Below are positions 1 through 64,000 of a stretch of DNA of 64,000 bases, piece after piece. Origin of the DNA: a virus. The position numbers were made by a program, and so were the translations under genes. The stretch covers positions 1-64,000 of the IMG/VR virus record IMGVR_UViG_3300042691_025267. The stretch is one strand, 5' to 3'. The notes beneath the pieces are model-generated. The model saw only the letters and a list, made by a program, of their open reading frames with translations, ran no database searches and was not told the origin of the DNA. Positions within the stretch are counted from its first letter, which is position 1. Every line of letters starts with the position of its first letter.

Positions 1-9
1 CATAGACTT

Positions 10-198
10 TCATGTGTGCCATACATCTCGTAGTTTAGTGGTTTCATTATAATTCTGTAAACAATTCACAAGGTAATCGGCTATAATAAAATCTGGGGTA
101 TTACACTCACCGTCAATACTCAAGCGATTAACCAGCTCTCGCACTTGTGTTCTAAACTTTTCAATGTTGCGTATCTGTTCATTTCTAGAAACTTTCAT
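10..198 (-). CDS. small hypothetical protein (62 aa)
   Basis: I do not recognise this short protein. It is charged, Cys-poor (one Cys), mostly predicted helical by eye, with no membrane segment or signal peptide. Its ATG overlaps the stop codon of the upstream SPOUT methyltransferase gene in an ATGA arrangement, so it is probably translated by coupling from the same mRNA. The stop codon lies 10 bp from the window edge, so the gene is complete. The coupling is the main support that it is real. Confidence 0.6.
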   Translation of the reverse strand: MKVSRNEQIRNIEKFRTQVRELVNRLSIDGECNTPDFIIADYLVNCLQNYNETTKLRDVWHT

Positions 199-812
199 AG
201 ATATACCTCACGAATGTAATCCCATACGATGATATTCATTGCAGCACTGACATTGAATGAACGCAACACACCACGCTGGGGAATGCTGACTTTATTAAAA
301 AATTTATTTGAAATATATTCAGGGATGCCATGTGACTCGCTCCCAAATAAAAACAATGGGGTATACTTTTCGTGTGGATAGATACCTACATCATACCAGC
401 TAAATTTTCCTAGTTCATGTCCGCCGTGTTCACACAAGACAATATCATGCGTAGTATCGTGAAGATTGCATAATGCGCCGAAAATATCTTCGTCTGCGTG
501 AATCGGGTCATCATATACAAACTGATGAATGTTAATATAATTCTCCGCGCCTACTGTGCTTCTCTTGTCAAACTTCTTGCGACCAAAGATATAAAAGTTT
601 TCGGCTCCCAACAAACACGCCGAACGGATCATCATTCCAATATTCAAGTCACCTGCGATATTGATACATCCTACAGAAAATGCACGTTGTCCTAATCCAC
701 AAATTGTTTGATTTTCTTCTACTGTATTGTTCTTATATTCATCACGGACGTTGTAATGGTTGCTCACGGTATCTTTAATAATACGCGAATAATTCACCAT
801 AGGGTTTTCCAT
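195..812 (-). CDS. SPOUT (TrmH/SpoU) family RNA 2'-O-methyltransferase-like protein
   Basis: Probable SAM-dependent RNA ribose methyltransferase of the SpoU/TrmH branch (205 aa). The three family motifs are visible: motif 1 around residues 54-65 (GDLNIGMMIRSA), motif 2 at 156-164 (FGSESHGIP) and motif 3 at about 177-191 (IPQRG followed by SFNVSAA). These form the trefoil-knot SAM site and carry the catalytic Arg/Asn in the family. An in-frame upstream TTG would add 19 residues, but the ATG at 812 has a GGGAG Shine-Dalgarno 7 nt upstream, so I use 812. The gene has its own sigma70-like promoter nested in a hairpin that contains this Shine-Dalgarno. The target (tRNA or rRNA) cannot be told from sequence. 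It is a single SPOUT domain with no extra RNA-binding domain. Confidence 0.87.
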   Translation of the reverse strand: MENPMVNYSRIIKDTVSNHYNVRDEYKNNTVEENQTICGLGQRAFSVGCINIAGDLNIGMMIRSACLLGAENFYIFGRKKFDKRSTVGAENYINIHQFVYDDPIHADEDIFGALCNLHDTTHDIVLCEHGGHELGKFSWYDVGIYPHEKYTPLFLFGSESHGIPEYISNKFFNKVSIPQRGVLRSFNVSAAMNIIVWDYIREVYL

Positions 813-819
813 AACAAAA

Positions 820-860
820 CTCCCATATTGAGTATACTGTAATATAACACAATATGGGAG
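820..860 (-). promoter_or_regulatory. RNA hairpin sequestering a Shine-Dalgarno
   Basis: A perfect 11-bp inverted repeat: arm 820-830 (CTCCCATATTG on the plus strand) and arm 850-860, with a 19-nt loop. In minus-strand read-through RNA the 3' arm contains the GGGAG Shine-Dalgarno of the methyltransferase gene and is followed by UUUUGUU. It could block translation or act as a weak terminator. A transcript starting at the promoter inside the loop would lack the 5' arm and leave the Shine-Dalgarno free. Confidence 0.7.
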
Positions 861-869
861 AAAAGTCAA
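841..869 (-). promoter_or_regulatory. sigma70-like early promoter for the SPOUT methyltransferase gene
   Basis: On the minus strand: -35 TTGACT (869-864), spacer exactly 17 bp, -10 TATATT (846-841). Expected start of transcription is near 834, within the loop of the hairpin at 820-860. The same -35/-10 pair, including the flanking GTGT before and ACA after the -10, recurs at 2639-2667. Confidence 0.75.
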
Positions 870-881
870 GTGGGAGTATTA

Positions 882-1757
882 TTACTTATTAATTCCCACT
901 GAACACAATTCTTTATTGTTTCTGAAATTACACCAACGACATGCTTCCTTAGAGGGCTTAGGAGACTGAGTTATAATGTAATTACCCTCATCGTCAAATG
1001 CCTTATTAATGAATTCATGTAATGCCGTCCAACTCTTATTGACAGACGGTGTGCCATTAGACGGTTCAAACTTACTCACGCGAGGAATGGTAAACTGGCT
1101 ATTCTCCATCACGGTACGCTTGAGAATAATAAACTCTACGGAGATATTCTTCTCATCAATTCCCAACTGCTGTGCGAAGAACCGCTTGTACAACAACAAT
1201 TGACTGAGCTTCTTCGGATCACTCTTCTCTGACTGTGACCAACCTGCACGGGAAGTCTTGAGATCATATAACACATACCGATTTGTTGCCGTATTATGCG
1301 TTACAATGTCAATAAATCCCACATAGTTTACACCAGGCTTTACTTCTGCTTTCAACTCATATTCAATACCAAACAGTTTCGTATTTGCGGTAGGAAAGAG
1401 TTTCTTATAATTCTGCTGGACATAGGTAAGAATCTGACACCCCTGCTCGTAATATTGCATAAGGGTTTTCTTATCACTGAGGAATGTCTTCTCTCCATTC
1501 TCATTCAGTACCGTCTTTTCCTTAAACAAGTCCAGCAACGTATCCTTGAACGTATCATGGAGGTAGACAGTCTTTGCCACGGACTCGCTCTTATTATATA
1601 GCGTGTCAAGCCAATCTTGAATCACTTCATGAATAGCCGTGCCGAAGATGGTATTGATGCTTGTATCATCAATCTTATGTCCATCAACATACTTGAGCTT
1701 CCATGCCTGCGGACAGTTTGCCCATAACGTATATTGACTGTAACTGATTTTATTCAT
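882..1757 (-). CDS. PD-(D/E)XK nuclease with probable Fe-S cluster (Cas4/AddB-like)
   Basis: Predicted single-strand exonuclease or DNA-processing nuclease of the PDDEXK_1 group (291 aa from the ATG at 1757). Visible motifs: N-terminal NCPQAWK with Cys15; GTAIHEVIQ with His43; a GFID motif with Asp150; YDLKTS with Asp165 and Lys167; Gln186 in QLLLYKR. The C-terminus has three Cys (273, 276, 285; CRWC then LC). One N-terminal plus three C-terminal Cys is the arrangement that binds a 4Fe-4S cluster in Cas4 and AddB. The track of earlier start codons (to 1814) overlaps the upstream gene; the ATG at 1757 follows its stop by one base, which suits coupling. Role in recombination or host DNA breakdown is inferred. 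Confidence 0.8.
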   Translation of the reverse strand: MNKISYSQYTLWANCPQAWKLKYVDGHKIDDTSINTIFGTAIHEVIQDWLDTLYNKSESVAKTVYLHDTFKDTLLDLFKEKTVLNENGEKTFLSDKKTLMQYYEQGCQILTYVQQNYKKLFPTANTKLFGIEYELKAEVKPGVNYVGFIDIVTHNTATNRYVLYDLKTSRAGWSQSEKSDPKKLSQLLLYKRFFAQQLGIDEKNISVEFIILKRTVMENSQFTIPRVSKFEPSNGTPSVNKSWTALHEFINKAFDDEGNYIITQSPKPSKEACRWCNFRNNKELCSVGINK

Positions 1758-1758
1758 A

Positions 1759-1989
1759 TTAGAAATCCAAGAGCTTCTTAAAGGTAGTTTCTTCACGCTT
1801 GTTGTAACTATCAACCGTCATCGTGTGTTGTGTGTGCTTGAGAATTAGTCGAGCCACTTCAAGAGCAACGTCAATGTCGTCCACCCGAAACTGCATCGGA
1901 CCAGTATCTTCCAACTCTATCAATATACTCATCTTGCCCGTAAACTTCAAGGCAAATTCTTTTAATGGTTCTGTCTTTTTCTTTGGCAT
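1759..1989 (-). CDS. small hypothetical protein (76 aa)
   Basis: Unrecognised 76-residue protein beginning MPKKKTEPLKEF, with a basic N-terminus and a mixed alpha/beta pattern. No Cys and no membrane segment. It starts two bases after the upstream zinc-ribbon gene stop and ends one base before the PD-(D/E)XK nuclease start, so all three are co-translated. An accessory role to the nuclease is possible but only from position. Confidence 0.65.
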   Translation of the reverse strand: MPKKKTEPLKEFALKFTGKMSILIELEDTGPMQFRVDDIDVALEVARLILKHTQHTMTVDSYNKREETTFKKLLDF

Positions 1990-1991
1990 AA

Positions 1992-2369
1992 TTAAAAGGG
2001 TTGAATTGCTTTACGACCAGTAGCGTGTTCATCACACAAGGTACGATACCACCGACCTTCACGGAGTTGACCAGCGTTCCCACAATCTTCGCAAATGGTA
2101 TAACTTTGCTTCTCTATCTCAATGAGGAACTTATCAAACTCGTCGTATGCAGCATCGTCGTAAAAGGCCCCAGTGTATACACGAAGACCGCCATACTTTT
2201 CTTTGACCTGTACGATCTTTGTATCAATCTTCAGTTCATCGCGTTTGTCAAAGATGGCGTCAATCAGTGTAGACCATCCTTTACCAACACTGTCTTTGGC
2301 AAGTTCACGGTCATAACCACCATCTTCATAAACGACAAAGCCAGGGGCACGAATTTCTTTTTTAATCAT
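1992..2369 (-). CDS. phage zinc-ribbon-tail hypothetical protein
   Basis: 125-aa protein whose C-terminal third has a widespread phage motif: YTICEDCGNAGQLR, then WYRTLCDEHA. The CxxC followed by C-x2-H would bind one zinc ion. The N-terminal two thirds (VKEKYGGLRVYTG in the middle) is seen by me as a conserved phage hypothetical without known function. The ATG overlaps the upstream stop in an ATGA junction, so it is coupled to the small membrane protein. Function is unknown. Confidence 0.75.
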   Translation of the reverse strand: MIKKEIRAPGFVVYEDGGYDRELAKDSVGKGWSTLIDAIFDKRDELKIDTKIVQVKEKYGGLRVYTGAFYDDAAYDEFDKFLIEIEKQSYTICEDCGNAGQLREGRWYRTLCDEHATGRKAIQPF

Positions 2370-2605
2370 CGGATACTCTCGTCAGTCTTGGGCTTTAAGT
2401 TAGCAACGTATCGTTCGACGGGAGCCTGAACCATCTCTAGCATATAGACTACCAACTTGAAAAATCCCATTGCCACAACGACCGGCCAGAAGAACCAATA
2501 AAAGATTGCCGGATCATACTTATCCATCCAACCAAACTTGGCACATACGGTCATAAAGAAAAAACCAAACGTGAGATATGTTATCAAAAGGATTGATGTG
2601 GTCAT
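2366..2605 (-). CDS. small membrane protein with two hydrophobic segments
   Basis: 79-aa protein. Hydrophobic stretches lie at about residues 5-24 and 34-56, so it is probably an inner-membrane protein with two spans; a short hydrophilic tail follows. An in-frame TTG two codons earlier is possible, but the ATG at 2605 has GGAG 9 nt upstream. It is the first gene behind the promoter at 2639-2667 and overlaps the next gene by 4 bp. Role unknown; early phage membrane proteins often act on host physiology, which is only a guess here. Confidence 0.7.
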   Translation of the reverse strand: MTTSILLITYLTFGFFFMTVCAKFGWMDKYDPAIFYWFFWPVVVAMGFFKLVVYMLEMVQAPVERYVANLKPKTDESIR

Positions 2606-2638
2606 AGTCAATGTCTCCTAATTAATGGGATATATTGT

Positions 2639-2667
2639 AATATAACACTTATTCTACCGAAAGTCAA
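2639..2667 (-). promoter_or_regulatory. sigma70-like early promoter
   Basis: Minus strand: -35 TTGACT (2667-2662), 17-bp spacer, -10 TATATT (2644-2639), followed by ACAATATA. Same hexamers and spacing as the promoter at 841-869. It drives the leftward small-gene cluster that starts at 2605. Confidence 0.75.
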
Positions 2668-2702
2668 GGGGTCTATTAAATAATATTTTTAACCTAAAAA
2701 AT

Positions 2703-2712
2703 GATATTTATA
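2703..2712 (+). promoter_or_regulatory. candidate late promoter (GATATTTATA)
   Basis: GATATTTATA lies 24 bp upstream of the ATG at 2737 of a virion gene. The identical decamer occurs on the minus strand 26 bp before the TonB receptor gene (8593-8602), and GATATTTATT lies 27 bp before gp26 (40380-40389). The shared sequence and distance, and no sigma70-like -35, suggest a phage late promoter. Confidence 0.5.
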
Positions 2713-2736
2713 AAAGGATCCTTTTCTGAGGAAGAT

Positions 2737-4104
2737 ATGTCACAACACAAAATTGTAAAAATCCCCGATTGGGTGTTACCGGAAGCAGAATCGTATATCA
2801 ATGAAGTTGGAAAAGATGGGTGGGAATTAACACATATTTATAATCAACATGCCTATCTAAAGTCTACTGCGGCAGGTACGATTATCAGTGGATCGTTGAA
2901 CGCCTCCGTTGATGCATTTGGTCGCCAACGTATGTCAGAACCATTTACGTTAGGTGATTACAAACACATTTATGGCATTGAAGATCAATTATTTATTAAT
3001 AGAACCACAGGTGATGGAGCAATTGGTAATATTATCAATCATTCCTCAACCATTTTATCCGTAACATCTAGTGGAGCATCTGCTATACATCAAAGTAAAA
3101 TGTATCATCACTACATGCCAGGAAAAAGTCAAGTCACTCTTGCCAGTTTTGTATTAGGAACCGCAGTTAGTGGGTCTACCAAGCGGATTGGATACTTTGA
3201 TGACTATAACGGTATTTTTTTGGAACAAGACGCAACGGGAAGTTTACAATTTGTTATTCGTTCTGCAACCAGTGGAACGGGGTCAATCACGGAACAACGT
3301 GTCAAGCAAACAAATTGGAATGTTAATACGTTATTGAATGGCGACTTTACTCTTGATATCAGTAAAACACAATTGTTCTACATAGACTTCCAATGGTTGG
3401 CAGTTGGGCGTGTTCGTTGTGGGTTCATACATAAAGGGATTACGGTCATCTGTCACGTATTTGATCATACAAATATTTTAGATGTTCCCTATATGCAGAA
3501 CCCCAATCTTCCAGTGCGATGTGAAATTAGAAATTCAGTATCGGCACCGTCTAGTATGGAACAGATTTGTTCAACGGTGATGAGTGAAGGCGGGTATGCA
3601 GAATCTGGAAAGGCGTATTCTATATCTAATGAAACCTTCCGTGTTCTTACTAGTGGGTCTACGTTACCTGTTCTTGCCATTCGGTTGAAGAATAATGTGA
3701 ATGGGATGCCAAATCGTGCATTCGTTCGTATTCAAGATTCGTCGGTATTCACGGATCAACAAAGTGTGCGATACGTACTTACCAAGCTACCCAGTGGGTC
3801 TATGTTAACCACTGCAAGTGCATGGGTATCAATAGATAGTGAATCAGTAGTAGAATATAATGCCAGTGCCACCGCTTATTCTGACGGTAAAGTATTACTC
3901 ACAGGATTTGTTGGGGCAAACTCTTTAAATATTAATCAAGCCAATCCATTAGTGCAAACTCATGCAGGGGTAACTAATAAACAAAACTTTATTGCACAAA
4001 ACTATAATTCTACCGATAGTGAAATCTATGTGTTGGTTGCAAAAAACATGACAGCAAACTCCACGAATATCGGCGCAACGATGTTGTGGTCAGAAATTTA
4101 TTAA
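2737..4104 (+). CDS. phage virion structural protein (tail-fibre/decoration-like)
   Basis: 455-aa beta-rich protein, one of only two genes on the plus strand. It has the features of a family common in marine and environmental phages: FGRQRMSEPFTLGDYK near residue 70, a MYHHYMPGKSQ segment, RIGYFDDYNGIF, and DFQWLAVGRVRCGF. I recognise these as a structural-protein family but cannot assign a precise site on the virion. The N-terminal 45 residues (with DGWEL) look like a separate small domain. An ATG at 2701 is in frame, but it overlaps the candidate late promoter; the ATG at 2737 has GAGGA 5 nt upstream. It probably forms one late transcript with the next ORF. Confidence 0.7.
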   Translation: MSQHKIVKIPDWVLPEAESYINEVGKDGWELTHIYNQHAYLKSTAAGTIISGSLNASVDAFGRQRMSEPFTLGDYKHIYGIEDQLFINRTTGDGAIGNIINHSSTILSVTSSGASAIHQSKMYHHYMPGKSQVTLASFVLGTAVSGSTKRIGYFDDYNGIFLEQDATGSLQFVIRSATSGTGSITEQRVKQTNWNVNTLLNGDFTLDISKTQLFYIDFQWLAVGRVRCGFIHKGITVICHVFDHTNILDVPYMQNPNLPVRCEIRNSVSAPSSMEQICSTVMSEGGYAESGKAYSISNETFRVLTSGSTLPVLAIRLKNNVNGMPNRAFVRIQDSSVFTDQQSVRYVLTKLPSGSMLTTASAWVSIDSESVVEYNASATAYSDGKVLLTGFVGANSLNINQANPLVQTHAGVTNKQNFIAQNYNSTDSEIYVLVAKNMTANSTNIGATMLWSEIY

Positions 4105-4123
4105 TCTTCACCGAGTATCGTTT

Positions 4124-4327
4124 ATGCCATTCAAATATTATATCGCACAAATGCCTTCCGGCTCTATGAACAAAACATGGTTAGACCTCGTAGGATCTAA
4201 TACGTCACATGCACTAACAGGTGCACCAAGTGGAAGTTGGAACCTCGTCAACGTGGTTCCTATGGGTCCGTTAAACGAAAATGGTGGCGGATCTGTTATG
4301 TGTTACTTTGTGTCTGGATCCTATTAA
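4124..4327 (+). CDS. small hypothetical protein (67 aa), possible virion-associated
   Basis: Short Gly/Ser/Asn-rich protein (PSGSMNK, APSGSWN, NGGGS) 19 bp downstream of the virion gene and on the same strand, so likely part of the same late transcript. The PSGSM stretch also occurs in the neighbour upstream. Its last 32 bp overlap the convergent gene on the minus strand. Function unknown; a minor structural or fibre-tip role is inferred from position only. Confidence 0.55.
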   Translation: MPFKYYIAQMPSGSMNKTWLDLVGSNTSHALTGAPSGSWNLVNVVPMGPLNENGGGSVMCYFVSGSY

Positions 4328-4511
4328 GTAGTTCGTCTTCTAATTCACGAACTTTATTGTGGATATTTTCTATATTAGTAGGATTCTCTACGTGATCATA
4401 TAACACGAGATGATCTTTACTGACTGAAATGTGAAAGGAATTTGGTGCGTCTTGTATGATGCCATACCAAGTTCCTTTTTCAGTTTTACTGATTTCCTTT
4501 CCCATATGCAT
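4296..4511 (-). CDS. small hypothetical protein (71 aa)
   Basis: Unrecognised 71-aa protein with a likely C-terminal coiled coil or helix (HNKVRELEDELLNRIQ). ATG at 4511 shares a base with the upstream TAA stop (TAATG), while an ATG at 4505 is an alternative start. It ends tail-to-tail with the plus-strand cassette, so it is the last gene of this leftward block. No terminator hairpin is visible in the overlap. Confidence 0.55.
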   Translation of the reverse strand: MHMGKEISKTEKGTWYGIIQDAPNSFHISVSKDHLVLYDHVENPTNIENIHNKVRELEDELLNRIQTQSNT

Positions 4512-4825
4512 TAGTCAGCCGTGTACGAATTGACGGATGGCAATCCACTATATTCACAATCTATTTTCTTTACATGTTCCCGCATCATACGTGCCAACAT
4601 CCAGCGTGTCTTGTCTTGTTCCCATTCACCCGTGAGTTCTGGGTACCATTCATAAAACATCCCCGAATGGCGTTCCGTCATGTAAGTAAACTTTTGCTCA
4701 TCAATAACAGATTGCTTTTTTTCTAACGGCGGGACTCGTGTACCGAAGGCTCGTTCCCAATTAGATGCGAATGTTTCTTGATCAACACTAATTGGTCTAG
4801 GGGTATCGCCTTTTCCATTACTCAT
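4511..4825 (-). CDS. conserved phage hypothetical (GKGDTPRP family)
   Basis: 104-aa soluble protein starting SNGKGDTPRPISVDQETF and then NWERAFG. I recognise this opening as a widespread phage protein type (GKGDxPRP followed by FxxNWxxxF) without a known function. No Cys cluster or membrane segment. It lies 8 bp after the sugar-transferase gene and overlaps the next gene by one base, so it is co-translated with both. Confidence 0.65.
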   Translation of the reverse strand: MSNGKGDTPRPISVDQETFASNWERAFGTRVPPLEKKQSVIDEQKFTYMTERHSGMFYEWYPELTGEWEQDKTRWMLARMMREHVKKIDCEYSGLPSVNSYTAD

Positions 4826-4833
4826 AACTACTC

Positions 4834-5427
4834 CTATATCCGAAACATGATGCCGGGGGTTTTAAACATAATTTTTAAATCAGTTAATACGGACTGTGTT
4901 TTAATATATTCTTGGTCCACTGCTAATTTTGCACGAACATCACTAATTCTTTTATCAGAAGGAAGTTGGATCTGTGCGAGTCCCGTAATTCCTGGTAGAG
5001 TATCATGTCGTTGATCGTATCCTTCCAACGTAGTACTTAAATACTCCGCAGTTCGTGGTTGTTCTGGACGGGGGCCTACAACATTCATGTGACCCAACAA
5101 TACGTTAATAAACTGTGGAAGTTCATCTAATCGTGTCTTTCGTAGTAACCCACCAATCGGTGTAATTCGTGGGTCAGATGGTATCGCCCAAAATTCACCC
5201 GTCTTTCTCAATCTAACATCAACATGTGGGCCATCTGCATATAATCCATCATACATACTTCTGAACTTGTAGATACGAAAGATACGTCCCTTGTACCCAA
5301 CACGTTCTTGGATATACAGGATGGGTCCAGGCGATGTTACTTTAACGCAGATGGCAATAATCACCATAGGAATTAAAAACAATAGTATTAATACACACGC
5401 CACGATAATGTTAAATGCCCGTCTCAT
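4834..5427 (-). CDS. bacterial sugar transferase (polyprenyl-phosphate phosphoglycosyl transferase, WcaJ/PglC type)
   Basis: Monotopic membrane enzyme that moves a sugar-1-phosphate from a nucleotide sugar to undecaprenyl phosphate, the first step of a cell-surface glycan. 197 aa is the length of the minimal family (PF02397). Visible: a hydrophobic N-terminal helix (about 4-28), YKFRSMYDG, LLRKTRLDELPQFINVL, and VVGPRPEQP, followed by LPGITGLAQI. The DE pair in RLDELPQ is the catalytic Asp-Glu in this family. Phage-encoded copies are unusual; together with the TonB receptor gene upstream it suggests remodelling of the host envelope. Spaced 9 bp from dCMP deaminase. Confidence 0.88.
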   Translation of the reverse strand: MRRAFNIIVACVLILLFLIPMVIIAICVKVTSPGPILYIQERVGYKGRIFRIYKFRSMYDGLYADGPHVDVRLRKTGEFWAIPSDPRITPIGGLLRKTRLDELPQFINVLLGHMNVVGPRPEQPRTAEYLSTTLEGYDQRHDTLPGITGLAQIQLPSDKRISDVRAKLAVDQEYIKTQSVLTDLKIMFKTPGIMFRI

Positions 5428-5436
5428 AATAACTCC

Positions 5437-5874
5437 TTAATAGTAATCTACAACTACTCCGGCTTCCCGAAACATAATCACACTTCGTTCAGCATGTTCA
5501 CTCCATTTACTACTCATTGCATCATCGTCGTCTTCTATGATAATTCGTCGGATCCCAGCGTTAATAATCCCACGAGCGCAATCAGCACAAGGCATTCCAC
5601 AAGTAAGATACATTGTGCAATCTTTCGTAGACACCCCAATACGAGCTGCGTTATAAATTGCATTACGTTCTGCGTGTTCAAACCAATAATACTTTTCAGG
5701 TCGTTCTTGTCGTGCGTCAACACCATCATGTATACCTCGTGGGAAGGAATTATATCCCGTGGATACAATTTCGTTATCTTTGCCAACGATTACCGCTCCA
5801 ATCTTGGTGTACTTATCTTTTGATTTCAGTTTGACTTGTTGTACGATATTGCGAAAATAATCTTTCCAGTTCAT
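5437..5874 (-). CDS. cd: dCMP deaminase
   Basis: Zinc-dependent deoxycytidylate deaminase (145 aa) that converts dCMP to dUMP for thymidylate synthesis. The zinc site is clear: HAERNA (His-Ala-Glu, ligand and catalytic Glu) and PCADCARGII (two Cys ligands). The nucleotide end has the typical KIGAVIVGKDNEIVSTGYN opening. T4-like phages usually carry this enzyme. It sits between the TonB receptor gene (4 bp gap) and the sugar transferase, away from the other nucleotide-metabolism genes at 18-22 kb. Confidence 0.93.
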   Translation of the reverse strand: MNWKDYFRNIVQQVKLKSKDKYTKIGAVIVGKDNEIVSTGYNSFPRGIHDGVDARQERPEKYYWFEHAERNAIYNAARIGVSTKDCTMYLTCGMPCADCARGIINAGIRRIIIEDDDDAMSSKWSEHAERSVIMFREAGVVVDYY

Positions 5875-5878
5875 AATA

Positions 5879-8566
5879 TTAGTTTGCTAATGAAACTCCC
5901 AATGAAATCATTCGTCCCACGTTATATCCTTCACGTTCCAAGTTCCCCTGCATGAACCGATAGCGTGCGTCAAGTATATTACGAACATCCATCTTCAAGT
6001 TTGCCCGTTGAGTGATCGGTGCTTTGATTGTAACATCTACCATATGACGGGCCTTCTCCACAATGTTTGGAAGTGGAAGAACACCGGCGGCAAATATTCT
6101 GTCACCTACCGTGTTATACAATATGGTTGCATTGGTGCGTCCACTCAACGATGAATAGGTGACCCCCATGTTTACCACATACGGTGCTTGACCAACTAAT
6201 GCCCGTTTACTATCCGTGACCGTTAATCCTCTGGTCGTATCTAATTGCACCGTGGAACTCATCACCGTAATATTACTAAAGACGGTGAGGAAAGTCAAGA
6301 CCTGCTTTCGTCCTTCTAATTCAATACCAATATTATCAGCCATTAATGCGTTCTGGAAATTGGCTTGATAGGCGCCAGAGGTTGCTTGTTCTACTCGTTC
6401 AATCGGATCAATAAATTGTTTGGCAAATAATCCAATACTGAAGATTTCATTTGGGTTCGGAAAGTGTTCATATCGGACATCTATATTATTAATTAATCCC
6501 CGACGCAATTTATTATTGCCCGTCACACTTACTCCACCCAACACATCACGGAACGTCACGGGTGCCAACTCACGATATTCTGGACGAGTGACGGTACGAG
6601 ACACCGCAAACCGTAGATTGGTATTATCTGTAAATCGTGTATTGAGCAGAAGTGCTGGTAACACATCAAAGTTGCGTAGATTGGATTCCACCGTAAATCC
6701 ACCTTGTGTTGATGTATTCACATTGATGTCTGCATATTCTGCCCGTCCACCCACAATCATTTTGATATGGTCTGCGAACTGCCATTCCGTCATGACATAT
6801 CCTGCCGTATTCACATCCGTTGCCGTATATGATCCTGCTTGACCAATCGGTTGGACATTGATGGTGTTACACGTTGGACATGCTTGATCCTTACCAAAGA
6901 TAACGTCGGCAGGTTGTGTGGTAACTGTTTGGTTTGCACGAGTGATGAATGCGTAAATCGGTGCTTGGGTATTTCGTTCTGTATTTCGGTAATAGGTTCC
7001 CACCTTTACATTATGTTTATTATTAATGGTCAGTGTGTGATCCAATTGCCCCACGAGATTTTCTTCGTTTAAATCAAAATACAACCGACGAGCCCCATCT
7101 AATGAACCCAACAAGGAATATCCAATTTCTGGATTCCGTGCATACACGACATCAGAGCGGTCAGGTTCACGACGGGACGTATGTGCAGTTGTCAATGACC
7201 ATGACGTTTTATTATTGGTAGAGAGTTGATGATCCCCTTGCCCCGTGATAGAGACAACACCACGCTCGACATATCGTAAGGTGGTACGACGAATACTGTC
7301 CGCAAGGTTTTCATCATATCCCGCATCCACACGGGCTTCATTGTCGGCGTTTCTCGTAAAGGTACTGTTCAATGATACACGGGACATTTGCCCAATCATC
7401 GTGGAGAGATTTGCGATACCACCCCATTGTACACCCACTCGGGCTGTTTGTCCATTCAAGGATGTTAAGGGAACCACGGTATTATTTGGTCCTTGATTAC
7501 CTACGGCAAACTGTTCGTTACTTCTTACTTCTTCACTGTATCCATAGTTTCCACTGAACACATATCCCACATTCTTTCCCAATACTTTATTGCCACCCGC
7601 CGACATACCCAACGAACTATTCCCACGACCACTACGATACTGTGGTGCCCAGACATTCCGTTGAGAACGAATGATGTTATTCATCTGTTCTTGCGTGACA
7701 GATCCCAAGAAGTTTGCCGTTGCTAAATCCGTAGGCATGTTTCGTGATGCACCTGCCACTGCAATCAACTCACCACCGGCGCGAGGAGCAAAGGGTAATG
7801 TATTACTGATAACCCGACTGTTTGCCCCAACACTCATGGAATAGTTTACTTGCTTTCGTGCGGGAAACTCTTTCGTCTTAATGTTCACCGTGGCACCAGC
7901 AAAGTCGCCGGGTTGGTCTGGAGTAAAGGTCTTACTGGTACTGACTTCTTGCAACAAACTAGACGGGAATAAATCCAGTGGAACCACCTTTCGTTCGGGT
8001 TCTGGACTTGGGAGACGAACACCATTCAAGTTTGCTGTGGTGTATCGTTCACTCAACCCACGTACTTGTAGGTACTTGCCATCTTGTACCGTGACACCAC
8101 TAATACGTTGTGCCGCTTGTGCTGCATCTCCGTCTGGTGAACGAGAGATTTGTTCTGCGGTAACTGCGTTCGTCACATTGGTAGCATTCTTCTGTGCATT
8201 CAAGGCGGAATTGATACTACCGTTTTCTTTTACTGCTGTGACACTCACGGTGGAGAGTTGCACGTTGGCTACTTTCATTACGATGTCTTGTTCTACCACA
8301 CCATTTGCAGGAACAATAATACCCGTAATCGTCTTTGGCGTATATCCAATACGACGGACTTGAATAGTAGTCGTACCAGCAACCGTTTGTAACCGATATC
8401 GTCCATCCACCCCAGACATCACGCCTGTAGTGGTTCCGACGACTTGAATACCGACACTTGTCAATCCTTGACCAGTTGCTTCATCAAGTACTCTACCAAC
8501 AATTTGTCCCGTTTGGGCAAATACCGACGAAAACGGGACAAACAACGCCAACAAAATTTTTCTCAT
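5879..8566 (-). CDS. TonB-dependent outer-membrane receptor
   Basis: Full-length 895-aa TonB-dependent transporter, not expected in a phage. Order: signal peptide (cleavage likely after SSVFA, residue 17); a carboxypeptidase-regulatory-like beta domain (about 20-100; IVGRVLDEATGQGL, DGRYRLQ, VRRIGYTPKT); a TonB-box-like stretch LSTVSVTAV; the plug domain (about 125-250; LQVRGLSERYTTANLNGVRL, PGDFAGATVNIKT); then a barrel of about 640 residues with alternating strands. It ends in SLGVSLAN, without the C-terminal Phe normal for barrels. No frameshift or stop. The VRRIGY style is like Gemmatimonadota/Bacteroidota receptors. It has its own candidate late promoter. Substrate unknown. A nutrient-uptake, receptor-decoy or superinfection role is inference. 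Confidence 0.92.
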   Translation of the reverse strand: MRKILLALFVPFSSVFAQTGQIVGRVLDEATGQGLTSVGIQVVGTTTGVMSGVDGRYRLQTVAGTTTIQVRRIGYTPKTITGIIVPANGVVEQDIVMKVANVQLSTVSVTAVKENGSINSALNAQKNATNVTNAVTAEQISRSPDGDAAQAAQRISGVTVQDGKYLQVRGLSERYTTANLNGVRLPSPEPERKVVPLDLFPSSLLQEVSTSKTFTPDQPGDFAGATVNIKTKEFPARKQVNYSMSVGANSRVISNTLPFAPRAGGELIAVAGASRNMPTDLATANFLGSVTQEQMNNIIRSQRNVWAPQYRSGRGNSSLGMSAGGNKVLGKNVGYVFSGNYGYSEEVRSNEQFAVGNQGPNNTVVPLTSLNGQTARVGVQWGGIANLSTMIGQMSRVSLNSTFTRNADNEARVDAGYDENLADSIRRTTLRYVERGVVSITGQGDHQLSTNNKTSWSLTTAHTSRREPDRSDVVYARNPEIGYSLLGSLDGARRLYFDLNEENLVGQLDHTLTINNKHNVKVGTYYRNTERNTQAPIYAFITRANQTVTTQPADVIFGKDQACPTCNTINVQPIGQAGSYTATDVNTAGYVMTEWQFADHIKMIVGGRAEYADINVNTSTQGGFTVESNLRNFDVLPALLLNTRFTDNTNLRFAVSRTVTRPEYRELAPVTFRDVLGGVSVTGNNKLRRGLINNIDVRYEHFPNPNEIFSIGLFAKQFIDPIERVEQATSGAYQANFQNALMADNIGIELEGRKQVLTFLTVFSNITVMSSTVQLDTTRGLTVTDSKRALVGQAPYVVNMGVTYSSLSGRTNATILYNTVGDRIFAAGVLPLPNIVEKARHMVDVTIKAPITQRANLKMDVRNILDARYRFMQGNLEREGYNVGRMISLGVSLAN

Positions 8567-8592
8567 ACAATTGTTCTCAATAAGGGTCAGAC

Positions 8593-8602
8593 TATAAATA
8601 TC
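8593..8602 (-). promoter_or_regulatory. candidate late promoter (GATATTTATA) for the TonB receptor gene
   Basis: Minus-strand GATATTTATA, identical to the plus-strand site at 2703-2712 and 26 bp upstream of the receptor ATG. It overlaps the stop codon region of gp62. It suggests the receptor is expressed late and separately from the replication genes. No good sigma70-like -35 lies 17 bp upstream. Confidence 0.5.
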
Positions 8603-9077
8603 ACAATTTAGCCTTCTTCAAGGTTTTACTATCTATACCATAATTCTTACACAACATAATCAACGCATCTTTATTATGTGTGTAGTAAATTTCCAAATAC
8701 TGGATTGCTTCTACTTTAGATACGCTAAAATGTTTTGCTACAAGGTCTACCAACCACGATTCATACTTTTCATCTTTACTACCTTTAATATATTTGTTAT
8801 ACTGCTTCCCTTTCGGGAGCATACTTGTCAGAAACAAATAATGCGCCCGATCAGGAATAGCAGAATATTTTTGTACTGCATTAACGACTTGTGCATAGTT
8901 GACGTTCATAGAAAGAAACCGATGCATCATATAACGAGAATTCTTATATTTCTTTTTCTCCGCATCATTTAGATTATCAAAGAAATCAGTAGATTGATCA
9001 GTGGTGATCCCACTCAAAAAATCAAATAGTTCTTTTCCTTTATTTGTTTCTTCGGTTTGTACTTTCTTTTTAGGCAT
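8601..9077 (-). CDS. 62: clamp-loader small subunit (gp62-like)
   Basis: 158-aa protein matching the small clamp-loader subunit of T4-like phages, which with gp44 loads the gp45 clamp. The family look is a short N-terminal region (LFDFLSGITTDQ), then YMMHRFLSMN, a conserved YLFLTSMLPKGKQYNKYIKG block and a C-terminal helical part with EAIQYLEIYYTHNKDAL. Small size and position downstream of gp45 and gp44 agree with the T4 order 45-44-62. The ATG overlaps the ClpP stop codon (TAATG). The assignment is by motif recognition and synteny; sequence divergence from T4 is high. Confidence 0.8.
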   Translation of the reverse strand: MPKKKVQTEETNKGKELFDFLSGITTDQSTDFFDNLNDAEKKKYKNSRYMMHRFLSMNVNYAQVVNAVQKYSAIPDRAHYLFLTSMLPKGKQYNKYIKGSKDEKYESWLVDLVAKHFSVSKVEAIQYLEIYYTHNKDALIMLCKNYGIDSKTLKKAKL

Positions 9078-9670
9078 TATCGTAGCATCTTTACTTGGTC
9101 AACTAAATTATATTCCTTTGCTTCATCGGCACTCAACCAGACATCTTGCGGAGGAAGTAACTTTTCACGAATCATTTTCTCACTCAACTTGGTACACTTC
9201 TTATAATGAGCAATCATACGTTTCGTTGTCAAGTCAAACTGTTTCTGACTTGCCACCAGTTCATGTTCCTTTCCAAAAGTACCTGCTGACCACTGGTGAG
9301 ACAGGATACTGGTGTTCGGAGTAATGATACGACTCCCAGGCTCTCCGGCAATAAAGGTCATCAATCCAGCACTGGCGATCATACCCAATCCAATCGTATG
9401 AATAGGAATCTTACTTCCTCGCATTACATCAATCAAGGCAAATGCGGAAAATAAATCTCCACCATAGCTGGTAATCATTAACGTCAGACTTTCAAACCGA
9501 TTGGTTGTTTGGAAGTTGTTATCCAAAATCCACGTGATAACATCCTTTGTCGTGTTTGGAGAAAACTCGTTACAGAAATAGTAGACACCGTGATCAGACA
9601 AGGTAGACGGACGATAGTCCTGAATCAAATATCCTTGTAGATCTTGGTTGTTATTATTTGTCTGTAACAT
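9077..9670 (-). CDS. ClpP-like serine protease
   Basis: ClpP-fold endopeptidase (197 aa from the ATG at 9670; an in-frame TTG lies four codons before). Visible: ITSYGGDLFSAFALIDVM (oxyanion Gly-Gly region), GMIASAG with nucleophile Ser100, ILSHQW with His125, and WLSADEAKEYNLVD near the end, which supplies the Asp and the family C-terminal motif. ClpP-like proteins are known in T4-like cyanophages, either as partner of host Clp ATPases or as prohead-type proteases. Here it sits inside the clamp-loader operon, between zinc-ribbon and gp62 genes. Which substrate it cuts is unknown. Confidence 0.88.
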   Translation of the reverse strand: MLQTNNNNQDLQGYLIQDYRPSTLSDHGVYYFCNEFSPNTTKDVITWILDNNFQTTNRFESLTLMITSYGGDLFSAFALIDVMRGSKIPIHTIGLGMIASAGLMTFIAGEPGSRIITPNTSILSHQWSAGTFGKEHELVASQKQFDLTTKRMIAHYKKCTKLSEKMIREKLLPPQDVWLSADEAKEYNLVDQVKMLR

Positions 9671-9671
9671 C

Positions 9672-9941
9672 TTATGACTCAAGCTTCAGACGCGTCTGTG
9701 CAGTTTCTTCCTGAGTTGGTTCCGCAACCTTGATTGGCAGGAACTGCTTATTAATAAATCCACATGCGTTACATGAGAACGTAGGAATTGGAACGATTGC
9801 TTCCTTACCAGTGGGGGAAACGAGAGCTGATACTCTCTTCATCAATACGACCTCTTGGAACGTATAGTTTCCACAATTCTCGCACGTAACATCCTGTGCG
9901 TTAGAAAGGTCAATATTCATTGGTTGCTGTTGTTTTGCCAT
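9672..9941 (-). CDS. small zinc-ribbon protein (89 aa)
   Basis: Contains two CxxC knuckles, CENCGNY and CNACGF, about 40 residues apart, which would bind one zinc as a zinc ribbon. The rest is short and hydrophilic. It starts 11 bp after gp44 and its stop is one base before the ClpP start. Possible roles: an adaptor for ClpP or a transcription or replication co-factor; only position supports this. Confidence 0.75.
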   Translation of the reverse strand: MAKQQQPMNIDLSNAQDVTCENCGNYTFQEVVLMKRVSALVSPTGKEAIVPIPTFSCNACGFINKQFLPIKVAEPTQEETAQTRLKLES

Positions 9942-9952
9942 AACTTTCTCCG

Positions 9953-10867
9953 TTAACTAATTAAAATTGTATACAACGTTGCTACGAAATTAATTTCTCT
10001 GTCTGGCACCTGTCCGTCACGGAACTGTCCTTCGGCAATAGCGATAACGGATTGTGGAATCTTATTCGGTGCGTACGTCTCCACATGTTCATATAGTAGC
10101 TGGTATAGTTCAGTATAGTCTTGAATCTGTGCGTCCGCTACAATCTTTCGTACTTCGGTAATCTTATCCTTCATTGGCAAGTTGTTGGTCAGTACATCAA
10201 CGATCTTGAGCTTAATATCCTGACCAATCAACTCATCAATACTTATCTGGAGTTTACCGTTTTGTGTTTGAAGTTGTGCGGTATTAATAATCTTTCTAAT
10301 GTCTGGATAATACGCATTGACAATCTGTGCAATCGTCTTCGTATCATATTCGACATTCTCGTTCTTTAGGATATCCGCCAACTTCTTTGCTGCATCCTTC
10401 TTACTAGGTGGAGTCAGTTTGTATACCTGCGTACGACTCACCAGTGGATCAATAATCCGTTCTACATAATTCGCAGTGAGAATGAATCGTGTGGATGCAG
10501 AATACGCCTCCATGAGATTACGGAGTGCAGGTTGTGCTTCTCGTCCCAAGAAGTCAGCCTCATCCAATACCACAATCTTCAGTGGCTTGAATCCAATCGT
10601 TGCCGCAAAGCCTTTGATCTTATCACGAACCGTGTCAATCCCTCGTTCATCGGACGCATTGATAAACATGTAATCGCAATCAATATTCTTGACCAGAATC
10701 TTTGCCGCAGTCGTCTTACCCGTTCCAGCGGTTCCGTAGAACAATAGATGGGGAATGTCTTGTGTGGTAATATACTGTTCAATCTTCGCACGAACCGTAT
10801 CGTTCCCTACATATCCTTCCAACGTACTCGGGCGATATTTTTCTACCCACAGTGTATGTTCACTCAT
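9953..10867 (-). CDS. 44: clamp-loader large subunit, AAA+ ATPase (gp44)
   Basis: ATPase of the clamp-loading complex (304 aa from ATG 10867, with GGAG 6 nt upstream; an earlier start would overlap the methyltransferase gene by more). It shows the RFC/DnaX features: VEKYRPSTLEGYVGND, Walker A FYGTAGTGKTTAAK, Walker B VVLDEADFLG, and the sensor-1/SRC region with LVSRTQVYKL. It works with gp62 to load gp45 onto primer ends. Its ATG overlaps the DNA methyltransferase stop (ATGA). In T4, gp44 directly follows gp45; here three modification genes are inserted between them. Confidence 0.95.
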   Translation of the reverse strand: MSEHTLWVEKYRPSTLEGYVGNDTVRAKIEQYITTQDIPHLLFYGTAGTGKTTAAKILVKNIDCDYMFINASDERGIDTVRDKIKGFAATIGFKPLKIVVLDEADFLGREAQPALRNLMEAYSASTRFILTANYVERIIDPLVSRTQVYKLTPPSKKDAAKKLADILKNENVEYDTKTIAQIVNAYYPDIRKIINTAQLQTQNGKLQISIDELIGQDIKLKIVDVLTNNLPMKDKITEVRKIVADAQIQDYTELYQLLYEHVETYAPNKIPQSVIAIAEGQFRDGQVPDREINFVATLYTILIS

Positions 10868-12081
10868 ACCTTTCTCCATAACCAAATTGGTTCACAGAAC
10901 GTTTTATTAACTGAATTGTTTGCTCTAGACATTGCATCATCCGTCCATTCGTTTGGTGCACTTCCTTCAAACACCATCCCTGCTCCTGCGCTGTTCGGAC
11001 GTTTTGCCATCTCCATTCCAACCGCACCCATATATTCCATACCTAATGATTTTAAATGATCATTCATGGGATTGGTAATTTCTAGCCATCGTTTCTGACC
11101 TTTGCCAGACGTAGAGAATACATCGGAGATGTTAATTGCCACTATACCATGTAATTTAACACTGGGATAGATATTAGTCAAGACCTTGTGGAGAAACTGT
11201 TCACTCCACATTTCTACTTCTTTATATCGTTTAAAACTCTGCGTATCGTCTTGACTATAATGTTCTACATTGAAATATGGCGGCGAAGTAAATACCATAT
11301 CAAAATGATTTATATATGGTTTAAAATCAAATTCTTCCGCAGGACTTATATGAAATTCACTTTCTTTATCGTTCTCAAAGAATGTTGTATGGGTATTATA
11401 AAACTTTCGTTGAGCATTATAAATTGGATGATTATCTGATTTTGGATCCAACCCTACATAATGTTCGGTAGTATTTCCTGCATAGAATCCTGCGAGACGA
11501 TCTCCCCATCCCATAGAAAAGTCCAATACATTCTTTGACTCAAACTTATCATATAACGCCTTTGCGGTACTTGGACGGAACTGAGAACATGTGTACTTTC
11601 GTAGATGTAGGCACCCACGCAATGTTCCTTTATCAATCTTGGGAACCTTTAATGTGAACAATGATCCCATCAAGGTAATCATAGTGCTCTTCGTACGCCA
11701 CGTCTTAGCGGGTCCAGGCGACCGATTAGAGTTTGCTTCCCATCGGTTCTGTTGTTGGAAGTAGTTGGACGCAGAATTCCCCGTGGTAGACTTGGAAAAA
11801 TAATAGGGACTTAATTCATAACGGGAATTCGTAGACCTATAAAACCATTCACCAGAAGTGTACAGTTTATCCCAACGAACTGCTTTTAAATTGTTATAAG
11901 CAACATACGCATCTTCTTCCGTAATATCATTATACGGAATAGGATAGGTCATACATACCGTTGCCATACTTTCTTTGATGTCGTCTATACTAAATGTTTG
12001 TTTAATATATTCCCATTCCCCCGCACCTATTTCTAGGTACGGAGTCATGTTGAGGAATTTATCAAAGTATGGTTGATACAT
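10864..12081 (-). CDS. DNA methyltransferase (TSPPY-type)
   Basis: 405-aa SAM-dependent methyltransferase. Motif I is VLDFSMGWGDRLAGF (about residues 190-204), followed by the acidic GLDP that would bind the SAM ribose; motif IV is TSPPYFNVEHY, the S-P-P-Y form used by N4-cytosine and N6-adenine DNA methyltransferases. The N-terminal 170 residues have no motif I know and may recognise DNA. It is coupled to gp44 (ATGA overlap) and overlaps the glycosyltransferase gene upstream by 20 bp. The linkage to two TET-associated-type glycosyltransferases suggests a role in a base-modification pathway; protection against restriction is the simplest reading. Confidence 0.83.
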   Translation of the reverse strand: MYQPYFDKFLNMTPYLEIGAGEWEYIKQTFSIDDIKESMATVCMTYPIPYNDITEEDAYVAYNNLKAVRWDKLYTSGEWFYRSTNSRYELSPYYFSKSTTGNSASNYFQQQNRWEANSNRSPGPAKTWRTKSTMITLMGSLFTLKVPKIDKGTLRGCLHLRKYTCSQFRPSTAKALYDKFESKNVLDFSMGWGDRLAGFYAGNTTEHYVGLDPKSDNHPIYNAQRKFYNTHTTFFENDKESEFHISPAEEFDFKPYINHFDMVFTSPPYFNVEHYSQDDTQSFKRYKEVEMWSEQFLHKVLTNIYPSVKLHGIVAINISDVFSTSGKGQKRWLEITNPMNDHLKSLGMEYMGAVGMEMAKRPNSAGAGMVFEGSAPNEWTDDAMSRANNSVNKTFCEPIWLWRKV

Positions 12082-12955
12082 TATTATTTAGAATTAAATT
12101 TTGTTTATAGTCACTAAAGAATTTACGTGCGGGTTTTAGTCGCCATTTTTTTTGAGACAAGGGCTCTTCTTTAATATTAAATCTACCAGGCCACAGTGTA
12201 ACAAACTCTTGCAACATGGGCTTTAAAATGTTATCAGAATAATGTGTATTGGTATTTCCACCCGCTTGTTTGCCTGGTGGCGGAGAGTGTGTCATGATGT
12301 GGTCAAATGCAAGTGTACAATATCCCTTTTCCAGTGAAAGTAATGTGTAGTGCCAATCCTCTACTCCACCGTATGCCCAATCAATATCAAATGAATTATT
12401 TACCAATACACATTGACACGTTAGTTTATTTTTTTGTACGGCATTACTTCTGGAAAATGCAAACGTATCTGAATTTATTCCACTGACTGCCACGTTAGTG
12501 AACATATCCGTGCAATATTCTACGATGGATACCGCAAATATTGCATTTACTTTTTCATTCTTATCTACATTTTTTTTTCTAAATTTAAATACTTCTATAT
12601 CATCATCTACTTGCCAATGATATTCTTCGCCGATAGTTCGTGAATATTGTTTAATAAAGTTTCTAGCGTATGCAAGACCTTGATTATTTTTATCCAAACG
12701 AACCACACGTTCGGACGAATGTATCAAACAATATTCATCATAGTCCTGTGGTTCAACTACCAGTTTATAGTTCAATCCACTTAACGTACGAGTTGCCTTA
12801 TTGGTACGTGCTCTACCTTTAGACGGGATATAAATTGTATATTTGTTGTTTTCCGACATAGGCATTGTACGTTCCATATATCCATATACCATTTCGTTTA
12901 GGTCGTCTATTGTAAACGGCTTGGATTCATCGGTAAATGAATATATGTTCATCAT
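12062..12955 (-). CDS. phage glycosyltransferase, TET-associated (TAGT) type
   Basis: 297-aa GT-A-fold-like glycosyltransferase. Visible: IYIPSKGRARTNKATRTL, VVEPQDYDEY, ARNFIK, and the metal site WQVDDDIEVFKFR (DxD type); later VEDWHYTLL and GGNTNTHY. These match the TAGT family (named for linkage to TET/JBP oxygenases in phages), proposed to glycosylate oxidised or hydroxymethylated pyrimidines in phage DNA. No TET or hydroxymethylase gene is in this window, so the acceptor base is open. The neighbour upstream is a second, longer member; the two are probably paralogs with different steps. Overlap ATGA with that gene. Confidence 0.8.
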   Translation of the reverse strand: MMNIYSFTDESKPFTIDDLNEMVYGYMERTMPMSENNKYTIYIPSKGRARTNKATRTLSGLNYKLVVEPQDYDEYCLIHSSERVVRLDKNNQGLAYARNFIKQYSRTIGEEYHWQVDDDIEVFKFRKKNVDKNEKVNAIFAVSIVEYCTDMFTNVAVSGINSDTFAFSRSNAVQKNKLTCQCVLVNNSFDIDWAYGGVEDWHYTLLSLEKGYCTLAFDHIMTHSPPPGKQAGGNTNTHYSDNILKPMLQEFVTLWPGRFNIKEEPLSQKKWRLKPARKFFSDYKQNLILNNNVSTIL

Positions 12956-14175
12956 GGACTTTGCGGTTTAACTAGTCTCATGTTGTATTCATTAATCAAC
13001 GGTTCTTTGGAAATACCGTCTTTCAATACCAAGTCTTGCTTAAAGATTTTGGTATACGCAATGTGGTGATGTGGACGACCATCCACATGTTTATCGTGTG
13101 TTAACTTCACGATCTTACCCCAGTTCTCTTTCAGTTCATCAAACTTCTTTTTATATCCAGAGTAGACACCACCTTCATAAATGGTATCGGTATTACCGCC
13201 ACGCATGGTTCCCGTAGTTTGCTTTCCACTCAATAACGTATTGAAGTTCACCGTACACAGATCACCTGTGGACAGTACACGAAGCGATAGATCCGTATCT
13301 TCGTTATACGTTCCTCTCCACCGTTCTTCCAATCGGGTGTCGAGCAATTCATTATTAATTAAGATGCAACTATACACTCGGGTATTCTTAATAAACTGAC
13401 TACGACCTGGCTCAGTTGCTGGTACGAATGAAGCGTACTGACACCCGACCAACCCCAAGTTTTCATACCGATCACTAAAGTCTTCCATGATTCTGAAGAA
13501 TACACCATCACGAAGTTTCTTCTTGAGGTTATTATTCCATCGGAAGAACCAGTGGATATTGTCATCAATGACCCAGTGCTTCTTGTGTCCATTATCAACT
13601 GCATGTTGCCATACAAAGTTACGAACAGGAATACTCCCCTGCTTTCGTTTACTGAAGTTCTCTGGGAGTTTAATAATCTTCTTTACGTCTACGTTTGCGG
13701 CATAGTTATCATATTCGTCTGGTTCAACGCAAATGTGAAAATCTACGCCCATATCTTCCAGTGTATTAATCGTAAGGGTGCGTTCCCACCGTCCCTTAGT
13801 AATTACATATAACGGATACTTGGGGTGAATCTTGTGCGTATATTCATATTCATGATCGGTAAGCGGATTCTCTTCTAGTTCATAATGAATATAGCCCGTC
13901 TTGTTTTCTTTCACCCCAAGCATATTATGTAGAATATCTTTTTCTTGCTGGTTCTTCACCATGACACTAATAATATACCGTTCTCTCAGATACGGGGACC
14001 ACACAAACTCTGGTAAATTAAAATAATCCTCACAGGCCAAATCATAGAAATCGTGATTTTTCCAATCATATTCATACGGAAGCGTATAATCCCAGAAGTC
14101 GCCTGGGATTATCGTCGTCTTCAGTAAGTTCTCTAATTTGTCTTTGTTACTTGTGTGTATTTTAATTATTTCCAT
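12952..14175 (-). CDS. phage glycosyltransferase, TET-associated (TAGT) type, longer paralog
   Basis: 407-aa paralog of the next gene. About 120 extra N-terminal residues precede the catalytic part, which has YVITKGRWERTLTINTL, ICVEPDEYDNY, PVRNFVWQHA, the DxD-like WVIDDNIHWFFRWN and RGTYNEDTDLSLRV (probable catalytic acid region), then GKQTTGTMRGGNTDT. Each block has a match in the 297-aa neighbour. Family knowledge points to transfer of a sugar to modified bases in DNA. It sits 5 bp after the sliding clamp gene, so it would be made with the replication proteins and could act at the fork. Confidence 0.82.
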   Translation of the reverse strand: MEIIKIHTSNKDKLENLLKTTIIPGDFWDYTLPYEYDWKNHDFYDLACEDYFNLPEFVWSPYLRERYIISVMVKNQQEKDILHNMLGVKENKTGYIHYELEENPLTDHEYEYTHKIHPKYPLYVITKGRWERTLTINTLEDMGVDFHICVEPDEYDNYAANVDVKKIIKLPENFSKRKQGSIPVRNFVWQHAVDNGHKKHWVIDDNIHWFFRWNNNLKKKLRDGVFFRIMEDFSDRYENLGLVGCQYASFVPATEPGRSQFIKNTRVYSCILINNELLDTRLEERWRGTYNEDTDLSLRVLSTGDLCTVNFNTLLSGKQTTGTMRGGNTDTIYEGGVYSGYKKKFDELKENWGKIVKLTHDKHVDGRPHHHIAYTKIFKQDLVLKDGISKEPLINEYNMRLVKPQSP

Positions 14176-14180
14176 ACAAA

Positions 14181-14900
14181 TTAATACTTGACTTGTACCA
14201 GATAGTATGTCGCAGTTGTTCCGTCAAACTCAAACGATGCCTTAGCAAGACCCTTGGAAGAAATCTCAAGTGTACCGTTGGTGACTTCCTTATTTGCCGA
14301 AAGAATTTCTCGGAGATAATTTGCGGAGAAACTAATCGGTTCCATTGCCACCGCGGTGTTGGTAGTTGCAGTAATCACGATGCGATTCGTATTAGTTGCC
14401 GCATATCCAAGAACAACGGATGCAGTGTTATCATTTCCTTCACTCATGACAGTGAACGTCTCCACCTCACTCAATGCACCCTTTGCCTTGATAAACGTAT
14501 TCACAAACTTCGGATCAAGGGTAATCGTAAAATCCATCGGAGGCATCTTCTTCAAGTCTGGAACCGTGGGGATTACCGACTGATCGGCAAGAACAAAGGT
14601 CGTCTTCGTGGAGTTATCCGTAATATTAAGAGCAGTGACCTTATCACCCGTGGTCTGTGCACTGACACTCAGTTGCTCATCAAGCACACTTAGAATGGAC
14701 CGAAGTTTCTTCGTATCATAAATACCAAACTCGCCCTGTGGAAAATCAATATCACTCGTACTGATTTCGCCCAAGACATTCTTATCGTCAGAGATGGAAC
14801 GAACGGATAGCGCACGTCCTTCTGACTTCAGCAATACACTTTCACATGAACCACCCAAATTATACTTCGCAATAAATCTTTCAAACTTTGACTTTTCCAT
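14181..14900 (-). CDS. 45: sliding clamp (gp45)
   Basis: DNA polymerase processivity clamp, 239 aa, near the 228 of T4 gp45. The recognisable parts are FERFIAKYNLGGSCESVLLK at the N-terminus, FGIYDTKKLRSILSVL, and the C-terminal YYLVQVKY. It would form a trimeric ring loaded by gp44/gp62 and, in T4, also activates late transcription with gp33 and gp55. A GGAAAGG-like ribosome site precedes the ATG at 14900. Synteny with gp44 and gp62 downstream and gp43 upstream supports the call. Confidence 0.93.
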   Translation of the reverse strand: MEKSKFERFIAKYNLGGSCESVLLKSEGRALSVRSISDDKNVLGEISTSDIDFPQGEFGIYDTKKLRSILSVLDEQLSVSAQTTGDKVTALNITDNSTKTTFVLADQSVIPTVPDLKKMPPMDFTITLDPKFVNTFIKAKGALSEVETFTVMSEGNDNTASVVLGYAATNTNRIVITATTNTAVAMEPISFSANYLREILSANKEVTNGTLEISSKGLAKASFEFDGTTATYYLVQVKY

Positions 14901-14915
14901 AACCTTTCCTTTTGT

Positions 14916-15281
14916 TTAATATTGTCTATCTACGTACCACATCTTGGACAACTTCCCATCAGTAAACCGTGCATAATAATCACGCCATCTACGTGCATTT
15001 CTATCTTCTGGCGTACCCTTATAGAATATAATATCACCGTGGTAGTCTGTCAAGTACTCACGATGATAACTACCTTCTATTTTTTCCATGTATCCCCCCA
15101 ACCAATGGGTATTTTCTTCTACCCATTCCCACTGCCACCTTTCTTCGTATAACTCACCACGTGCAGAAATAACGTATTTAGTCATAACGTTTTCAAGTGA
15201 CTTGGTTTGATACCATTCATTTGTTATTTCTGTATTACCCGGTAATATTTGTTCTACTCTAATTTCGTCGAACATGCCCAT
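14916..15281 (-). CDS. hypothetical protein (121 aa), aromatic-rich
   Basis: The usable start is the ATG at 15281, with GGAG 7 nt upstream; longer starts run into the amidase gene. The protein begins MGMFDEIRVEQILPGN, an opening (MGMFDxI) I know from phage hypothetical proteins of unknown function. It is rich in Trp, Tyr and Glu (RWQWEWVEENTHWLGGYME) and has no Cys. It overlaps the end of the endolysin gene by 23 bp and precedes the clamp. Confidence 0.68.
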   Translation of the reverse strand: MGMFDEIRVEQILPGNTEITNEWYQTKSLENVMTKYVISARGELYEERWQWEWVEENTHWLGGYMEKIEGSYHREYLTDYHGDIIFYKGTPEDRNARRWRDYYARFTDGKLSKMWYVDRQY

Positions 15282-15801
15282 TGTTATACTCCAATAATGT
15301 ATAAAGTTTACCCCAATCAAAATGATCACCGGGATCTTGCTTTCTCCCCCGAGGCGTCGCTATATCACCATGACCTAATATCGTACGTGCAGTGGAATCT
15401 TTGTCTTTGAATCTGATTTGTAATACTTTAATTAACCAAGCCAAACTCGTGTACTGCACTTCCGTGTATTCTTGTGGTGGATTATTCTGTAAGCAAATCC
15501 CAATACTATATAGATTCATTCGTAGATAACTTCTCCACAATGACGGCCCTGCGTGTGCTATTTCATACTTCGGATCTACCAGTTTAATAATTCGACCACT
15601 CCGTTCAATATAATAATGATAGGCAAGATGTCGTTTGATTAACGTTCTACGAGCAACTTCATATCCATCTCCATCATCATAATGTAATACAATAAAGTTG
15701 GTTGACGCTGTATCTCGTATTCTTTTAGCGGCTCTGGGTAGCGGTCTATCAATAACGGTGGGTTCTGCAAGTTGCAGTAACGCTATTAATATCCAGTTCA
15801 T
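15259..15801 (-). CDS. N-acetylmuramoyl-L-alanine amidase (endolysin)
   Basis: Zinc amidase of the Amidase_2/PGRP fold (180 aa) that cuts the bond between muramic acid and L-alanine in peptidoglycan. Visible: FIVLHYDDG with His40, HLAYHYYIERSGRI, IAHAG, ILGHGDI with His144, and KQDPGDHFDW with Asp156 in the place of the third zinc ligand. The N-terminus MNWILIALLQLAEP is hydrophobic and could be a weak export or anchor signal (signal-arrest type), which is uncertain. It lies one base after the gp43 stop, inside the replication operon rather than with late genes. Confidence 0.88.
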   Translation of the reverse strand: MNWILIALLQLAEPTVIDRPLPRAAKRIRDTASTNFIVLHYDDGDGYEVARRTLIKRHLAYHYYIERSGRIIKLVDPKYEIAHAGPSLWRSYLRMNLYSIGICLQNNPPQEYTEVQYTSLAWLIKVLQIRFKDKDSTARTILGHGDIATPRGRKQDPGDHFDWGKLYTLLEYNNGHVRRN

Positions 15802-15804
15802 ACA

Positions 15805-18324
15805 TCAGAACGCAAACCAATCAGAGGCGTTTTGATTTACCTCCGTTGGAATGTTTCCCCAGTTTAGTGCTGTATAGAAATCATCCAACTTATTTCGTAA
15901 CTCATTTTCAAACAGTGCGTTCGTATCAATATGTTCTTTGATCATCTCAATAATTTGTGGGGGATCTTGATATCCTTTAATTGCTAACGAATCAATTTGT
16001 AGATTATTGGGTTTCAGCATCACATACTTAATCTTCTCACCATCAGTAATTCGTTCATACCGATTATCAATCTTAAAATATTCCAGTAATCTATTGTATA
16101 CGATTGCCGCCTTAATGTGCGCAGGTGCTCCCTTCTTAAAAGCCTTCAGTCCCGGCACATCATGTAAAGTATATTCACTGATATTATTTGCTGATGTGTT
16201 ACGGGCAATATCCAAGAAGTCACGGTCATCCAATGAGTGTTTGAATTCTAAGATCTTCCGATCCACTTCAGTTTTTGGGACACTCTTCAGAATATCATCC
16301 AACATCTGTTTCATGAATTCACGGAATGCTTTTGGAAATGATGATCGTACTACATCCAATCCCTTCACGACCATCTTACTCACATCTTGATTGGTTTCCA
16401 AATCATACGTCTTGTCCAATGCGTAACGTTTCTTTGCAACCCAGAATCCAGTACTAGCAACCGATTCTCCTTTAATGAACAAACGATGATCGTTACAATT
16501 AAATGCTTTCTTAGCAAATACATTATAAAAGTTATTTAACTTATCTTCCATTTGTCGGGCAAGATCAATCGTAAACTGCTTGGGTACAACCCCATCAGTC
16601 AACAACGGTTTGGCAGATGCGTAGATAGAATCCGTATCAATATACACTACGTAATCTTTCTCGTCTCCCAACAACTTTTCATAATACTTGTTAACGACCT
16701 TTGCCGTAGACTTAATCACATCTTGTCCAGAGATCGTAACTGCGGCAGCATTGTCAACGTCATAGAAACGGAAGACGGGCAGACCCAGCACACCATACAA
16801 CGAGTTCAAGAAAATCTTCTGAATATGTTGACGACGATCATAATAGTCCGCCAGTTCCTTGTTTCCTTCATTGACATACTTCTTCATGGTATTCTTGTAT
16901 TCTACACGAAGATTAAACCACGTATCCAATACCTCTGGAATAATACCCTTCTTATCATTATTATATAATACACCGTTGGAACTAATAGTCAGATTATTAT
17001 CCACAAGGAATCCCATGAAGGTATCATAGTCCATTTCCATTGACGTATCTATACCCTTTTCTTCCACCACATATGCAACAATTTCTTTCTTGAAGTGTTG
17101 TTCCATATTCCAGTTGCGAACATACCCCACTTTTGTTTCGGGTGAAATGTTCAAGCTCATGATAATGGATGGATACAGCGACTGTAAGTCCAGTGAATAG
17201 ACCCAATCATACAGACCAGGCGTTGGATCCTTTACGAACGCTCCGATGAATCCTTCTTCCCCATCATCCAGTGCTTCCATCTTTTCCCGTGCATTTTGTG
17301 GCTTATCCGTCACAATGATTCCCTTGCGATGCAGATAGGTTACAATCGTACCTTCAAGGAATCGCGATGACATGGGATAATCTTCGTATGGCACGTGACC
17401 GATATGACAGATCCCACGAACCAACTCAATCAACTTGAGTTTCCGATCCATCTCCACAATGATCCGCACGTCCTGTAAGTTATACTCAATAAACTTATCT
17501 AGATCGTCACGGAACAATTGATCCAGTGATCCTTCATATGGAACCTTACCCATGTTCACTTCAATGCGACCAATCGTATCCAACCGATAATTGGGTTGCT
17601 GCGTATAGGTAAACTTCTTATAGAGATCCAGATAATCTAGACTAGACACACCCGCAATCTTATATCGTTCCAATCGTTCCGAATACTTGACCTTACCGAT
17701 TGGACTGAGTTTATTGGCGATAGACTGACCACATACTTGTCTGATACGATTATACAGATAGGGAACGTCAAATCCATTACTATTCCATCCCGTAATAATA
17801 GTAGGTTGGATTTGTTCGTAGACAGTAATGAACGCATGTAATAGTTCTACCTCACTGGTACAGAAGATAATATCTGTTTCCTCAGTAGATTTATTTTCGT
17901 ACATCGCCGTCTTATCCAACACGAGTACAATATATTTCTTAATCGTAGGATCGTATAAGGCAATAGATGTCACTTCATTATTTGGCGTATGGATGTCTGG
18001 GATTCCATTCGTCATCGACACCTCAATGTCAAAGAACAATACGATATTCCCTTCTGATGGGGAATCTTCGTTTAAATATAAATCAGTTAATACCCGTGTC
18101 TCTTTGGGTAGATCACTTTCAAATATATTGGGATGACCACGGGTAAACCTGCGAGTCTTACTCACACGAACACCCGTCATACTTAGATACTTTCCAGACG
18201 GATCTTTTACATACGCATAATTAAAATCAGACAACGGCAAAGTTACCAGACCCTTTGCGTCATCCCAAATATAAACTGTTTGTTCATCGTCTTGCTGATC
18301 AATATAAATATTTTGATACGCCAT
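15805..18324 (-). CDS. 43: replicative DNA polymerase, family B (gp43)
   Basis: 839-aa family B polymerase with 3'-5' exonuclease. Exonuclease motifs: VLFFDIEVS (Exo I), a GWNSNGFDVPYL-type Exo II and YNLQDVRIIVEMD (Exo III). Polymerase motifs: YSLDLQSLYPSIIMSLN (A), KIFLNSLYGVLG (B) and YIDTDSIYAS (C, with the two catalytic Asp). Slightly shorter than T4 gp43 (898). It ends in DWFAF, a plausible clamp-binding tail. A strong GAGGTG ribosome site precedes the ATG. It has its own promoter (18352-18380) overlapping the end of the dUTPase gene. Confidence 0.97.
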   Translation of the reverse strand: MAYQNIYIDQQDDEQTVYIWDDAKGLVTLPLSDFNYAYVKDPSGKYLSMTGVRVSKTRRFTRGHPNIFESDLPKETRVLTDLYLNEDSPSEGNIVLFFDIEVSMTNGIPDIHTPNNEVTSIALYDPTIKKYIVLVLDKTAMYENKSTEETDIIFCTSEVELLHAFITVYEQIQPTIITGWNSNGFDVPYLYNRIRQVCGQSIANKLSPIGKVKYSERLERYKIAGVSSLDYLDLYKKFTYTQQPNYRLDTIGRIEVNMGKVPYEGSLDQLFRDDLDKFIEYNLQDVRIIVEMDRKLKLIELVRGICHIGHVPYEDYPMSSRFLEGTIVTYLHRKGIIVTDKPQNAREKMEALDDGEEGFIGAFVKDPTPGLYDWVYSLDLQSLYPSIIMSLNISPETKVGYVRNWNMEQHFKKEIVAYVVEEKGIDTSMEMDYDTFMGFLVDNNLTISSNGVLYNNDKKGIIPEVLDTWFNLRVEYKNTMKKYVNEGNKELADYYDRRQHIQKIFLNSLYGVLGLPVFRFYDVDNAAAVTISGQDVIKSTAKVVNKYYEKLLGDEKDYVVYIDTDSIYASAKPLLTDGVVPKQFTIDLARQMEDKLNNFYNVFAKKAFNCNDHRLFIKGESVASTGFWVAKKRYALDKTYDLETNQDVSKMVVKGLDVVRSSFPKAFREFMKQMLDDILKSVPKTEVDRKILEFKHSLDDRDFLDIARNTSANNISEYTLHDVPGLKAFKKGAPAHIKAAIVYNRLLEYFKIDNRYERITDGEKIKYVMLKPNNLQIDSLAIKGYQDPPQIIEMIKEHIDTNALFENELRNKLDDFYTALNWGNIPTEVNQNASDWFAF

Positions 18325-18351
18325 AGCACCTCAAGAGTAAATACCTACCGT

Positions 18352-18380
18352 AATATACAACAAAGGGACTTGAAGTTCAA
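18352..18380 (-). promoter_or_regulatory. sigma70-like promoter for gp43
   Basis: Minus strand: -35 TTGAAC (18380-18375), 17-bp spacer, -10 TATATT (18357-18352), followed by ACGGTA. The -35 lies at the centre of the palindrome at 18364-18386. Confidence 0.7.
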
Positions 18381-18386
18381 GTCCCT
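18364..18386 (-). terminator. terminator-like palindrome after dUTPase
   Basis: Perfect 11-bp inverted repeat with one central base (arms 18364-18374 and 18376-18386). As minus-strand RNA it forms a stem of about 9 bp with a small loop, followed by UUGUUGU. The dUTPase stop codon lies within it. It may end the upstream transcript while its centre provides the -35 of the gp43 promoter. Confidence 0.5.
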
Positions 18387-18796
18387 GTGCTGCCGAATCC
18401 GTTTGCATTTCTTCCGTCACTAGACGATATTTCTTGAACTTCCTCTACTGAAAAATCCACGGTCGGAATCAATATGAGTTGTGCAATCTTTTCACCTGCG
18501 TAAATCTTATCAGCACTTTCCGTTGAGTTATATAATGCAATTTTAATCTCTCCCGTGTATCCGTTATCAATTACTCCTGCAACAACAAACAATCCTTGTT
18601 TGGTAGCAACTGATGAACGATCACGAATTAGTCCACCATATCCTTCTGGAAACTGAACAGCGATTCCTGTGGATAGTAGTTTGGTTTCTCCTGCATAAAT
18701 TACAATGTCTTCTACGCAAAAGAGATCGTATCCTAAATCACCTGCATGTGCTTTTCGTGGAAGAGTTGCTTCTTCACGTAACCGTTTAACTTTCAT
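18377..18796 (-). CDS. dUTP pyrophosphatase
   Basis: Trimeric-type dUTPase (139 aa), hydrolysing dUTP to dUMP and so keeping uracil out of phage DNA. All five motifs are seen: AGDLGYDLF (1), RDRSSVATKQGL (2), GVIDNGYTGEI with catalytic Asp (3), GEKIAQLILIP (4) and the C-terminal GRNANGFGSTG (5). Its dUMP product joins that of the dCMP deaminase at 5.4 kb. It starts on the base where the thioredoxin-like gene ends. Confidence 0.95.
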   Translation of the reverse strand: MKVKRLREEATLPRKAHAGDLGYDLFCVEDIVIYAGETKLLSTGIAVQFPEGYGGLIRDRSSVATKQGLFVVAGVIDNGYTGEIKIALYNSTESADKIYAGEKIAQLILIPTVDFSVEEVQEISSSDGRNANGFGSTGT

Positions 18797-19170
18797 TATA
18801 TCCGTTCTCCAAATCGTTTAAATACTTCATCAATATTATCATGAATATATTTTTTCATAGTTTCTTCATCACCACCACCTGGCTTATCCGTCAACTCAAT
18901 CCCTCTACAAAATCCTTTGAAGTGTGGTACGCCAGATATTTTCCATGTTTCATAACAGTAGGTCATTTGTTCTCCTGGTTCCCATGCATGAATCTTATAA
19001 AAACGAATCCTTGCATTTCTTTCCTTGAAAAATTTTGCGGCGGCTTCATAGTTAGGCAGTGTTGCTTGACATGGACCACACTTGTCCCCATAAAACATAA
19101 TAATATGAATATCGTTATCGGGAACAGGTAACCCTTTAATCATGTCATTCATTGTAACTTCTGTAACCAT
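18796..19170 (-). CDS. thioredoxin-like protein with CGPC site
   Basis: 124-aa thioredoxin-fold protein. The redox site is GDKCGPCQATLP (CGPC) after a beta strand HIIMFY; the cis-Pro position appears as GVPHFKGF. Two extra Cys (in TYCYE and GFCRG) and a longer C-terminal tail separate it from classical thioredoxins. GAGG stands 6 nt before the ATG. Located between dUTPase and the EDxHD nuclease, with a second thioredoxin 380 bp upstream. It probably reduces the ribonucleotide reductase or another phage enzyme; which one is unclear. Confidence 0.85.
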   Translation of the reverse strand: MVTEVTMNDMIKGLPVPDNDIHIIMFYGDKCGPCQATLPNYEAAAKFFKERNARIRFYKIHAWEPGEQMTYCYETWKISGVPHFKGFCRGIELTDKPGGGDEETMKKYIHDNIDEVFKRFGERI

Positions 19171-19179
19171 AACAGTTCC

Positions 19180-19539
19180 TCACTTAAGATATCTTTTTAA
19201 CTTAGATCTTATTTTTTTAACATTATCTCTTATATCACATTCCCACAAATTTATAAACCTATATCCAAGTTCTTCAAATCGTTTCTTTCTCTCTAAATCA
19301 CGATTCCAGATTTCTCTTGCAGTTTTTTTCTTACCTTTATTAAAGTAATCCGGTTTATATCTTTGTGGGTTACAGTGCCAGAAATCACCATAACACTCTA
19401 TAATATACTTATCACCGACCAAAAAGTCAACATTATATTTGTCAATTTCTACTTGTACTTTAAACTTGACTTTTAATTTTTTCAGTATATCAAAAACTGT
19501 TTGTTCAATCTTATTAAGCGATGTATTCTTATCGCTCAT
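19180..19539 (-). CDS. Vsr-like (EDxHD) endonuclease, probable free-standing homing nuclease
   Basis: 119-aa very-short-patch-repair-fold nuclease. The candidate active-site residues in order are Glu in NKIEQTV, Asp in NVDFLVG, IIECYGDFWHCNP with His, and WNRDLERKK with Asp, then ELGYRFINLWECDI. This E-D-x-H-D order is that of the Vsr-related EDxHD homing endonucleases; Vsr mismatch nucleases share the fold (FWHGH). The gene is inserted between two thioredoxin genes and is visibly more A/T-rich than both neighbours, which fits a mobile intruder. A DNA-repair role cannot be excluded. Confidence 0.7.
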   Translation of the reverse strand: MSDKNTSLNKIEQTVFDILKKLKVKFKVQVEIDKYNVDFLVGDKYIIECYGDFWHCNPQRYKPDYFNKGKKKTAREIWNRDLERKKRFEELGYRFINLWECDIRDNVKKIRSKLKRYLK

Positions 19540-19549
19540 ACATCAAACG

Positions 19550-19819
19550 TCATGTGGTTTCTCTGGCTGCATCAAATGCGGTAATATATTTTTCTTTATG
19601 ATTTAATCCGACTAATCTAGCAACGATCTGATTATCTTTTTCCACAATCACCGTGGGAACATTACGAATCCCGTACAACTCTGCTGCATCTGAATCGGTA
19701 TCAACGTCCACCGTTTTAAATGTAATATCGGTGAATTGTTCTTCAAACTTCTTGAACTCTGGTGCCAGCACTTTACACGGCTGACACCAGGGGGCGGTAA
19801 ATCTTGTAACATTAATCAT
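19550..19819 (-). CDS. thioredoxin
   Basis: Classical small thioredoxin (89 aa from ATG 19819 with GGAG 9 nt upstream; a TTG five codons earlier is less likely). Active site TAPWCQPCKVLAP (WCxPC), cis-Pro in NVPTVIVEKD, and KTVDVDTDSD before it. It lies 21 bp after the ribonucleotide reductase gene, so it is likely the reductant for that enzyme's C-terminal Cys pair. Confidence 0.92.
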   Translation of the reverse strand: MINVTRFTAPWCQPCKVLAPEFKKFEEQFTDITFKTVDVDTDSDAAELYGIRNVPTVIVEKDNQIVARLVGLNHKEKYITAFDAARETT

Positions 19820-19840
19820 GAACCATTTCTCCAATAAATA

Positions 19841-21691
19841 TTAAATTACTTCACATCCACCACCACCGCACGCAACTTCACCAGCCAGATTCGTATCATC
19901 GCCGATTTCTACGACTTGACTTAAATCAATTGCATGTAAGTGGGAAATTAATTCTTCGTACTTCTCCTTTGTGCAGTCTTCAAACGGAGCCTGAACATAC
20001 GAGTGATCAGAATGTGGCAACACCGACAGTGCTGTAAAGTTTTCCTTGTTCGTCCACATCCATTCCCCAACGTCAACCCATTCTCCATCTTTAATAGATA
20101 CGGTAACGGAGACATTGTTTTTGTTCTCACCCTTACGATGTCCTTGCTTCACCCATTCCTTCCACACCTTACTCACACGATGAAGAAGATCTAACGCACT
20201 TTCTTCACGGGTCACAGCACCTTCTGGAGCACGTTGCGGAACACTGATTACTGACTGTTGGTTGGGCTTGAAGTAATCGTCTTCCAAGAGTTCTGGATGA
20301 TTGAACATCAAGTATGAATAAATACTTTCGTTCTTACCCACTCGTACACGACGGATGTAGTAATCGTTATGCCAAGCGTGAATTCCAGAAGAAGTTCCAA
20401 GAACCAGAGAAGAGGTACCTTCGGGTTTTACCGTAGTAGTACGGGCAGCCTTCTTGATGCCGATGATTTCTGCGACTCGTTCGTTTTCCGCCTTCACTAC
20501 GTTCGCTGCTTCCTTCATGTCCAACTTCAGTACTGCACCAGACGCAATGCCGGTCATACTGACGCCAATCAACGCTTCTCGTTCCGTGGTCTTTTTCCAT
20601 ATATCTCTCAAGTAATGAAAGTTCGTGTAACTTGCTTGAAGAGTCCCGATGAAGGCGGCAGCCCGTGCGCGGGCATTCAAATCATCTTGACTATCAACAT
20701 TACCCGCATTGATAGTGGTCAAGTTACAGAATTGAAAGGGACGGAGAGAGATTTCCGCGCACGGGTTTAAGCCCCAACTTGCATCATTCGTGAAAAAGAA
20801 ACCAGGTTCGCCGGATCCACTAAGTTCAATCTTCTTCCACAATTCTAAGAAGACTTCCTTTTCAATCTTATGACGAACAATGACCGCACTGTTATTCGCA
20901 CGGGCACGTTGTGGATTGTTTTCCCACCAGTTACCGAACTTACAGGTGAGCATATCATCATCGTCCAAATCAAACAGAGAGATCATTGCCGAACGACGAA
21001 TACCACCAGACAATACTGCATCAGCAATGTAGCAAAGGATGTCATGGACTTCAATAGATGACAACTGTTCACCACTCTGCTTACGATCAAAGATCTTTTG
21101 GATGTTATGAAGTGCATCCTTGAGTGGTTCTGGACCAGGCGCCTTTCCGCCACTCGTCAACAGTAATGCACCTTTCTGACGAACATCACGGAAATCAAAT
21201 AATGGAAGTGGCTTACCCTTTAAGTATGAGGCAACCAATACCTTCACTGCATCTGCCCATCCTTCAATACTATCACCGACAAGATATCGGCGTGTCTTTG
21301 ATGGTTTGGTGACCTCTGGAAGTTTTTCAATATGCTGACGTTGTACTGAATATCCTACACCTGTTCCCGAAAGAAGAAGGAACATCACTTCACTAAACGC
21401 ATCTGCGTGATCAATAGGTAAGAAGCAACAGTTATATAGACGTGCGTTATTAATTCCAATCGGCTTTCCTGCGAACTGTAATGAACGCATGGATGGAAGA
21501 ATCTTTTTATCGTATACAAATTTATAAGCTGCTTCAATTTCATCTACTAAATGTGGAAACTTTTCCACATGCATTTGTTTATTTCTTGTTACTAACTCGT
21601 CCCACGTTTCTCTTCGTTGTTTTTCTGGTACGTACTTTGCGTACTTCATGAATGTCGTAATGTCTGACAGCAGCTTAGATTCTAACAACAT
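19841..21691 (-). CDS. nrdJ: adenosylcobalamin-dependent (class II) ribonucleotide reductase
   Basis: 616-aa reductase that makes deoxyribonucleotides with a B12-derived radical, so it needs no NrdB subunit or oxygen. Seen: YNCCFLPI and SGTGVGYSVQ near the substrate site, NPCAEISLRPFQFCNLTTIN with the catalytic Cys and Glu, KPEGTSSLV, and the C-terminal GEVACGGGGCEVI whose Cys pair is re-reduced by thioredoxin. The arrangement is that of the monomeric RTPR type, but it is shorter than the Lactobacillus enzyme (739 aa). The phage therefore depends on host cobalamin. Neighbours: thioredoxin downstream, helicase gp41 upstream. Confidence 0.93.
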   Translation of the reverse strand: MLLESKLLSDITTFMKYAKYVPEKQRRETWDELVTRNKQMHVEKFPHLVDEIEAAYKFVYDKKILPSMRSLQFAGKPIGINNARLYNCCFLPIDHADAFSEVMFLLLSGTGVGYSVQRQHIEKLPEVTKPSKTRRYLVGDSIEGWADAVKVLVASYLKGKPLPLFDFRDVRQKGALLLTSGGKAPGPEPLKDALHNIQKIFDRKQSGEQLSSIEVHDILCYIADAVLSGGIRRSAMISLFDLDDDDMLTCKFGNWWENNPQRARANNSAVIVRHKIEKEVFLELWKKIELSGSGEPGFFFTNDASWGLNPCAEISLRPFQFCNLTTINAGNVDSQDDLNARARAAAFIGTLQASYTNFHYLRDIWKKTTEREALIGVSMTGIASGAVLKLDMKEAANVVKAENERVAEIIGIKKAARTTTVKPEGTSSLVLGTSSGIHAWHNDYYIRRVRVGKNESIYSYLMFNHPELLEDDYFKPNQQSVISVPQRAPEGAVTREESALDLLHRVSKVWKEWVKQGHRKGENKNNVSVTVSIKDGEWVDVGEWMWTNKENFTALSVLPHSDHSYVQAPFEDCTKEKYEELISHLHAIDLSQVVEIGDDTNLAGEVACGGGGCEVI

Positions 21692-21737
21692 CTATACTTC
21701 TCCAAATAGTTGAGGTTTGTCGGTTCTTATAAGTATA

Positions 21738-23123
21738 TCACTCGCCGTCAGAAAAATCGTCGTGTAACTCATTAAATTTCTTTGCTAGAGTTTTCTTCAA
21801 CATACTTTCCCCGGCTTGCATTTGCTTCTTCAATAGAATTCCCTTGGAGGAATTTTCATCATAAATTTCAATTTTTCCAATACTCGTATTCATAAATACT
21901 GGGAGCGTAACACCATCAGCACCGAAACGATTTTTCATTACGTGTGCTCTACCTGTATGATTTGCTTTATCTTCCAGTTTACGGGAAAGTGAAATCACCA
22001 AGTCTGCGTTCATAATCTTTTCATACGACGATGCAATCTTATCTGCTTGAATGACTTCATCTTGGATACTAGACCGTTGTGTTTGACTCGCAGTCCAGCA
22101 CGGAAGTCCCATCTCACCAGAGAGTCCGCGAAGTTCCTTGTAGATTTGTCCAAGTTCTTCATGTCGTGCATCAGACCGTTCTGTAGACCTCATAAGATCT
22201 GCGTAGTCAATCAACATGATATCGGGTTTCATCTTATTCGCAATCAAGTGTTCTAAGTGTGCTTGAATGGTGTGAGTGGTGATGGCGCTAGGTGGATAGT
22301 ATTTAATAACAATATCACCCATTACTCCATCAACGACACCACGAACTTGATCTGCATTATTTGGAATATTCCCAGGTTCAATTCCTGTGAAGATGGTATC
22401 AAATCGTAGACCCACATAATTTTCATTTAATTCTAATGTGTAGTACACCACACGTTTTCCTGCACGTGCCGCATTCGCACCAATCGTGGCAAGTGCCCAA
22501 CTCTTACCGATACCAGACGGAGCAGCAATAACACCCAATTCGCCAGACGCAAGTCCACCACCAATCAATGTATCAATTGCATCCCATCCCGTAGGAATAA
22601 CATTTCGTGTTTCACCTGCCAACCGCATTTCAATATCTTTCTTCCAATCATGACCAATGTTGCGTGGCTGACCAGACTTCAATGCAGTATCTACGAGACT
22701 CTTAATGTCTCCATATCGTCCAGCTTGAAGAAGATCAACGGACTTAATGATTGCAGACTTCAGTGCTTGATTCTTTGCGAAGTCAAGAAAACTATCTTTG
22801 ATATACTGCAAGTCATCATCGTTCTTACGTTGAAACGCCGTACGTAGTTGTTCCTTCACGGCAATCTTCAATACATCATCATTTACTCTATCCAATTCAA
22901 TCTTAAATACTTCAAGAGTAGGAACTGCTTTATATTGTGTGAAATAATCCATCGTCTGTTCAACAATCCATTGACCCGCATCACTTTCAAAGAATTTTGG
23001 ATTGAGTACATCCAATGACTGTTGTAAGAAATCAGTTGATGATAACAAGTTAGCCAACACTTTCGCCTGAAAGGTTGGTCCATATTTTGCCAAATTGTCT
23101 ACGGTCGTATCAGTTTGTGTCAT
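21738..23123 (-). CDS. 41: replicative DNA helicase, DnaB-type (gp41)
   Basis: 461-aa hexameric 5'-3' helicase of the DnaB/gp41 group. An N-terminal helical domain is followed by a RecA-like core: GWDAIDTLIGGGLASGELG, Walker A APSGIGKSWAL, TLELNE (catalytic Glu), DIMLIDYADL (Walker B), WTASQTQRS and the arginine-finger region MKNRFGADG. It unwinds DNA ahead of gp43 and would recruit a primase not seen in this window. It overlaps the exonuclease gene by 14 bp. Confidence 0.94.
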   Translation of the reverse strand: MTQTDTTVDNLAKYGPTFQAKVLANLLSSTDFLQQSLDVLNPKFFESDAGQWIVEQTMDYFTQYKAVPTLEVFKIELDRVNDDVLKIAVKEQLRTAFQRKNDDDLQYIKDSFLDFAKNQALKSAIIKSVDLLQAGRYGDIKSLVDTALKSGQPRNIGHDWKKDIEMRLAGETRNVIPTGWDAIDTLIGGGLASGELGVIAAPSGIGKSWALATIGANAARAGKRVVYYTLELNENYVGLRFDTIFTGIEPGNIPNNADQVRGVVDGVMGDIVIKYYPPSAITTHTIQAHLEHLIANKMKPDIMLIDYADLMRSTERSDARHEELGQIYKELRGLSGEMGLPCWTASQTQRSSIQDEVIQADKIASSYEKIMNADLVISLSRKLEDKANHTGRAHVMKNRFGADGVTLPVFMNTSIGKIEIYDENSSKGILLKKQMQAGESMLKKTLAKKFNELHDDFSDGE

Positions 23124-24159
23124 GCGTAAATCTATTAAGGGGAATGAACGTCTGTGCTAACCACGAGTCGTAGTTAGGGAACGCACCTAGTAATTTAGTT
23201 CTCATCATTAACTTTGTCAAGTCATATTTTCTGAATTCAACTGTTGCATTATGAAACATATTCACCACTTTCATACGTGCATCGGTTGACATCATACCTT
23301 CGTGTAGATTCATCAGCTGAATATTTCGTTCCACAATATCACGATTATCAAGGATATTAGAAATAACTTTAGGTATCTTTTTTGTGTCACCATATTTATC
23401 TTCAATAAATTGTAAATTAATATCAATGGATGGATCAACAATTTCTGGAATATATTTCTTTAATGTTGCTTGTCCAACGCCCTTAACTCCTTCAATATTG
23501 TCGCTGTTATCACCATCAAGTGCTCTATAAAAATAGAAATGCTTCGGATGTATTCCATACTCTTCCAGAACTACATCCACATCAAATGTTTTCTTCTTGA
23601 CGGGATTATACATTTTAACTGAGTCAGACACGAGTTGTAAGAAATCTTTATCAGTGGAATAAATAATACTATGTCCACCTTCCGCTGTTACTAATTGACT
23701 TAGTTGTCCAATTACATCATCTGCTTCAACATTATCTAATGCAAGAATTGTGACGGGTAAACATTCTAACATCTCAATCAGTGATACCAATTGAAACTTC
23801 ATGTTTTCTTTTTCTTGTTCGTCCGTAGTTAAATCATACGCACGATTTAGACGTACTGGTGGCTTTCTATTTGCCTTATACTGTGGGTAAATCTTTCTCC
23901 GTCGTTGACTTCCACCTTTTCCATCAAATACCAACACGACACGAGTCGGCTTGAATGTACGAATCGCAAGACCAATACTTTTGAGAAATCCAATCATTCC
24001 GCCAATATGATGTCCATCTTCATTCATTGACGGAACCACTGTATAAGATCGTAAGAATGTATTAAGTCCATCGACCAACAGGACACGAGAATTATATCCC
24101 ATGCCCTGTTGGTCGTTTTCAAACTTCATGTTGTGGAAAATACTTTGGAGATCAGCCAT
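23110..24159 (-). CDS. rnh: 5'-3' exonuclease / RNase H (FEN-like, T4 rnh type)
   Basis: 349-aa flap-endonuclease-family enzyme that removes RNA primers. Metal-binding acidic motifs are visible: VLLVDGLNTFLRSY, VVLVFDGKGGSQRRRKIYP, VEADDVIGQL, YSTDKDFLQLV and ALDGDNSDNIEGVKGVGQATL (helix-hairpin-helix). The arrangement matches T4 RNase H (305 aa). The first 20 residues are extra and an internal ATG start is possible. Overlaps both neighbours by a few bases. Confidence 0.92.
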   Translation of the reverse strand: MADLQSIFHNMKFENDQQGMGYNSRVLLVDGLNTFLRSYTVVPSMNEDGHHIGGMIGFLKSIGLAIRTFKPTRVVLVFDGKGGSQRRRKIYPQYKANRKPPVRLNRAYDLTTDEQEKENMKFQLVSLIEMLECLPVTILALDNVEADDVIGQLSQLVTAEGGHSIIYSTDKDFLQLVSDSVKMYNPVKKKTFDVDVVLEEYGIHPKHFYFYRALDGDNSDNIEGVKGVGQATLKKYIPEIVDPSIDINLQFIEDKYGDTKKIPKVISNILDNRDIVERNIQLMNLHEGMMSTDARMKVVNMFHNATVEFRKYDLTKLMMRTKLLGAFPNYDSWLAQTFIPLNRFTHDTN

Positions 24160-24394
24160 GTAGTAAAATGTTATGAGAACTGGTTGCGTTACTAATCGTG
24201 TTGGTGTTCCATGTTCCCATCAAATTTCCCCTATTAATTGTATAGGTATGTGATGGTAGATTAGAGCAATACTTTTGCATTAACGCCGTTCGCACTTCCA
24301 ACTCAAACATGGGTGTAATATCATATTCATCACCATGTGTATCGGAATATGCACGCATGACTAACTGTACGATGTCTTCTAAATTATTCGTCAT
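24152..24394 (-). CDS. small hypothetical protein (80 aa)
   Basis: I start it at the ATG 24394, which has GGGAG 6 nt upstream and overlaps the UvsX stop by 11 bp; a longer start would run 47 bp into uvsX. Sequence begins MTNNLEDIVQLVMRAYSD. No motif recognised. The second half is rich in Asn, Ser and Thr. Its place between uvsX and the exonuclease gene suggests a small recombination or replication accessory factor, but nothing in the sequence shows it. Confidence 0.6.
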   Translation of the reverse strand: MTNNLEDIVQLVMRAYSDTHGDEYDITPMFELEVRTALMQKYCSNLPSHTYTINRGNLMGTWNTNTISNATSSHNILLHG

Positions 24395-25520
24395 CGGAGG
24401 CTCCCGTAATACTAATGGCTTCTGGATCAAATTCGGTCTGATACTTCATGATGAGTGAGTCACAGATCGTTTGATAAATGACTTCCTTTCGTTCCGCATC
24501 TGCATCCAAGAACTTACTGAACTCCTTGGATTGGAATTTGGTTTCTTCGCCTGTCGTTGGATCCACATAGGTATACCACGCACCTGCTTGCTTCACCAAC
24601 TTGTTTTCCTTCATGACATCCAACCACGATCCCGCATCATCAATTCCACGATTGAAATAAATTTGGAATTCCGCAGTACGATGTGGTGGACCCAAACGAT
24701 TCTTGACGATGTTTGCTTTCACCTTCACACCAATCACATCACCGCCAGAATTACTAATCTTACCCATCAGATTCAAACGGAGCCGAGTAGATGCATGGAA
24801 TGCAATTGCCTTACCACCCGAAGTCGTCCACGGATCACTAAACGCCATTGCGTTCATCTTCTGACGGAGTTGGTTTGTAAAGACTAGTGCGATTCGCTCT
24901 CGTCCAAGAAGTCCTGTAATCTTACGCATTGCCTTGGAGATAATGATTGCTTTATCTGTAGCATATCCGTCCTTTCCAAAATCGGCTTCCATTTCTTTCT
25001 TCGTGGAGGCAGCAGCAACAGAATCCACGACAATGGTAACCAACTTATCCTTATCTTTCCCAGTCCGTACCTTCTCAATAATTGTGGTGACAGCATCAAA
25101 AATTTCCTCAACAGTCTGTAAATGAACATAGACTAGTTTATTTGTATCAATACCCACCGCCTTAAAGAACTCAGGGTTGACTGCCGTTTCCGTATCAATG
25201 AGTACACCGACACCACCACGCTTCTGTGTGTTAGCGATCAACTGTGCTCCAATCAACGACTTACCAGAACCTTCCAATCCCGTCAATTCGGTAATACGAC
25301 CAACGGCAATACCACCGTGCGGACGATTACTGATAGCAATGTCCAACATGGTATTACCCGTTGAAATGAAATCGGTAAAGTCGGTAGGTGTTTCTTCACG
25401 ACCATCAAGGAAGTATGCGATCTGATCGCTATCCTTGTTCATCTTATTGAGTGAGTCTGCAATAAGGGACGCCAGTTCATCACGATCTGGTTCTTGAATG
25501 ACCTTCTTTTCTTTTGCCAT
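24384..25520 (-). CDS. uvsX: RecA-like recombinase (UvsX)
   Basis: 378-aa strand-exchange recombinase. Walker A is ELTGLEGSGKSLIGA, the catalytic region DTETAVN, Walker B TIVVDSVAA, followed by the L1/L2 loop area (TNQLRQKMN and TTSGGKAIAFHAS). It ends with an acidic tail (SITGASDDE), which in RecA proteins tunes DNA binding. In T4, UvsX works with gp32, UvsY and gp41 in recombination-dependent replication; here gp32 is directly upstream but no UvsY was recognised. It has its own promoter with a large dyad. Confidence 0.96.
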   Translation of the reverse strand: MAKEKKVIQEPDRDELASLIADSLNKMNKDSDQIAYFLDGREETPTDFTDFISTGNTMLDIAISNRPHGGIAVGRITELTGLEGSGKSLIGAQLIANTQKRGGVGVLIDTETAVNPEFFKAVGIDTNKLVYVHLQTVEEIFDAVTTIIEKVRTGKDKDKLVTIVVDSVAAASTKKEMEADFGKDGYATDKAIIISKAMRKITGLLGRERIALVFTNQLRQKMNAMAFSDPWTTSGGKAIAFHASTRLRLNLMGKISNSGGDVIGVKVKANIVKNRLGPPHRTAEFQIYFNRGIDDAGSWLDVMKENKLVKQAGAWYTYVDPTTGEETKFQSKEFSKFLDADAERKEVIYQTICDSLIMKYQTEFDPEAISITGASDDE

Positions 25521-25539
25521 AAATGTTTCCTATAAAATA

Positions 25540-25578
25540 CGTTAATGACTCACTAAGAAATCTAGTGAGCCATTAGCG
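25540..25578 (-). promoter_or_regulatory. 16-bp inverted repeat across the uvsX -10/start region
   Basis: Arms 25540-25555 and 25563-25578, loop of 7 nt. The pairing has one mismatch and one G-U. It spans the -10 and expected start of the uvsX promoter. It could be an operator, or a terminator-like hairpin for RNA reading in from gp32, although the tail after it is not a clean U-run. Confidence 0.55.
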
Positions 25579-25587
25579 TAATGTCAA
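25559..25587 (-). promoter_or_regulatory. sigma70-like promoter for uvsX
   Basis: Minus strand: -35 TTGACA (25587-25582), 17-bp spacer, -10 TAGATT (25564-25559). AGGA precedes the uvsX ATG by 7 nt. Confidence 0.7.
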
Positions 25588-25593
25588 GAGTGA

Positions 25594-26379
25594 TTAATTA
25601 AATACTTCGTCAAACTCATCAATCATATCTTTGACTGATGTTGTCTTCTGGGTAGTTGCAGACTTTGCTGCTGTCGGTGAAGTGACGGGAGTATCCTCAA
25701 CGGTCTTCTGTGTTGGGACCGCTGGACCACTGCTTGGATCAAGATACCGTTCAAGGGTGACCTTCAATTCCTCATACGAGGGTTCCTTGAAGATGGCACG
25801 AATGTCGGGCTGATCAGTGAGGAACTTTTCAATCTGTTCGGCAGTTCCAGCCGGAGTCTGATTTGGCTTTGGACGAACCATCGTCTTAGCGAAGTTCGTG
25901 TCGGACTTTTCCTGTGGGACATACTCAACCACAATGTCACGACCGTTCTTTACATCGGTGATATCGCCGTAATCGGGATCAGAGATGATAGAGAGAAGCT
26001 CGGTATACACCGTCTTGCCAAACGACATGAAACGAACGCCCTTATCTTCCTCACCACGAACGAGGATTGGAACAAACGTACGGAGCTTCGGACGGAATAC
26101 ACGAGACTGTGCCCAATCATCCTTAGTACCGCCGGCAGCAAGTGCCTCGGCGAACTCCATGATCGGATCACGGTTACCATAGGATGTTGGGGAAAGGTGG
26201 GTCTTATTACCCAGATAGTGGAAGTACAGTTCAATAAAAGGATTTTCCTTATTTTCCTTCCACGGAACAATACGAATGACGTGCTTGCCTTCGGTGGGCT
26301 TCCAGAGAGCGTCGGTACGATCTCCCTGGCGATTAAACTGATTGAGCTTAGCCTTAAGTGCTGCGATGTTTAGCGACAT
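25594..26379 (-). CDS. 32: single-stranded DNA-binding protein (gp32)
   Basis: 261-aa SSB with the T4 gp32 layout: basic N-terminal B region (MSLNIAALKAKLNQFNRQG), OB-fold core (KHVIRIVPWKENKENPFIELYFHY, EYVPQEKSDTNF), a Pro/Thr/Ala-rich linker and the acidic tail KDMIDEFDEVFN that binds partner proteins. The protein has no Cys at all, so the zinc site of T4 gp32 is absent; the matching region reads THLSPTSYGNRDP. It has a strong own promoter and AAGGAG ribosome site, which fits the high dose required. Confidence 0.9.
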   Translation of the reverse strand: MSLNIAALKAKLNQFNRQGDRTDALWKPTEGKHVIRIVPWKENKENPFIELYFHYLGNKTHLSPTSYGNRDPIMEFAEALAAGGTKDDWAQSRVFRPKLRTFVPILVRGEEDKGVRFMSFGKTVYTELLSIISDPDYGDITDVKNGRDIVVEYVPQEKSDTNFAKTMVRPKPNQTPAGTAEQIEKFLTDQPDIRAIFKEPSYEELKVTLERYLDPSSGPAVPTQKTVEDTPVTSPTAAKSATTQKTTSVKDMIDEFDEVFN

Positions 26380-26422
26380 AGTGTACTCCTTAGTGTTTAG
26401 TGTGTTTAGTGAGTTTAAAACT

Positions 26423-26445
26423 CCCTATCACGAATAGTAATAGGG
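26423..26445 (-). promoter_or_regulatory. short inverted repeat at the gp32 promoter
   Basis: 6-bp arms (26423-26428 and 26440-26445; CCCTAT/ATAGGG) flank the -10 box in an 11-nt loop. In minus-strand RNA the 3' arm is followed by GAGUUUU, the same GGGAGTTTT context as in the hairpin at 820-860. A weak terminator for the upstream gene, or a promoter dyad. Confidence 0.4.
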
Positions 26446-26462
26446 TACTGCTTAGATGTCAA
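26434..26462 (-). promoter_or_regulatory. sigma70-like promoter for gp32
   Basis: Minus strand: -35 TTGACA (26462-26457), 17-bp spacer, -10 TACTAT (26439-26434). A second TTGACT abuts the -35 on the upstream side (26467-26462). The leader is long (about 50 nt) and contains repeated ACTAAACAC, which may bind a regulator; T4 gp32 represses its own mRNA, which is known there but not shown here. Confidence 0.65.
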
Positions 26463-26471
26463 GTCAAATGT

Positions 26472-26873
26472 TTAGCAATCTATAATGTGTAATAATTTAG
26501 TGTTTACGATTTTCAGTTTTCCGTAGGCAGTCACTAATACCATATTTTGTAATTCGTTCCAATCAATACGATATGATTTATCCAGCACACCACCGTTCTT
26601 AGATTCAATCAGTTTATTAATTGCATTAATCGTATAAATGGTATTCGTTTGTTTCTTTCTATGTACTGATATAGTTGAAGCAGGTGGTGTTAATGACTCG
26701 TTTAATTGTTTTGATACGTTATATGTCAACACGAGCTGATTAGCATCTTCGGTATTTTCTAGTACATATATTTTATTAAATACTAATTTATATGAACTTT
26801 TCACCTTTTCTACAGCAGCATCAAGTTCAGCAACTGTGGTGAACGTACATAATAATTGTGTTTCAGATTCCAT
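26472..26873 (-). CDS. conserved phage hypothetical protein (133 aa)
   Basis: Recognisable as a conserved small protein of T4-like environmental phages, from FNKIYVLENTEDANQLVLTYN in the middle and SVHRKKQTNTIYTINAIN plus DKSYRIDWNELQNMVLV near the end, but without an assigned function. I chose the ATG at 26873 (GGA 8 nt upstream); an ATG at 26882 is the alternative. No membrane segment. A candidate late-type motif and a hairpin lie in its leader, so it may be expressed late, unlike gp32 which follows. Confidence 0.7.
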   Translation of the reverse strand: MESETQLLCTFTTVAELDAAVEKVKSSYKLVFNKIYVLENTEDANQLVLTYNVSKQLNESLTPPASTISVHRKKQTNTIYTINAINKLIESKNGGVLDKSYRIDWNELQNMVLVTAYGKLKIVNTKLLHIIDC

Positions 26874-26885
26874 ATGTAACATCCA

Positions 26886-26905
26886 TTAAGAGTAAAACCT
26901 CTTAA
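26886..26905 (-). promoter_or_regulatory. leader hairpin
   Basis: Perfect 7-bp stem (26886-26892 and 26899-26905; TTAAGAG/CTCTTAA) with a 6-nt loop, directly downstream of the ATATTTAT motif at 26905-26913 in the leader of the conserved hypothetical gene. It could stabilise the mRNA 5' end or end upstream transcripts; the tail after it is not U-rich. Confidence 0.45.
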
Positions 26906-26913
26906 TAAATATT
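26905..26913 (-). promoter_or_regulatory. weak candidate late promoter (AATATTTAT)
   Basis: Minus-strand AATATTTATT, one base different from the GATATTTAT(A/T) sites, 31 bp before the chosen ATG (22 before the alternative). Weaker than the other three sites. Confidence 0.3.
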
Positions 26914-26936
26914 ACCGTTAATGCATAAAGTACGTA

Positions 26937-27797
26937 TTATTCGGAAACTGCTCGTCCTTTCATCTGCTCCCAATCTCTCTCTGGACGATCAACGAAAATG
27001 TTACGTTTCCAGACTGCCTCTAGCAACGGAGTTCCAACGCCTTTGGAATGTGCATAATGAATAATAGCTGACATATCTTTCGGGAAACAGGTACCACCGA
27101 ATCCATTGCGTCCATCGGGACCAGGTACTTTCCAGTGTCCTGTGCCAAGGCGGGAATCATTGACGATCAACTGACGAAGATCTTCCCACTCCACACCAGA
27201 CTCCTTGGCAACCGTCGCCATTTCATTTGCAAACGATACCTTGGTTGCCAAGAATAGGTTTGCGGTATACTTGTATAGTTCGGCGGTGTTGGACGATACG
27301 ACCTTACCAAACTTCGGATTAGACATTAAGCTGGTTTGACTGTTCAATGCCCATTCGGCAACCGCATCGGGTGTGGTAGACGACTTTCCAATCAGTGTGA
27401 CTTCTTGGTTAATATAGTCGGTTAGATAATTTGCTTCCGTCAAAAACTCTGGACTGAACATGATGATATGTTCGGGATGCTGCTGTTGTAATCGTTCCGT
27501 CGTTCCCGGTGACACAGTGGATTTAATCACGATTACCTTCTTCTCACTGGTCATGCACAGATCATGTACTACCCGCTCTACAATACCCGTATCACATGCT
27601 CCATTACTCATCATCGGAGTCGGAACCGCAACATAGATAAAGTTTGTACTTTCTAGAAATTCTTCAAATGAAGTGTGCGTGGGATTTCTTGCAGGATCTA
27701 TATCAAATGTATGAACCGCATGTCCTTTCAACGTATATGCGTTTAATACTGCACCGCCTACATATCCCAATCCTACAATTCCAATATTAAATGTCAT
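26937..27797 (-). CDS. short nucleotide-sugar dehydrogenase (UDP-glucose 6-dehydrogenase-like)
   Basis: 286-aa NAD-dependent dehydrogenase of the UDPG/GDP-Man family. Rossmann motif IGIVGLGYVGGAVLNAY, YVAVPTPM, KSTVSPGTT, SPEFLTEANYL, and the catalytic-Cys motif GFGGTCFPKD are all present. It ends soon after this, lacking most of the C-terminal nucleotide-sugar-binding domain of full-length enzymes (about 390-450 aa), a shortened form known from phages. A second, full-length relative lies at 55.7-56.9 kb. Whether the short form is active is unknown. Coupled to the polymerase-like gene by 4 bp overlap. Confidence 0.85.
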   Translation of the reverse strand: MTFNIGIVGLGYVGGAVLNAYTLKGHAVHTFDIDPARNPTHTSFEEFLESTNFIYVAVPTPMMSNGACDTGIVERVVHDLCMTSEKKVIVIKSTVSPGTTERLQQQHPEHIIMFSPEFLTEANYLTDYINQEVTLIGKSSTTPDAVAEWALNSQTSLMSNPKFGKVVSSNTAELYKYTANLFLATKVSFANEMATVAKESGVEWEDLRQLIVNDSRLGTGHWKVPGPDGRNGFGGTCFPKDMSAIIHYAHSKGVGTPLLEAVWKRNIFVDRPERDWEQMKGRAVSE

Positions 27798-29038
27798 AAC
27801 CGTATCTCCGAAATATTACCATATGTTGTGCCCGTATATAAACGAACGGGGAATTTTTTATCTTCTTCAAGGATGGCAACAATCTGCATAACCAATTCTG
27901 TATCAAATCGTTCCATGTCTAGTAAGATACTATCATAAGTATAAAGTATCAAGTGGTTGCGCGAGGTTTTTAGTAAGTCCAATACTTGTCGTAATTTAGG
28001 TAAAGTTTTTATTACTTCCAATGATTGTACGTAATAATTAAACATTTTACTTGCGTTTGGTTCTGGAAACTCCACCGTTATCCCATTGGGTAGTTCCAAG
28101 GTTCCCGTTGTTGTTTGAAACAGTTTCCGCAGTTCTACGACTCGTTCAAACAAATGAATACCATAGGTTTCATCCGACATACCATAGAGAATCTCAAACG
28201 TCTTTTGCTTACTCATTGCATACAGTTCATCGGTAATATCATCTGTACCGAAATACTTCTTTGCAAGCTCCATATGAAGTGATCCGCTCGGTAAAGTAAT
28301 ATCAAACTCATCGGCAATTAGTCGGAGATGATATGCCTCAAAATCCATTTGGACCAGTACTCCATTATCATACCGACTAATAAACGCATCACGAGTACCA
28401 TCCGATTTATTCAATGCGGAAAAATTAATACCACCAAATCTATTACTGGGTCTTCCGGTAATCGTATAGGGATTATATTCTGAATACACCAGATTATCTT
28501 TGAACGTTCGCAGTGTCCTTGGTTCAAAATGTTGTTGTAATACCTCCCGATCCACACAGATCCCCGCATCTTCTATTTCACGCAACGTATGAATCATAGT
28601 TCGGACGGATTCACAGGTGTCTGTTATTGTAGTATTATTAATAATGTCCCATTGCTTCTTTGCATACTTCTTAATAATTGATCCCCATGTTGACAGCGGA
28701 ATCAATCGGTTGACATCATTTATACTATAAAAATGGTTATGCGTGTCGTTAATGTACGGCGTATACTCCCATTCAATCAATGGAAGGTTGTGGACGTAGG
28801 CACGTATGTGAACGTCCTCTGTGGTCAAATACGGACCCAGCGGTACCGTAAAAGGTTGAGCATCTTCATGAGACACTGAAATAATATACGTTTCATCGGA
28901 AAAACTTACCCCCACACATAATATGTTATTTTCCTTTCTGTGGTAATGGATATCACGAAAAATCGGGGTCAATATACATTGCTCCCGATTCATTCGTTGG
29001 ATTAGGTTTTCGTATTCAATAACCGTTGTAATAACCAT
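27794..29038 (-). CDS. family-A DNA polymerase-like protein
   Basis: 414 aa. The C-terminal half carries degenerate but recognisable Pol I motifs: YNPYTITGRPSN then NFSALNKSDGTRDAF (template/primer region), VQMDFEAYHLRLIADEF (motif A, Asp kept), SKQKTFEILYGMSDETYG (motif B, O-helix), and ILYTYDSILLDME (motif C, where Pol I has HDE). HTLREIEDAGICVD before it also matches Pol I. The first 130 residues look like a worn exonuclease domain without its acidic residues. The replicative enzyme is the family B gp43, so this is an extra polymerase or a non-polymerising relic. It sits just before the baseplate genes. Confidence 0.75.
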   Translation of the reverse strand: MVITTVIEYENLIQRMNREQCILTPIFRDIHYHRKENNILCVGVSFSDETYIISVSHEDAQPFTVPLGPYLTTEDVHIRAYVHNLPLIEWEYTPYINDTHNHFYSINDVNRLIPLSTWGSIIKKYAKKQWDIINNTTITDTCESVRTMIHTLREIEDAGICVDREVLQQHFEPRTLRTFKDNLVYSEYNPYTITGRPSNRFGGINFSALNKSDGTRDAFISRYDNGVLVQMDFEAYHLRLIADEFDITLPSGSLHMELAKKYFGTDDITDELYAMSKQKTFEILYGMSDETYGIHLFERVVELRKLFQTTTGTLELPNGITVEFPEPNASKMFNYYVQSLEVIKTLPKLRQVLDLLKTSRNHLILYTYDSILLDMERFDTELVMQIVAILEEDKKFPVRLYTGTTYGNISEIRL

Positions 29039-29442
29039 TAAGTCTCCGATACCCAGTACTCCAGATAACTTGAAATATATCTACGTAACCCCCCAAAAGT
29101 CAAGTCCGCATCTGCAACGGTTATTCTATTTTGATCTTCTACACCATATAAGTTGGCACCACTACTGTGTTTTATAGTTTCTTTTTTACCTACTATTTTC
29201 CATTTAATGGTGGTTGTAATAAACCGAGGATTTTCTTTTAAATCTTCATATTGTGTCTTATCTATTTCCGTTACATACATTTGGTCATTAACCTGTCTAA
29301 CAAAATATCTGACAATAAACTTCTTCGACGCATCCTCTTGGGTAACTACGGGAAGTGCGGGTGTTGGTAATTTATCTATTGTGTCTCGTAACTCCTCTTC
29401 TGAGTCTTTATATAATTTTTTAAGAAGTTCTTCGTCTATCAT
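29038..29442 (-). CDS. hypothetical protein (134 aa), possible baseplate-associated
   Basis: Unrecognised protein. A helical acidic N-terminus (EELLKKLYKDSEEELRDTIDK) is followed by a beta-rich part (FIVRYFVRQVNDQMYVTEIDK, TTTIKWKIVGKKE) ending GGLRRYISSYLEYWV. No Cys. It lies 11 bp after the baseplate hub gene and shares one base with the polymerase-like gene. Position makes a baseplate or tail accessory role plausible; nothing else supports it. Confidence 0.6.
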   Translation of the reverse strand: MIDEELLKKLYKDSEEELRDTIDKLPTPALPVVTQEDASKKFIVRYFVRQVNDQMYVTEIDKTQYEDLKENPRFITTTIKWKIVGKKETIKHSSGANLYGVEDQNRITVADADLTFGGLRRYISSYLEYWVSET

Positions 29443-29453
29443 GTACGTTTTAG

Positions 29454-32400
29454 TTAGGGATTGCGAGGTTTATTTACTCTTCCGGCAACTCTTTTAGCAG
29501 CACTGAGTCCGCCCAATAGGTTCTTTTGTAGCGCACCTCTGGCAGCTTCTTCAAATGTCTTTACTTTAATATCGCTTGGTATTTTTACTGATGGACTACT
29601 TGATTTATTTTCCGTAGAAGGGGTTGGTGCGGTTAGTATACCAAACATTTTTCGTTTCCATTCTTCGCCAAGATAGTTAAACACCGCATGTATTTTGGTT
29701 TTCCATCCAGAATTGTCGATGACATCTTCTATCGTTAATGTTTGAAATGCACCAAATGCTTTATAAAATGCGGGGATCCGGTCAATCCAGAACAATTCAC
29801 CAAGTCTAAATCCATTAATTCCAGGCATAGTGATGTCTGCTTTTATTGCTAATGCGCCAGGTGCAGCACCAAAAGAATTGGAGCGAATTCCGTTTGCATT
29901 ACCGGCAATTTGAGCAACCATGTGTTCGGGATATATTTCCGAGTATCTGAACAGGGTTTGTAATTTATGTAGTTCACGTATTTCTGCCTGTTTTTCTTCG
30001 GCAGCTTCTGTGCCGCTATCCAATATTTGTACTTGTCTGACAATTTCTTGTTGCCGTGCACATTCTTGGCAAAGACTTTTCCCTGCATCAGCATTACCGT
30101 CGCCTGCGTTTTTATATACATCTTCCGTACATTGATCACTAGGAGATACCGTTGTTGGACTAGTTGTTGATGGAATCAATGGCAGACCGACTCCGCCATA
30201 ATATTCATTCAATTTAGCAAATGCTGCTGGGTTATTTTCTACCCAACCATTTGTAGTCCACAGGTCAAGTTCTGCTTTAGCAGTACTGACAATTGTCGAA
30301 ACTGCTTCAGCAGGTGGTCTAAGGATGACATATACGTTTTTATCCGTGACAAGTCCATTGCTCAAACCATATGATGCATAGGAAACTTTATCAGAAACAT
30401 TGCCTCCTATGGCAGATGCTTTATTAGATATATTTACAACAATATCTCCGTGCCCGGCTTTACCAGACCAATCGGATGTTGTATATGTATTATCACTAAC
30501 TTTACCTGAATCAGGATTTACTCTATTACCAACAATGATGTCACCCAGTTGTACCTTTGTACTTGCTGGACTTAGTGCTAACCAGCCAGGTGCTTTATTA
30601 TTTTTTATACTTTGTGCGTAGTTTGAATGTTTTCCATTTCCAGGAAAGTTTGTTTTGCTCTGTTTCATGACGTAACTTATGAATGCACCACTCCAATGAT
30701 GTTCTTCAATCCATTTTGTTAAGTCGTCTGGTGCAGTCTGTGTCGGTAAACATGGTTTACATTTTTTACATTGGGGTCCATTAACTAATTTTTGTGCCTC
30801 TGACTGTAATACTTTTCGTTCTTCAACAGTTTTATTAGACACATCAACTGGACTAATCACTATTGGTGCCGAACGATTCCCTACACCAGAGGTTTGTGCA
30901 GTGGTTTGAGTATTTTGTTTTTTACATCTACCATATGCTTCCACCAATTTTTTACGTTCTGTTCTAGGTAATATGGTTAAGTCTGGTCCTTGCTCAGTAT
31001 CACCACCTGGATATATGGAGAGTACCGCAAACATTCTTCGCAGTACATCATTTGGATCAGATAATGAAGGATCGCGTGGAATGTCTCCATCAGATATATC
31101 CGTTCCTGTGGATTGCGCAGGTTGTTGTCCAGGCGGGGGAGCGTTGATGGCATCCATATCACTTTGTTGCACCAATCCGGTGGCAACAATTTGAGTAAAC
31201 AATCGTTTTGGTAACGATAAATCTACAGAACAATCTATTAACTCAGATCCTATTAATTCACCCGACTCGGTATCCGTGCGAATATACTTGTTGAATAAAT
31301 GTACTTTATCCATGAACCTAGACACCACATCATTTCCATTTTCACGCCAATTTGCGTCAACTACCATCCGATTATGTACTGGATTAATTTCTGCATTAGC
31401 CGTTGGTTCTAGATCATCCAGCACCAAATTCCAATAGTTTCTAGTAGCAGCACTCATTCGTTGAAGTAATAGTGATATACCCCGAAGGAGTGTATCGCCT
31501 TGAATCATGCACTCAATAACTGCTTTATGGTTAATCCACACACCAGTACTTAGAAATGCCTTGTCTGGATTATTTGGATCCGTTACGGTTGCCGAGTTTT
31601 CAAACAAACCCACCTTACTAAAATCTTCGGTGTCTTTTGTTTTTTTCATGGATGTCTGTTGAGAACCCTGTGTTTTATATTCAGGATCTTTTTCTGCAAG
31701 TGTTGCTGCGAGTTCATTAACGATAACCAACGTGGTAAGATCGGTGGAACGCAAGTGTTTATTAATTCCAACATACGATTCCGCCGGATCCGTTAAAATA
31801 AGTGGACCGGGAGATGATGATGCAGTCTTTAAATCCCCTGTCGTGTTATAGGGCTTGAGTACTGCAATCTTAGCCAGTTCAACGGGAGTAAGTGCTGCAC
31901 CTTTGAATATGGATTTTACGCCAACGTCTTCGTCATTCAAGACCACGTTAACAAAAAACCTCCAAGTCATAAAATAGGCGTCTTCTGCGTCACCGAAGGA
32001 TATAGAATTTGTGTTTACGTTTTTATCGTTTGGTTTTGGTTCACCGCGTTTACTGTTACTTTGTTTAAATATTTTTACATGGTCTTTCCACGGACTATTC
32101 TTATTCGGATCCACCGTGTTATCTAACAACGTTTTTAAATTTTTTCCAGCCGAAGTATTTGTAAAATATCCGTAAATACTATTTGAATTATCTGCACAAA
32201 TTGGCGTTCCTCGTGCTCTTGCAGGAGTTACTGTATTTTTTGTGGAGTATGCCCATGAATCTTCGGAAGTACCAACGATTTTCACTGTACATTCAGCCGA
32301 TCCATCTGAATTAGACTTTACATTAAAGTTTGCCACTCGACCAAACAACCACATGTATTGTCCGTTTGTCTTATATGCGTAGTCTTCTAAAATTTCTTCC

Positions 32401-33104
32401 GTACCAACTTCGTTTCTCCCAAGTCTCTGTAACATTTCTTTTAATTTTATGCGATCATGCCACGGAAACATGTGATCTCCAATCTTTGGCATTTCATCAG
32501 CGGACTTTGTTAGATTGGACAGTAAAGAAAATTCCTGACCCCACTCCAGTATCATACCAATACCAGGAACTAGGAATGTCCGATGTAAACTTTCTAATTG
32601 AATTAATGATGGAATTGAAATTTGTAAATCAGCACTTGCCAACATTCCGTTCTTTCCACGATTTATTGTAACTCTGGTTATTCCAGGCGGTGGTATACGA
32701 ACATAGTTACCCGTATTGGTTGATAACGTTGCTCGTTTATCAAAGATTTGACCAATTGTAATAGCAAGTTCTGCGTCAGGGTCTTTTGCATAGACTCGTT
32801 TGGTTTCACCATTCGGTCCATAGGTGTATCCTATCAGTGGAGTATTATCACCTGCCTCAGCGTACATGTCTTCATACGCTACATCTTCTGCTATTCCGTG
32901 CAACCCCAACGAGAATCCAATATATCCTTCGCTTAAATCAGCACTCGCTTCGCCACCCAACATTTTATGACGTAACGTTGTTGTTGCTTTTACAAAGGGC
33001 ATAGCCATTTGTATTGTATTATTTAGACGCGATCTATTATCCAATACGTCTGCAATTTTTCTGTTTATTACTTTGTAGTCAAAAGAACTTTTATCGTGCG
33101 CCAT
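29454..33104 (-). CDS. large baseplate hub protein with embedded DUF2272-like domain
   Basis: 1216-aa tail protein, the largest next to the tape measure. The N-terminal half has a hub-like beta pattern (VRIPPPGITRVTINRGKNG, LADLQISIPSL-type stretch, FLVPGIGMILEWGQ) that I compare with gp27-type hubs. A Cys-rich knuckle (CKKCKPCLP) leads into a domain at about residues 785-920 with HHWSGAFISYVMKQS, NGKHSNYAQSI, QLGDIIVGN and GHGDIVVNIS. That is the look of DUF2272/NlpC-P60-like folds and could be a cell-wall hydrolase for DNA entry, as the lysozyme domain of T4 gp5. Another CQECARQ follows near 1010. The C-terminus is Pro/Ser-rich. Hub identity is inferred from size, order and these domains. 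Confidence 0.7.
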   Translation of the reverse strand: MAHDKSSFDYKVINRKIADVLDNRSRLNNTIQMAMPFVKATTTLRHKMLGGEASADLSEGYIGFSLGLHGIAEDVAYEDMYAEAGDNTPLIGYTYGPNGETKRVYAKDPDAELAITIGQIFDKRATLSTNTGNYVRIPPPGITRVTINRGKNGMLASADLQISIPSLIQLESLHRTFLVPGIGMILEWGQEFSLLSNLTKSADEMPKIGDHMFPWHDRIKLKEMLQRLGRNEVGTEEILEDYAYKTNGQYMWLFGRVANFNVKSNSDGSAECTVKIVGTSEDSWAYSTKNTVTPARARGTPICADNSNSIYGYFTNTSAGKNLKTLLDNTVDPNKNSPWKDHVKIFKQSNSKRGEPKPNDKNVNTNSISFGDAEDAYFMTWRFFVNVVLNDEDVGVKSIFKGAALTPVELAKIAVLKPYNTTGDLKTASSSPGPLILTDPAESYVGINKHLRSTDLTTLVIVNELAATLAEKDPEYKTQGSQQTSMKKTKDTEDFSKVGLFENSATVTDPNNPDKAFLSTGVWINHKAVIECMIQGDTLLRGISLLLQRMSAATRNYWNLVLDDLEPTANAEINPVHNRMVVDANWRENGNDVVSRFMDKVHLFNKYIRTDTESGELIGSELIDCSVDLSLPKRLFTQIVATGLVQQSDMDAINAPPPGQQPAQSTGTDISDGDIPRDPSLSDPNDVLRRMFAVLSIYPGGDTEQGPDLTILPRTERKKLVEAYGRCKKQNTQTTAQTSGVGNRSAPIVISPVDVSNKTVEERKVLQSEAQKLVNGPQCKKCKPCLPTQTAPDDLTKWIEEHHWSGAFISYVMKQSKTNFPGNGKHSNYAQSIKNNKAPGWLALSPASTKVQLGDIIVGNRVNPDSGKVSDNTYTTSDWSGKAGHGDIVVNISNKASAIGGNVSDKVSYASYGLSNGLVTDKNVYVILRPPAEAVSTIVSTAKAELDLWTTNGWVENNPAAFAKLNEYYGGVGLPLIPSTTSPTTVSPSDQCTEDVYKNAGDGNADAGKSLCQECARQQEIVRQVQILDSGTEAAEEKQAEIRELHKLQTLFRYSEIYPEHMVAQIAGNANGIRSNSFGAAPGALAIKADITMPGINGFRLGELFWIDRIPAFYKAFGAFQTLTIEDVIDNSGWKTKIHAVFNYLGEEWKRKMFGILTAPTPSTENKSSSPSVKIPSDIKVKTFEEAARGALQKNLLGGLSAAKRVAGRVNKPRNP

Positions 33105-33112
33105 ATGAATCC

Positions 33113-33376
33113 TTAATAGGTTTGTGGAATAATAATTCGTGTTCCCGGTTTAATAAATATGGAGCCGTTTACTCCATCATTTCTATTTGCGATGACATGC
33201 CACAGTGTTGCCGATCCTAAATACTTATATGCTAATGTATCCCACCGATCTCCAACTCTAGCAACATGTTCATATTCTATTAAATCTTCTATTGGATCAT
33301 TTGGTATTCCCGTACTATAGTACCGTTTCCCATCATCCATTCGTAGTATATTGATATTATTAATATATCTTGCCAT
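33113..33376 (-). CDS. LysM-like tail protein (gpX / gp53-like)
   Basis: 87-aa protein with the small LysM-type fold of baseplate proteins: HVARVGDRWDTLAYKYLGSA, LWHVIANRND and IKPGTRIIIP. This is the pattern of P2 gpX and of the LysM part of T4 gp53, which join the hub or wedge. It lies between the hub and the tube-cap-like gene, with 8- and 21-bp gaps, which agrees with a baseplate role. Confidence 0.83.
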   Translation of the reverse strand: MARYINNINILRMDDGKRYYSTGIPNDPIEDLIEYEHVARVGDRWDTLAYKYLGSATLWHVIANRNDGVNGSIFIKPGTRIIIPQTY

Positions 33377-33397
33377 AAGTATTATACCGATAGGTTA

Positions 33398-35257
33398 TTA
33401 AGGTGTTCTACGTCCAATGCCTAGTCCTGACGCAAACCCTGCGGCTGCGGTTTTTACGGTTCCAAAGTTGGGTTTAAATGCAGGAATTTTAATCGGTCCC
33501 AATTGTGGTGCCCGTCGTTCGGTCGTCGTAGTTTCTGCTGGTTGTGGCGTGGAAGATTTTGGTATACTTTCTTCTTTTATGATAGTCGAGAAGTTATCCG
33601 TATCTTGTTCCGTCATTCCATAGAAAGGAGAACTTGCAATTCTTGTTGCTTTTTCTATCAATGTGAATTTCATATCCATGACAGCAGAAATTGGAACTTG
33701 TCGGTCTATATCCCACGATTCTGATATTTCATTAAAATTGGTATTTAACGCTGTCACATAACCTGGTTGGTTCGTGTATACATTACCGATAGTTAAACGT
33801 ACGATGTTTGGTTGTAATATTCCTCGACTGAATCCATACGGAAATACTAGTCCGGTCAAATAATTTATACGTCTCCATACACCGTCCAATTCATCTGCGC
33901 CAAATGCAATTATTCCAAGTTTAAATGATATTTCTCGTTGCACTCCCACGTAGTTAATAAACTTTTCCATGCGTCCAATATATTGATATGGTTTATATTC
34001 AGGAGTTGCAGTTTGTTGCAAATCACGAATATACGCACGAAATCGTATCGGAGATGTGTCATCGCCCATCGCAAACGATACTACTATTGGATCTTCAAAT
34101 GATGAATTAATTGCACGATAGGGAATATTTTTAACTTCAGTGTTTACTTGTTTTGGTGGTAAATTACTTGGATCTTTAATATAAGAAATACGTTTTTTAG
34201 CATCAGTTGGTTCCGATAACTGGCCGTCACCAGATCGTTTTGCTTTTGCTGTTTGTGGTGTATCATTGTCTGACCATACTGCTTTACTTAAAGAATCACT
34301 GGCGTCAAAATATTTTATGAACGATACCGATTTGGTAGATACCGATGTACCAAGTTGCGGATTTTGTGTAGACGTACCGAGTTGAACATTGTCGGTAAGT
34401 GATTTTGGAAGTTTTACACCACCCAAATTAAATACTGAACCCAGCGCACGTTTACCCAACGACGACACTGCAGAAGTTTTATTATTTGGCTTTACAACCT
34501 CACTAACCGTTTCGTCTGCATAACTCTGTTGTTGTTCATATAATCGTTTTTGTATATCAGGAATATATTTGGATAATTCCGGTCTACTAACCTTCCAACT
34601 TTCCGCATTCCAGTTACCACCAAGTTGACCAACATTTCGTTTTTGTAATGGACTCACAGCAGATACTGCGCTCTTTGCAGTATCTACTACCGATTTAAGT
34701 GGACCTAACAATCTACCTTTTAATGCACCTCCAATCTTTCCCAACGTAGATGATGCACCAGGAGGTGCCGTTGGATCTTCTCCTAACAAGGGAATACTTT
34801 TAGATTTCAATGCGTTATACGTAGACATCTGTAACTGTCCCATCGTTCTAACACTTTGATATGAACGATCAGTTTTACCGATCAGTTCATTTGCCGGTCG
34901 TAGATTTCGTTTGATGTGTAAAAATGGCACTGCATTTGCAACAACAAATGCCGGATTTATCAATCGTGTGGATTCAAACGTGTTACCCAATTGTAACACT
35001 TGTTGTTTTGCCAAGAACAATAACCCGTTCGTACTGAGTTGGAACAACGTTAGTCGTTTCACATCTTCCACCGTACTTCTTAGTGGAAGCATTCGGGATT
35101 CCGCTTTGTTCCAATATCCCTTACCAGGCTTTCGTACTATAAACGGTGCATCATTTCTTCCATTGCTGGGTTTACCGTTTTCAAACTTACTGGTTGCCCC
35201 AGCGTACAACTTGTCTACGTTCTGGTTAAATCGTTGTTCTAGAGTTAGAAATGACAT
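33398..35257 (-). CDS. baseplate/tail-tube junction protein (gp48/gp54-like)
   Basis: 619-aa tail protein downstream of the tape measure. The C-terminal third has RFRAYIRDLQQT, PYQYIGRMEKFINYVG, REISFKLGIIAF, LVFPYGFSRG, VRLTIGNVYTNQPGYVTAL and WDIDRQVPISAVMDMKFTLIE, the tube-like fold signs seen in gp48/gp54-type proteins that cap the tail tube on the baseplate. The middle (about 160-350) is low-complexity and Ser/Lys/Gln-rich and may be a flexible insertion. T4 gp48 (364 aa) and gp54 (320 aa) are shorter; this one might combine roles. The exact homology is uncertain. Confidence 0.68.
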   Translation of the reverse strand: MSFLTLEQRFNQNVDKLYAGATSKFENGKPSNGRNDAPFIVRKPGKGYWNKAESRMLPLRSTVEDVKRLTLFQLSTNGLLFLAKQQVLQLGNTFESTRLINPAFVVANAVPFLHIKRNLRPANELIGKTDRSYQSVRTMGQLQMSTYNALKSKSIPLLGEDPTAPPGASSTLGKIGGALKGRLLGPLKSVVDTAKSAVSAVSPLQKRNVGQLGGNWNAESWKVSRPELSKYIPDIQKRLYEQQQSYADETVSEVVKPNNKTSAVSSLGKRALGSVFNLGGVKLPKSLTDNVQLGTSTQNPQLGTSVSTKSVSFIKYFDASDSLSKAVWSDNDTPQTAKAKRSGDGQLSEPTDAKKRISYIKDPSNLPPKQVNTEVKNIPYRAINSSFEDPIVVSFAMGDDTSPIRFRAYIRDLQQTATPEYKPYQYIGRMEKFINYVGVQREISFKLGIIAFGADELDGVWRRINYLTGLVFPYGFSRGILQPNIVRLTIGNVYTNQPGYVTALNTNFNEISESWDIDRQVPISAVMDMKFTLIEKATRIASSPFYGMTEQDTDNFSTIIKEESIPKSSTPQPAETTTTERRAPQLGPIKIPAFKPNFGTVKTAAAGFASGLGIGRRTP

Positions 35258-35270
35258 ATGTTAGTTTTAC

Positions 35271-38200
35271 CTATTGAGATTGTGCGCGATATAATCCACT
35301 AACCACTGCCGAATCACTTGCATTTACTAGAACCTTTCCTACCTTGGCACCGTCCATGTGAATTTGAATACCTTGTAGTGCGGTAATAAAGTTATTCAAT
35401 TTTTGTTCCATGCCACTAGTATCCACCGTCACTGGTTTTTGTTCAGTTTCTCGTGGTTCCTGTTGTTGCTGCTGTCCACCTGCCATCGTTCCAAGATCTA
35501 CTGATGGTGATGATATGCCTGGTCCCGATGGCGTTGCTTGAGGTTTCTTCTTACCGAATAGTCCACCCGCCAATTTACCGAGCTTAGATCCAACCAATGA
35601 ACCAATTGCAGTTCCTACGCCTGGTATTGGGATTGCCGTTCCGATTGCTCCGCCGAGTGCCTTTCCAATACCACCTTTGGCAAGTGATCCTAACGCACCT
35701 TTTACCCCACCTTGCTTAAAGGCAGAGAATGCGTTCATTGCCCCAGAAAGTCCTGGAACCTTTTTACCAAGCATGCCTAGTCCTTGGGTTAATAATGAAC
35801 TCTTGACTCCACCAACGCCACCTTCTTTAAAGGCACCCATTGCTCCAGAAAGTCCGGGAACCTTTCCACCTAAGAAGCCCAATCCTGTATTCAATAAACT
35901 AGATTTCAATCCGCCGACGCCACCTTCTTTAAAGGCGCCAATTGAACCAGATAAAGAAGAGAATCTATTTCCTAACAATCCCAATCCAGTATTCAACGCG
36001 TTAGATTTTATTCCACCAACTCCACCTTGTTTGTACGTATCATACATGTTAGTTGCTTGTGGCATATACTTCGCAAAGCCTGGCACTCTACTACCGGCAA
36101 GTCCCATTCCTTTGGACATCAAATTGGATTTCAGACTACCTACCAATCCACCATCACGCATTTTAACACCGACGCCCGCAGCAAAGTTTTTTGACCATTC
36201 ACTTGGTTGTTTCCGTGGCATTGCTTTCCCACGTTCACGACTATTCTTTACCCATTCTGGTTCTGCTTTCCCAACATCATATCCAGTATAAAACAATGGG
36301 TTTTTTCCTTTATTCCACGACATTTGTGATTGTTCTTTGTAAGTATCATAGGTTTCTGATAATCCCAGTCCAATAATAAATGCTTCTGCTCCTGCAACAT
36401 TAACCGCACGTGAAATGAGGGATTCTGCTCCATCCATGCCAACCGTCTCAGCTATTGCTTTCCATTGACCTTTTAAGATTTGTTGGATTAAGGCAAAGTT
36501 TTTCAGTTTTCCCGTCACGCCTTCAACTTTATCAAGTGTTTGTGCATACCGAGTTATATCTTTTAGAACTGCGGCAATAGAACCTACCGTTGATGCAGAG
36601 TCAAGTGCAGCACTTCCAGTTTTATTTAAACTATCTAATTTATCCACACCAATAGAAGAAACTGCTTTTGCGTTTAATACATATTCACCATTAGACAACA
36701 TTGCAGGAATACTATCACTAGTTGGAGTTCCCGGTCCTGTAACTTTTCCACCTTCTGCAAATCCCGTCGCTGAGACTTTAGGTTTATTTGTTGGGATTTG
36801 AGTAGAAGGTTGTACTGGTTGAAATAAATTACCTCTGTATGTTCCTGGCAGAATATTGCCGTATGTATTGTTGAGATACTGTATGTTGCTCGCCGTAATA
36901 GCATCCTCTTGAGCTTTTCTTATGTTTTCTTGACTAATCTGTGCCGCACGCATAGCAGGTAAGTTACGCATCTGTACTGCTTTATTTTCTTTATCTTTTG
37001 CATAACCGACATCACTTTCGGTAAATACATTTGTGTTTGTTTCTGCCGAATATCTAGCTCCTTGTACTTTACCTGCCTTAATCTGTTCTTGCACCTTACT
37101 ATTATTTTCAGAAAGCCAAGTTTGTGTCAGTTTTTCAATTACAGTCTTATCTACACCAGCTTGACGTAAAACATCTCGTGCTTCGTATCCTTTATTTTGA
37201 GAAAATAGTTGCCTTGCTTGATTTTCTGCTTTAATTTTATCCCCAATAAATGGTATTTCAGCAGCAATACGTAGAATTAGTTCGGATAACGCACCAAACC
37301 CAGTCGTGATGGCAGCAATAAGTGCTATCGTACCTCCAGGACCCTCTAAAAACTTCATCAGATCGCCAGCAGGCCCCATTGCTTTCAATAGACTATCTAA
37401 CAAAGAATTACCTTTTTCTGCTTCAGTTAATTCTGGAGATTTTGTTGGTTTTGGTGCGGCAAGTTTTTGTAATTCACTGATACTCATACCCATGAATCGT
37501 TCTAATGCAATTCTGGTAGGTCGGTCAAGGTCCGTAATGTCCTTGCCTAGAGTTTGAAGTTGTCTATTAAGTTCATTATATAGATCGGCATCACTTCCTG
37601 TTACCGAAACTTCCATCAGTCTATTTGCGTCAATGTTCATTCCCATTGCGCCCAATTCAGCAGATCCCTCTAAGAATCCTTCATAATTGTCAATAATACT
37701 ATCACCAAATTGACTTACTTTATTTAAATCAACACCCATTCGTTTTGCATCAGCAGCGGCGCGTGCAAACGAATCAGCAAATCGTGATCCATTTCGTGCC
37801 ATCAATTCTGAATATTTTCCGATTGCCTCCATTGCAACTTTTGGAGTCATACCTGCTTTACTAAACTGTGTTAAAAATTTATTTTGAAGAACCCCTGCTT
37901 TGTTAAGATCACCGAGCGCTTGTGTGGCAAATACTCGACGTGCTTTTACGATAGCATCAGTAGATAATCCTCTTTCTGCTGCAAGATTTGCCACACTTTT
38001 CATTGCACCTTCGTCTAATACGCCAAACTCTTCTTGCACAGATTTTAATGCATCTTCTCTAGTTTTTTGATCTACATAAATTTTTGCTTTTTCTACCAAT
38101 GGGCCACGATCTGCGGTGAGTCTTTCGGCTAACCCCTTAAATTCTGTCATTGCGCCAGAGAATACATCCCCAACCGATCCTTGTCCAAATGCAGCACTTG

Positions 38201-39044
38201 TTAAACCACGACCAGCATTAAATAACGTTGAAAATGTGTCTCCAATGAGATCACCGAGTCCTGTAAAATCTAATGACTCAAAAGTTTCTTTCATCCCTAC
38301 AAATGAATCTTTCAGCATCCGTGCTTGTAACTCGGCTGCTTGAGTCATTGAAAGACCAAAGTCTTGTTGTGTTTTCTTAATAGAATTAACAAAATCTATT
38401 GCCGCACTTGCCGCCTTACCTAATCCAATAGCAAGTAGACTTAATCCTCCGACAACCAGACCAAGCGCTGCCGCAGCGCTTGCAAGTGTTGCGCCTCCTG
38501 CCATCTTGGCAATGTTACCAGCCACTGCCAATCTACTTGGTGCCGGTCCCGCCGAGGTTAATGCTTCCGATGCTTTTTGTTCTGTAGAAGATGATTTTTC
38601 GTATTTCTGTGATGCTTTTTCTGCTTTACTCTTTAAATCTTTACGTTGCGCATACAAGTCACGAAATTTGATTTCTTCAGTAATTGATGCCAGTGCTCCG
38701 CCCGATGCTGCTCGTTTCCGTGTCAAGGTCACATATTCATCATATTGACGAGCACGGAGTTGCATTTCTCTACGATCAATATCAGCTTTTCGTTTAGCAG
38801 TAGCTAAACTTGCCTGCAACATAGTATTTTCTTGTCGTTTTAATTGAGCAGTTTTTAATTCTTCAACTATACTGTTTTTAAATTCAACAACACGGGCTCT
38901 AAATGTTTTGTTTTGCTCTTTAAGATGTTTAACCTGTTCCGTGTGCGCAGAAATTAAACTACGAGTTTCCTCTTGTAGTTTTTTATATAATTTAGCTTGA
39001 TCGGCCGCTTCTTTTTTAAGTTGGTCTACACTAGGATCTGCCAT
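35271..39044 (-). CDS. tail tape-measure protein
   Basis: 1257-aa protein that sets tail length. N-terminal 160 residues are a charged coiled coil (LKKEAADQAKLYKKLQEETR, KRKADIDRREMQLRARQYDE). A hydrophobic Ala/Gly-rich segment (about 180-215; GGLSLLAIGLGKAASAA) follows, as expected for the membrane-entry part. Near 790 is GFAEGGKVTGPGTPTSD with IPAMLSNGEYVLNAKAV, a motif I know from many tape measures. The C-terminal quarter contains Gly-rich tandem repeats. Placement after the gp26/gp51-like pair and before the tube cap supports the call. At about 0.15 nm per residue the length implies a tail near 190 nm, which is an inference from a general rule. Confidence 0.9.
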   Translation of the reverse strand: MADPSVDQLKKEAADQAKLYKKLQEETRSLISAHTEQVKHLKEQNKTFRARVVEFKNSIVEELKTAQLKRQENTMLQASLATAKRKADIDRREMQLRARQYDEYVTLTRKRAASGGALASITEEIKFRDLYAQRKDLKSKAEKASQKYEKSSSTEQKASEALTSAGPAPSRLAVAGNIAKMAGGATLASAAAALGLVVGGLSLLAIGLGKAASAAIDFVNSIKKTQQDFGLSMTQAAELQARMLKDSFVGMKETFESLDFTGLGDLIGDTFSTLFNAGRGLTSAAFGQGSVGDVFSGAMTEFKGLAERLTADRGPLVEKAKIYVDQKTREDALKSVQEEFGVLDEGAMKSVANLAAERGLSTDAIVKARRVFATQALGDLNKAGVLQNKFLTQFSKAGMTPKVAMEAIGKYSELMARNGSRFADSFARAAADAKRMGVDLNKVSQFGDSIIDNYEGFLEGSAELGAMGMNIDANRLMEVSVTGSDADLYNELNRQLQTLGKDITDLDRPTRIALERFMGMSISELQKLAAPKPTKSPELTEAEKGNSLLDSLLKAMGPAGDLMKFLEGPGGTIALIAAITTGFGALSELILRIAAEIPFIGDKIKAENQARQLFSQNKGYEARDVLRQAGVDKTVIEKLTQTWLSENNSKVQEQIKAGKVQGARYSAETNTNVFTESDVGYAKDKENKAVQMRNLPAMRAAQISQENIRKAQEDAITASNIQYLNNTYGNILPGTYRGNLFQPVQPSTQIPTNKPKVSATGFAEGGKVTGPGTPTSDSIPAMLSNGEYVLNAKAVSSIGVDKLDSLNKTGSAALDSASTVGSIAAVLKDITRYAQTLDKVEGVTGKLKNFALIQQILKGQWKAIAETVGMDGAESLISRAVNVAGAEAFIIGLGLSETYDTYKEQSQMSWNKGKNPLFYTGYDVGKAEPEWVKNSRERGKAMPRKQPSEWSKNFAAGVGVKMRDGGLVGSLKSNLMSKGMGLAGSRVPGFAKYMPQATNMYDTYKQGGVGGIKSNALNTGLGLLGNRFSSLSGSIGAFKEGGVGGLKSSLLNTGLGFLGGKVPGLSGAMGAFKEGGVGGVKSSLLTQGLGMLGKKVPGLSGAMNAFSAFKQGGVKGALGSLAKGGIGKALGGAIGTAIPIPGVGTAIGSLVGSKLGKLAGGLFGKKKPQATPSGPGISSPSVDLGTMAGGQQQQQEPRETEQKPVTVDTSGMEQKLNNFITALQGIQIHMDGAKVGKVLVNASDSAVVSGLYRAQSQ
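35690..36160 (-). repeat. Gly-rich tandem repeats within the tape measure
   Basis: Four to five imperfect coding repeats of about 28-30 codons (residues about 960-1118), each of the form GGVGGhKSxLLxxGLGhLGxKVPGLSGAMxAFKEGG. DNA copies are near-identical over tens of bases, e.g. around 35700-35880. They likely arose by in-frame duplication and can recombine to change tail-protein length. Confidence 0.8.
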
Positions 39045-39047
39045 ATA

Positions 39048-39419
39048 TTACTCAAACAGGGCGTGATATGCTACCGCCAACAATAGTTGTATATTACCAC
39101 TTGGTACTGTTCCTAATGGATACCCCGATACGCCTGTTCCTTTAAATACACGAGTGCCACTAATACGTGCAATCGGCATACCACTTACTGCATTTCCTTT
39201 AAATACCAAGTCTCCCACAAGCGTTACCAGTGGGCTACCAGATGGAGACATTCCTTTAAACAGTTTGTTTCCAGATACCGTGTATACTGCAGCGCCCGAT
39301 ACACCGGACCCACCATATACTCTAGAATCTCCCACGATAGTTAACGTGGGAGATCCAGAGACAGATGATCCTTTATAAGCTCTATCAGTATTTTCCAACA
39401 AGTATCGCAATCGTATCAT
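39048..39419 (-). CDS. tandem-repeat beta protein (123 aa)
   Basis: Short protein of about five 19-20-residue repeats with consensus (Y/F)KGxxxSGxPxxxhxGxxh, for example FKGMSPSGSPLVTLVGD and FKGTGVSGYPLGTV. The regular spacing predicts a small beta-solenoid or beta-hairpin stack. It sits between the gp51-like ORF and the tape measure with ATGA and 3-bp junctions, where a tail chaperone or baseplate part is expected. I do not know a family. DNA repeats follow the protein repeats. Confidence 0.65.
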   Translation of the reverse strand: MIRLRYLLENTDRAYKGSSVSGSPTLTIVGDSRVYGGSGVSGAAVYTVSGNKLFKGMSPSGSPLVTLVGDLVFKGNAVSGMPIARISGTRVFKGTGVSGYPLGTVPSGNIQLLLAVAYHALFE

Positions 39420-39661
39420 CGTCGTTTACTCGCTTTCTCTATTTGTTTAGATTCTTCTTCTTTCAGTTTACCAAATTCTCTAATCATAAAGTTTCGCATG
39501 TAAACCGGCATTTGGTATAAATCCATCACACTAAACGCACCTTTTGAGTAATGAGCAACCGTCATTATGATTTTTAACGTTTCAGCTTTATACTCTTGAG
39601 TCAGGCCAAAAAAAGTTGGTGCCGAGCGGCAACCTCGTCTCTTCTGAAGTACCACACACAC
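39416..39661 (-). CDS. gp51-like tail assembly ORF, possibly made by +1 frameshift from gp26
   Basis: Open frame overlapping the end of the gp26-like gene by 74 bp. The meaningful part is from about 39607: GLTQEYKAETLKIIMTVAHY, then KGAFSVMDLYQMPVYMRNFM, ending in a basic coiled tail. The pattern (xxMPVxxRxFMI) suits gp51-type baseplate or tail-chaperone proteins that follow gene 26. The only upstream start is a GTG at 39661 and the first ATG (39565) has no Shine-Dalgarno. A run of seven T (39614-39608 on the minus strand) in the overlap would allow a +1 slip of the Phe tRNA from gp26 into this frame, giving a 311-aa fusion. Sequencing error in the homopolymer is the alternative. Confidence 0.6.
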   Translation of the reverse strand: MCVVLQKRRGCRSAPTFFGLTQEYKAETLKIIMTVAHYSKGAFSVMDLYQMPVYMRNFMIREFGKLKEEESKQIEKASKRR

Positions 39662-40352
39662 AGTCTAATGTAATCTTAAAATTAATATCTGGGATAATGT
39701 TTCTGTATGTTTCCCGAAGATACCGTGCATCTCGTACTAACATATTGTCCACAAAACTCCAGATCGTAGACTTTGATGTATCTCCATTCACCGACAAAAT
39801 CATATGCTTTAATCGTGTAGTTGCGTCTGCTTCCACATCTGAGTTGATTTTTTTCAGTGACTTAACTTCTTTTTCTATTGCTAATTCATCACCACGAGTC
39901 AGTAACTTAAGAACAATTTCGGCCTTTGATAACGGAAGTACAATTTTAAAATCTGGCTTAGTTCCCACTTGTGGTTCATTTTGGGTACTAAGTTCTGCCA
40001 AGTTTACCGTTTGATCTACCTGCTTTCCACAGGACGGACATTCCAGCGATACTTCATAGTCTTTACCATATCCTAAAATACGTGAGGCAACCATGACAGC
40101 ATTTAAATCACCCACCAATAAATCGGTAGTCTTTACTCCTTTTGTGGCAATGATAGCGTCCATAAATCTATCTAACACAATTCCCTTTTGAATCAAGTTC
40201 GGTGATGTTAAGATATCTTCGTGCTTTGCTGTCATGTAATGTAATTCAATTTGACCACTACGTAACGGACTTCCCTCTGGATAAAATAGTCCCTTAGATG
40301 GGAGATCAATGGTTTCCGTGGGAAATGTTGTTGTAACTGATTGTTGTTCCAT
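39588..40352 (-). CDS. 26: baseplate hub subunit, gp26-like (T4_baseplate family)
   Basis: 254-aa protein of the gp26-like family found in T4-like phages, by IDLPSKGLFYPEGSPL, the LHYMTAKHEDILTSPNLIQKG block, DLNAVMVASRILGYGKDY and the zinc knuckle ECPSCGKQVD, with a second CVCG near the C-terminus. Here gp26 acts in baseplate hub assembly. It is the first gene of the tail block and is preceded by the candidate late promoter at 40380. It stops just after a T7 run that may shift ribosomes into the gp51-like frame. Confidence 0.85.
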   Translation of the reverse strand: MEQQSVTTTFPTETIDLPSKGLFYPEGSPLRSGQIELHYMTAKHEDILTSPNLIQKGIVLDRFMDAIIATKGVKTTDLLVGDLNAVMVASRILGYGKDYEVSLECPSCGKQVDQTVNLAELSTQNEPQVGTKPDFKIVLPLSKAEIVLKLLTRGDELAIEKEVKSLKKINSDVEADATTRLKHMILSVNGDTSKSTIWSFVDNMLVRDARYLRETYRNIIPDINFKITLDCVCGTSEETRLPLGTNFFWPDSRV

Positions 40353-40379
40353 AAAACCCTCTTGTTAAAGTTATACCCT

Positions 40380-40389
40380 AATAAATATC
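40380..40389 (-). promoter_or_regulatory. candidate late promoter (GATATTTATT) for the tail block
   Basis: Minus-strand GATATTTATT, 27 bp before the gp26 ATG, at the exact border between the helicase gene and the structural genes. It overlaps the helicase stop codon. Nine of ten bases match the sites at 2703 and 8593. Confidence 0.5.
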
Positions 40390-42271
40390 ATTCGTCTACA
40401 GTTTCTATATCAAAACGTTCGTTATAATCTGTACTTAATCGTCTGACAAACTCTTTAAAATAGGACTTTTGCTTCTCTGGCGTGACCAATGCTCCATCCA
40501 CAATAATGTCCGCAACTTCCTGTTTCTCTTTCAGAATATCCCGCATATATTCGTCCATTGTATTATCGCACACCATATAATAGACTTGGACTTGGGCAGT
40601 TTGACCTATACGATGGGTACGATCTTCTGCTTGTTCATGGTTTGCTGGCACGTAGTCCATATTAAGAAAGACCACGGTATCAATTTTATGTTGGAGTCCG
40701 TCAATACCCATACCTGCTGCTAGGAGACTGAACAGTCCGACTTTTGCTTTCCCCGATACCAACTTATCAATCGTTTCTTGACGTTCGTTACGGTTCATCT
40801 CACCCGTCAATATTGCCGCTTGATCCCCATAATGTTCTAATAATAATTTAAGTGGGGCAATATAGTTACTGAAGATCAGAATCGGTTTGTCGTTATCCAA
40901 GAATTCATCCACCATTTCCAGTAACCGTGGGAGTTTCTTTTCAATCAAGAATCCCTGCAACTTCGGCATATGCTTAACAGACGGTTTCCCATCCGATTTC
41001 CATTTTCCGAAGAGTTCTTTTAGTAATTGATTATATTCTTTCCGTTCGTCTTTGGTGAGTTCCACATAGAGATCGTTTCGTTGCTTAGCGGGTAACTCGG
41101 TGAGCACTTGATCTTTCTTTCTGCGAATTACGAGGTCTTTCGTACGATCATGAAGGTCTTGCAAGTTCATGGGTGCCGCACCTTTCCATCCCCCATATCG
41201 TTGTGTAAAATGAAAGAAGTTATTGAACCTGTCTTTGTCCAAGAAGTTCAACAAACTAAATGCTTCTATGGGACGAGACATGACCGGCGTTCCCGTCAAA
41301 AAAATGGTATACTTGGTTTTCACGCCGGGATACTTTCGTCGTTCTTTCCACGATCCCAAGATAGACTTTGCCCGAATAGTTTGACGGTTCTTCAAATACG
41401 TTGCTTCATCACATACTAATAAATCAAATCCTTGGTCACGTAACCAGTGATTGTTCTTGGCTACTGCATCGTAATGCGTGATGTGAAATTGGTGTTTGAG
41501 ATGACCATCATATGTTTTACTATCCCAAATGGTACTGTCCTTTCCCGTAAACTTTTTAATTTCACGTTGCCAGTTCACCACCACAGACAATGGACAGACA
41601 ATAATGGTTTTGAGATTATGTAATTGTGCGTACGCAATAGCTTGTACCGTTTTACCCAATCCCGGTGCATCGGCAATGAGGCATCGACCACCTGCTCTAT
41701 CCACAAATTGTACGCCGACTTTCTGATAGGGGTATAGATTTAGTTTTAAGCCGGGTACAGTGAAGTCCGTATCCTCTAATTGACGAATTTCATCAAGGTC
41801 TTCCCGACGTTCTTGTAATTTTGTTAATAACTTTTCCGCAGATGATGACAGTGTACTTTGCGGGAAAAGTTTCTTCACTTTCGGTAGATGGACTGCGGGA
41901 AACTCCCATCGCTTCTCATCCCCATTCCATTTCCGCCCGTCAATTTCATATTTGAACTGTTCCACTAACAGCTTATTATATGGCATGACAAGATAGGCCG
42001 TTTTGGAATCCTTTAAGTGAATTTCAATCGGACCTACCTTTTCTTCTTTTTGTTCTTGCGGTTTTTCTGAGAGTTTTGTTCGTGGGAGGGATAGATCACT
42101 CACATCATCCCCGACTAAGGCACGTTTTGCTGCTTCTACCCACACCTCGGGCAATCCAGGAGTCGTACTAATCCATTGGAGATATTGTGGTGCGGTACGT
42201 CTAACATTCCCTAACGTAGTTCCCTTATATTTTCCCCACGTAAAAATGACTTCATCCAGTGACGGGTGCAT
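40388..42271 (-). CDS. SNF2-family DNA helicase/translocase
   Basis: 627-aa ATPase, probably the recombination/repair remodeller standing in for UvsW. N-terminal part (FTWGKYKGTTLGNV, PQYLQWI; residues 10-35) resembles the small DUF3820/exonuclease-X C-terminal domain. A HARP-like stretch follows, then the SNF2 core: LIADAPGLGKTVQAIAYA (Q-I, Walker A), VCPLSVVVNWQREI (Ia), LLVCDEATYLKN (II, DEAT), FLTGTPVMSRPIEAF (III), LIFSNYIAPL (IV), LLAAGMGIDGLQHKIDTV (V) and ADRTHRIGQTAQV (VI). Layout is like SMARCAL1-type annealing helicases. A fork-regression role is inference from that likeness. Confidence 0.87.
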   Translation of the reverse strand: MHPSLDEVIFTWGKYKGTTLGNVRRTAPQYLQWISTTPGLPEVWVEAAKRALVGDDVSDLSLPRTKLSEKPQEQKEEKVGPIEIHLKDSKTAYLVMPYNKLLVEQFKYEIDGRKWNGDEKRWEFPAVHLPKVKKLFPQSTLSSSAEKLLTKLQERREDLDEIRQLEDTDFTVPGLKLNLYPYQKVGVQFVDRAGGRCLIADAPGLGKTVQAIAYAQLHNLKTIIVCPLSVVVNWQREIKKFTGKDSTIWDSKTYDGHLKHQFHITHYDAVAKNNHWLRDQGFDLLVCDEATYLKNRQTIRAKSILGSWKERRKYPGVKTKYTIFLTGTPVMSRPIEAFSLLNFLDKDRFNNFFHFTQRYGGWKGAAPMNLQDLHDRTKDLVIRRKKDQVLTELPAKQRNDLYVELTKDERKEYNQLLKELFGKWKSDGKPSVKHMPKLQGFLIEKKLPRLLEMVDEFLDNDKPILIFSNYIAPLKLLLEHYGDQAAILTGEMNRNERQETIDKLVSGKAKVGLFSLLAAGMGIDGLQHKIDTVVFLNMDYVPANHEQAEDRTHRIGQTAQVQVYYMVCDNTMDEYMRDILKEKQEVADIIVDGALVTPEKQKSYFKEFVRRLSTDYNERFDIETVDE

Positions 42272-42491
42272 TCTCTTCTGGAGTTTCTTCTATACGGACG
42301 TAGACCATATTTTCCATGTCTAACCGCCATCCGTTCTTGGGGTCAATTTGTAATATTTGCATCATTTGTATATTTGCTTCTTGAATTTCGGTCATCAATT
42401 GTGTCTGATAACTCTTTAATAGTGCATTATTTGACTTGATTAGATTTTGTAACGCAAGTGGAACATCTACCGTAACTTGTTTAGTGCTCAT
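42252..42491 (-). CDS. small hypothetical protein (79 aa)
   Basis: Mostly helical, with a middle amphipathic stretch (NNALLKSYQTQLMTEIQEANIQ) and a Trp-containing end (DPKNGWRLDMENMVYVRIEE). I do not know it; similar short helical proteins occur beside phage helicases. It overlaps the helicase start by 20 bp and the protease end by 11 bp. GAGG lies 7 nt before the ATG. Confidence 0.6.
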   Translation of the reverse strand: MSTKQVTVDVPLALQNLIKSNNALLKSYQTQLMTEIQEANIQMMQILQIDPKNGWRLDMENMVYVRIEETPEENAPVTG

Positions 42492-43140
42492 GTATACCTC
42501 CTAAAAACATCTGTTTAATTTCTATTGCATTTTTTTCTGGGAACTGTTGTACCAATTTAGCCAGTTGTCCCGATACTCGTGCTGCTGCCAACGAAGTACC
42601 AGACGCTATCTGTGTTTCTCCGTCTAGTGTTGTAACTTCTACGTCAATCCCCAAGGCAATCACATCAACTTCTGGTCCAAAATTACTTCCCCGACCTTCT
42701 TCCCATGACATGACTTGATTATACATATCACATGCACCAACGCCAATTACTTCATTCATATTCACGGGAGAAAATTCAGAGGCTGGTCGCATTTCGTTTC
42801 CTGCTGCTGCAACTACAATAAACTTTGTAGGATCCAACTCTCGTATCTTATCGTCAATAATATGATGGCGTGGAACTGCCCATGCGCAGGTGACGATATT
42901 GACAGGTTCCGTTGCATCGTGTTGTATTGCGGTAAATGCTTCCATCATCTGTCCAAATGTACCCACTGAACCCAATCCAATTTTTACATTCTTTAGTAGA
43001 ACGTTGGGGTTAGTTCGTCTAATGACACTTGCTACTCCTGTGCCATGTCCATCTAGATCGTCAAACGTTCCATCATAGGTGTATACGTTTATCCCGTTTG
43101 GTATTCCACTGTCTACTACGTAAATTGTTACACTTCCCAT
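42481..43140 (-). CDS. minimal subtilisin-like serine protease (S8)
   Basis: 219-aa subtilase with the full triad: Asp10 (VVDSGIP), His32 (DGHGTGVAS) and Ser183 (SGTSLAAA), and oxyanion Asn115 (AAAGNE). It begins almost at the catalytic Asp, so it has no signal peptide and no pro-domain: it should act in the cytoplasm and fold without a chaperone domain, or use the pro-domain of the larger paralog at 44.1-45.6 kb. Sequence blocks are shared with that paralog (AAAGN, SGTSLAAA). Possible jobs: prohead or tail processing, peptide maturation, or attack on host proteins. Overlaps neighbours by 11-13 bp. Confidence 0.9.
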   Translation of the reverse strand: MGSVTIYVVDSGIPNGINVYTYDGTFDDLDGHGTGVASVIRRTNPNVLLKNVKIGLGSVGTFGQMMEAFTAIQHDATEPVNIVTCAWAVPRHHIIDDKIRELDPTKFIVVAAAGNEMRPASEFSPVNMNEVIGVGACDMYNQVMSWEEGRGSNFGPEVDVIALGIDVEVTTLDGETQIASGTSLAAARVSGQLAKLVQQFPEKNAIEIKQMFLGGIHEH

Positions 43141-43364
43141 TTACCTTTTGGACATGCACTTGGTCCTTTTGGACTATATACTTTTTTTGACAATGGACAT
43201 CCACATGCACCACAGATATGCGTCCGTATTAACATTTTAAACTCTTTGAACTCACACGCATCGCAAACTTCTGCTCTACGTTCAGCAGTTTCTTTTTGTT
43301 CAATAGTTGGATTACTGGCACGATGCCATGCAGTGATAATTTCTCGTATATCAGGAATATTCAT
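43128..43364 (-). CDS. small zinc-finger protein (78 aa)
   Basis: Contains four to six Cys in CDACEFKE, HICGACGCPLSKKV and PSACPKGKW, a pattern typical of one to two zinc knuckles in small phage proteins. The N-terminus is helical (EIITAWHRASNP). Between the two proteases, so it could be a substrate or partner of the short subtilase. Start overlaps the sulfotransferase stop by 4 bp. Confidence 0.7.
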   Translation of the reverse strand: MNIPDIREIITAWHRASNPTIEQKETAERRAEVCDACEFKEFKMLIRTHICGACGCPLSKKVYSPKGPSACPKGKWEV

Positions 43365-44080
43365 ATTGGAAATTCATAATTAAAATATACAAAATCGTCG
43401 TGAAACAAATATTTCACCAAGTTCTTAAATTTTTCTGAGTTAATATCTATATTAATTTTTATTTTTTCCTTGGGTGTGATATTTTCTTGTTTAATTACAG
43501 ATGTGTCATATCCCAACGTGACTTCTATCCAATCATTAAATTCGTTTATATTTTCATATCTAAATATTTTAACCTTTGGTTTGTACGCCCATTCTACTTG
43601 AGTTGTAAAAAATGAGGACACAAACCCCGGTCCGTCTGCATCAAAAATTAACTGTAAATTATTTATATATTTTGGTACACAATTTTTATAAAACGAGTCA
43701 TAACAAAAATCGTAAAAAAACTTTTCCGATTGAAATATGTCTATAAAGTTAAATCCCTTCGTCCTTGGATCAGTTTCTTCAATTTTAATTCTTTGTTTTG
43801 AATCGACATCAAACTGATATGTGGTTTTATATACGTTTCCTTGTAAATACGAATCACGTTTAAACTTCATGAAATATAGTGCTGAAATAAATCTTTTATA
43901 CGGATTTCTTATTACGGTAAACGCCGGAATATCTATGTGTTCTTTAGTATATGGATCGTGTGTATGTAAAAAGTTTTCACCGATCTCTGGGAAAAATAAC
44001 TTCGTATATGCAATGGTTCCTGTTTTTGGTATTTTTATATAAAAAAACTTATTATTATTAATTCTTGAAGTAACTATCAT
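43361..44080 (-). CDS. sulfotransferase-like protein A
   Basis: 239-aa PAPS-dependent sulfotransferase fold. The 5'-phosphosulfate loop is IKIPKTGTIAYTKLF (residues about 16-30) and the 3'-phosphate site VIRNPYKRFISALYFMKF (Arg and Ser kept). This layout is that of the Golgi/NodH-like family 2 enzymes that sulfate carbohydrates. An upstream extension to 44149 is open but overlaps the protease; the ATG at 44080 follows that stop by one base. Acceptor unknown; the sulfate donor would come from the APS kinase fusion at 46.2-47.0 kb. Confidence 0.83.
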   Translation of the reverse strand: MIVTSRINNNKFFYIKIPKTGTIAYTKLFFPEIGENFLHTHDPYTKEHIDIPAFTVIRNPYKRFISALYFMKFKRDSYLQGNVYKTTYQFDVDSKQRIKIEETDPRTKGFNFIDIFQSEKFFYDFCYDSFYKNCVPKYINNLQLIFDADGPGFVSSFFTTQVEWAYKPKVKIFRYENINEFNDWIEVTLGYDTSVIKQENITPKEKIKINIDINSEKFKNLVKYLFHDDFVYFNYEFPI

Positions 44081-44081
44081 A

Positions 44082-45608
44082 TTAAGCTTGTGTAAAACAT
44101 TCACCATTAGAACATCCGCAACTGTACCCTTTGGGGGGGATAGCACCACAGGTCTGAAAGCAAAACCCTTCGCATGCAGCAGGTATTACCACTATTGTAC
44201 CATTTTCTTCTTTATATTGATACACTTCTTCCGTTGTAGATTCTTCTGGATCATTTATATATGTACCTATCAACAACGGGTATACTTCTAACTGTGTATC
44301 ATTTTGATCTACTACTTTGATAAATATTCTCGTATTTTTAACATAATTAACATCCGTTGGACTAAACCTAATAGTATTAGTAGTTGTGTCAATCGTAACC
44401 CACTCAGGATAATATCTACGTATGTTACCGAAAACAACATCATCTATGTCTATTCCATAGGCATATTGATCATTTAATTCTAATATTAATTCATACTCTG
44501 TACCAATCTGTACATTTATTTTTTCTTTCGGGATATTTTTTATAAACTTATCAAATGATGAGATGTATAGTATACTATTTGGTGTTGTGCCATAGATACT
44601 TTCATTTCTAAACAAAATATCAGTAATTCCACTATTAATTACTATGAATTGTATGTGGTATGCAGTAAGATTATTCGTTGAATTTAAATCTTTTATATAT
44701 TGTGCAACTACCCCCGACGTTAATGCAGCAGCAAGTGAAGTACCAGAAGATTCTTTTATAGTACCGTCTATGTTTAGAACATTAACTCCAATTCCTGGCG
44801 CAAAAATATCTACATCGGGCCCCCAGTTTGAACCAGCTCCACCCCCCCAACTAATAACTCTATCATATGGATCGGATGCACCTACACCTATCACCGTATC
44901 TAACCCCACGGGCGATAGATTATTTGCGTCTGACATGGTGTTACCTGCTGCGGCCACTACTACAAAATTACTATCTTGCAATTCTTTAATTTTTGTATCA
45001 AGAATTTTACTTCGTGGAATAGTCCATGAGCAATTTACTACAGCAACTTCGGTTATATCGGTTCGGTCTTGCAAAATTGCGTCAAATGCAAGTAACAAAT
45101 CACTTATGTTAATCACTGCTGCCATTTCAATTCTTACGTTTTTTAATTCTACGTTAGTTGCTACACCAAGTGTGCTACCAACTATTAGACTTGCCATAGC
45201 AGTACCGTGACCCAACTCGTCAGAAAAATCACCATTGAAACTATAACAGTTAACAATATTTGCGTCAACTAATTCTGGTAACGTTGCGTTTATTCCACTA
45301 TCAATCAAATAAACTTTTACTCCATCCCCATGATTTAATGGAAAATACTTTTCTTTCATTGGAAGTGCATTAGAAATAATTCTTAATTGGTGCCACTCCG
45401 AATTAGATGGATGTACTTCCGTACTCAAGTCTTCTTCTATATCTAATACACCAGATATGTTCGTAAATACGTCTTCTGATTCGCACGATACATTGACTAC
45501 CTGCATGGAAGTAAATATACGATTTACTACTATACCTTGATTGGTCATACTGCTAAGTAAATTTTCTATATTAATATCTTTTTCAAAAACTACATTATAG
45601 TTTTTCAT
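44082..45608 (-). CDS. subtilisin-like serine protease with pro-domain and Cys-rich tail
   Basis: 508-aa S8 protease from ATG 45608 (GAGGA 6 nt upstream). Residues 1-65 look like an inhibitor_I9-type pro-domain (MKNYNVVFEKDINIENLLSS). Triad: Asp103 (YLIDSGI), His134 (LGHGTAMAS), Ser291 (SSGTSLAAA), with oxyanion Asn223 (AAAGNT). After 310 comes a beta-domain of cadherin or putative-Ig type (NVQIGTEYELILELNDQY). The end is Cys-rich (EGFCFQTCGAIPP, CGCSNGECFTQA), possibly disulphide-linked or metal-binding. No export signal is seen. Neighbours are sulfotransferase A and a QueC-like enzyme. Confidence 0.9.
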   Translation of the reverse strand: MKNYNVVFEKDINIENLLSSMTNQGIVVNRIFTSMQVVNVSCESEDVFTNISGVLDIEEDLSTEVHPSNSEWHQLRIISNALPMKEKYFPLNHGDGVKVYLIDSGINATLPELVDANIVNCYSFNGDFSDELGHGTAMASLIVGSTLGVATNVELKNVRIEMAAVINISDLLLAFDAILQDRTDITEVAVVNCSWTIPRSKILDTKIKELQDSNFVVVAAAGNTMSDANNLSPVGLDTVIGVGASDPYDRVISWGGGAGSNWGPDVDIFAPGIGVNVLNIDGTIKESSGTSLAAALTSGVVAQYIKDLNSTNNLTAYHIQFIVINSGITDILFRNESIYGTTPNSILYISSFDKFIKNIPKEKINVQIGTEYELILELNDQYAYGIDIDDVVFGNIRRYYPEWVTIDTTTNTIRFSPTDVNYVKNTRIFIKVVDQNDTQLEVYPLLIGTYINDPEESTTEEVYQYKEENGTIVVIPAACEGFCFQTCGAIPPKGYSCGCSNGECFTQA

Positions 45609-45637
45609 AATAATCCTCAATCAAAGTACTTGAATTT

Positions 45638-46225
45638 TCATATAAGTACGTCATTTATATTTAATAAATTTGCAGCCCACTGACGTTCCATGCAGAAGTA
45701 ACACCCACCACACTTCTCCACACCATCTTTATTTTTTATACCACATGACCTAGTTAATTTCAACAAATCCAACACATTCTCTGTAACATACAATTGCATT
45801 ATTTCTTTTTTATCCATATCAATAAACGGTCTGATATGTTTATCATTGTAAGGAGGGCCCCTAAACGGTGGTGTATCGTTTTTTATGTATATAGTGGGGG
45901 TAAATTCATCCGTTAGTACTTTATTACATCCACTATATACATACCCGCCTTCCGTCAATAATATGTTTTCCACCAACTCCCGTATATTGTAGTTTTTATA
46001 TAATTTTTTATTACTAAAGTTAATTCCTTTCATAGTAAACCATTCCTGTACTCTCTTTACATTATTCACCGCATCTGCGGTTGGCATCGTATACGAGAGA
46101 ATCGGGATGGTCCTATTTTCTTCATAGAGTTGCTTTTGTAATAAAAATAATAAAATAGAACTATCCATTCCGCCAGAAAATAATACGTTAATTTTTTCGC
46201 AGTCGGATGGTATTTTTATTGTCAT
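45638..46225 (-). CDS. QueC-like PP-loop ATPase A
   Basis: 195-aa adenylating enzyme of the PP-loop (N-type ATP pyrophosphatase) group. PP-loop: VLFSGGMDSSILLFLL (SGGxDS). The C-terminus has LTRSCGIKN and EKCGGCYFCMERQWA, the four-Cys zinc site and ER tail seen in QueC (preQ0 synthase). QueC turns a carboxylate into a nitrile by activation with ATP and ammonia. No FolE, QueD, QueE or Tgt genes are in this window, so a full deazaguanine pathway is not shown; activation of another carboxylate is possible. A paralog lies at 47.2-47.8 kb. Confidence 0.82.
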   Translation of the reverse strand: MTIKIPSDCEKINVLFSGGMDSSILLFLLQKQLYEENRTIPILSYTMPTADAVNNVKRVQEWFTMKGINFSNKKLYKNYNIRELVENILLTEGGYVYSGCNKVLTDEFTPTIYIKNDTPPFRGPPYNDKHIRPFIDMDKKEIMQLYVTENVLDLLKLTRSCGIKNKDGVEKCGGCYFCMERQWAANLLNINDVLI

Positions 46226-46238
46226 ATATAAGTATCAA

Positions 46239-47012
46239 TTATATTCCCATTTGCTTACGAATGTCGGTTGCGCTGATCGCTTCTGTGGACGCGTCCAGAT
46301 TGATTTTCTCCACCTTATAGCCCACATCTCTACCGTAATACACGCCGGTAATGTTTGGTAGGAATATCACTTCAAATTTTCCTTGATATTTGTCATTTAA
46401 TTTTTTATAAATGAAATCAGATACTTCTTCATAATCAAACGGATTCTTTTCATCAATGTTGTGGGTATTGCGGACCCCAATAAGTACCTGTCCTTCTTTT
46501 TCCAGGATGGTTTCAAACAATTTCAAATGACCATCGTGGAATGGCTGGAATCGTCCAATCATCAATCCTGTGGGTGCTTGCCAATCAAATTCTGGAACCG
46601 GCTCCATCTTTTTAGTAAGGCGTGCGATAATCTCGTCAGTTTGTTCACCGACATCACCCCATGCAGTAATTTCCACATCTACTACTTCTGGTCGTTGGAA
46701 TACCTTATTGGTGTCCTCAAACCGACCTTCGTTGATTGTATTCATAAACACGATATAGTCGGGAGCAAACGCATCTCTGGTTTCTTCTAATGGACACACG
46801 AAATCGGCAACTACGTGGTCTGAACTGGCAATATCGGCAAGATGATACATTCTATCCGCCTGTCGGAGCCGTCCTTCTTCACTGAAGTCCCAATCATTAA
46901 ACATCTTACGAACTTCGTCTGCATTAAAATATGCGGCTTTCAACTTCTCTGCCAACACTTTGGAAAGGGTCGTTTTTCCAGACCCCGGTAATCCCATAAC
47001 TAAAATTTTCAT
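46239..47012 (-). CDS. adenylylsulfate (APS) kinase-like / nucleotidyltransferase fusion
   Basis: 257-aa two-domain protein. Residues 1-140: CysC-like P-loop kinase with MGLPGSGKTTLSKVLA, FNADEVRKMFNDWDFSEEGR (the APS-kinase DxxR region) and VADFVCPLEETRDAF. Residues 145-257: HxGH-type nucleotidyltransferase with GLMIGRFQPFHDGHLKLF and the end ISATDIRKQMGI (IS-T-x-R). Kinase alone would make PAPS from APS. The second domain could be ATP-sulfurylase-like (then one protein would make PAPS from sulfate) or a cytidylyl/NMN adenylyltransferase; the GRDVGY stretch slightly recalls GRDHAG of ATP sulfurylase. Three sulfotransferase-like neighbours give the PAPS a use. Confidence 0.82.
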   Translation of the reverse strand: MKILVMGLPGSGKTTLSKVLAEKLKAAYFNADEVRKMFNDWDFSEEGRLRQADRMYHLADIASSDHVVADFVCPLEETRDAFAPDYIVFMNTINEGRFEDTNKVFQRPEVVDVEITAWGDVGEQTDEIIARLTKKMEPVPEFDWQAPTGLMIGRFQPFHDGHLKLFETILEKEGQVLIGVRNTHNIDEKNPFDYEEVSDFIYKKLNDKYQGKFEVIFLPNITGVYYGRDVGYKVEKINLDASTEAISATDIRKQMGI

Positions 47013-47019
47013 ATAACCC

Positions 47020-47229
47020 TCATTCTTTAATTCCGTACGATACCCATTTGTACCATACTCGTTCGTGTAGAAAATATAACACCATTTTGGTCAGTACTTC
47101 CGCACCACCAATTGACAACCCAACTTTCCAATTACCCGATATGAGTCCTGCGAGTATTATGGTGTCTAGTGTACCAACAGCTCTCCAACTAATCGTCTTT
47201 GCTATATGTCGTTTTACATGTACTGTCAT
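47020..47229 (-). CDS. DUF2061 membrane protein
   Basis: 69-aa protein with the DUF2061 signature: HIAKTISWRAVGTLDTIILAGL, then GLSIGGAEVLTKMVLYFLHERVW. Two hydrophobic helices (about 18-33 and 38-55) make it an inner-membrane protein. DUF2061 genes are often beside sulfate-activation genes, which fits the APS-kinase fusion 7 bp downstream. Function of the family is not established. It overlaps the QueC-like gene by 41 bp. Confidence 0.85.
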   Translation of the reverse strand: MTVHVKRHIAKTISWRAVGTLDTIILAGLISGNWKVGLSIGGAEVLTKMVLYFLHERVWYKWVSYGIKE

Positions 47230-47776
47230 AATATGAATAGTTAATTGCCCAAGTTCGTTCTATACAATTTAAACAACTTCCGCAATGTCCATATTTTTGT
47301 AAATAACAACTGTGCGTAAGTTCCAGTAGTTCCCAAATATTTTCGTTCCTATATAATTGGACTACTTCGTGCTTATACATATCTTTGAATGGTATCAAGA
47401 CTTGTGGATATTCAAAAAATTTTCTCTCTGGAAACTGAGGCATAAATTTATTACTTCCGATAACAAACTGATCCACCTCTCCAGTTCTTAGATACAATTT
47501 AATCCACCTAGTAAACGTTCTATTACTTGTTGAATCTTTATCGTTAATTTCTTCTGGTGGTATTATACTTGTGTTTAGTTTTGTGTTTATCCAACTTAAA
47601 ATATTACGAATTCTATCCATACAAATCGTTGATTGAATCATTGTATAACACCGTATGTTTACATTCAATTTAGCTAATAGGTATAATAGCAACGAACTCT
47701 CTAGGCCACCTGACAAATATAGTCCAATATTATTTGTTGTTGGGCTTATACTAATTAAATTGGACACAGATGTCAT
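47189..47776 (-). CDS. QueC-like PP-loop ATPase B
   Basis: 195-aa paralog of the enzyme at 45.6-46.2 kb. PP-loop GLYLSGGLESSLLLYLL has Glu in place of the usual Asp (SGGxES), which could change or weaken ATP chemistry. The C-terminal zinc site is LTHSCYLQKYGHCGSCLNCIERTWA, closer to QueC (SCY...CGxCxxCxxR) than its paralog. A tail KTTYSKDD follows. Located with the sulfotransferase genes; overlap of 4 bp upstream. The substrate is unknown. Confidence 0.8.
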   Translation of the reverse strand: MTSVSNLISISPTTNNIGLYLSGGLESSLLLYLLAKLNVNIRCYTMIQSTICMDRIRNILSWINTKLNTSIIPPEEINDKDSTSNRTFTRWIKLYLRTGEVDQFVIGSNKFMPQFPERKFFEYPQVLIPFKDMYKHEVVQLYRNENIWELLELTHSCYLQKYGHCGSCLNCIERTWAINYSYYDSTCKTTYSKDD

Positions 47777-48411
47777 AAGTATGTAATACTTGGTTCCAAT
47801 AATTCATAGTCGTCTTTATATAGATTCATACACATCTCTTGTATTTTTTGCATGTCTCTAAATTTAGCAGGAGTAATATTAAAGTTATCAATTGCAGAAG
47901 GTCTAGCTTTTACAGTGTCGCCAAATGTTAAATAAATCCATTTTGTATACTGGTCCATTGATACAATTTTATACTCTTTTATGTCTTGGACGGATTCGTT
48001 ATAAGCAACCTCTATATTAACGGGTGGGATGTTATAAAAATAATCCATCTGGGATCTAGTGTGCATATCCAGTCTATAGTTTTTTAAAATCAATTCCTTT
48101 GCATTTAAAAAATCAGATAGTAAATCATGTCCACGACTTTTAGGAATAAATAATGGTATGTGTTCAACTTTAACAGTTTTATATAAAAATGGTTCGTATA
48201 TAAATTGATTGTAAAACGACAATAATCTTATGCATGGATCTCTATATAGGAAAGTTTTGTGTTCTGCTTCTGTAATTACATTTTTAAATATGGGAACGTG
48301 AGTCACATCTGTCAAATTGTACTTAAATACATTATTTACTAGATGTGATGATCCATTTCTTGAAGGAGTTACGATGAGATGCCTTTTTTTTAAATCATAA
48401 AACACTCGCAC
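47773..48411 (-). CDS. sulfotransferase-like protein B
   Basis: 212-aa protein, paralog of the next one (shared RHLIV, NGSSHL, TFLYRDPC and DDYELLEPxITYL blocks). PAPS-site loop TPSRNGSSHL near residue 15-24 and 3'-phosphate motif YRDPCIRLLSFYNQF. The start is a GTG at 48411, placed to match the paralog's ATG. It likely transfers sulfate to a sugar or lipid hydroxyl, or has moved to another phospho-group ligand; catalytic assignment is by motif only. Confidence 0.72.
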   Translation of the reverse strand: MRVFYDLKKRHLIVTPSRNGSSHLVNNVFKYNLTDVTHVPIFKNVITEAEHKTFLYRDPCIRLLSFYNQFIYEPFLYKTVKVEHIPLFIPKSRGHDLLSDFLNAKELILKNYRLDMHTRSQMDYFYNIPPVNIEVAYNESVQDIKEYKIVSMDQYTKWIYLTFGDTVKARPSAIDNFNITPAKFRDMQKIQEMCMNLYKDDYELLEPSITYL

Positions 48412-48434
48412 AAAAAATTCTCAACAAATTATAG

Positions 48435-49064
48435 TCAGAGATATGTAATGTTTGGTTCTAGTAATTCGTAATCGTCTTTATACAACGTCATACATAAATC
48501 TTGTATTCTTTGCATATTACGAAAATTAGAAGGATTGATGATAATACTATCTAACGCAGACGTTGATTGCGTAGTTTTTTTATCTACAAACGTCAGTTTT
48601 AGCCATTTGGCATATTGATTGATTGAAACTATTTCATAGTCACTTATATTTTGGTCATATCGTTCATCTTTGAAATAGTCACTCTGCGGGGTTGTATGAA
48701 AATCTTCCTTATAATTTTTTATCAATTTATCGGTAGCGAGAATCATATCAGATAGTAAATCGTTTCCACGAGTTACCGGTTTAAATAATTTATTGGCTAA
48801 ATTCGTATCTTGATCTTCCTTGGCAAATGTTTTTACTGCCTGTGTATCAAATACAAATCTTTTATAATATGACATCAGTCTAACACAGGGATCTCTGTAT
48901 AAAAAGGTTTTTTTCTCGACTTCCGAAATTATACCATTAAATATAGGACTGTGAGTTACCTCGGTTAATTTGTATTCTATTGCGTGATGATGTAGATGCG
49001 AAGATCCATTGCGAAATGGCACCACTATGAGATGTCGTTGACTTATATTGTAAAATATTTTCAT
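48435..49064 (-). CDS. sulfotransferase-like protein C
   Basis: 209-aa paralog of protein B. Loop VPFRNGSSHLHHH (residues about 15-27) and YRDPCVRLMSYYKRF (Arg and Ser of the 3'-phosphate site). The same C-terminal NITYL ends both. Two tandem paralogs plus protein A imply three different acceptors or positions. It begins one base before the carbamoyltransferase stop codon. Confidence 0.72.
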   Translation of the reverse strand: MKIFYNISQRHLIVVPFRNGSSHLHHHAIEYKLTEVTHSPIFNGIISEVEKKTFLYRDPCVRLMSYYKRFVFDTQAVKTFAKEDQDTNLANKLFKPVTRGNDLLSDMILATDKLIKNYKEDFHTTPQSDYFKDERYDQNISDYEIVSINQYAKWLKLTFVDKKTTQSTSALDSIIINPSNFRNMQRIQDLCMTLYKDDYELLEPNITYL

Positions 49065-50561
49065 TTATAGTACCGTTACTTTATAAAAATGTTCAAACTC
49101 AAGTGCATCGTTTCGTGTATTTACAATAGGTTGCCCCTTGATATTCAAACTGGTGTTTAGTAACATAGGGCACCCCGTTTCCTCATACCACGACATTAAT
49201 AGTTGATAATATCCTGGATTATTTTCTTTAGTTACCGTTTGAACTCGTGAGGTACCATCGGCGTGAATAATTGCAGGAAACTCCTCTGGACGTTTACACT
49301 TTACTACATACTGCATATACGGACTTTCATCTGTCACCATATCAAAATAGTCAGCCGCATGTTCTTGGAGAATGGAAGGAGCAAACGGACGAAACTTCTG
49401 TCGGCGTTTGATTGCATTCACCGTATCCTTAATTTCTGGACCCCGTGGGTCTGCTAATAAACTTCTATTACCCAACGCACGGGGTCCAAATTCTGCTCGC
49501 CCATTTGCCACTCCTACTAATTTATTCGTTTTCAATTCAGAAATCAACCCCCCAACGGGATATTCTCCTTCAATATTATACCCTAGAAATGGACTAGTGA
49601 ATTGAATATGTTCGTTAGTATATGATAAGATTGCTCCTAGACTGTTTCCCGCATCGCCTGGATTAGGTATGATCCATACATTCTTAAAGTATTCCAACGT
49701 TATTGGATTAGCAACGCAATTCAGTGCGCATCCACCACCTAATACCAGATTATCAGATTTTATCAACTCTTTGGTCTTTTTTAAAAGATCACGAAAGTAT
49801 AGTTCGTATACATACTGCGTTGCAGCTGCTATATCATACAAATCCTGCGGATCGTTGGTTCGGTTCAATTCAGGAAACCACCAAGAACATCCACGATGTA
49901 AGTTGTGTTTTAATCGCAATAAATTTGATTTATAATAGAATTCATTCATATATTCTTTTTTATCAAAAAAATCTTCTATTATCATCGCAGAGTATTTGTG
50001 CGGATCACCATATGCGGCCATGCCCATGAGAATATATTCTTCTTCATTTGGTTTTAATCCCACCCGTTGCGTCATGGCAGAATACCACAATCCTAGACTA
50101 TGAGGATAACCAATACCTAATTTGTTGGTAAGTTTTGTACCTTTTCCTTCCCAAATTGTTGTCGTATCAAATTCACCAATTGCATCAATAATAAGAACTG
50201 CTGCTTCTTGAAACTGCGATGTATAGTATCCCGCCGATGCGTGACTTTTGTGATGGCCGGTAATTTTGACGGGAGCAGTGATTCCATAGGTGGACAGATA
50301 TCGTCGTATATTATTTTCTTTAATACGCAATCCTTGACCAGCATATAGTTGTCGTAGGGTTTTTACATATGGATTCTCGTACCAAACAACGGACGATGGC
50401 TTTCCATATCGTAATGCATCCTTAATTAACTCCGGATGTAGATCTTTGTCGTTTTTATTTTTTGAATACCGTTCGCTTTGTGACGCAAATACCAACGAGT
50501 TATCTTTTATTACCGATAATGCAGCGTCATGACTGTTAGCAGAGATTCCCCATATTACCAT
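49065..50561 (-). CDS. carbamoyltransferase (NodU/CmcH/TobZ family)
   Basis: 498-aa O-carbamoyltransferase that moves a carbamoyl group from carbamoyl phosphate, through carbamoyl-AMP, to a hydroxyl group. N-terminal ASKHA-type domain: WGISANSHDAALSVI, then GHHKSHASAGYY (catalytic/metal His), LGGGCALNCVAN. C-terminal domain: VANGRAEFGPRALGNRSLLA and RPFAPSIL, with the end LLNTSLNIKGQPIV. All family landmarks are present, so it should be active. Known relatives decorate Nod factors (NodU), cephamycin (CmcH) and tobramycin (TobZ). Neighbours are sulfotransferases and SGNH proteins, which fits decoration of a shared acceptor. Confidence 0.93.
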   Translation of the reverse strand: MVIWGISANSHDAALSVIKDNSLVFASQSERYSKNKNDKDLHPELIKDALRYGKPSSVVWYENPYVKTLRQLYAGQGLRIKENNIRRYLSTYGITAPVKITGHHKSHASAGYYTSQFQEAAVLIIDAIGEFDTTTIWEGKGTKLTNKLGIGYPHSLGLWYSAMTQRVGLKPNEEEYILMGMAAYGDPHKYSAMIIEDFFDKKEYMNEFYYKSNLLRLKHNLHRGCSWWFPELNRTNDPQDLYDIAAATQYVYELYFRDLLKKTKELIKSDNLVLGGGCALNCVANPITLEYFKNVWIIPNPGDAGNSLGAILSYTNEHIQFTSPFLGYNIEGEYPVGGLISELKTNKLVGVANGRAEFGPRALGNRSLLADPRGPEIKDTVNAIKRRQKFRPFAPSILQEHAADYFDMVTDESPYMQYVVKCKRPEEFPAIIHADGTSRVQTVTKENNPGYYQLLMSWYEETGCPMLLNTSLNIKGQPIVNTRNDALEFEHFYKVTVL

Positions 50562-51367
50562 TGTTTAGGTACTCCTAAATGTTTATTTTCATACTTCTCA
50601 GGAGGAGTTTTGTTTATAAGATAAGAATGTTCATAGGAAATGAGATTAAACAAACGTTCAGTTATTATTGCATAACCTTTCTCGTTGGGATGTCCGCAAA
50701 ATGCAACGGTATCTAAATCTTTATTTGCACGTACTTCGTGTAAAATATCTCGATGTTCTGGATACAGAATTTTATGGGTAAAGTTTAAACTTGCTGAATT
50801 TTTCATAAGGACATCTAACCCCCGACCTTCGTCGGCATTAACATTAATATAAAAAAATTTATAGTTAGATAATGTACATATGTTTTTTATTAGATTAACA
50901 TAAAAATATGACTCCAGTACAACATCTCTGGTAGGATTATTACCCAAAAAATTGAAATAACTATCAGATAAATTCTGATATTCTGGTGTCATGTTTGTTA
51001 CGTGCGAAAGTACCGATGAGATTTTTCCGTTTCTATAAAAACTTATTCTAGTAGAAAATGTAACCATCCATATTACCAATACGTCATATTCGTCGGAAAG
51101 ATTTCTATCAGAAAACAATTCCATCCATCGTTTGACGGTTTCGGAATTTGAACACCCACCGTGACCTAAATTCCATAAGTAATGATAACCCAACTTCTTT
51201 TGCAGTTGATGTGGCCATCCCATAACATGAAATCTATCAGTACTGGCATTATACGGAGAAATTGTTTTATCTAACGGCTTTCTTCGTTCGTTCAACAAAG
51301 AAGGTTCATAACACCCAACTCCCTCCGTATAGGAACATCCTAATGTTATTAGAAGTTTCTTTTTCAT
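50555..51367 (-). CDS. SGNH-hydrolase-like protein 1
   Basis: 270-aa protein of the GDSL/SGNH fold. Block I is LLITLGCSYTEGVG with nucleophile Ser; block II NLGHGGCSNSETV (Gly); C-terminal block FCGHPNEKGYA with a His in the catalytic place but Gly-His rather than Asp-x-x-His. First of five tandem relatives, all starting with (K)LLI(T/A)LG. SGNH proteins act as esterases, acyltransferases or deacetylases on sugars, so tailoring of a glycan is the likely class of reaction. No signal peptide, so it works inside the cell. Confidence 0.75.
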   Translation of the reverse strand: MKKKLLITLGCSYTEGVGCYEPSLLNERRKPLDKTISPYNASTDRFHVMGWPHQLQKKLGYHYLWNLGHGGCSNSETVKRWMELFSDRNLSDEYDVLVIWMVTFSTRISFYRNGKISSVLSHVTNMTPEYQNLSDSYFNFLGNNPTRDVVLESYFYVNLIKNICTLSNYKFFYINVNADEGRGLDVLMKNSASLNFTHKILYPEHRDILHEVRANKDLDTVAFCGHPNEKGYAIITERLFNLISYEHSYLINKTPPEKYENKHLGVPKQW

Positions 51368-51381
51368 ATAATTATCCGTAA

Positions 51382-52194
51382 CTATTGAGAAATTTTATTC
51401 ACCATCCATCTGGAAATGCAATCGTATCCAAGTGGATTTGGATGACTGCATCTAGAAAATCCTTTACTGGAGTGAGTGGATACTATTAATTCTTTAAAGC
51501 TGTCAAACTCAGTTGGATGTAAACATCCTTCAATTTTATACTTGTTTATAATTTCGTTGACCGGAGTAAACGCCGTACCCCAGTGAAATTTATATCCACA
51601 ACTTTTTGCAAAATATTCAACTGCTCTAATACTAAACAAAGTTTCTTGCATAGCCCCATGTGGTATCATGTGGGAAATATATAAGTCATGTATATATGCA
51701 GGAATGTAAGGTGGTTTATATAAATTTTCTCCCGTACTTCCCGTTTCTTCATTAATGGTAAATCCACGGGTTGTCACACTCCATAATATACTACTGTTCC
51801 CGTTTGTGTTCAAGTACAAACTAAAACGATGTGGATCGGTCAATAAAAAAACTAGTACAACCTCATCATAATTAGATCTAAAATTTGCATACTTATCGTT
51901 TATAAACGTTTTTGCAATGCCGGGGTTTGTAAATCCCGCAATACCTAGATTTTTTAGATCGTAATTTAATATCCTAGAGGTGATTGATGGCCAACTATAT
52001 TGTTTTTCCATTTTTTCAATTTCATCGTCGTAGTCTTTTCTTTCTTCTGATGATAAATGAATACTGAGGTTATTGGTTCGTTCTAAGTATTCTGGTGTAT
52101 AACACCCAACCCCGTGTGTCCAGCTATCTCCAAGTGTTATTAACAATTTTTTAGTCATGTTATCTCCAAGTGTTATTAACAATTTTTTAGTCAT
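51382..52194 (-). CDS. SGNH-hydrolase-like protein 2 (with 12-residue duplication)
   Basis: About 270 aa. Block I LLITLGDSWTHGVG with Ser; Gly block NLGIAGFTNPG; end block CSHPNPLGYDC with His. The N-terminus holds a tandem copy: MTKKLLITLGDN then MTKKLLITLGDS, from a 36-bp DNA duplication. ATG at 52194 lies in the end of the previous gene; a second ATG at 52158 has GGAG 5 nt upstream, taken from the LGD codons of the first copy, and is probably the main start. Confidence 0.73.
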   Translation of the reverse strand: MTKKLLITLGDNMTKKLLITLGDSWTHGVGCYTPEYLERTNNLSIHLSSEERKDYDDEIEKMEKQYSWPSITSRILNYDLKNLGIAGFTNPGIAKTFINDKYANFRSNYDEVVLVFLLTDPHRFSLYLNTNGNSSILWSVTTRGFTINEETGSTGENLYKPPYIPAYIHDLYISHMIPHGAMQETLFSIRAVEYFAKSCGYKFHWGTAFTPVNEIINKYKIEGCLHPTEFDSFKELIVSTHSSKGFSRCSHPNPLGYDCISRWMVNKISQ

Positions 52195-52196
52195 CA
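52125..52196 (-). repeat. 36-bp tandem duplication
   Basis: Two copies of 36 bp (52125-52160 and 52161-52196, differing at the ends) at the start of SGNH protein 2. It keeps the frame (12 codons). The downstream copy supplies a Shine-Dalgarno (GGAG) for the internal ATG. The near-identity suggests a young event. Confidence 0.85.
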
Positions 52197-53131
52197 AGTA
52201 TGCCAGAATTTATAATTTTTTCACCCCAAAGTTTATGAGTATCTTCATTTGGGTGAGTAACTTTAAATAAAATATTATTATACTTACGCTGCCAATTAAA
52301 ATAATTCAAGGTTTTGTTTAATTCCTTATTAATAAAACTCATGTCATCAGGAGTGAATTGTTTGTAAACATCAAACGGATTAATATTAGTGTTAATCACC
52401 CAATCATAAAAAGTTTTGATTAACGTTTCCCAATAATAACTACTCAAATCAACGGGTGGAATTATTGGATCATTTTTTAATAAACTAAGATGTTCTACCA
52501 TTGAAATATCTATTGCATTTTTGTATGGTCTATCTATCCATCTAGTAAAATTTTTCCAGAAAATATATTTTACGTTTGAATGTTTATCTAAAACAGAATT
52601 ATACAAAGTTTCCAGTCTACGTTCATACCACGAATAAAATGCTTGTATAGAAATAGGATCTTTAATTATTTCTTGAAAAAAGCCACGATATGTAAAATCA
52701 AAAGGTATCTCATAGTTTAATAACCAATACCCCTTTATACCTAATTGAAAAAAATCACGGGATGGTTCAGTTAGTTGAATTATACATCGTACAGTATCAT
52801 ATTTACCAGCAACTTCATTCAACAATCTACGCAAAGAAAGTGCAATATTAACATTGTTACCACCGGGCAGTGCGCACAGACAAAAATCCGAATCATATTT
52901 AATTGCACTATAAATTCCCAAATTATTATTAATACGATGTTCCGTGTTATCAATTCCCAGTGCGTGTTGACCTCCCATTGAATCTCCCCAAGACCAACTT
53001 TCTCCTACTACTATAACCAAATCTTTTTTATTTCTATTCAACCAAACTTCTGTGTTTAAATTTGGAGGATTTTTATAGTGTGATTCTAGTAATAATTTTT
53101 TGGTAACAATACTTTCCTTATATATATTCAT
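52187..53131 (-). CDS. SGNH-hydrolase-like protein 3 (diverged)
   Basis: 314 aa, more distant from the others. The block I region is LVIVVGESWSWGDSMG (Gly-x-Ser-x-x-x-Gly), 25 residues further in than in the neighbours, and the end has THPNEDTHKLWGEKI with His. A Gly/Asn block appears as CALPGGNNVNIALS. The middle is Trp/Tyr-rich (FYSWYERRLETLYN). Assignment to SGNH is from these three blocks and from the tandem neighbours. Overlaps gene 2 by about 8 bp. Confidence 0.62.
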   Translation of the reverse strand: MNIYKESIVTKKLLLESHYKNPPNLNTEVWLNRNKKDLVIVVGESWSWGDSMGGQHALGIDNTEHRINNNLGIYSAIKYDSDFCLCALPGGNNVNIALSLRRLLNEVAGKYDTVRCIIQLTEPSRDFFQLGIKGYWLLNYEIPFDFTYRGFFQEIIKDPISIQAFYSWYERRLETLYNSVLDKHSNVKYIFWKNFTRWIDRPYKNAIDISMVEHLSLLKNDPIIPPVDLSSYYWETLIKTFYDWVINTNINPFDVYKQFTPDDMSFINKELNKTLNYFNWQRKYNNILFKVTHPNEDTHKLWGEKIINSGILDD

Positions 53132-53143
53132 TTTATGGATCTC

Positions 53144-53923
53144 TTATCTTAGTAAAAATCTTCCACAATTTCTGTTTATATTGTAGTTATGTCGCATTGC
53201 AGCCTGTTGATCATGTAGTGGTATATTATTTTCTATAAATTCCGCAGATAACTGATTGGTATAATATTCCGACAAATACAACCTACACCACAATTCATGA
53301 TGCTTCACGGTTGGATGGTAATCTACCCAATTATCACCTGCGTTTGATTTTTTAAACACGTATGGTTTAAATTGACGATTTTGCTGTAGCCAGGTTAGCA
53401 TGTTGGGTTCTTGTCCAAAATAAGAATCTATGTCGTCTACATATTCTTTATAAAATTCTTGTTCCTGTACGGGTGGGTTGAACTGTTGCAATTCATGTCC
53501 TACTGTTGGACTAATATCAAACGCTTTCATAAATTTATAATTACATCCGATACTGTCGAGTAATATTTTTGTTTGCTTAATTGCCATCCATGTATTATAA
53601 AATCCTTGCGTAAAGGACCAATTATTATCACGCCACTGTTGTTCATATGGCAATGAATGAGCATTGAATATATTGCCATTTCTGGTCCATGCGCTCGTAT
53701 AAAAATCTATTCTTGGAATACTAGTATACATTACGAACACTGTGTCGTTTGCTGTAAGTTTATTTACCTGATGACATTCTAATACTCTTGATGATATCAA
53801 ATAATTACCACTACCAGCAAGTCCCCAATTTTCGTAATAATCAAAGGATTGTCCGACAATATCTGCCCACGTTGGCCATACATATTCTGTAAAACTGCAA
53901 CCAAATGCAAACATTCGTTTCAT
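53144..53923 (-). CDS. SGNH-hydrolase-like protein 4
   Basis: 259 aa. Block I is MFAFGCSFTEYVWPTW with Ser, then NWGLAGSGNYLISS as the Gly/Asn block and WVDYHPTVKHHELW with D-x-H in the C-terminal catalytic place. The DxH pair is the most complete catalytic end among the tandem copies. No signal peptide. Overlaps the next upstream gene by 4 bp (ATGA type). Confidence 0.7.
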   Translation of the reverse strand: MKRMFAFGCSFTEYVWPTWADIVGQSFDYYENWGLAGSGNYLISSRVLECHQVNKLTANDTVFVMYTSIPRIDFYTSAWTRNGNIFNAHSLPYEQQWRDNNWSFTQGFYNTWMAIKQTKILLDSIGCNYKFMKAFDISPTVGHELQQFNPPVQEQEFYKEYVDDIDSYFGQEPNMLTWLQQNRQFKPYVFKKSNAGDNWVDYHPTVKHHELWCRLYLSEYYTNQLSAEFIENNIPLHDQQAAMRHNYNINRNCGRFLLR

Positions 53924-54657
53924 AATTTTAACCTATCAAAAATGTTATTTGCTAATTCTGCATATCCGATCTCATTAAAATGAGAGCAAAAAGATGTGTT
54001 TTCTGGGGTGAGTTGTGGAAATTTTATATTCAAATATGCATCTTCTTGTAAATACGATACGTTTCTATCTGCTCCTTCTTTAAATAGAAAATCAAAATAG
54101 AACTTATACCCTCTTAGTTGACAGAAGTATTTTATTATTTGTATATAAAAATCTCTTTCTAGGTGTAAATCTTCTTCTGGATTTTTCATCAATTCCAACA
54201 AACCAGTTATTAATTTACTATATTCATTTCTATTATTATTGATGTGTATATCCTTTACTAATCCGTTTATAAAAAAACTTATTCGTGAAGACGAGGGGAC
54301 TAGCCATATAACTGTCACATCATATCCTACAGAAAAATCAACTTCTCCATACCCACTTAAAAATCGTTTTACTTGTCCCGATGGTCCACTACCGCCACGT
54401 CCTAAATTGATAACTCTATCAAACCCCATCATTTCTTTTAGTACATTTGGCCAAGAATATTCTAAAAATCTAGACTTACTTAAAAATAACATTTCATGAA
54501 ATTTATCAATTCTATCTTCTGGCAAAGGAGTCGCCCAATTAGGATTGTGACTAATATCTTTATTTCCTAACAGAAACTCTGCAAGTTTTGTTGGATCATA
54601 ATTTCCCCATCCCTCAGTAAAACTATCACCAAGCGCAATAAGTAATTTAGGTTTCAT
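53920..54657 (-). CDS. SGNH-hydrolase-like protein 5
   Basis: 245 aa from ATG 54657, whose ATGA overlaps the previous stop; three more residues are possible from 54666. KLLIALGDSFTEGWGNYD is a textbook GDSL block I; NLGRGGSGPSGQVKRF is the Gly block; FCSHFNEIGYAELA the His block. Close by eye to protein 1 (LLITLG, GxGGxSxxxxxKR, NEIGYA). Probably an intracellular O-acyl esterase or transferase. Confidence 0.75.
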   Translation of the reverse strand: MKPKLLIALGDSFTEGWGNYDPTKLAEFLLGNKDISHNPNWATPLPEDRIDKFHEMLFLSKSRFLEYSWPNVLKEMMGFDRVINLGRGGSGPSGQVKRFLSGYGEVDFSVGYDVTVIWLVPSSSRISFFINGLVKDIHINNNRNEYSKLITGLLELMKNPEEDLHLERDFYIQIIKYFCQLRGYKFYFDFLFKEGADRNVSYLQEDAYLNIKFPQLTPENTSFCSHFNEIGYAELANNIFDRLKL

Positions 54658-55661
54658 ATATCGCATCTATTCTTAGATTTTAATGTTCTATAGTTATACT
54701 CTACTATTTCTTTTATATTTTTTTGCCATAATAACCAGTATTCGTCTGGCATAGTACTTAATCTTAATAGTTCTTTCATAATAGCGTTATGACGTTCTTC
54801 TGAATCAGTAATTGTATCGTACTCTTCATTTATAAATGGCGAAAACGTTTTGTATCCCAATTTTCTTAATTCAATCAATGCTGTTGGCCATCCTGCTATT
54901 ATAAACGGGTGTTTTAATGAAATCGGTTTAAAAACCTTTTCAGAAAAAAATTTATAAGCTCCAGTAGTTTCTACGTTTACATCAAACATAGTTTCTGTTA
55001 CTACGCTAAAATAACTTTCCGAAAAATATTGAATATCATCCTCAATGATATTTGTTGGGTTCGTTCTAGTTTCTGTTATGTTTAATCGTATGGGTAACAT
55101 ACCGAGTACATCGTTGAGGTTGTCGTACTGTTTATTACGAAATTTATTATCGTTTAATAAATTTTCTATACACGCCCCTTCGAAAGAAAAAAAAGATTTG
55201 TTAAATAAATTATATTTAATACTATCATATAGTAAATTAAATCTATATAGTTTTGCAACTCTATTAAAGCTCAGAAATAATTTTTTTTTATTTATTATTT
55301 CATAACTTACTTCTGGCATATGAAGTAACTGTTCAGCAGCGTTTACTTCAAATATTGGCGTATATTTTACTTCTATCTTATTTTTCCAACCAAATTTTTC
55401 AAACATCACATCATATTTTTCTTGTCCATCAATAGATCCAGTAAATGTTATAAACTTTATTGGGTGGTCTACAAAATAATCTGCAATTCTCTGCATTTTT
55501 CTGATGTTATCACTTAACCACTCTGAGGAGTTGCTTAATACTATCACAGATACGTTTTTAGAAAGTGCAGTTTTAATTTCAGTCACTATAGATTTAAATG
55601 CCCTTTTTATAAAGCCAAAATCTGCATTATGACCGGCGTATATATAATAGTAATTTTCCAT
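54654..55661 (-). CDS. glycosyltransferase-like phage protein 1
   Basis: 335 aa. The C-terminal third has a block shared with two other proteins in this window: YFSVVTETMFD, then SEKVFKPISLKHPFIIAGWP, LRKLGYKTFSPFINEEYDTI and a SEERHNA helix. This (SEK-x-x-KPI-x-x-x-x-PFI) recalls the nucleotide-sugar-binding end of fucosyltransferase-type GT10 and exostosin-like enzymes. The N-terminal part holds no motif I can name (IYAGHNADFG). A glycosyltransferase role is inferred; the family is otherwise uncharacterised to me. Confidence 0.62.
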   Translation of the reverse strand: MENYYYIYAGHNADFGFIKRAFKSIVTEIKTALSKNVSVIVLSNSSEWLSDNIRKMQRIADYFVDHPIKFITFTGSIDGQEKYDVMFEKFGWKNKIEVKYTPIFEVNAAEQLLHMPEVSYEIINKKKLFLSFNRVAKLYRFNLLYDSIKYNLFNKSFFSFEGACIENLLNDNKFRNKQYDNLNDVLGMLPIRLNITETRTNPTNIIEDDIQYFSESYFSVVTETMFDVNVETTGAYKFFSEKVFKPISLKHPFIIAGWPTALIELRKLGYKTFSPFINEEYDTITDSEERHNAIMKELLRLSTMPDEYWLLWQKNIKEIVEYNYRTLKSKNRCDI

Positions 55662-55662
55662 A

Positions 55663-56916
55663 TCACAAATATTTGAATTCGTGCTCTTGGAAGATCAGTC
55701 GTGTTTCTTCGTCCATAATATTTACTGGATTTTGATTTCTGGTATTACCGTAATGAATGATTTCTCCGGGATGTTGGAACGATGTTAATTTTCTCCACGG
55801 ATCTATAACCGTTACCCAACTAGGGAACCGAATATTTTCCACGTATTCTTCCCAATAACCGATTAAATACACATCCGTCCAATCAGTTCGTAAATCAGAA
55901 TCTCCTGTGTGTTCATCGTAGTAATTTACTTCTCCGCCCAATTGTTCTATATAATGTCCGACCAATAGACTAGAACTACCGTTTAAATAAGGTACACCGG
56001 GTTTGTATGATTTACCTATTATTGTAATCTTTTTACCGTTTTCAATACATCGTTCTGCTATATTTTTTGCTTGTATTTCTCGTGCAACCATTATAGAATC
56101 AAATAAATCATAACCTAAATTTAATTTCTTTGCCAAATATCTTAATGCAATGTTGTCACGTGGATGACACGCACCGCCGTCACCCATTCCCGCAGTCATA
56201 TACTTTGGTCCCATTATACGATCAGTGGATTTCTTTAATGCGTTAGTAACTACATCTACATTTATGTTACCGTTACGTTCAGCAACGTCTTGTATCATAT
56301 TTACCAATGCAATTTTGGTAGAGATAAATGTATTATAAAAAATTTTAATTGATTCTGCCTCATCCCATGTACCAACTTCATATCGTGGATCGTTCTGCAT
56401 CATCGTTTTATAAAAATCAATTAAAATTTTAGCATCACCAGTCAATGAACCATCCTGGGTTCCTATGATTACCATTTCAGGATTTACCATATCCCGTTCA
56501 ACCGTACCCATTGCTATTAGATATGGATTATATATAAACCTATAATTTGTGGTGTGTTGTATAAATTGACTGCGTACTGTTCCTGGAAGTACTGTACTTA
56601 TTAACACCACCAACTGATCTTGCGTACAGTGATTATTTAGTTCTCTGAGAACGTCTGTTACTGTGAAGTAGTCAAAGTCTCTTGGTTCTAAATGTGAAGT
56701 TGGCGTTTCTCCGCCATAAAATTCTTCATGTGGAGTTGGAACTGCCACGAATATTAATTCGGCATCCAATACTGCTTCTTGAATACTGTTAGCCAATGGA
56801 AACTTCGGTGTCGGTGGACGCATTGGATCATATCCAGTAACCGTATGTCCAGCGTTCACCATTTCATTTGCACACGGTGCACCGAGTTTACCGCACCCAA
56901 TCATAGATACTTTCAT
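55663..56916 (-). CDS. nucleotide-sugar dehydrogenase (UDP-glucose/GDP-mannose dehydrogenase family)
   Basis: 417-aa, full-length. Rossmann start MIGCGKLGAPCANEMVNAGH, FVAVPTPHEEF, STVLPGTVRSQ, then the catalytic region GMGDGGACHPRDNIAL with Cys kept but Lys replaced by Arg in the PKD motif, and the C-terminal domain IIGKSYKPGVPYLNGSSS. Family enzymes oxidise the sugar C6 to a uronic acid. Start at 56916 (AGGGG 5 nt upstream), not the TTG one codon earlier. It would feed the glycosyltransferase-like neighbours with a uronic acid nucleotide; the donor is unknown. Confidence 0.87.
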   Translation of the reverse strand: MKVSMIGCGKLGAPCANEMVNAGHTVTGYDPMRPPTPKFPLANSIQEAVLDAELIFVAVPTPHEEFYGGETPTSHLEPRDFDYFTVTDVLRELNNHCTQDQLVVLISTVLPGTVRSQFIQHTTNYRFIYNPYLIAMGTVERDMVNPEMVIIGTQDGSLTGDAKILIDFYKTMMQNDPRYEVGTWDEAESIKIFYNTFISTKIALVNMIQDVAERNGNINVDVVTNALKKSTDRIMGPKYMTAGMGDGGACHPRDNIALRYLAKKLNLGYDLFDSIMVAREIQAKNIAERCIENGKKITIIGKSYKPGVPYLNGSSSLLVGHYIEQLGGEVNYYDEHTGDSDLRTDWTDVYLIGYWEEYVENIRFPSWVTVIDPWRKLTSFQHPGEIIHYGNTRNQNPVNIMDEETRLIFQEHEFKYL

Positions 56917-56952
56917 CAAAACCCCTCAACTTAAAGTAATTTTTAATATATA

Positions 56953-57966
56953 TTATTCAATTTCAATTGCATCGTATTTTAATATATTGTTTATTAAAAT
57001 TGGTTTTATTATATCGGGATAGGTTGTTCCCAACTTTATAGCATGTTCTTTGTTTGCCAAAAGTTTATCTTTAACTTTATTATACAATAAAAACTGGTCT
57101 TTCCTTGACAATAAATTAAGTCTGTGTATTTCTAATACAGCCATTTCAAATCTACGAACGTCATCTTCTATAGAATCAAATGAATAATCAAATATTTCCT
57201 CATATAATTCAAATCCAAGTTCTTTCAACCATAAATTATAATTTATTTTGTTGATCACAATAAATGGTTTCTTTAAAAATAAAGGAATTGTAGTTTTTTC
57301 CGTTATGAAATAATGATCTATTGTTGATTCATTTACTAGTTGTATAAACGAATTATTGTATTCTGACGGTAGAGTTCTAAATGGGTTTGGTGCGGTGAGA
57401 AACTTCTCGTCCAAAACAAGTTGTTTTTCTTTCCAGTATAGAAATTCGTAGGCATAATCCGTATATTTTCTGGTAGGTATTATCCAAGAAATTGCTTGAT
57501 CATCAATCAAATTATGTTTTTGCAATAGATCCATCATTAAACATCTGTGTGGATGTGGTCTATTATTTAGAGATATTAATGTATATTTAATATCTGCTTC
57601 GGAGTTTAATTCATATGCAAATCTATCTAAATCACCAGGTTCATCAAACCCATTATTTTGCAATGATACATTAAAAAATGCAGTTTCCCACGGAACAACA
57701 TTCTTTATACAGTTAAATTTAGTAGAAGTAATATCGTGCAATAAAGCTTCCGTAGATTTCCAGCAATTAACAATGGTTATATTAATATGTTTTTCATTTG
57801 CCCAATCCAATAAAACATCAAAATTAAAAGAACCGTCTGCGCTGAAGAATGATACATAATTATGTTCTTGTTCATTTACCAGTATGACCTCGTTAATATC
57901 TTGTCTTTCCCGTAATGAGTTAATGTCTATTAGATCTGCTGCTCTAGTTCCTATATACAGTCTCAT
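56953..57966 (-). CDS. glycosyltransferase-like phage protein 2
   Basis: 337 aa. Shares with the flanking proteins the block STIDHYFITEKTTIPLFLKK, PFIVINKINYNLWLKELGF and FDYSFDSIEDDVRRFEMA. Basic His-rich stretch LNNRPHPHRCLMMDLL matches SLNYRYRPHRLDLFLAF in protein 3 and may bind the donor phosphate. The KP residues of the other two are KK-P here. No membrane segment. Function inferred from paralogy only. Confidence 0.6.
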   Translation of the reverse strand: MRLYIGTRAADLIDINSLRERQDINEVILVNEQEHNYVSFFSADGSFNFDVLLDWANEKHINITIVNCWKSTEALLHDITSTKFNCIKNVVPWETAFFNVSLQNNGFDEPGDLDRFAYELNSEADIKYTLISLNNRPHPHRCLMMDLLQKHNLIDDQAISWIIPTRKYTDYAYEFLYWKEKQLVLDEKFLTAPNPFRTLPSEYNNSFIQLVNESTIDHYFITEKTTIPLFLKKPFIVINKINYNLWLKELGFELYEEIFDYSFDSIEDDVRRFEMAVLEIHRLNLLSRKDQFLLYNKVKDKLLANKEHAIKLGTTYPDIIKPILINNILKYDAIEIE

Positions 57967-57969
57967 ATA

Positions 57970-59277
57970 TCATCTCAATGTTTCCCAAAAGTCCAGTTGT
58001 ATATTTTTATGTCTACTTTTAAGTACTTCAAAATTGTGATCCACTACTTCGTTCGTTTCTTGAATAAATTGTGATTTTTTTGCATGACTCCATGAATCAA
58101 TTTCTTTACATACATTTGAAATTGCAAAAACTCGTTCGCGATGGTTGTCAATAGTATCATAACTTTCATCAAACCAATTAGAAAATGTTCTATAGCCCTT
58201 TTTCTTTAATGATACCAAAGAATTTGGTGCACCAACTAAAATAAACGGGTGTCTATATTTAATAGGCTTGAACGTCTTTTCTGTTTCTGCAATTGCATGT
58301 TGATATGCGTGGGTTTCCGTTACAACACTTAATAAAGTACCTTTATAAAAATGCTCAGTAGAATGTCCTATTTCCATTGTCATTTCTGCATGTCTCGTAT
58401 GATCAGATGACAGGTGATCTATTTTTAATGGCAGAATATATTGTTGAATATACTGTAGTTCTTCTTCCGAAATATCCAGCTGTTGCGCAATGTTACGATC
58501 TACCGTCTCTATAAATGAATTTGGAGACTCAGGATTTTTTTCAGGAAATGTAAACAAAGAACTTCCCAATAAATTTTGTTTGTAGAATGCCAAAAACAAA
58601 TCAAGTCTATGTGGTCTGTATCTATAATTTAAACTCAAGAAAGTTTTATGTATGTGTCTGATGTGTCGGTCGTTTACATACTCTCGGTTTGTCAATTGTT
58701 TTGACATATTCCACTCAAACGAATCCCAACAAAATATTTTAAGTCTGTTAGATGTGGGTGTATTACGTTGATCACAAAAGTTTTGGTATAAATCATCTCC
58801 ATTTGGACATCCCGTCATATAAATTACTTTATGCGGTGGTATTTGATGATTTAAAAAGTATTGTTCCATTAGATGAAAAAAGTTTGGATATACGAAAGAT
58901 TCCATAGAAAAATCAAGTAACATGTATCCTTTCCCATTCCTAAGTCCATCCATCACTCTACTAGATACTTTAGAATTTTCAAATAATCCAGTGGGAACTC
59001 CAAACGTAAATAAAGATTCCGCAGTTGTTTTATAAATGTATTGAAAATCGTATATAAAAATATCTTCTCTAGTAACTTCACTGGCAGATTTTAATACAAA
59101 GTTTTCGGGAAATTTTGATAACACCTCTTTATAAAAGTATGCGGACGTTGCCCTACGATTATCAGATATCGTTACATTTTCCACGGATAATGCAAGATCA
59201 TAAATGTTTGGCATTCGTGCATTACATAATGGACCTTGTGGTCCTATCCATTCGTAAATTACATTTATTTTAGTCAT
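57970..59277 (-). CDS. glycosyltransferase-like phage protein 3
   Basis: 435 aa, longest of the trio. Blocks: FLSLNYRYRPHRLDLFLAFY (middle), LLSVVTETHAY, ETEKTFKPIKYRHPFILVGA, LKKKGYRTFSNWFDESYDTI, then an HRERVFAI helix. The strong match to protein 1 shows the two share a common ancestor. N-terminal 200 residues differ and may set the acceptor. Overlaps the SGNH gene by 8 bp. Confidence 0.62.
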   Translation of the reverse strand: MTKINVIYEWIGPQGPLCNARMPNIYDLALSVENVTISDNRRATSAYFYKEVLSKFPENFVLKSASEVTREDIFIYDFQYIYKTTAESLFTFGVPTGLFENSKVSSRVMDGLRNGKGYMLLDFSMESFVYPNFFHLMEQYFLNHQIPPHKVIYMTGCPNGDDLYQNFCDQRNTPTSNRLKIFCWDSFEWNMSKQLTNREYVNDRHIRHIHKTFLSLNYRYRPHRLDLFLAFYKQNLLGSSLFTFPEKNPESPNSFIETVDRNIAQQLDISEEELQYIQQYILPLKIDHLSSDHTRHAEMTMEIGHSTEHFYKGTLLSVVTETHAYQHAIAETEKTFKPIKYRHPFILVGAPNSLVSLKKKGYRTFSNWFDESYDTIDNHRERVFAISNVCKEIDSWSHAKKSQFIQETNEVVDHNFEVLKSRHKNIQLDFWETLR

Positions 59278-60154
59278 TATTTATTATAGTATAAATTTGA
59301 TTTGCTACTGATATTTGGTGTTTTTCGCCGAAATGAACCCCATCGTATGCTGGAAAGATGTAGTCACTTCCCGAAAAATACCAACCACTTAATCCTTTGG
59401 TAAAATCAACTACATGTGGAACTATTCCTGTATATTGATTAAAATCTTCTATATTACAATTCCACATACTATTGATCAGTAAGTTATAAACTTTTACGTT
59501 TAACGCTTTTAGTAATACATTAACCGCACAATAATCTTCTATGAAATCATTGCTCCACATAGTATTTGACAGTATTGCCTTATCATAAACATCATTGATT
59601 ACTCTATCGTGTAAATCTAATGCAGGATCAATTTTCCATTTTACATTTAAGTGCTGTGGAGCGCCACCCTCTCGTATGAAAGTTTTTCTTGTCGGTTCAG
59701 TCCAAAGAATTAACACTCGTTCTGGCAACGGCATTCCAGACAAGACCCACGAAAATAATGTATGTTTTACATATTTTGCGCTGGATCCTCCTTTCCCTAA
59801 ATTAAGTATTTTCGTATTCAATTTACCTTCTAGGTGATGTACCCACATTTCTGTATGACGTACACCAATTCCCTCGGTAAACGAACATCCAATTGCAATA
59901 TCAAATTTTCTATCTTGTACAGTAGAAAACTCATAAGTTCTATATCCCATAGAATTATAGGTATAGAAATCATCTTCCATTTCATAATAAGGCCAGTCAG
60001 AAGATGGAATGTTCAATACTTTTATTTTTTCTAAAAACTCTAGATACTGTCTTTCACTATAAGTACCGTCAAACTTAGAACTACCGACGTTTCCATAAAA
60101 ATGGGCAAAATTGAACAGTTGATTGTACTTATGTGTTGGAGAAAACTTAAGCAT
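59270..60154 (-). CDS. SGNH-hydrolase-like protein 6
   Basis: 294 aa from ATG 60154 (GGAG 8 nt upstream; longer starts run into the radical-SAM gene). Block I FDIAIGCSFTEGIGVRHTEM with Ser, NLGKGGSSAKYVKHTL as Gly block, FPAYDGVHFGEKHQISVA with D-x-x-H in the catalytic place, so the triad looks complete. It has an N-terminal extension of 100 residues compared with the tandem copies. It lies 4.6 kb from them, next to glycosyltransferase-like protein 3. Confidence 0.75.
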   Translation of the reverse strand: MLKFSPTHKYNQLFNFAHFYGNVGSSKFDGTYSERQYLEFLEKIKVLNIPSSDWPYYEMEDDFYTYNSMGYRTYEFSTVQDRKFDIAIGCSFTEGIGVRHTEMWVHHLEGKLNTKILNLGKGGSSAKYVKHTLFSWVLSGMPLPERVLILWTEPTRKTFIREGGAPQHLNVKWKIDPALDLHDRVINDVYDKAILSNTMWSNDFIEDYCAVNVLLKALNVKVYNLLINSMWNCNIEDFNQYTGIVPHVVDFTKGLSGWYFSGSDYIFPAYDGVHFGEKHQISVANQIYTIINND

Positions 60155-61124
60155 TACTAAAACTCCGTTTAGGAATAATGATATCTGTCCCGCAGTGGCA
60201 ATGGTATTTATTGCAAGAAATAGTTTTCGGACCAACTCCGTCAACGTTTTCTAAAATATGTCCCACGTTGCCAGACAATCCGCAACTAGCCATTGATACA
60301 TATCCCGCTGGGTTGATAAAAATACTGTCACCAATGTCACAGTCCCATCCAGTAAAAAAGTTTTCCCGTTTAATAATCAATTCGTTACTATTAGTGGGGG
60401 AGGTTGACCCATCGTCCCATCTGTTAAGAGAAACTGCTTGACTTTCCTTGTAAATTTTATTCGGTGGCCATTTTACTTCCAAATCCCGATGTTCTTCCAG
60501 CCACCTATCTTTAAAAGATTCCTTATATTTCCAAGGTGAAGCGTTTCCCGACATTTCGTCAAATAACGGAGTCCACTCAATAACATATCCAGGAAGTTTT
60601 TCTTTTAACATTTCCCCGTACTCTACTACTTCCCAAAAACGTTCCTCGTGCATCAACATTTTATTACAAAAATAACTAATCTTGTCACACATTAATAAAC
60701 TATTTTCAAGATATCGTTGTTTGTTTACACTTTCAATGTGAAAACTTGCCACAACATCATCAAATAAATGATAATATTTTTCCCACCAATCCGTAGCGCG
60801 ACTGAGATTGGTGTTAATTGCTATCGTGTTGTTTGGGGTATATTCTTTAAAAAATTCTACTACTGGTAATAGGTTCTTCCAGATGGTTGGTTCTCCACCA
60901 CTTAGGTATATTTTAAATGCATCATATCCACCGTCTAAATACCTGTCAACGATCAATTTTAAATTTTTTAAATATATATTTAAATTTTGACTGTTTTTAT
61001 GGTTACCACTCCAGTTACCAGGATTACAATATGAGCATTTATAATTACAATGATCATTTACCTGCCACGTGATGGCTAAGTATTTAGTTTTTGGATAAAT
61101 TTCTAAGAGTTTTTTCTCAGCCAT
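60147..61124 (-). CDS. radical SAM protein with C-terminal auxiliary Cys cluster
   Basis: 325 aa. The 4Fe-4S site is NDHCNYKCSYCNPGNW (CxxxCxxC), with IYLSGGEPTIWKNL as the GGEP motif. Near the end are Cys for an auxiliary cluster (GWDCDIGD, MASCGLSG, SCNKYHCHCGTD), like a SPASM or twitch domain. Such enzymes modify peptides or sugars by radical chemistry; the substrate is unknown. It overlaps the preceding radical-SAM gene by 22 bp, so the two work in the same operon. Confidence 0.88.
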   Translation of the reverse strand: MAEKKLLEIYPKTKYLAITWQVNDHCNYKCSYCNPGNWSGNHKNSQNLNIYLKNLKLIVDRYLDGGYDAFKIYLSGGEPTIWKNLLPVVEFFKEYTPNNTIAINTNLSRATDWWEKYYHLFDDVVASFHIESVNKQRYLENSLLMCDKISYFCNKMLMHEERFWEVVEYGEMLKEKLPGYVIEWTPLFDEMSGNASPWKYKESFKDRWLEEHRDLEVKWPPNKIYKESQAVSLNRWDDGSTSPTNSNELIIKRENFFTGWDCDIGDSIFINPAGYVSMASCGLSGNVGHILENVDGVGPKTISCNKYHCHCGTDIIIPKRSFSNA

Positions 61125-62395
61125 AGATATAGTTCCGTTAATTCAGGTATACTTTCGTACCACAGTTCATTTCTAAGTCCATCGTATTTTTTATTCTTAT
61201 CAAAAAATTCTTTCAATAAACCTACATTTGCTTCTGCTTTTTCTAATGCACCACACACAGTTCTAAATTGCCCAACGTTTTGCTCATACTGTTCGGAATC
61301 CAAATATTTACCCTTGATCCAGTGGAAATGGTACCACCACTTGTCTTCCAACTTAGCAGCAATTTCTCGTGGTAGATTACCTATATTCATTTCTGGAGGA
61401 TACGTTAAAATGTTTAATCGTAAACCAGATACGTCAATCAACCCTTCCTCTATGAGCCACCGATGAAAATCTGGAAAACTGAACACGTTGAATAGTGATA
61501 TTGTCGGAGTTATTCCTAATTTTACATGCGGTACGTATTTCTTAATATCAAGTAAATTTTTATGTATTTGTTTCCACTCGGTACCATGACGCAACAATTC
61601 TGCAACATCATCTCGACCATCTAAACTAGCCCAAATCTGTACGTTCGGAAATTTTTCCCAGTACTCAATTGCATGTTTATTTTTATACCGAAGAGTCAAT
61701 AAATTTGTAGTGTACGTTAGTTCCACATTAGTATGATTGTGTTCTATCCAATAATCCAAAATATCATAATGTTCGTTCGTAATTAACGATTCTCCTCCGG
61801 CAAAATACACTTCTTCCGTATCCAATAAGTATGGCTTTAATTTAGTCAGTAGAGTTCCATCGTCGTTTGCGTTTACTACAGTACTGTCCATATTAAAGAA
61901 TTTTTTTAGATCCTTTTTACCAGACTTACCCTGCATCTTGACAAATTCATCTGCCCATCTACTACTACATCCCGGTCCACACGTACGACACTTCATATTA
62001 CAAATATTACTAAAGCGTATATCTAAGTATTTTAGTTTAAACTTGTTAATTGATCCATCTGTATTAGTACTTTCTACCAAATCAATTGACTGTTCATATC
62101 GTCTGGCATTATTTGATTTACGCATGGACCAAATACCCATATCTTCCAAATCATAACACCGTTTGCAAACGTCAACATATTCATCGTTTAACATTTTTAA
62201 ACGCATCTCATTAAAATCTGGACTGTTCATAATATCCAGTACGGTGTCTTTATCTGTAGAAGATACAGGCTTATTAGAGTCTGCTATACAACATGGCATA
62301 ACTCGTTTATCTGGCCATGCATGAAAATGTATCCACGGCAGAATACAAAAATGTTTTGTTTCTGAAATAACCGGTAATTGTTTAGATAGACTCAT
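61103..62395 (-). CDS. twitch-domain radical SAM protein 1
   Basis: 430 aa. An N-terminal Cys-rich twitch/SPASM-like domain comes first (KHFCILPWIHFHAWPD, VMPCCIADS, VCKRCYDLED), followed by the radical-SAM core: LDIRFSNICNMKCRTCGPGC and YFAGGESLITNEHY (GGE motif). This reversed order (auxiliary domain at the N-terminus) marks the N-twitch family common in environmental phages and bacteria with glycan clusters. C-terminal tail ends LRNELWYESIPELTELYLWL, shared with its paralogs. Target unknown. Confidence 0.87.
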   Translation of the reverse strand: MSLSKQLPVISETKHFCILPWIHFHAWPDKRVMPCCIADSNKPVSSTDKDTVLDIMNSPDFNEMRLKMLNDEYVDVCKRCYDLEDMGIWSMRKSNNARRYEQSIDLVESTNTDGSINKFKLKYLDIRFSNICNMKCRTCGPGCSSRWADEFVKMQGKSGKKDLKKFFNMDSTVVNANDDGTLLTKLKPYLLDTEEVYFAGGESLITNEHYDILDYWIEHNHTNVELTYTTNLLTLRYKNKHAIEYWEKFPNVQIWASLDGRDDVAELLRHGTEWKQIHKNLLDIKKYVPHVKLGITPTISLFNVFSFPDFHRWLIEEGLIDVSGLRLNILTYPPEMNIGNLPREIAAKLEDKWWYHFHWIKGKYLDSEQYEQNVGQFRTVCGALEKAEANVGLLKEFFDKNKKYDGLRNELWYESIPELTELYLWLRKNS

Positions 62396-63626
62396 ACCAT
62401 TCCTTTAATTCTGGGTAGGTTTCTGAAAAGTTGTCGTTGCGGATACTATCAAAGTGTTGCGTGAGTTGTTTAAACTTCAGTTGGTGTTCTCGTACAGGGT
62501 CTAATTCTTCTTGAATAAAATGATAAATATCTGTTAATCCGTGCGCAATTGGACCATCTGGTGCGGTTTCTAACCACTGACCAATTTTACTCTTTATATC
62601 ACGTTTCATTTCTCTCGTAAATACGTTGTTTAAATTATAATGGTCAGGATTTATAAGTTTGTAAAAAGAACAGTGCGTATTATGTAAATCTATTACTTGG
62701 TGTTGTTGTAAATTTTCTAAAAATTCTATAATAGTATATGCGTTAAACACTCCCACCACACAATTAAATCGTATTGATACGGTTGGGCAGTTATTCCGAA
62801 TGAACTGTAGGTTTCCTATTACTTCACTCCACACGGTACCCTTTCGCATATACTCTGCTCTCGCACCAAATGAGTCCAGACTGGCATAAAATTCTACTTG
62901 TTTAAATTTATTCCATAGATCAGTAACGTGTGTATTACCAAATTTTAATTTACTACTGTTACTGTTATATCGCAAAACAAGATCCGTATTATTATTCTCA
63001 ATCAAGAACTGGAGTATTTCGTAGTGTTCGGGAGTAATCAGTGGTTCCCCACCTGCAAAATATAACATTTCCAATTCTCCTAGATGTGGCTTAAACTGCT
63101 CTAAAAGATTTGGATTTCCATTTGATGCATGCATCAATCCATTAACTTCGCCGTATCCTTGTTTGAAGGATTCGGCCGCCCACGTGGAAGAAAACATATC
63201 TCCACACGTACGACATTTAAAATTACACAAGTTACTGAACCGTACGTCGAAATATTTTAGATGCATACCAGGAAGATATCCATCATTTTCTGTTACTTTA
63301 GTTAAATCAAAATGATGACCAAACTCATTATTTGCAAAATTACGAAATGAAAAACCACCGCCTCCAGTAGATTCGTGCTTATAACAATTTGCACATCCAT
63401 CAACTCGTTCTCCAGCAAGTAATTTTTTACGAATTACTTTTAAATCCTCACCATTCCAAATTTCATCAATTGTTTGTTCACGAACGTTACCTATTGGATT
63501 TTCGTATTTTGTAGTACAGCACGGGTACGTGGCCCCATCTGTGTTCACATACAGATGAAGCCACGGAAACATACAAAATGTTTTATTATGTGTTAATAAC
63601 TGGGAGAGTTCTGGATGTTGATTCAT
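62382..63626 (-). CDS. twitch-domain radical SAM protein 2
   Basis: 414 aa from ATG 63626 (GGGG 3 nt upstream; GTG 63635 possible). Same architecture as protein 1: KTFCMFPWLHLYVNTDGATY, PCCTTKY, GCANCYKHES, the core YFDVRFSNLCNFKCRTCG and YFAGGEPLITPEHY. Ends FDSIRNDNFSETYPELKEWY. It is a tandem paralog of its neighbours. The domain could hold two or three Fe-S clusters. Confidence 0.87.
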   Translation of the reverse strand: MNQHPELSQLLTHNKTFCMFPWLHLYVNTDGATYPCCTTKYENPIGNVREQTIDEIWNGEDLKVIRKKLLAGERVDGCANCYKHESTGGGGFSFRNFANNEFGHHFDLTKVTENDGYLPGMHLKYFDVRFSNLCNFKCRTCGDMFSSTWAAESFKQGYGEVNGLMHASNGNPNLLEQFKPHLGELEMLYFAGGEPLITPEHYEILQFLIENNNTDLVLRYNSNSSKLKFGNTHVTDLWNKFKQVEFYASLDSFGARAEYMRKGTVWSEVIGNLQFIRNNCPTVSIRFNCVVGVFNAYTIIEFLENLQQHQVIDLHNTHCSFYKLINPDHYNLNNVFTREMKRDIKSKIGQWLETAPDGPIAHGLTDIYHFIQEELDPVREHQLKFKQLTQHFDSIRNDNFSETYPELKEWYESI

Positions 63627-64000
63627 TTGCCCCACTCAAGTAAAACGTTTTATATTCAGGAAATGTTTCTGGAAAGTTTGTGCCGCGTCGTTTATCATAT
63701 TCAGTAAACCAGTTATAAAAGTCTTTACGAGCTTCCTCAAGTTTATCTTCTGAATATACTGTATTTTCCATGTATTTAACCACCCGACGAAACCGCTCAA
63801 GTTCCAACTCAGAGAACTTTGTGACATCGTTTTCGTCAGTATTCTCTTCCATAAATGTAAGGTGACTGTGCATATAAGGCATGAACTCTTCTTTTGGTAA
63901 GATGTTCATATCATACTGCAAAGGTTCTTTTAAGTATGGAGTATCAAACCGAATCTTTCTTTCCAATGGTCTTATTTGATCGTCTGGAATAATATCGTTG
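63586..64000 (-). CDS. C-terminal part of a third twitch-type radical SAM protein (cut by window edge)
   Basis: The frame is open through to position 64000, so only the last 137 residues are seen. The tail FYNWFTEYDKRRGTNFPETF followed by PEYKTFY matches the C-terminal ends of the two radical-SAM paralogs downstream (RNDNFSETYPELKEWY; RNELWYESIPELTELY). The Cys motifs would lie outside the window. It overlaps the next gene by about 40 bp. A TTG at 63966 could be read as a start, but the frame continues upstream without one being needed. Confidence 0.62.
   Translation of the reverse strand, partial: NDIIPDDQIRPLERKIRFDTPYLKEPLQYDMNILPKEEFMPYMHSHLTFMEENTDENDVTKFSELELERFRRVVKYMENTVYSEDKLEEARKDFYNWFTEYDKRRGTNFPETFPEYKTFYLSGANESTSRTLPVINT

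Follow-up and report, generated by a model that had tools for sequence, protein, structure and literature searches.

A TonB-dependent outer-membrane receptor carried by T4-like phages and its probable link to phosphorus acquisition

Introduction

Why would a phage add to its own genome a class of protein that phages often use as receptors, and how is such cargo traded across phage lineages? Both questions are raised by a T4-like virus in IMG/VR (IMGVR_UViG_3300042691_025267, 80,386 bp), of which we analysed positions 1 to 64,000, here called the window. It encodes a TonB-dependent receptor (TBDT) beside replication genes (Table 1). Phage-borne TBDTs as such are already known: those of the megaphages Mar_Mega_1 and LR745206 were noted in 2021, and carbohydrate uptake was proposed for them (PMC9723777). 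For TBDTs in T4-like phages, their exchange between lineages or a link to phosphorus, we found no report in the open-licence literature.

Results

An intact receptor gene beside gp62

The open reading frame starts with ATG and has no internal stop, and is thus intact. The original prediction, made from the sequence alone, had placed it at 5879-8602; the gene boundary at 5879 and the uninterrupted 895 residues stand, whereas the upper boundary of this minus-strand gene is 8566 and the remainder is the gap upstream of it. The carboxypeptidase-regulatory-like domain, plug and barrel named there are each matched above the Pfam gathering cut-offs (CarboxypepD_reg, Plug and OMP_b-brl_3), so that both hallmarks of the family, an N-terminal plug (PF07715) and a C-terminal barrel (PF14905), are present. 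By eye, VQLSTVSVTA is a plausible TonB box located after the N-terminal domain and ahead of the plug, and in the translations of the phage copies both this candidate box and the predicted signal peptide are kept. The N-terminal domain and its RRIGY motif may recall receptors of Gemmatimonadota. A PHROGs search of the protein returned no family, a profile search of the PDB gave a carboxypeptidase D domain as its sole match, and an AlphaFold model built with four close sequences was uninformative (pLDDT 27.6).

Table 1. Coordinates in the window of the receptor gene, its parts and the neighbouring or related genes
Feature	Position	Strand	Basis
TBDT gene, 895 aa	5879..8566	-	ORF call, Pfam matches, related copies
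Predicted Sec signal peptide, aa 1-18, MRKILLALFVPFSSVFAQ	8513..8566	-	By eye from translation
Carboxypeptidase-regulatory-like N-terminal domain, aa 21-98	8273..8506	-	PF13620 E 1.2e-10, PF13715
Candidate TonB box VQLSTVSVTAVK, aa 102-113	8228..8263	-	By eye, location after N-terminal domain and before plug
Plug domain, aa 126-212	7931..8191	-	PF07715 E 1.7e-9
Beta-barrel, aa 498-877 matched	5936..7075	-	PF14905 OMP_b-brl_3 E 8.2e-19
C-terminal SLAN, no terminal aromatic, Gly retained at -5	5882..5893	-	Full-length phage copies compared
dCMP deaminase, 4 bp downstream of TBDT, right border	5437..5874	-	PF00383, phrog_174
Clamp-loader subunit gp62, 34 bp upstream of TBDT, left border of insertion site	8601..9077	-	PF16790, phrog_225
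Clp-type protease, member of conserved gp44-Clp-gp62 block	9077..9682	-	PF00574, synteny
Adenosylcobalamin-dependent-type ribonucleotide reductase, relevant only to a B12 role	19841..21691	-	TIGR02505 E 3.5e-75, below curated cut-off

The unusual end of the barrel, noted earlier as lacking the C-terminal Phe, is real: the terminal aromatic is missing from all five full-length copies, which end in SLAN, SLNN, SLVN, SVVK and SLAK with Gly at -5. This residue is typical of, and not strictly required for, barrel assembly, and some cellular homologues lack it too. Family searches of both neighbours bear out the location between gp62 and dCMP deaminase, with its 4-bp gap. A late promoter of the gene's own, also proposed, was rejected: the ATAAATA at 8594-8600 is a plus-strand match directed away from the gene, its frequency in the window does not exceed chance expectation, and the sole late-promoter-like match on the coding strand, TATAGATA, has one mismatch and falls within gp62, 63 nt upstream.

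Residence in two T4-like lineages

Two scans of IMG/VR yielded seven further contigs with the receptor, at 85-97% amino acid identity. Together with the window, L002 and L006 form lineage A, where the gene follows gp62. The border with dCMP deaminase recurs in L002, so the arrangement to be looked for in other phages is found there in full, and on the gp62 side in L006, where an inserted GIY-YIG-like endonuclease-like ORF stands between that side and the receptor (L006:9325-9954). An HNH-like ORF lies beside gp44 in the same contig (L006:6996-7850), and both ORFs, recognised by eye, are possible mobility agents.

The other five contigs (L001, L003/L004, L005 and L013) constitute lineage B, a second T4-like lineage with the receptor at a different site, bounded on one side by a PhoH-like ATPase, in some contigs accompanied by a PD-(D/E)XK nuclease, and on the other by a permuted tmRNA. 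The tmRNA border was read in L001, L003/L004 and L013, the analysed part of L005 ending before it; L003 and L004 come from different metagenomes and carry identical receptor genes. This two-piece tmRNA comes just after the receptor (L001:12710-12927 and L003:12697-12886) and encodes the tag GT[FY]N[SA]PLALAA; related phages have tags of other types at this position.

Two findings were named in advance as fatal to the original prediction, a host-phage assembly chimera and homologues in hosts only. The chimera is rejected, since L002 and L006, as independent contigs, show the junctions again; the nearest relatives that were found belong to phages and not to hosts. The gene is resident in phage genomes and is present or absent among close relatives. 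Most of the 16 gp62 loci and 80 PhoH loci surveyed lack it; in L042 and L050 gp62 and dCMP deaminase adjoin directly, and many relatives of lineage B have the tmRNA immediately after the nuclease. L057 shares its metagenome of origin with L001 and encodes an identical PhoH protein, yet has no receptor. A search for CarboxypepD_reg in large related records of 124-182 kb gave no match, and because such records and most surveyed loci are devoid of the gene, we regard it as accessory cargo. Every record searched that carries a TBDT holds a single one. The nearest isolate by DNA polymerase is Microcystis phage Mel-JY01 (44%), which is too remote to point to the host. Short gut records labelled 'Bacteriophage sp.' contain similar TBDTs, are UNVERIFIED scaffolds and were left out of the analysis.

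Other cargo occupies the same sites in related phages. L045 has a carbamoyltransferase-like ORF between gp62 and dCMP deaminase (6459-8051), and at the hotspot of lineage B L068 carries a glycosyltransferase and a calcineurin-type phosphoesterase distantly like LpxH (7444-8881), a pair that, speculatively, recalls phosphorus-sparing lipid remodelling.

Purifying selection and transfer between lineages

The receptor is under strong purifying selection, with dN/dS of 0.03-0.075 among phage copies whose dS reaches saturation, and no hypervariable segment was detected along them. Its third-position GC (0.39) lies within the phage range of 0.25-0.43. A host-type gene found in several phage genomes and maintained by selection, it qualifies as an auxiliary metabolic gene.

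In the tree a long branch leads to a single clade holding all phage copies; within it the lineage-B copy L001 groups as sister with the lineage-A copy L006 (99-100% support). Around the gene, DNA similarity between the window and L001 is limited to the coding sequence, all other matches being to distant island genes. From the sister relationship and the confinement of the DNA match, it follows that the receptor moved between T4-like lineages.

Cellular homologues and their neighbours

In-depth cellular searches covered Bacteroidota, the phylum of an Arenibacter hit, where a strong homologue was found in 130 of the 198 genomes sampled. Identities are about 30-32%, and plasmid matches reach 28% over most of the query. 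The nearest host clade sought by the original prediction is thus approached only at about 32% identity, in Bacteroidota, whereas the substrate class can be addressed through gene neighbourhoods, which point to phosphorus.

At 49 of 55 Bacteroidota loci the next gene downstream encodes a beta-helix secreted protein or lipoprotein, and pst/phoU or ppx genes lie within about 7 kb at 13 of the 55, with PstS, PstC, PstB, PhoU and Ppx confirmed by family models. Six or seven arrangements place pst/phoU genes beside the homologue, and the ppx cases belong to a single clade with six members; at the other 42 loci the stretch read contains no phosphate gene. ExbB/ExbD-like genes were seen by eye near 15 of the 55.

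A published cellular system has the same kind of organization. In Flavobacterium johnsoniae, the phoBR operon includes Fjoh_0545 (pf07715, pf13715 and pf14905) next to Fjoh_0546, a lipoprotein with a pectin-lyase fold; the log2 fold change of Fjoh_0545, 8.0, is seen under phosphate depletion only, not under iron or nitrogen limitation (PMC8115612). Judged by domain description, the phage receptor has the same Pfam set as this phosphate-starvation receptor of the PUS clusters (Plug, CarbopepD_reg_2 and OMP_b-brl_3). Unlike the cellular pair with its phoBR operon, the phage genes have no lipoprotein partner: no beta-helix gene was found in the T4-like loci. Nor was a SusD lipoprotein, the mark of a SusC-type receptor, found beside the phage gene, whose neighbours are gp62 and dCMP deaminase or nuclease and tmRNA, and a search for TonB in 14 phage records found none.

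A related case is the megaphage LR745206. Its TBDT is phage-borne, belongs to the same broad family and aligns over 99% of the query; it differs from the window copy in that it is only about 25% identical to it, resides in a genome of about 635 kb that is not T4-like, and is followed by a beta-helix lipoprotein (L010:13695-17535) homologous to the cellular partner, as beside cellular phosphate-linked TBDTs. The presence of this partner suggests that the published carbohydrate role should be reconsidered.

A second, Oar-like receptor family

A TBDT family unrelated to that of the window, with an Oar-like architecture (CarboxypepD_reg plus PF25183), occurs on 15 contigs, several of which look like repeat samples of one population. 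As in the window family, these receptors (L070, L135-L149) are phage-borne and under purifying selection (dN/dS of 0.05-0.11), and some share the hotspot of lineage B; they differ in the PF25183 barrel, a length of about 1046 aa, a canonical C-terminal Phe and the use of further sites. They are found at the hotspot (L070/L135, L144 and L148; L070:7494-10631), directly after DNA polymerase (L136-L138) and, as observed in L139, after ribonucleotide reductase. A single in-frame TAG is present in the copy of L070/L135; other contigs have intact copies.

The best cellular Oar-like homologue adjoins a PHO4 phosphate transporter, and a type I phosphodiesterase lies near 4 of 16 homologue loci; the transporter and two of the phosphodiesterases were confirmed. 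None of the 16 loci has pst/phoU or ppx nearby. Fjoh_3841, an orphan TBDT with only pf13620, has a log2 value of 7.7 (PMC8115612), and its domain content fits the Oar-like architecture.

Discussion

By comparison with bacterial relatives, the phages probably use the receptor to help the infected cell gather phosphorus. The neighbours of the cellular homologues, the induction of Fjoh_0545 and the neighbours of the Oar-like homologues favour this reading. As a specific proposal, that this accessory receptor, carried among replication genes, would boost the infected cell's import of phosphate or a phosphorus compound, we hold it with moderate confidence, at about an even chance, because the homology is distant and the T4-like phages lack the partner. 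Transfer of substrate by homology is weak at 30-32% identity and across a long phage branch, and we also count against phosphorus that the six ppx cases represent one clade and the pst neighbours a minority, and that no pho-box was recognised.

After infection the gene would be transcribed along with the replication genes around it, and its product would be exported by Sec, placed in the outer membrane by the host assembly machinery and energised by host TonB. It would then increase import of phosphate or a phosphorus-containing compound across the outer membrane, and the phosphorus gained could feed phage DNA synthesis. T4-like cyanophages carry the phosphate-acquisition genes pstS and phoA, likewise auxiliary genes thought to relieve phosphorus limitation in infection; their products work in the periplasm or at the inner membrane, and the receptor may be their counterpart at the outer membrane.

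Import of another scarce nutrient, such as B12 for a class II ribonucleotide reductase, an iron chelate, an oligosaccharide or a peptide, is an unlikely reading that still deserves weight. TBDTs generally import such ligands, carbohydrate uptake was put forward for the megaphage receptors (PMC9723777), the phage encodes a B12-type reductase, and the second family is found immediately after a ribonucleotide reductase gene in L139-type phages. The phosphorus genes near homologues fit less well with this reading, no cobalamin riboswitch or neighbour evidence for B12 was found, no SusD partner lies next to the gene, and Fjoh_0545 responds to phosphate depletion, not to iron or nitrogen limitation. 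Of the earlier proposal of nutrient uptake, a real phage-borne receptor of host-type origin with uptake as its likeliest role remains; B12 or iron as the substrate is not supported, given the sub-threshold TIGR02505 match, the lack of a riboswitch and neighbourhoods that indicate phosphorus.

Phages and colicins commonly use TBDTs as receptors, and the lambdoid phage PA-2 encodes a porin that alters the host surface. The receptor might by the same token replace or compete with that of the host and so block superinfection or, as a decoy, divert competing phages or bacteriocins, and the sharing of one hotspot by two unrelated TBDT families suggests that the receptor class itself is useful. In an arms race, variable loops would be expected of such a surface protein, and dN/dS is low throughout with no diversifying segment; a decoy might stay conserved, and we consider a surface role improbable. 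That the gene is a passenger of little benefit, moved by neighbouring homing endonucleases, would suit its patchy presence and the GIY-YIG-like ORF directly upstream in L006, and is nonetheless very improbable: strong purifying selection across saturated synonymous divergence strongly disfavours it, third-position GC is phage-like, and a second family was acquired in parallel. Loss of the terminal aromatic from all copies could mean unusual assembly and so hint that the receptor is part of the virion or acts in lysis or release rather than transport; the location among replication or nuclease genes, not structural genes, in both lineages, together with an intact predicted signal peptide, plug and candidate TonB box, makes this scarcely credible.

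Returning to phosphorus scavenging, a broader proposal, to which we give somewhat less than an even chance, is that T4-like phages share an exchangeable pool of outer-membrane TonB receptors, in which two unrelated families shuttle between lineages through a few hotspots and change which phosphorus compound enters the cell. Known viral nutrient genes mostly act inside the cell. A receptor installed by a phage would, if the scavenging role is correct, decide which dissolved compounds an infected cell takes up and link lytic infection to phosphorus cycling, and a shared pool would make the outer membrane a viral control point.

Elsewhere in the window, a long island (42481-63635) contains, by eye, SGNH-hydrolase-, carbamoyltransferase-, radical-SAM-, subtilase- and PP-loop-ATPase-like ORFs, and a fused kinase/nicotinamide-nucleotide adenylyltransferase-like protein at 46239-47012 suggests NAD salvage.

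Follow-up and report, generated by a model that had tools for sequence, protein, structure and literature searches.

The locus lies in an uncultured T4-like phage, and the window analyzed here covers the opening 64 kb of a virus record of 80,386 bases (G000). On the minus strand, which carries all genes listed below with coordinates, the order is gp45, GT1, GT2, MT, gp44, zinc ribbon, ClpP, and gp62. The gp45-like sliding clamp (14181..14900; PHROG 223 DNA polymerase processivity factor, E = 1.4e-13) is followed by GT1, a TAGT glycosyltransferase of 407 aa (12952..14175), by GT2, a second, divergent TAGT of 297 aa (12062..12955), and by MT, a TSPPY class-I amino-methyltransferase of 405 aa (10864..12081) with DNA as its putative substrate. 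These precede the gp44-like clamp-loader AAA+ subunit (9953..10867), which has an AAA match over the cut-off (E = 3e-16) and a Gp44_lid domain below threshold (25.9 bits versus the Pfam cut-off of 27). The gap between gp44 and the gp62-like clamp-loader small subunit (8601..9077; PF16790 (Phage_clamp_A), E = 1.5e-10; PHROG 225, E = 2.8e-20) is filled too, by an 89-aa zinc-ribbon protein with CxxC pairs and a weak FmdB-type match (9672..9941) and a ClpP-like protease (9077..9682; PF00574, E = 2e-27). A sequence-only reading had placed two TAGTs and a TSPPY methyltransferase at this position; all three ORFs were located there, with Pfam or PHROG matches, and they do interrupt the 45-44-62 order as that reading held, the three genes of this order being adjacent in T4 and T6. 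As read from the DNA, the gp45 stop and the GT1 start are 5 nt apart, GT1 and GT2 overlap by 4 nt (ATGA), GT2 and MT by 20 nt, and MT and gp44 by 4 nt, with the gp44 ATG overlapping the MT stop (ATGA). The start/stop overlaps among GT1, GT2, MT, and gp44 suggest that translation of these genes may be coupled, as the earlier reading held. Because the same arrangement was found again in independent contigs, it is not an assembly artefact.

Upstream of gp45, the transcription order runs from a gp43-like family B DNA polymerase (839 aa; 15805..18324), assigned from sequence motifs and context and adjoining the clamp genes in relatives, through an amidase and a small uncharacterised gene to the clamp. 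The window also encodes a dUTPase (18377..18796; PF00692, E = 2.4e-28) and a dCMP/cytidine deaminase family protein (5437..5874; PF00383, E = 2.7e-21), with thioredoxin, a class II ribonucleotide reductase, a DnaB-type helicase, a 5'-3' exonuclease, RecA, and gp32 in the vicinity. Since this replication operon also holds unrelated genes, such as those for ClpP and the amidase, the position of a gene is by itself a weak guide to what it does.

Both glycosyltransferases match PF20691 (TAGT) above its curated cut-off of 27.5 bits (GT1, E = 9e-40, 137 bits; GT2, E = 1e-20, 75 bits), and both are matched by PHROG 842, "beta-glucosyl-HMC-alpha-glucosyltransferase." Across 29 aligned TAGTs, GT2 included, the putative catalytic motifs (DD, ED, and a GG pair) show no variation. 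In alignment with T6 ggt, DD, ED, and one G are kept, and DD and ED are common to GT1, GT2, T6 ggt, and the TET-linked TAGT of Nonlabens phage P12024L. This family membership and these shared motifs speak for DNA glycosylation, as does the T6-type precedent, the closest one that has been tested, in that T6-like phages with TAGT contain gentiobiosyl-hmC and its second glucose has been assigned to TAGT (PMC13390438).

GT1 additionally carries an N-terminal alpha/beta extension (about residues 1–118), and its AlphaFold model (pLDDT 86) adopts a GT-A fold. The top named matches of the model in a viral structure library were TAGT domains, while a PDB sequence search with TAGT and MT returned no match. 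The closest solved structures of GT1 are glycan or protein glycosyltransferases, for example SpsA, ppGalNAcT-2, and ColGalT1, all at low TM-scores, and the fold is consequently uninformative on the acceptor. That its top structural matches act on glycans or proteins counts against DNA glycosylation, as do the pI values of the two enzymes (6.4 and 7.6, neither strongly basic) and the lack of a clamp-binding motif recognisable by eye at the C-termini of GT1, GT2, and MT. GT1 and GT2 might then act on a protein (of the replisome, a host enzyme, or the virion) or on a surface glycan, with their location in the operon setting early expression only, and the many further glycosyltransferases and sugar-nucleotide genes in related genomes would suit such a role as well as the GT-A fold does. 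We nonetheless regard this as quite improbable, given that the sequence family is TAGT, that the closest annotated relatives occur in phages making modified pyrimidines, that the other glycosyltransferases of G000 (assessed by eye) and of a 163,934-base relative (G002) lie outside the replication region, and that TAGT-clamp adjacency is repeated in unrelated replisomes.

The two TAGTs are only 28% identical. GT1 occupies a clade of its own in the tree (100/100), and GT2 clusters with the TAGT of the TET phage P12024L, though support is modest and the branches are long, from which we conclude that they are old relatives rather than products of a recent duplication. GT1 is better conserved than the clamp (79%–83% identity versus 67% for gp45 in contigs L013 and L035, and 64%–67% versus 47%–50% in L026 and L014), and it is under strong purifying selection, with dN/dS of 0.02–0.06 versus 0.11–0.13 for gp45 in those comparisons in which dS was estimable for both. 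With dS close to or beyond saturation in the majority of pairs, amino-acid identity is the safer of these measures. GT2 evolves faster (55%–69% identity).

MT had been named a TSPPY DNA methyltransferase. It has the TSPPY motif, a class-I fold, and a match to PHROG 498 "DNA methyltransferase" (E = 2.7e-5), and DNA as its substrate is no more than plausible. The protein matches Pfam N6_N4_Mtase (PF01555) weakly (20.2 bits, below the 26.7 cut-off) and contains the motifs DFSMGWGDRL (motif I) and FTSPPYF (TSPPY). Across 30 relatives, TSPPY is conserved, with SPPY invariant and the GWGDR motif I alongside. The model (pLDDT 89) has a class-I methyltransferase fold, the best solved folds being TrmN, Trm11, and Trm14, tied with O-methyltransferases; enzymes methylating tRNA at N2-guanosine and small-molecule O-methyltransferases are thus among the closest. 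A DNA methyltransferase was absent among the 50 structural matches listed, which excludes nothing. As modeled, the fold is consistent with methylation of an exocyclic amino group and does not separate DNA from RNA, and the replication context favors DNA, MT being widespread in such regions whether or not a TAGT accompanies it.

A first scan yielded 40 related contigs, and a second scan with MT yielded 80 loci, two of which lay on contigs from the first scan. Both gp45 and gp44 were visible on 39 contigs, many of them near-duplicates, so that the counts that follow are not independent. The gap between the two genes showed eleven arrangements, with GT1 present in 26 of 39, MT without GT1 in 11, and nothing at all in two (a 19-nt gap). 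The most frequent was an HD-domain gene with GT1 (11 contigs), followed by MT (six), GT1-GT2-MT (five), GT1-MT (four), and GT1 alone (four); MT-MT (three), the empty gap (two), and four singletons made up the remainder. The HD-domain gene, which adjoins GT1 in sister phages and matches PF01966 weakly, could at a guess be a dNTPase. A Mom-family DNA-modification gene is close to the junction in a 145,753-base relative (G001), and this gene, like the presence of MT alone at the same junction in other relatives, speaks for DNA modification by glycosylation here. The three genes had been described as a cassette, and while they do stand together in this phage, they are no fixed unit, as the presence of MT is independent of GT1 and each was found without the other at this site. 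It had further been argued from the pair of GT paralogs that sugars are added sequentially or in branches. GT2, however, diverged anciently from GT1, is missing from many relatives and hence optional, and in contig L005 its slot is taken by an unrelated Gly_transf_sug (DXD) glycosyltransferase, so that a second sugar would at best be optional.

Such variability would also be expected if the gap were simply a permissive insertion site for accessory genes with no functional tie to replication. Eleven arrangements, one of them empty and the others drawing on HD-domain, TAGT, DXD-GT, MT, and uncharacterised ORFs, fit that account, as do the homing-type NUMOD3 genes that adjoin gp44 in contigs L004 and L005. 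We consider it possible, if somewhat unlikely, since modification and nucleotide enzymes predominate among the occupants identified in the gap itself, GT1 is kept there across lineages with clamps less than 50% identical, and TAGT adjoins a beta-type clamp too. Contigs L042 and L043 have a PHROG 947 "DNA polymerase processivity factor" immediately after a TAGT and then a polymerase of another type, and the PHROG 947 gene of L043 matches the DNA polymerase III beta family weakly. Relatives of the beta clamp were detected with phmmer beside or near TAGT in five further contigs (L179, L221, L224, L239, and L266), with the TAGT of L179 and L239 abutting clamp and polymerase, and in Vibrio phage henriette, the TAGT is located after the clamp-loader genes. 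Adjacency with two clamp types, T4-type and beta-type, supports functional linkage or shared early expression, proving neither. The presence of GT1 in 26 of 39 gaps, its conservation relative to the clamp, and TAGT-clamp adjacency elsewhere together speak for DNA glycosylation.

Glycosylation of a DNA base would call for an acceptor, and enzymes that could make one were sought in G000, G001, G002, and 13 other TAGT records. The thymidylate-synthase (TS) superfamily (PF00303) holds dCMP hydroxymethylase. It also includes 5-hodCMP synthase (PMC13390438). No match to PF00303 or to TET/JBP (PF12851) was found in these records, nor any match to C5 DNA methyltransferase (PF00145) in 15 records, and positive controls were detected (TS in T4, PTm1, henriette, Kuja, 65, and POP12; TET in P12024L). 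The sequence-only reading had seen neither a TET/JBP nor a hydroxymethylase gene, and this now holds across the whole 80-kb record and its 146- and 164-kb relatives. The failure to find a base-hydroxylating enzyme in G000, G001, or G002 counts against DNA glycosylation. A single 2OG-FeII_Oxy_3 gene was found, in G005 only, and no 2OG-Fe oxygenase was among the families listed (25 of 29 in one scan) in pooled Pfam scans of ORFs of approximately 95–520 aa from accessory regions in G001 and G002, outside the large ORFs and structural regions. These scans gave IMPDH, UvdE, ThyX, and adenylosuccinate synthetase along with numerous sugar genes. ThyX, found in G002, G003, and G004 but not in G000 or G001, was set aside as an acceptor maker and is a lead only.

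An ordinary hydroxymethyl- or hydroxypyrimidine pathway would account for the locus if its enzyme lay in a missing part of the genome or were too diverged to match, in which case GT1 and GT2 would act like the T6 glucosyltransferases. Completeness of G000, G001, and G002 is unproven because terminal overlap was found in none of the three; like T4, this phage has a dUTPase and a dCMP deaminase; and among eight named TAGT phages, five have a TS-superfamily enzyme and one has TET. Such a pathway nevertheless appears unlikely in view of the 16 records, two of them of 146 and 164 kb, that gave no match while controls were detected, and of the flanks of 141 TAGT loci, which held one TET gene and zero TS genes. 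Two named Vibrio siphophages with TAGT (1.076.O and 1.124.O) likewise have neither TS nor TET, which also speaks against such a pathway, and the orphan TAGT is thus not unique to this lineage. Association with TET/JBP gave the TAGT family its name but is not required for membership, since TET is missing from T6 and from the majority of the named TAGT phages that were searched. We tentatively raise another route, which we regard as fairly unlikely: the acceptor would come from a non-TS, non-TET/JBP source, in that some unrecognised hydroxylase makes it or a canonical or N-methylated base is glycosylated directly, with TAGT stationed at the clamp and linked to the replisome in several unrelated lineages.

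In T4, DNA glucosyltransferase genes likewise lie near replication genes, in the beta-gt/gp42 region, but the acceptor is made by gp42 and 45-44-62 is uninterrupted; the beta-GT of T4 belongs to another family than TAGT and has the GT-B fold. T6 ggt is closer, being annotated as TAGT family (PMC13390438; PHROG 842 naming), conserving the DD, ED, and G columns in alignment with GT1 and GT2, and having gp42 and uvsX as neighbours within the replication region. Nonetheless, it gives no significant pairwise BLAST match, has another genomic location, and is without the N-terminal extension, and T6 possesses a dCMP hydroxymethylase and a dCTPase, whereas no hydroxymethylase was found in this phage. 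The P12024L TAGT, which groups weakly with GT2, is also flanked by a methyltransferase gene, but its TET-TAGT-methyltransferase cassette lies outside a clamp operon and carries a TET/JBP oxygenase, none of which was found here. TAGTs of Aeromonas phages 65, Aeh1, and phiAS5, Tenacibaculum phage PTm1, and Vibrio phages Kuja and henriette are 33%–40% identical to GT1 and of similar length, and Kuja has two in tandem; in all of these phages, the TAGT is not between gp45 and gp44, and in PTm1, henriette, Kuja, and 65, a TS-superfamily enzyme is present. The orphan TAGTs of Vibrio 1.076.O and 1.124.O resemble the present case in having neither TS nor TET detected, and that of 1.124.O is close to an adenine methyltransferase and a dUTPase, but these are 47-kb phages whose TAGT is without clamp context. 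It is already known that the TAGTs of T6 and TET phages glycosylate DNA bases, as established or as predicted, and that T4 and T6 have glycosyltransferase genes in their replication region. What sets the present locus apart is the combination of a TAGT between clamp and loader, modular gap contents, and the lack of a recognisable base hydroxylase. An incomplete literature search found no publication describing such a locus.

We favor, with a probability of roughly 0.6, the interpretation that GT1 is a TAGT DNA-base glycosyltransferase made together with the replisome, which would glycosylate DNA post-replicatively, with an optional second sugar added by GT2. Under this scheme, an oxidised or otherwise activated base would arise in phage DNA, and GT1 would transfer a sugar onto it from a nucleotide-sugar donor soon after synthesis. 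DNA is the presumed substrate of GT1, and the position of the gene suggests action near the replication fork. Where present, GT2 (or the DXD glycosyltransferase replacing it) may add a second sugar or serve another site, and MT could separately methylate a base at its exocyclic amino group. Such modification would serve to shield phage DNA from host nucleases.

If the DNA is indeed glycosylated, phages without any of the tested types of base-hydroxylating enzyme would point to new acceptor chemistry. The recurring adjacency of TAGT to a clamp, whether T4-type or beta-type, makes a physical or expression tie of hypermodification to the fork testable, and the gp45-gp44 gap, with its eleven arrangements in 39 contigs, is a practical place for mining new DNA-modifying genes. 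With regard to the sugar donor, the window also encodes a UDP-sugar dehydrogenase-like protein (26937..27797), which matches PF03721 and PF00984 as well as UDP-glucose 6-dehydrogenases in the PDB, with no match to the C-terminal UDP-binding domain. The gene is kept in G001 and G002 and could, speculatively, bear on the donor.

Several genes of the window lie within or beside its replication operon, all on the minus strand. A gene for a ClpP-like protease (9077-9682), located between the clamp-loader genes gp44 and gp62, is retained in relatives, and an N-acetylmuramoyl-L-alanine amidase gene (15259-15801) lies between those for DNA polymerase and the clamp. Adjoining the clamp-loader genes is a gene (5879-8566) for an 895-aa TonB-dependent receptor-like protein, which matched TIGR01782 below its cut-off. 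Phage-encoded outer-membrane receptors are unusual. This gene is retained in relatives, with a different location in the related virus record G001, and proteins approximately 25% identical to its product were found in a 635-kb phage.

Among relatives, the gap between gp45 (clamp) and gp44 contains two TSPPY methyltransferase paralogs in tandem, without TAGT genes, at three loci (L108, L112 and L114). A Mom-family gene (PF25680; 7444-8244 in contig stretch L013), flanked by DNA ligase and amidase genes in the related records G001 and G010, constitutes an additional DNA-modification gene close to the replication operon. NUMOD3 (homing-endonuclease-type) genes were inserted between gp44 and a zinc-ribbon gene in L004 (14282-15025) and L005 (14068-14922), and several relatives encode a chaperonin (Cpn60_TCP1; 6842-8482 in L018) immediately upstream of gp45.

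Sugar-related genes were also detected in the window. Directly after gp32, a minus-strand gene (26937-27797), retained in both G001 and the related record G002, encodes a UDP-glucose-dehydrogenase-like protein in which the C-terminal UDP-binding domain was not matched. The early region encodes a bacterial sugar transferase (4834-5427, minus strand; PF02397, E = 1.5e-58), also present in L004. Among the relatives, G001 has an IMPDH-family gene, and G002 has ThyX as well as an adenylosuccinate synthetase homologue with a GDTGKGK motif (L061, 16274-17302). Judged by eye, the late region of L003 encodes a long protein with TPSVT-type repeats (6793-8064), surrounded by several ORFs likewise assigned by eye as glycosyltransferase-like and radical-SAM/B12-like.

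Follow-up and report, generated by a model that had tools for sequence, protein, structure and literature searches.

Gene content of the island

IMGVR_UViG_3300042691_025267 is an 80386-nt fragment of a freshwater T4-like phage; the window analyzed here covers positions 1 to 64,000. From 42.5 to 60.2 kb and beyond, its minus strand carries a densely packed, AT-rich gene run (Table 1). An earlier note, made from the sequence alone, had described a one-strand island with an APS-kinase/nucleotidyltransferase fusion, sulfotransferase-like, carbamoyltransferase, SGNH-like, sugar-nucleotide dehydrogenase, and glycosyltransferase-like genes, and our analysis confirmed this layout. All named genes are open frames on one strand, separated by intergenic gaps of -98 to +33 nt, and the GC content of positions 42481 to 60154 is 0.337, versus 0.399 to 0.407 in every equal-length core block. 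The run extends beyond 60154, with radical SAM and glycosyltransferase (GT) genes through the record end at 80386.

The run also holds genes missing from that first list: two subtilases, two QueC-like genes, a DUF2061 gene, and tandem radical SAM genes. We rejected a defense system as an explanation, as the PADLOC hits, to models for QueC, subtilase, and viperin, appear to reflect superfamily membership.

Table 1. Features of the island and sugar genes elsewhere in the window
Feature	Description	Coordinates	Strand	Motifs and remarks
PglC-like	Priming sugar-phosphate transferase (Bac_transf)	4834..5427	-	PF02397 1.5e-58
Second UGD	UDP-sugar dehydrogenase-type protein	26937..27797	-	Without C-terminal domain
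S8a	Subtilase	42481..43140	-	S8b paralog
ZnR	Small Cys-rich protein	43128..43364	-	Syntenic in relatives
ST1	Predicted Sulfotransfer_2-type sulfotransferase	43361..44149	-	KxPxTGT, RNPxxRFxSAL
S8b	Subtilase	44082..45620	-	Syntenic in relatives
QueC1	Small PP-loop ATPase	45638..46225	-	SGGxDS, Cys4 site; flanks KIN
KIN	APS-kinase-like (aa 1-140) + NMNAT-like HIGH nucleotidyltransferase (aa 147-257)	46239..47012	-	
DUF2061	Small membrane protein	47020..47229	-	PF09834 2.8e-21
QueC2	Second QueC-like protein	47189..47776	-	SGGLES, Cys4 intact
ST2	Sulfotransferase-like	47773..48411	-	NGSSHL, FLYRDPxxRLxSxY
ST3	Sulfotransferase-like, ST2 paralog	48435..49064	-	phmmer 2e-65
CARB	Predicted NodU/TobZ/NovN-family O-carbamoyltransferase	49065..50561	-	Both domains; HHxxHA, FGPRALGNRS intact
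SG1	SGNH-like	50555..51367	-	Ser + His; no Asp near His
SG2	SGNH-like	51382..52197	-	No Asp near His
SG3	SGNH-like	52187..53131	-	Most divergent
SG4	SGNH-like (DUF6071-like)	53144..53923	-	Asp at -2 of His (DxH)
SG5	SGNH-like	53920..54666	-	SG1 paralog
GT1	GT-like	54654..55661	-	EKxFKP...PFI...G...LGY
UGD	UDP-glucose/GDP-mannose dehydrogenase	55663..56919	-	Catalytic Cys (GACHPRD)
GT2	GT-like, GT1 family	56953..57966	-	
GT3	GT-like, GT1 family	57970..59277	-	
SG6	SGNH-like	59270..60244	-	Canonical DxxH
RS1	Radical SAM	60147..61124	-	
RS2	Radical SAM/SPASM	61103..62395	-	
RS3	Radical SAM/SPASM	62382..63635	-	

KIN joins an APS-kinase-like domain to an NMNAT-like nucleotidyltransferase

The assignment of KIN as a P-loop/APS kinase fused to an NMNAT-like nucleotidyltransferase (NTase) is strong. 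Its kinase domain matches PF01583 with 26.5 bits (cut-off, 21.1), a PDB profile search matched PAPSS1 and a plant APS kinase, and the nine top PDB matches of its AlphaFold model (pLDDT 91) in Foldseek are all APS kinases. At the positions that bind APS in PAPSS1 (R of DGDNxR, F and R of FSxxxR, and the aromatic of FTGID), R35, F43, and R48 are invariant in KIN and its relatives, and position 98 is F or Y. Gln51 stands for one Asn of the APS-kinase site. KGLYKKAR is the lid motif of APS kinases; in the alignment, this stretch is absent from KIN and its relatives, and KIN is also short. Because the lid stretch is missing, we claim that KIN probably works like an APS kinase, not that it is a canonical member of that family.

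HIGH-type ATP sulfurylases are marked by QxRNPxHxxH, for sulfate and ATP, and by GRDHxG. The first motif is not in KIN; all relatives have GRxQPxHxGH instead. GVYYGRDVGY is invariant among full-length KIN proteins, and split marine forms show GR(D/G)VGY. No ATP sulfurylase was among the PDB profile matches of the NTase, which is closest to archaeal NMNAT: its ATP half matches MJ0541 at 2.2e-11, while the second, acceptor half scores -0.6 bits. Neither CysD nor CysN parts were found in KIN, which has no GTPase domain, and the PP-loop neighbors match QueC, not CysD.

KIN and sulfotransferase genes are linked across phage groups

Genome scans used a narrow KIN alignment, the sequences of a broader one being too divergent for this purpose. 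A sulfotransferase-like ORF lies at 79 of the 84 loci of KIN relatives, at a median start distance of 830 nt, and the linkage persists after clustering (22/24 clusters at 90% identity and 10/11 at 80% identity). These loci span freshwater T4-like, marine, and Casjensviridae phages, and the partners belong to unrelated families: Sulfotransfer_1/3 in the marine phages, Sulfotransfer_2 in the freshwater ones, and Sulfotransfer_4 in Casjensviridae. A Sulfotransfer_1 gene also adjoins KIN in a Planctomycetaceae MAG. Some partner ORFs (the C_PRT family and an ORF of a 105-kb phage) are without Pfam support. In a reciprocal scan with ST2/ST3, all nine loci found were on KIN contigs. An independent draw of marine contigs, picked through a neighboring tail gene, gave 8 with both genes, 1 with KIN only (near the contig end), 2 with a sulfotransferase only, and 69 with neither (Fisher p 1.4e-8, with kinship among contigs ignored).

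No sulfotransferase was detected in some KIN carriers, among them the complete 168-kb phage DLP_6, contig L057, and a gammaproteobacterial MAG. Contig ends explain such loci only in part: L057 has flanks of 5.4 kb upstream and 1 kb downstream of KIN without a sulfotransferase, and only L090 is without its upstream side, while in L048 and L052 the contig end cuts the module.

NadR and HldE are known fusions of a kinase with an NTase, and these precedents, together with an NTase half closest to archaeal NMNAT, would allow KIN to be a NadR-like kinase and adenylyltransferase serving NAD or another activated metabolite, its partner ORFs being coincidental in variable regions. We consider this improbable: the first matches of the kinase half are APS kinases, the NMNAT match does not extend to the acceptor half of the NTase, and the linkage involves several unrelated sulfotransferase families, separate phage groups, and the independent draw. 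That a sulfate-activating gene and sulfotransferases travel jointly suggests a role for the phage sulfotransferases and APS-kinase genes. Among the papers covered by a literature phrase search, none was on a phage APS-kinase/sulfotransferase pair.

Support for the island's own sulfotransferases is graded. ST1 scores 20.3 bits against Sulfotransfer_2 (cut-off, 22), its ortholog on contig L027 scores 31.7, and the 5' and 3' PAPS motifs are invariant in the ST1 family, so that we predict a sulfotransferase with moderate confidence. ST2 and ST3 have sulfotransferase motifs and no Pfam match; hhalign places them in register with the ST1 family (P 51%, E 1.5e-4), and PDB profile searches returned chance-level matches only. 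Structure prediction, which the earlier note had suggested as a check, ranked sulfotransferases first for the ST3 model (pLDDT 75), but non-significantly (E 0.19). Single-protein scans of phages and viral contigs with ST3 found nothing, and relatives were reached by family alignment only. Both are weak candidates for sulfotransferases.

Carbamoyltransferase, sugar-handling, and SGNH-like genes

CARB is full length and intact. It matches Carbam_trans_N (1.4e-44, 153.4 bits; cut-off, 24) and the C domain (5.3e-57, 192.5 bits; cut-off, 27), its PDB matches are NovN, GdmN, and TobZ, and alignment to NovN and GdmN places the HxxxH metal site, GGGxAxN, and FGPRALGxRS in it. Sequence features thus strongly predict a carbamoyltransferase. 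A phage-type carbamoyltransferase that makes 5-carbamoyloxymethylcytosine is known (PMC8670742), and the QueC-like genes are reminiscent of deazaguanine DNA chemistry; CARB might then modify phage DNA, apart from the sulfation genes. However, DNA-acting carbamoyltransferases co-occur with thymidylate synthase homologs, and on unmodified contigs the gene lies near glycosyltransferases (PMC8670742). The 80-kb record, an incomplete genome, holds no thymidylate synthase family member or dCMP hydroxymethylase, and CARB adjoins sulfotransferase, SGNH, and GT genes, making a DNA target very improbable.

UGD at 55663 is strongly assigned as a UDP-sugar dehydrogenase, as is the second, shorter one at 26937. 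GT1 to GT3 are mutually related and without a Pfam match, and a search of annotated phages with GT3 came back empty at E 1e-3; the three are weakly predicted to be glycosyltransferases.

The SGNH assignments are likewise weak. The earlier note had named the state of the active-site residues as a check, and these are partly kept: the block I Ser and block V His are present in all six proteins (G10, S12, and H226 are invariant), but the catalytic Asp near the His is missing in four, being present only in SG6 and SG4, and the block-III Asn is gone, with Arg in the aligned region. GDSL matches fell below threshold in two of the six, and a PDB profile search gave chance-level matches only. The acyl part of the decoration proposed in that note is weak because of the lost Asp and Asn.

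Recurrence and modularity

The set recurs in freshwater T4-like relatives, which repeat the order CARB..QueC2-DUF2061-KIN-QueC1-S8b-ST1, but co-occurrence extends only to part of it, as CARB, SGNH, and GT genes vary in presence. CARB was also found on L015, L016, L023, and the 105-kb and 302-kb records, and it matches 145 annotated phage records, most of them of cyanophages (42 matched over most of its length). KIN was matched in only 10 annotated phage records, with hosts other than those of CARB phages. Cyanophages carry CARB without KIN, and other phages carry KIN and a sulfotransferase without CARB; Stenotrophomonas phage Suzuki, for one, has KIN and a Sulfotransfer_4 gene but not CARB. 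The earlier note had named independent movement of the genes as grounds for refutation, and by that measure the set is modular, not fixed: the KIN-sulfotransferase pair is nearly constant, and the CARB, SGNH, and GT genes are variable.

Almost every freshwater relative has DUF2061 beside KIN, and in the 302-kb phage it sits between separate kinase and NTase ORFs. We saw no link to sulfate genes at six bacterial loci with short flanks, so any role for DUF2061 would be argued from phage synteny only.

The run resembles peptide tailoring sets in its two QueC-like ATPases, its pair of subtilases, and its three or more radical SAM/SPASM genes, and the cluster's product could be a modified peptide or soluble small molecule tailored with sulfate and carbamoyl. 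We regard this as highly unlikely, since no precursor peptide was identified, sugar genes are prominent, and in the modules of marine phages and Casjensviridae, KIN and a sulfotransferase occur without subtilases, radical SAM, or QueC-like genes.

Proposed role of the island

The KIN-sulfotransferase linkage, the intact CARB, the PglC-like transferase, the UDP-sugar dehydrogenases, and the GTs support sulfate and carbamoyl decoration of a sugar-like acceptor, the part of the earlier proposal that stands. A GlcNAc transferase adds to the sugar context, although no flippase or polymerase gene came to notice. We think it probable that this is a phage-borne glycan-decoration island around a sulfation module, in which PAPS supply feeds sulfotransferases and carbamoylation occurs alongside. 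The genes themselves, the APS-kinase fold of KIN, the intact CARB, and the KIN-sulfotransferase linkage are shown computationally; from them we infer the enzyme activities, pathway order, acceptor, and biological purpose as follows. The N-terminal domain of KIN would convert APS and ATP to PAPS, and the NMNAT-like C-terminal domain may combine ATP and sulfate into APS. Sulfate would then pass from PAPS to hydroxyls through ST1, ST2, and ST3, and CARB would carbamoylate another hydroxyl. The UGD enzymes would provide sugar acids, the PglC-like enzyme would prime a lipid-linked sugar that the GTs then extend, and some of the SGNH proteins may attach acyl groups or take them off. The likeliest acceptor would be a host-membrane oligosaccharide, a host-surface glycan altered in infection; a virion glycan ranks second. 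Glycan decoration does not account for the subtilases, the radical SAM genes, or the QueC-like genes.

Sulfate and carbamoyl could instead be added to virion tail-fiber proteins or fiber-linked glycans, which we judge rather unlikely. Fiber-like genes (c15, c16, c20, and c21) adjoin the module in relatives, tail genes and 2OG-Fe(II) oxygenases neighbor KIN at the marine loci, and in the phage record GlcNAc transferases lie near a protein with Thr/Pro/Ser repeats. Yet tail-gene proximity may merely mark a variable region, and a priming polyprenol transferase with UDP-sugar dehydrogenases suggests membrane-linked glycan assembly.

Glycan decoration by the phage, on host or virion, could affect receptor blocking, superinfection exclusion, and inter-phage competition. 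It also offers a testable role for phage sulfotransferases and an alternative reading of viral APS-kinase genes usually assigned to sulfate assimilation. More tentatively, and with somewhat more doubt than belief, KIN may be a PAPS synthetase of a minimal new design, with an APS kinase and an NMNAT-derived ATP sulfurylase in one chain, spread among unrelated phages as a plug-in powering phage-encoded sulfotransferases. Phages would in this way run their own sulfation of glycans or virions, and many viral cysC calls would then perhaps be misread as sulfate assimilation. Should its NTase half produce APS, KIN would be a PAPS synthetase of unusually small size and a handy tool enzyme.

Comparison with known systems

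The earlier note had likened the island to rhizobial Nod-factor tailoring (NodPQ, NodH, NodU), and the likeness is partial. In both, activated sulfate, a sulfotransferase, and a NodU-family carbamoyltransferase cluster with sugar genes, and CARB is a NodU homolog. However, KIN lacks the CysD part and CysN GTPase of NodP/NodQ, the context is a phage, no NodABC backbone genes came to notice, and there are several sulfotransferases and SGNH proteins; the NodPQ parallel is functional at most. Like animal PAPSS1/2, KIN is a single chain with the APS-kinase domain first and a HIGH-motif nucleotidyltransferase second, but it has 257 aa versus about 620, and its NTase is NMNAT-like, without QxRNP and with GRDVGY for GRDHxG.

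CARB belongs to the same family as cyanophage and pelagiphage carbamoyltransferases (phrog_1601), and that of HTVC008M also lies near a UDP-glucose dehydrogenase. Unlike the island, the phrog_1601 carrier C48C1 is without KIN, and in Mosig none is annotated near CARB. Sulfotransfer_3 genes occur in marine phages, as in the OM43 phage and virome sulfotransferases, whose function was stated as unclear and for which no phage APS-kinase link was drawn (PMC10580990). Phage cysC of aquatic viruses has been listed among auxiliary metabolic genes and placed, without validation, in assimilatory sulfate reduction (PMC12713726). Both that cysC and KIN are APS-kinase genes of aquatic viruses, but the KIN family travels with sulfotransferases, company that fits sulfation.

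The gene run and its setting

The parent IMG/VR virus record is 80,386 bases long, and the window covers 1-64,000. Its core genes are T4-like, with a clamp-loader subunit assigned by Pfam and sliding clamp, DNA polymerase, RecA-type and helicase genes read by eye from translations. From 42.5 kb on, the minus strand carries an unbroken gene run (intergenic gaps -98 to +33 nt) in which GC content falls from 0.404 to 0.337; the lowest 17.7-kb core block stands at 0.399. All genes that the earlier note listed for a Nod-factor-like O-decoration island are present, open and where it placed them. Also in the run are a DUF2061 membrane protein, a small Cys-rich protein, tandem radical SAM/SPASM genes, and two each of subtilases and QueC-like proteins. 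The run extends past the window to the record end with glycosyltransferase-type genes, matching PF11397 (E 8.7e-53), family 2 weakly, and Anp1 slightly below its cut-off.

The TonB-dependent receptor gene sits among T4-like replication genes, beside a PglC-like transferase and a by-eye dCMP deaminase-like gene. It is unusual phage cargo, possibly serving receptor replacement or nutrient uptake. On the virion, the Thr/Pro/Ser-repeat protein could serve as an O-glycan acceptor.

Coordinates of features in the window, further along its record (L002) and in a relative
Feature	Coordinates	Description
Island	42481-60154 (-)	run extends beyond
KIN	46239-47012 (-)	predicted APS-kinase/NTase fusion
CARB	49065-50561 (-)	NodU/TobZ-type carbamoyltransferase
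UGD	55663-56919 (-)	UDP-sugar dehydrogenase
QueC-like proteins	45638-46225; 47189-47776	small PP-loop proteins, Cys4 site; found with KIN in freshwater relatives
Radical SAM/SPASM genes	60147-63635 and onward in L002	tandem; recur beside KIN and CARB in relatives
TonB-dependent outer-membrane receptor	5879-8566 (-)	895 aa; CarboxypepD_reg, Plug and beta-barrel domains
Thr/Pro/Ser-repeat protein	L002 8293-9564 (-); record ~70.3-71.6 kb	mucin-like; long repeats (TPSVTQTPSVT); PF11397 GlcNAc transferases nearby
Kinase, DUF2061, NTase	L218 6062-7044	302-kb phage; three adjacent ORFs

KIN is linked to sulfotransferases

Scanning 2.9 million viral contigs yielded 105 KIN relatives, and we examined the best 80 of these with four annotated phages. 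A sulfotransferase-like ORF was found in 79 of the 84 loci (median start distance, 830 nt) and in 22 of 24 kinase clusters at 90% identity. Among the five exceptions, one contig is cut upstream (L090) and two end within the module (L048, L052); L057 has no such ORF in 5.4 kb upstream and 1 kb downstream of KIN, and the complete phage DLP_6 has none detectable by Sulfotransfer_1, _3 or _4. The partners belong to several families: Sulfotransfer_1/3, directly upstream, in marine phages, Sulfotransfer_2 in freshwater phages and Sulfotransfer_4 in Casjensviridae, the C_PRT family and the ORF adjoining KIN in a 105-kb phage being called by a P-loop-like motif only. In a Planctomycetaceae MAG, KIN directly follows a Sulfotransfer_1 gene.

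As KIN loci had supplied the seeds for the detection profiles, two further checks were made. Scanning with the ST2/ST3 family only returned nine loci, all on known KIN-carrying contigs. A nearby tail gene was used to draw 80 contigs irrespective of KIN and sulfotransferase: eight had both, one KIN only (near the contig end), two a sulfotransferase only and 69 neither (Fisher p 1.4e-8, uncorrected for kinship among contigs).

The island is modular

Freshwater relatives (L022, L024-L027, L029, L030) share the order CARB .. DUF2061 - KIN - QueC1 - subtilase, mostly followed by ST1; ahead of DUF2061 lies QueC2 or a different sulfotransferase-like ORF, and the set adjoins one common helicase gene. 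CARB also occurs on the L015, L016 and L023 records and in the 105-kb and 302-kb phages, which carry KIN elsewhere. Beyond the freshwater lineage, CARB is found mainly in cyanophages, where KIN is unmatched, and marine and Casjensviridae phages have KIN with a sulfotransferase and without CARB. Since the parts separate outside the freshwater lineage, the island is modular, with KIN-sulfotransferase as its core.

Predicted functions of the parts

In the KIN model (mean pLDDT 91) the kinase half resembles an APS kinase in fold: PDB matches 1-9 are all APS kinases, followed by gluconate and shikimate kinases. The APS-contacting residues of human PAPSS1 have conserved counterparts, with R35, F43 and R48 invariant and position 98 aromatic across 11 full-length relatives; the lid motif is absent. 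The NTase half carries GRxQPxHxGH, a motif of NMN adenylyltransferases; the block conserved most strongly, GVYYGRDVGY in full-length proteins, is reminiscent of the GRDHxG loop in ATP sulfurylase. We place it in neither family, because it aligns with the former only in the ATP half and lacks the QxRNP motif of the latter. In marine phages (L031-L094) the kinase and the NTase are usually encoded by two ORFs that overlap; there the sulfotransferase often ends at the kinase start and 2OG-Fe(II) oxygenases lie nearby. In the 302-kb phage a few bases at most lie between the DUF2061 end and the NTase start, and this consecutive arrangement links DUF2061 with the KIN module.

By sequence, ST1 is a Sulfotransfer_2 protein, scoring slightly under the Pfam cut-off that its L027 ortholog exceeds. 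ST2 and ST3 match no Pfam family, but both PAPS motifs (NGSSHL and YRDPxxRLxSxY) and a C-terminal stretch, LYKDDYELL, are retained. Their alignment with the ST1 family is in register (in one comparison, hhalign E 1.5e-4 and P 51%). The ST3 model, of middling quality, best matches heparan sulfate sulfotransferases (E 0.2), which is suggestive only.

CARB certainly belongs to the carbamoyltransferase family: both domains are present, and the HHxxHA metal site and FGPRALGNRS loop align with NovN and GdmN. UGD, with its catalytic Cys, is also certain. Least secure of all are the SGNH proteins. All six keep Ser and His, but the block-III Asn is apparently replaced by Arg, and SG6 and SG4 alone have an Asp close to His; the six could be acyl enzymes or inactivated relatives.

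Proposed pathway and comparison with known systems

On the best reading, KIN would supply PAPS, ST1-ST3 would transfer sulfate to a sugar and CARB would carbamoylate the same sugar, the acceptor being built or extended by UGD enzymes, the PglC-like priming transferase (4.8 kb) and the glycosyltransferase-like proteins. That CARB instead modifies phage DNA is disfavoured, because known DNA-acting carbamoyltransferases are found together with a relative of thymidylate synthase (PMC8670742), and the 80,386-base record has none.

Phage carbamoyltransferases and sulfotransferases are each already known, the latter without assigned function (PMC10580990), and phage cysC has been classed under sulfate assimilation without validation (PMC12713726). 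We found no description of a phage APS-kinase/sulfotransferase pair in the literature searched, a scope that left out most subscription journals and all preprints. We rate the whole island as a variant form of phage glycan-modification islands; KIN, if its putative activity is that of a compact PAPS synthetase, would be more than such a variant.
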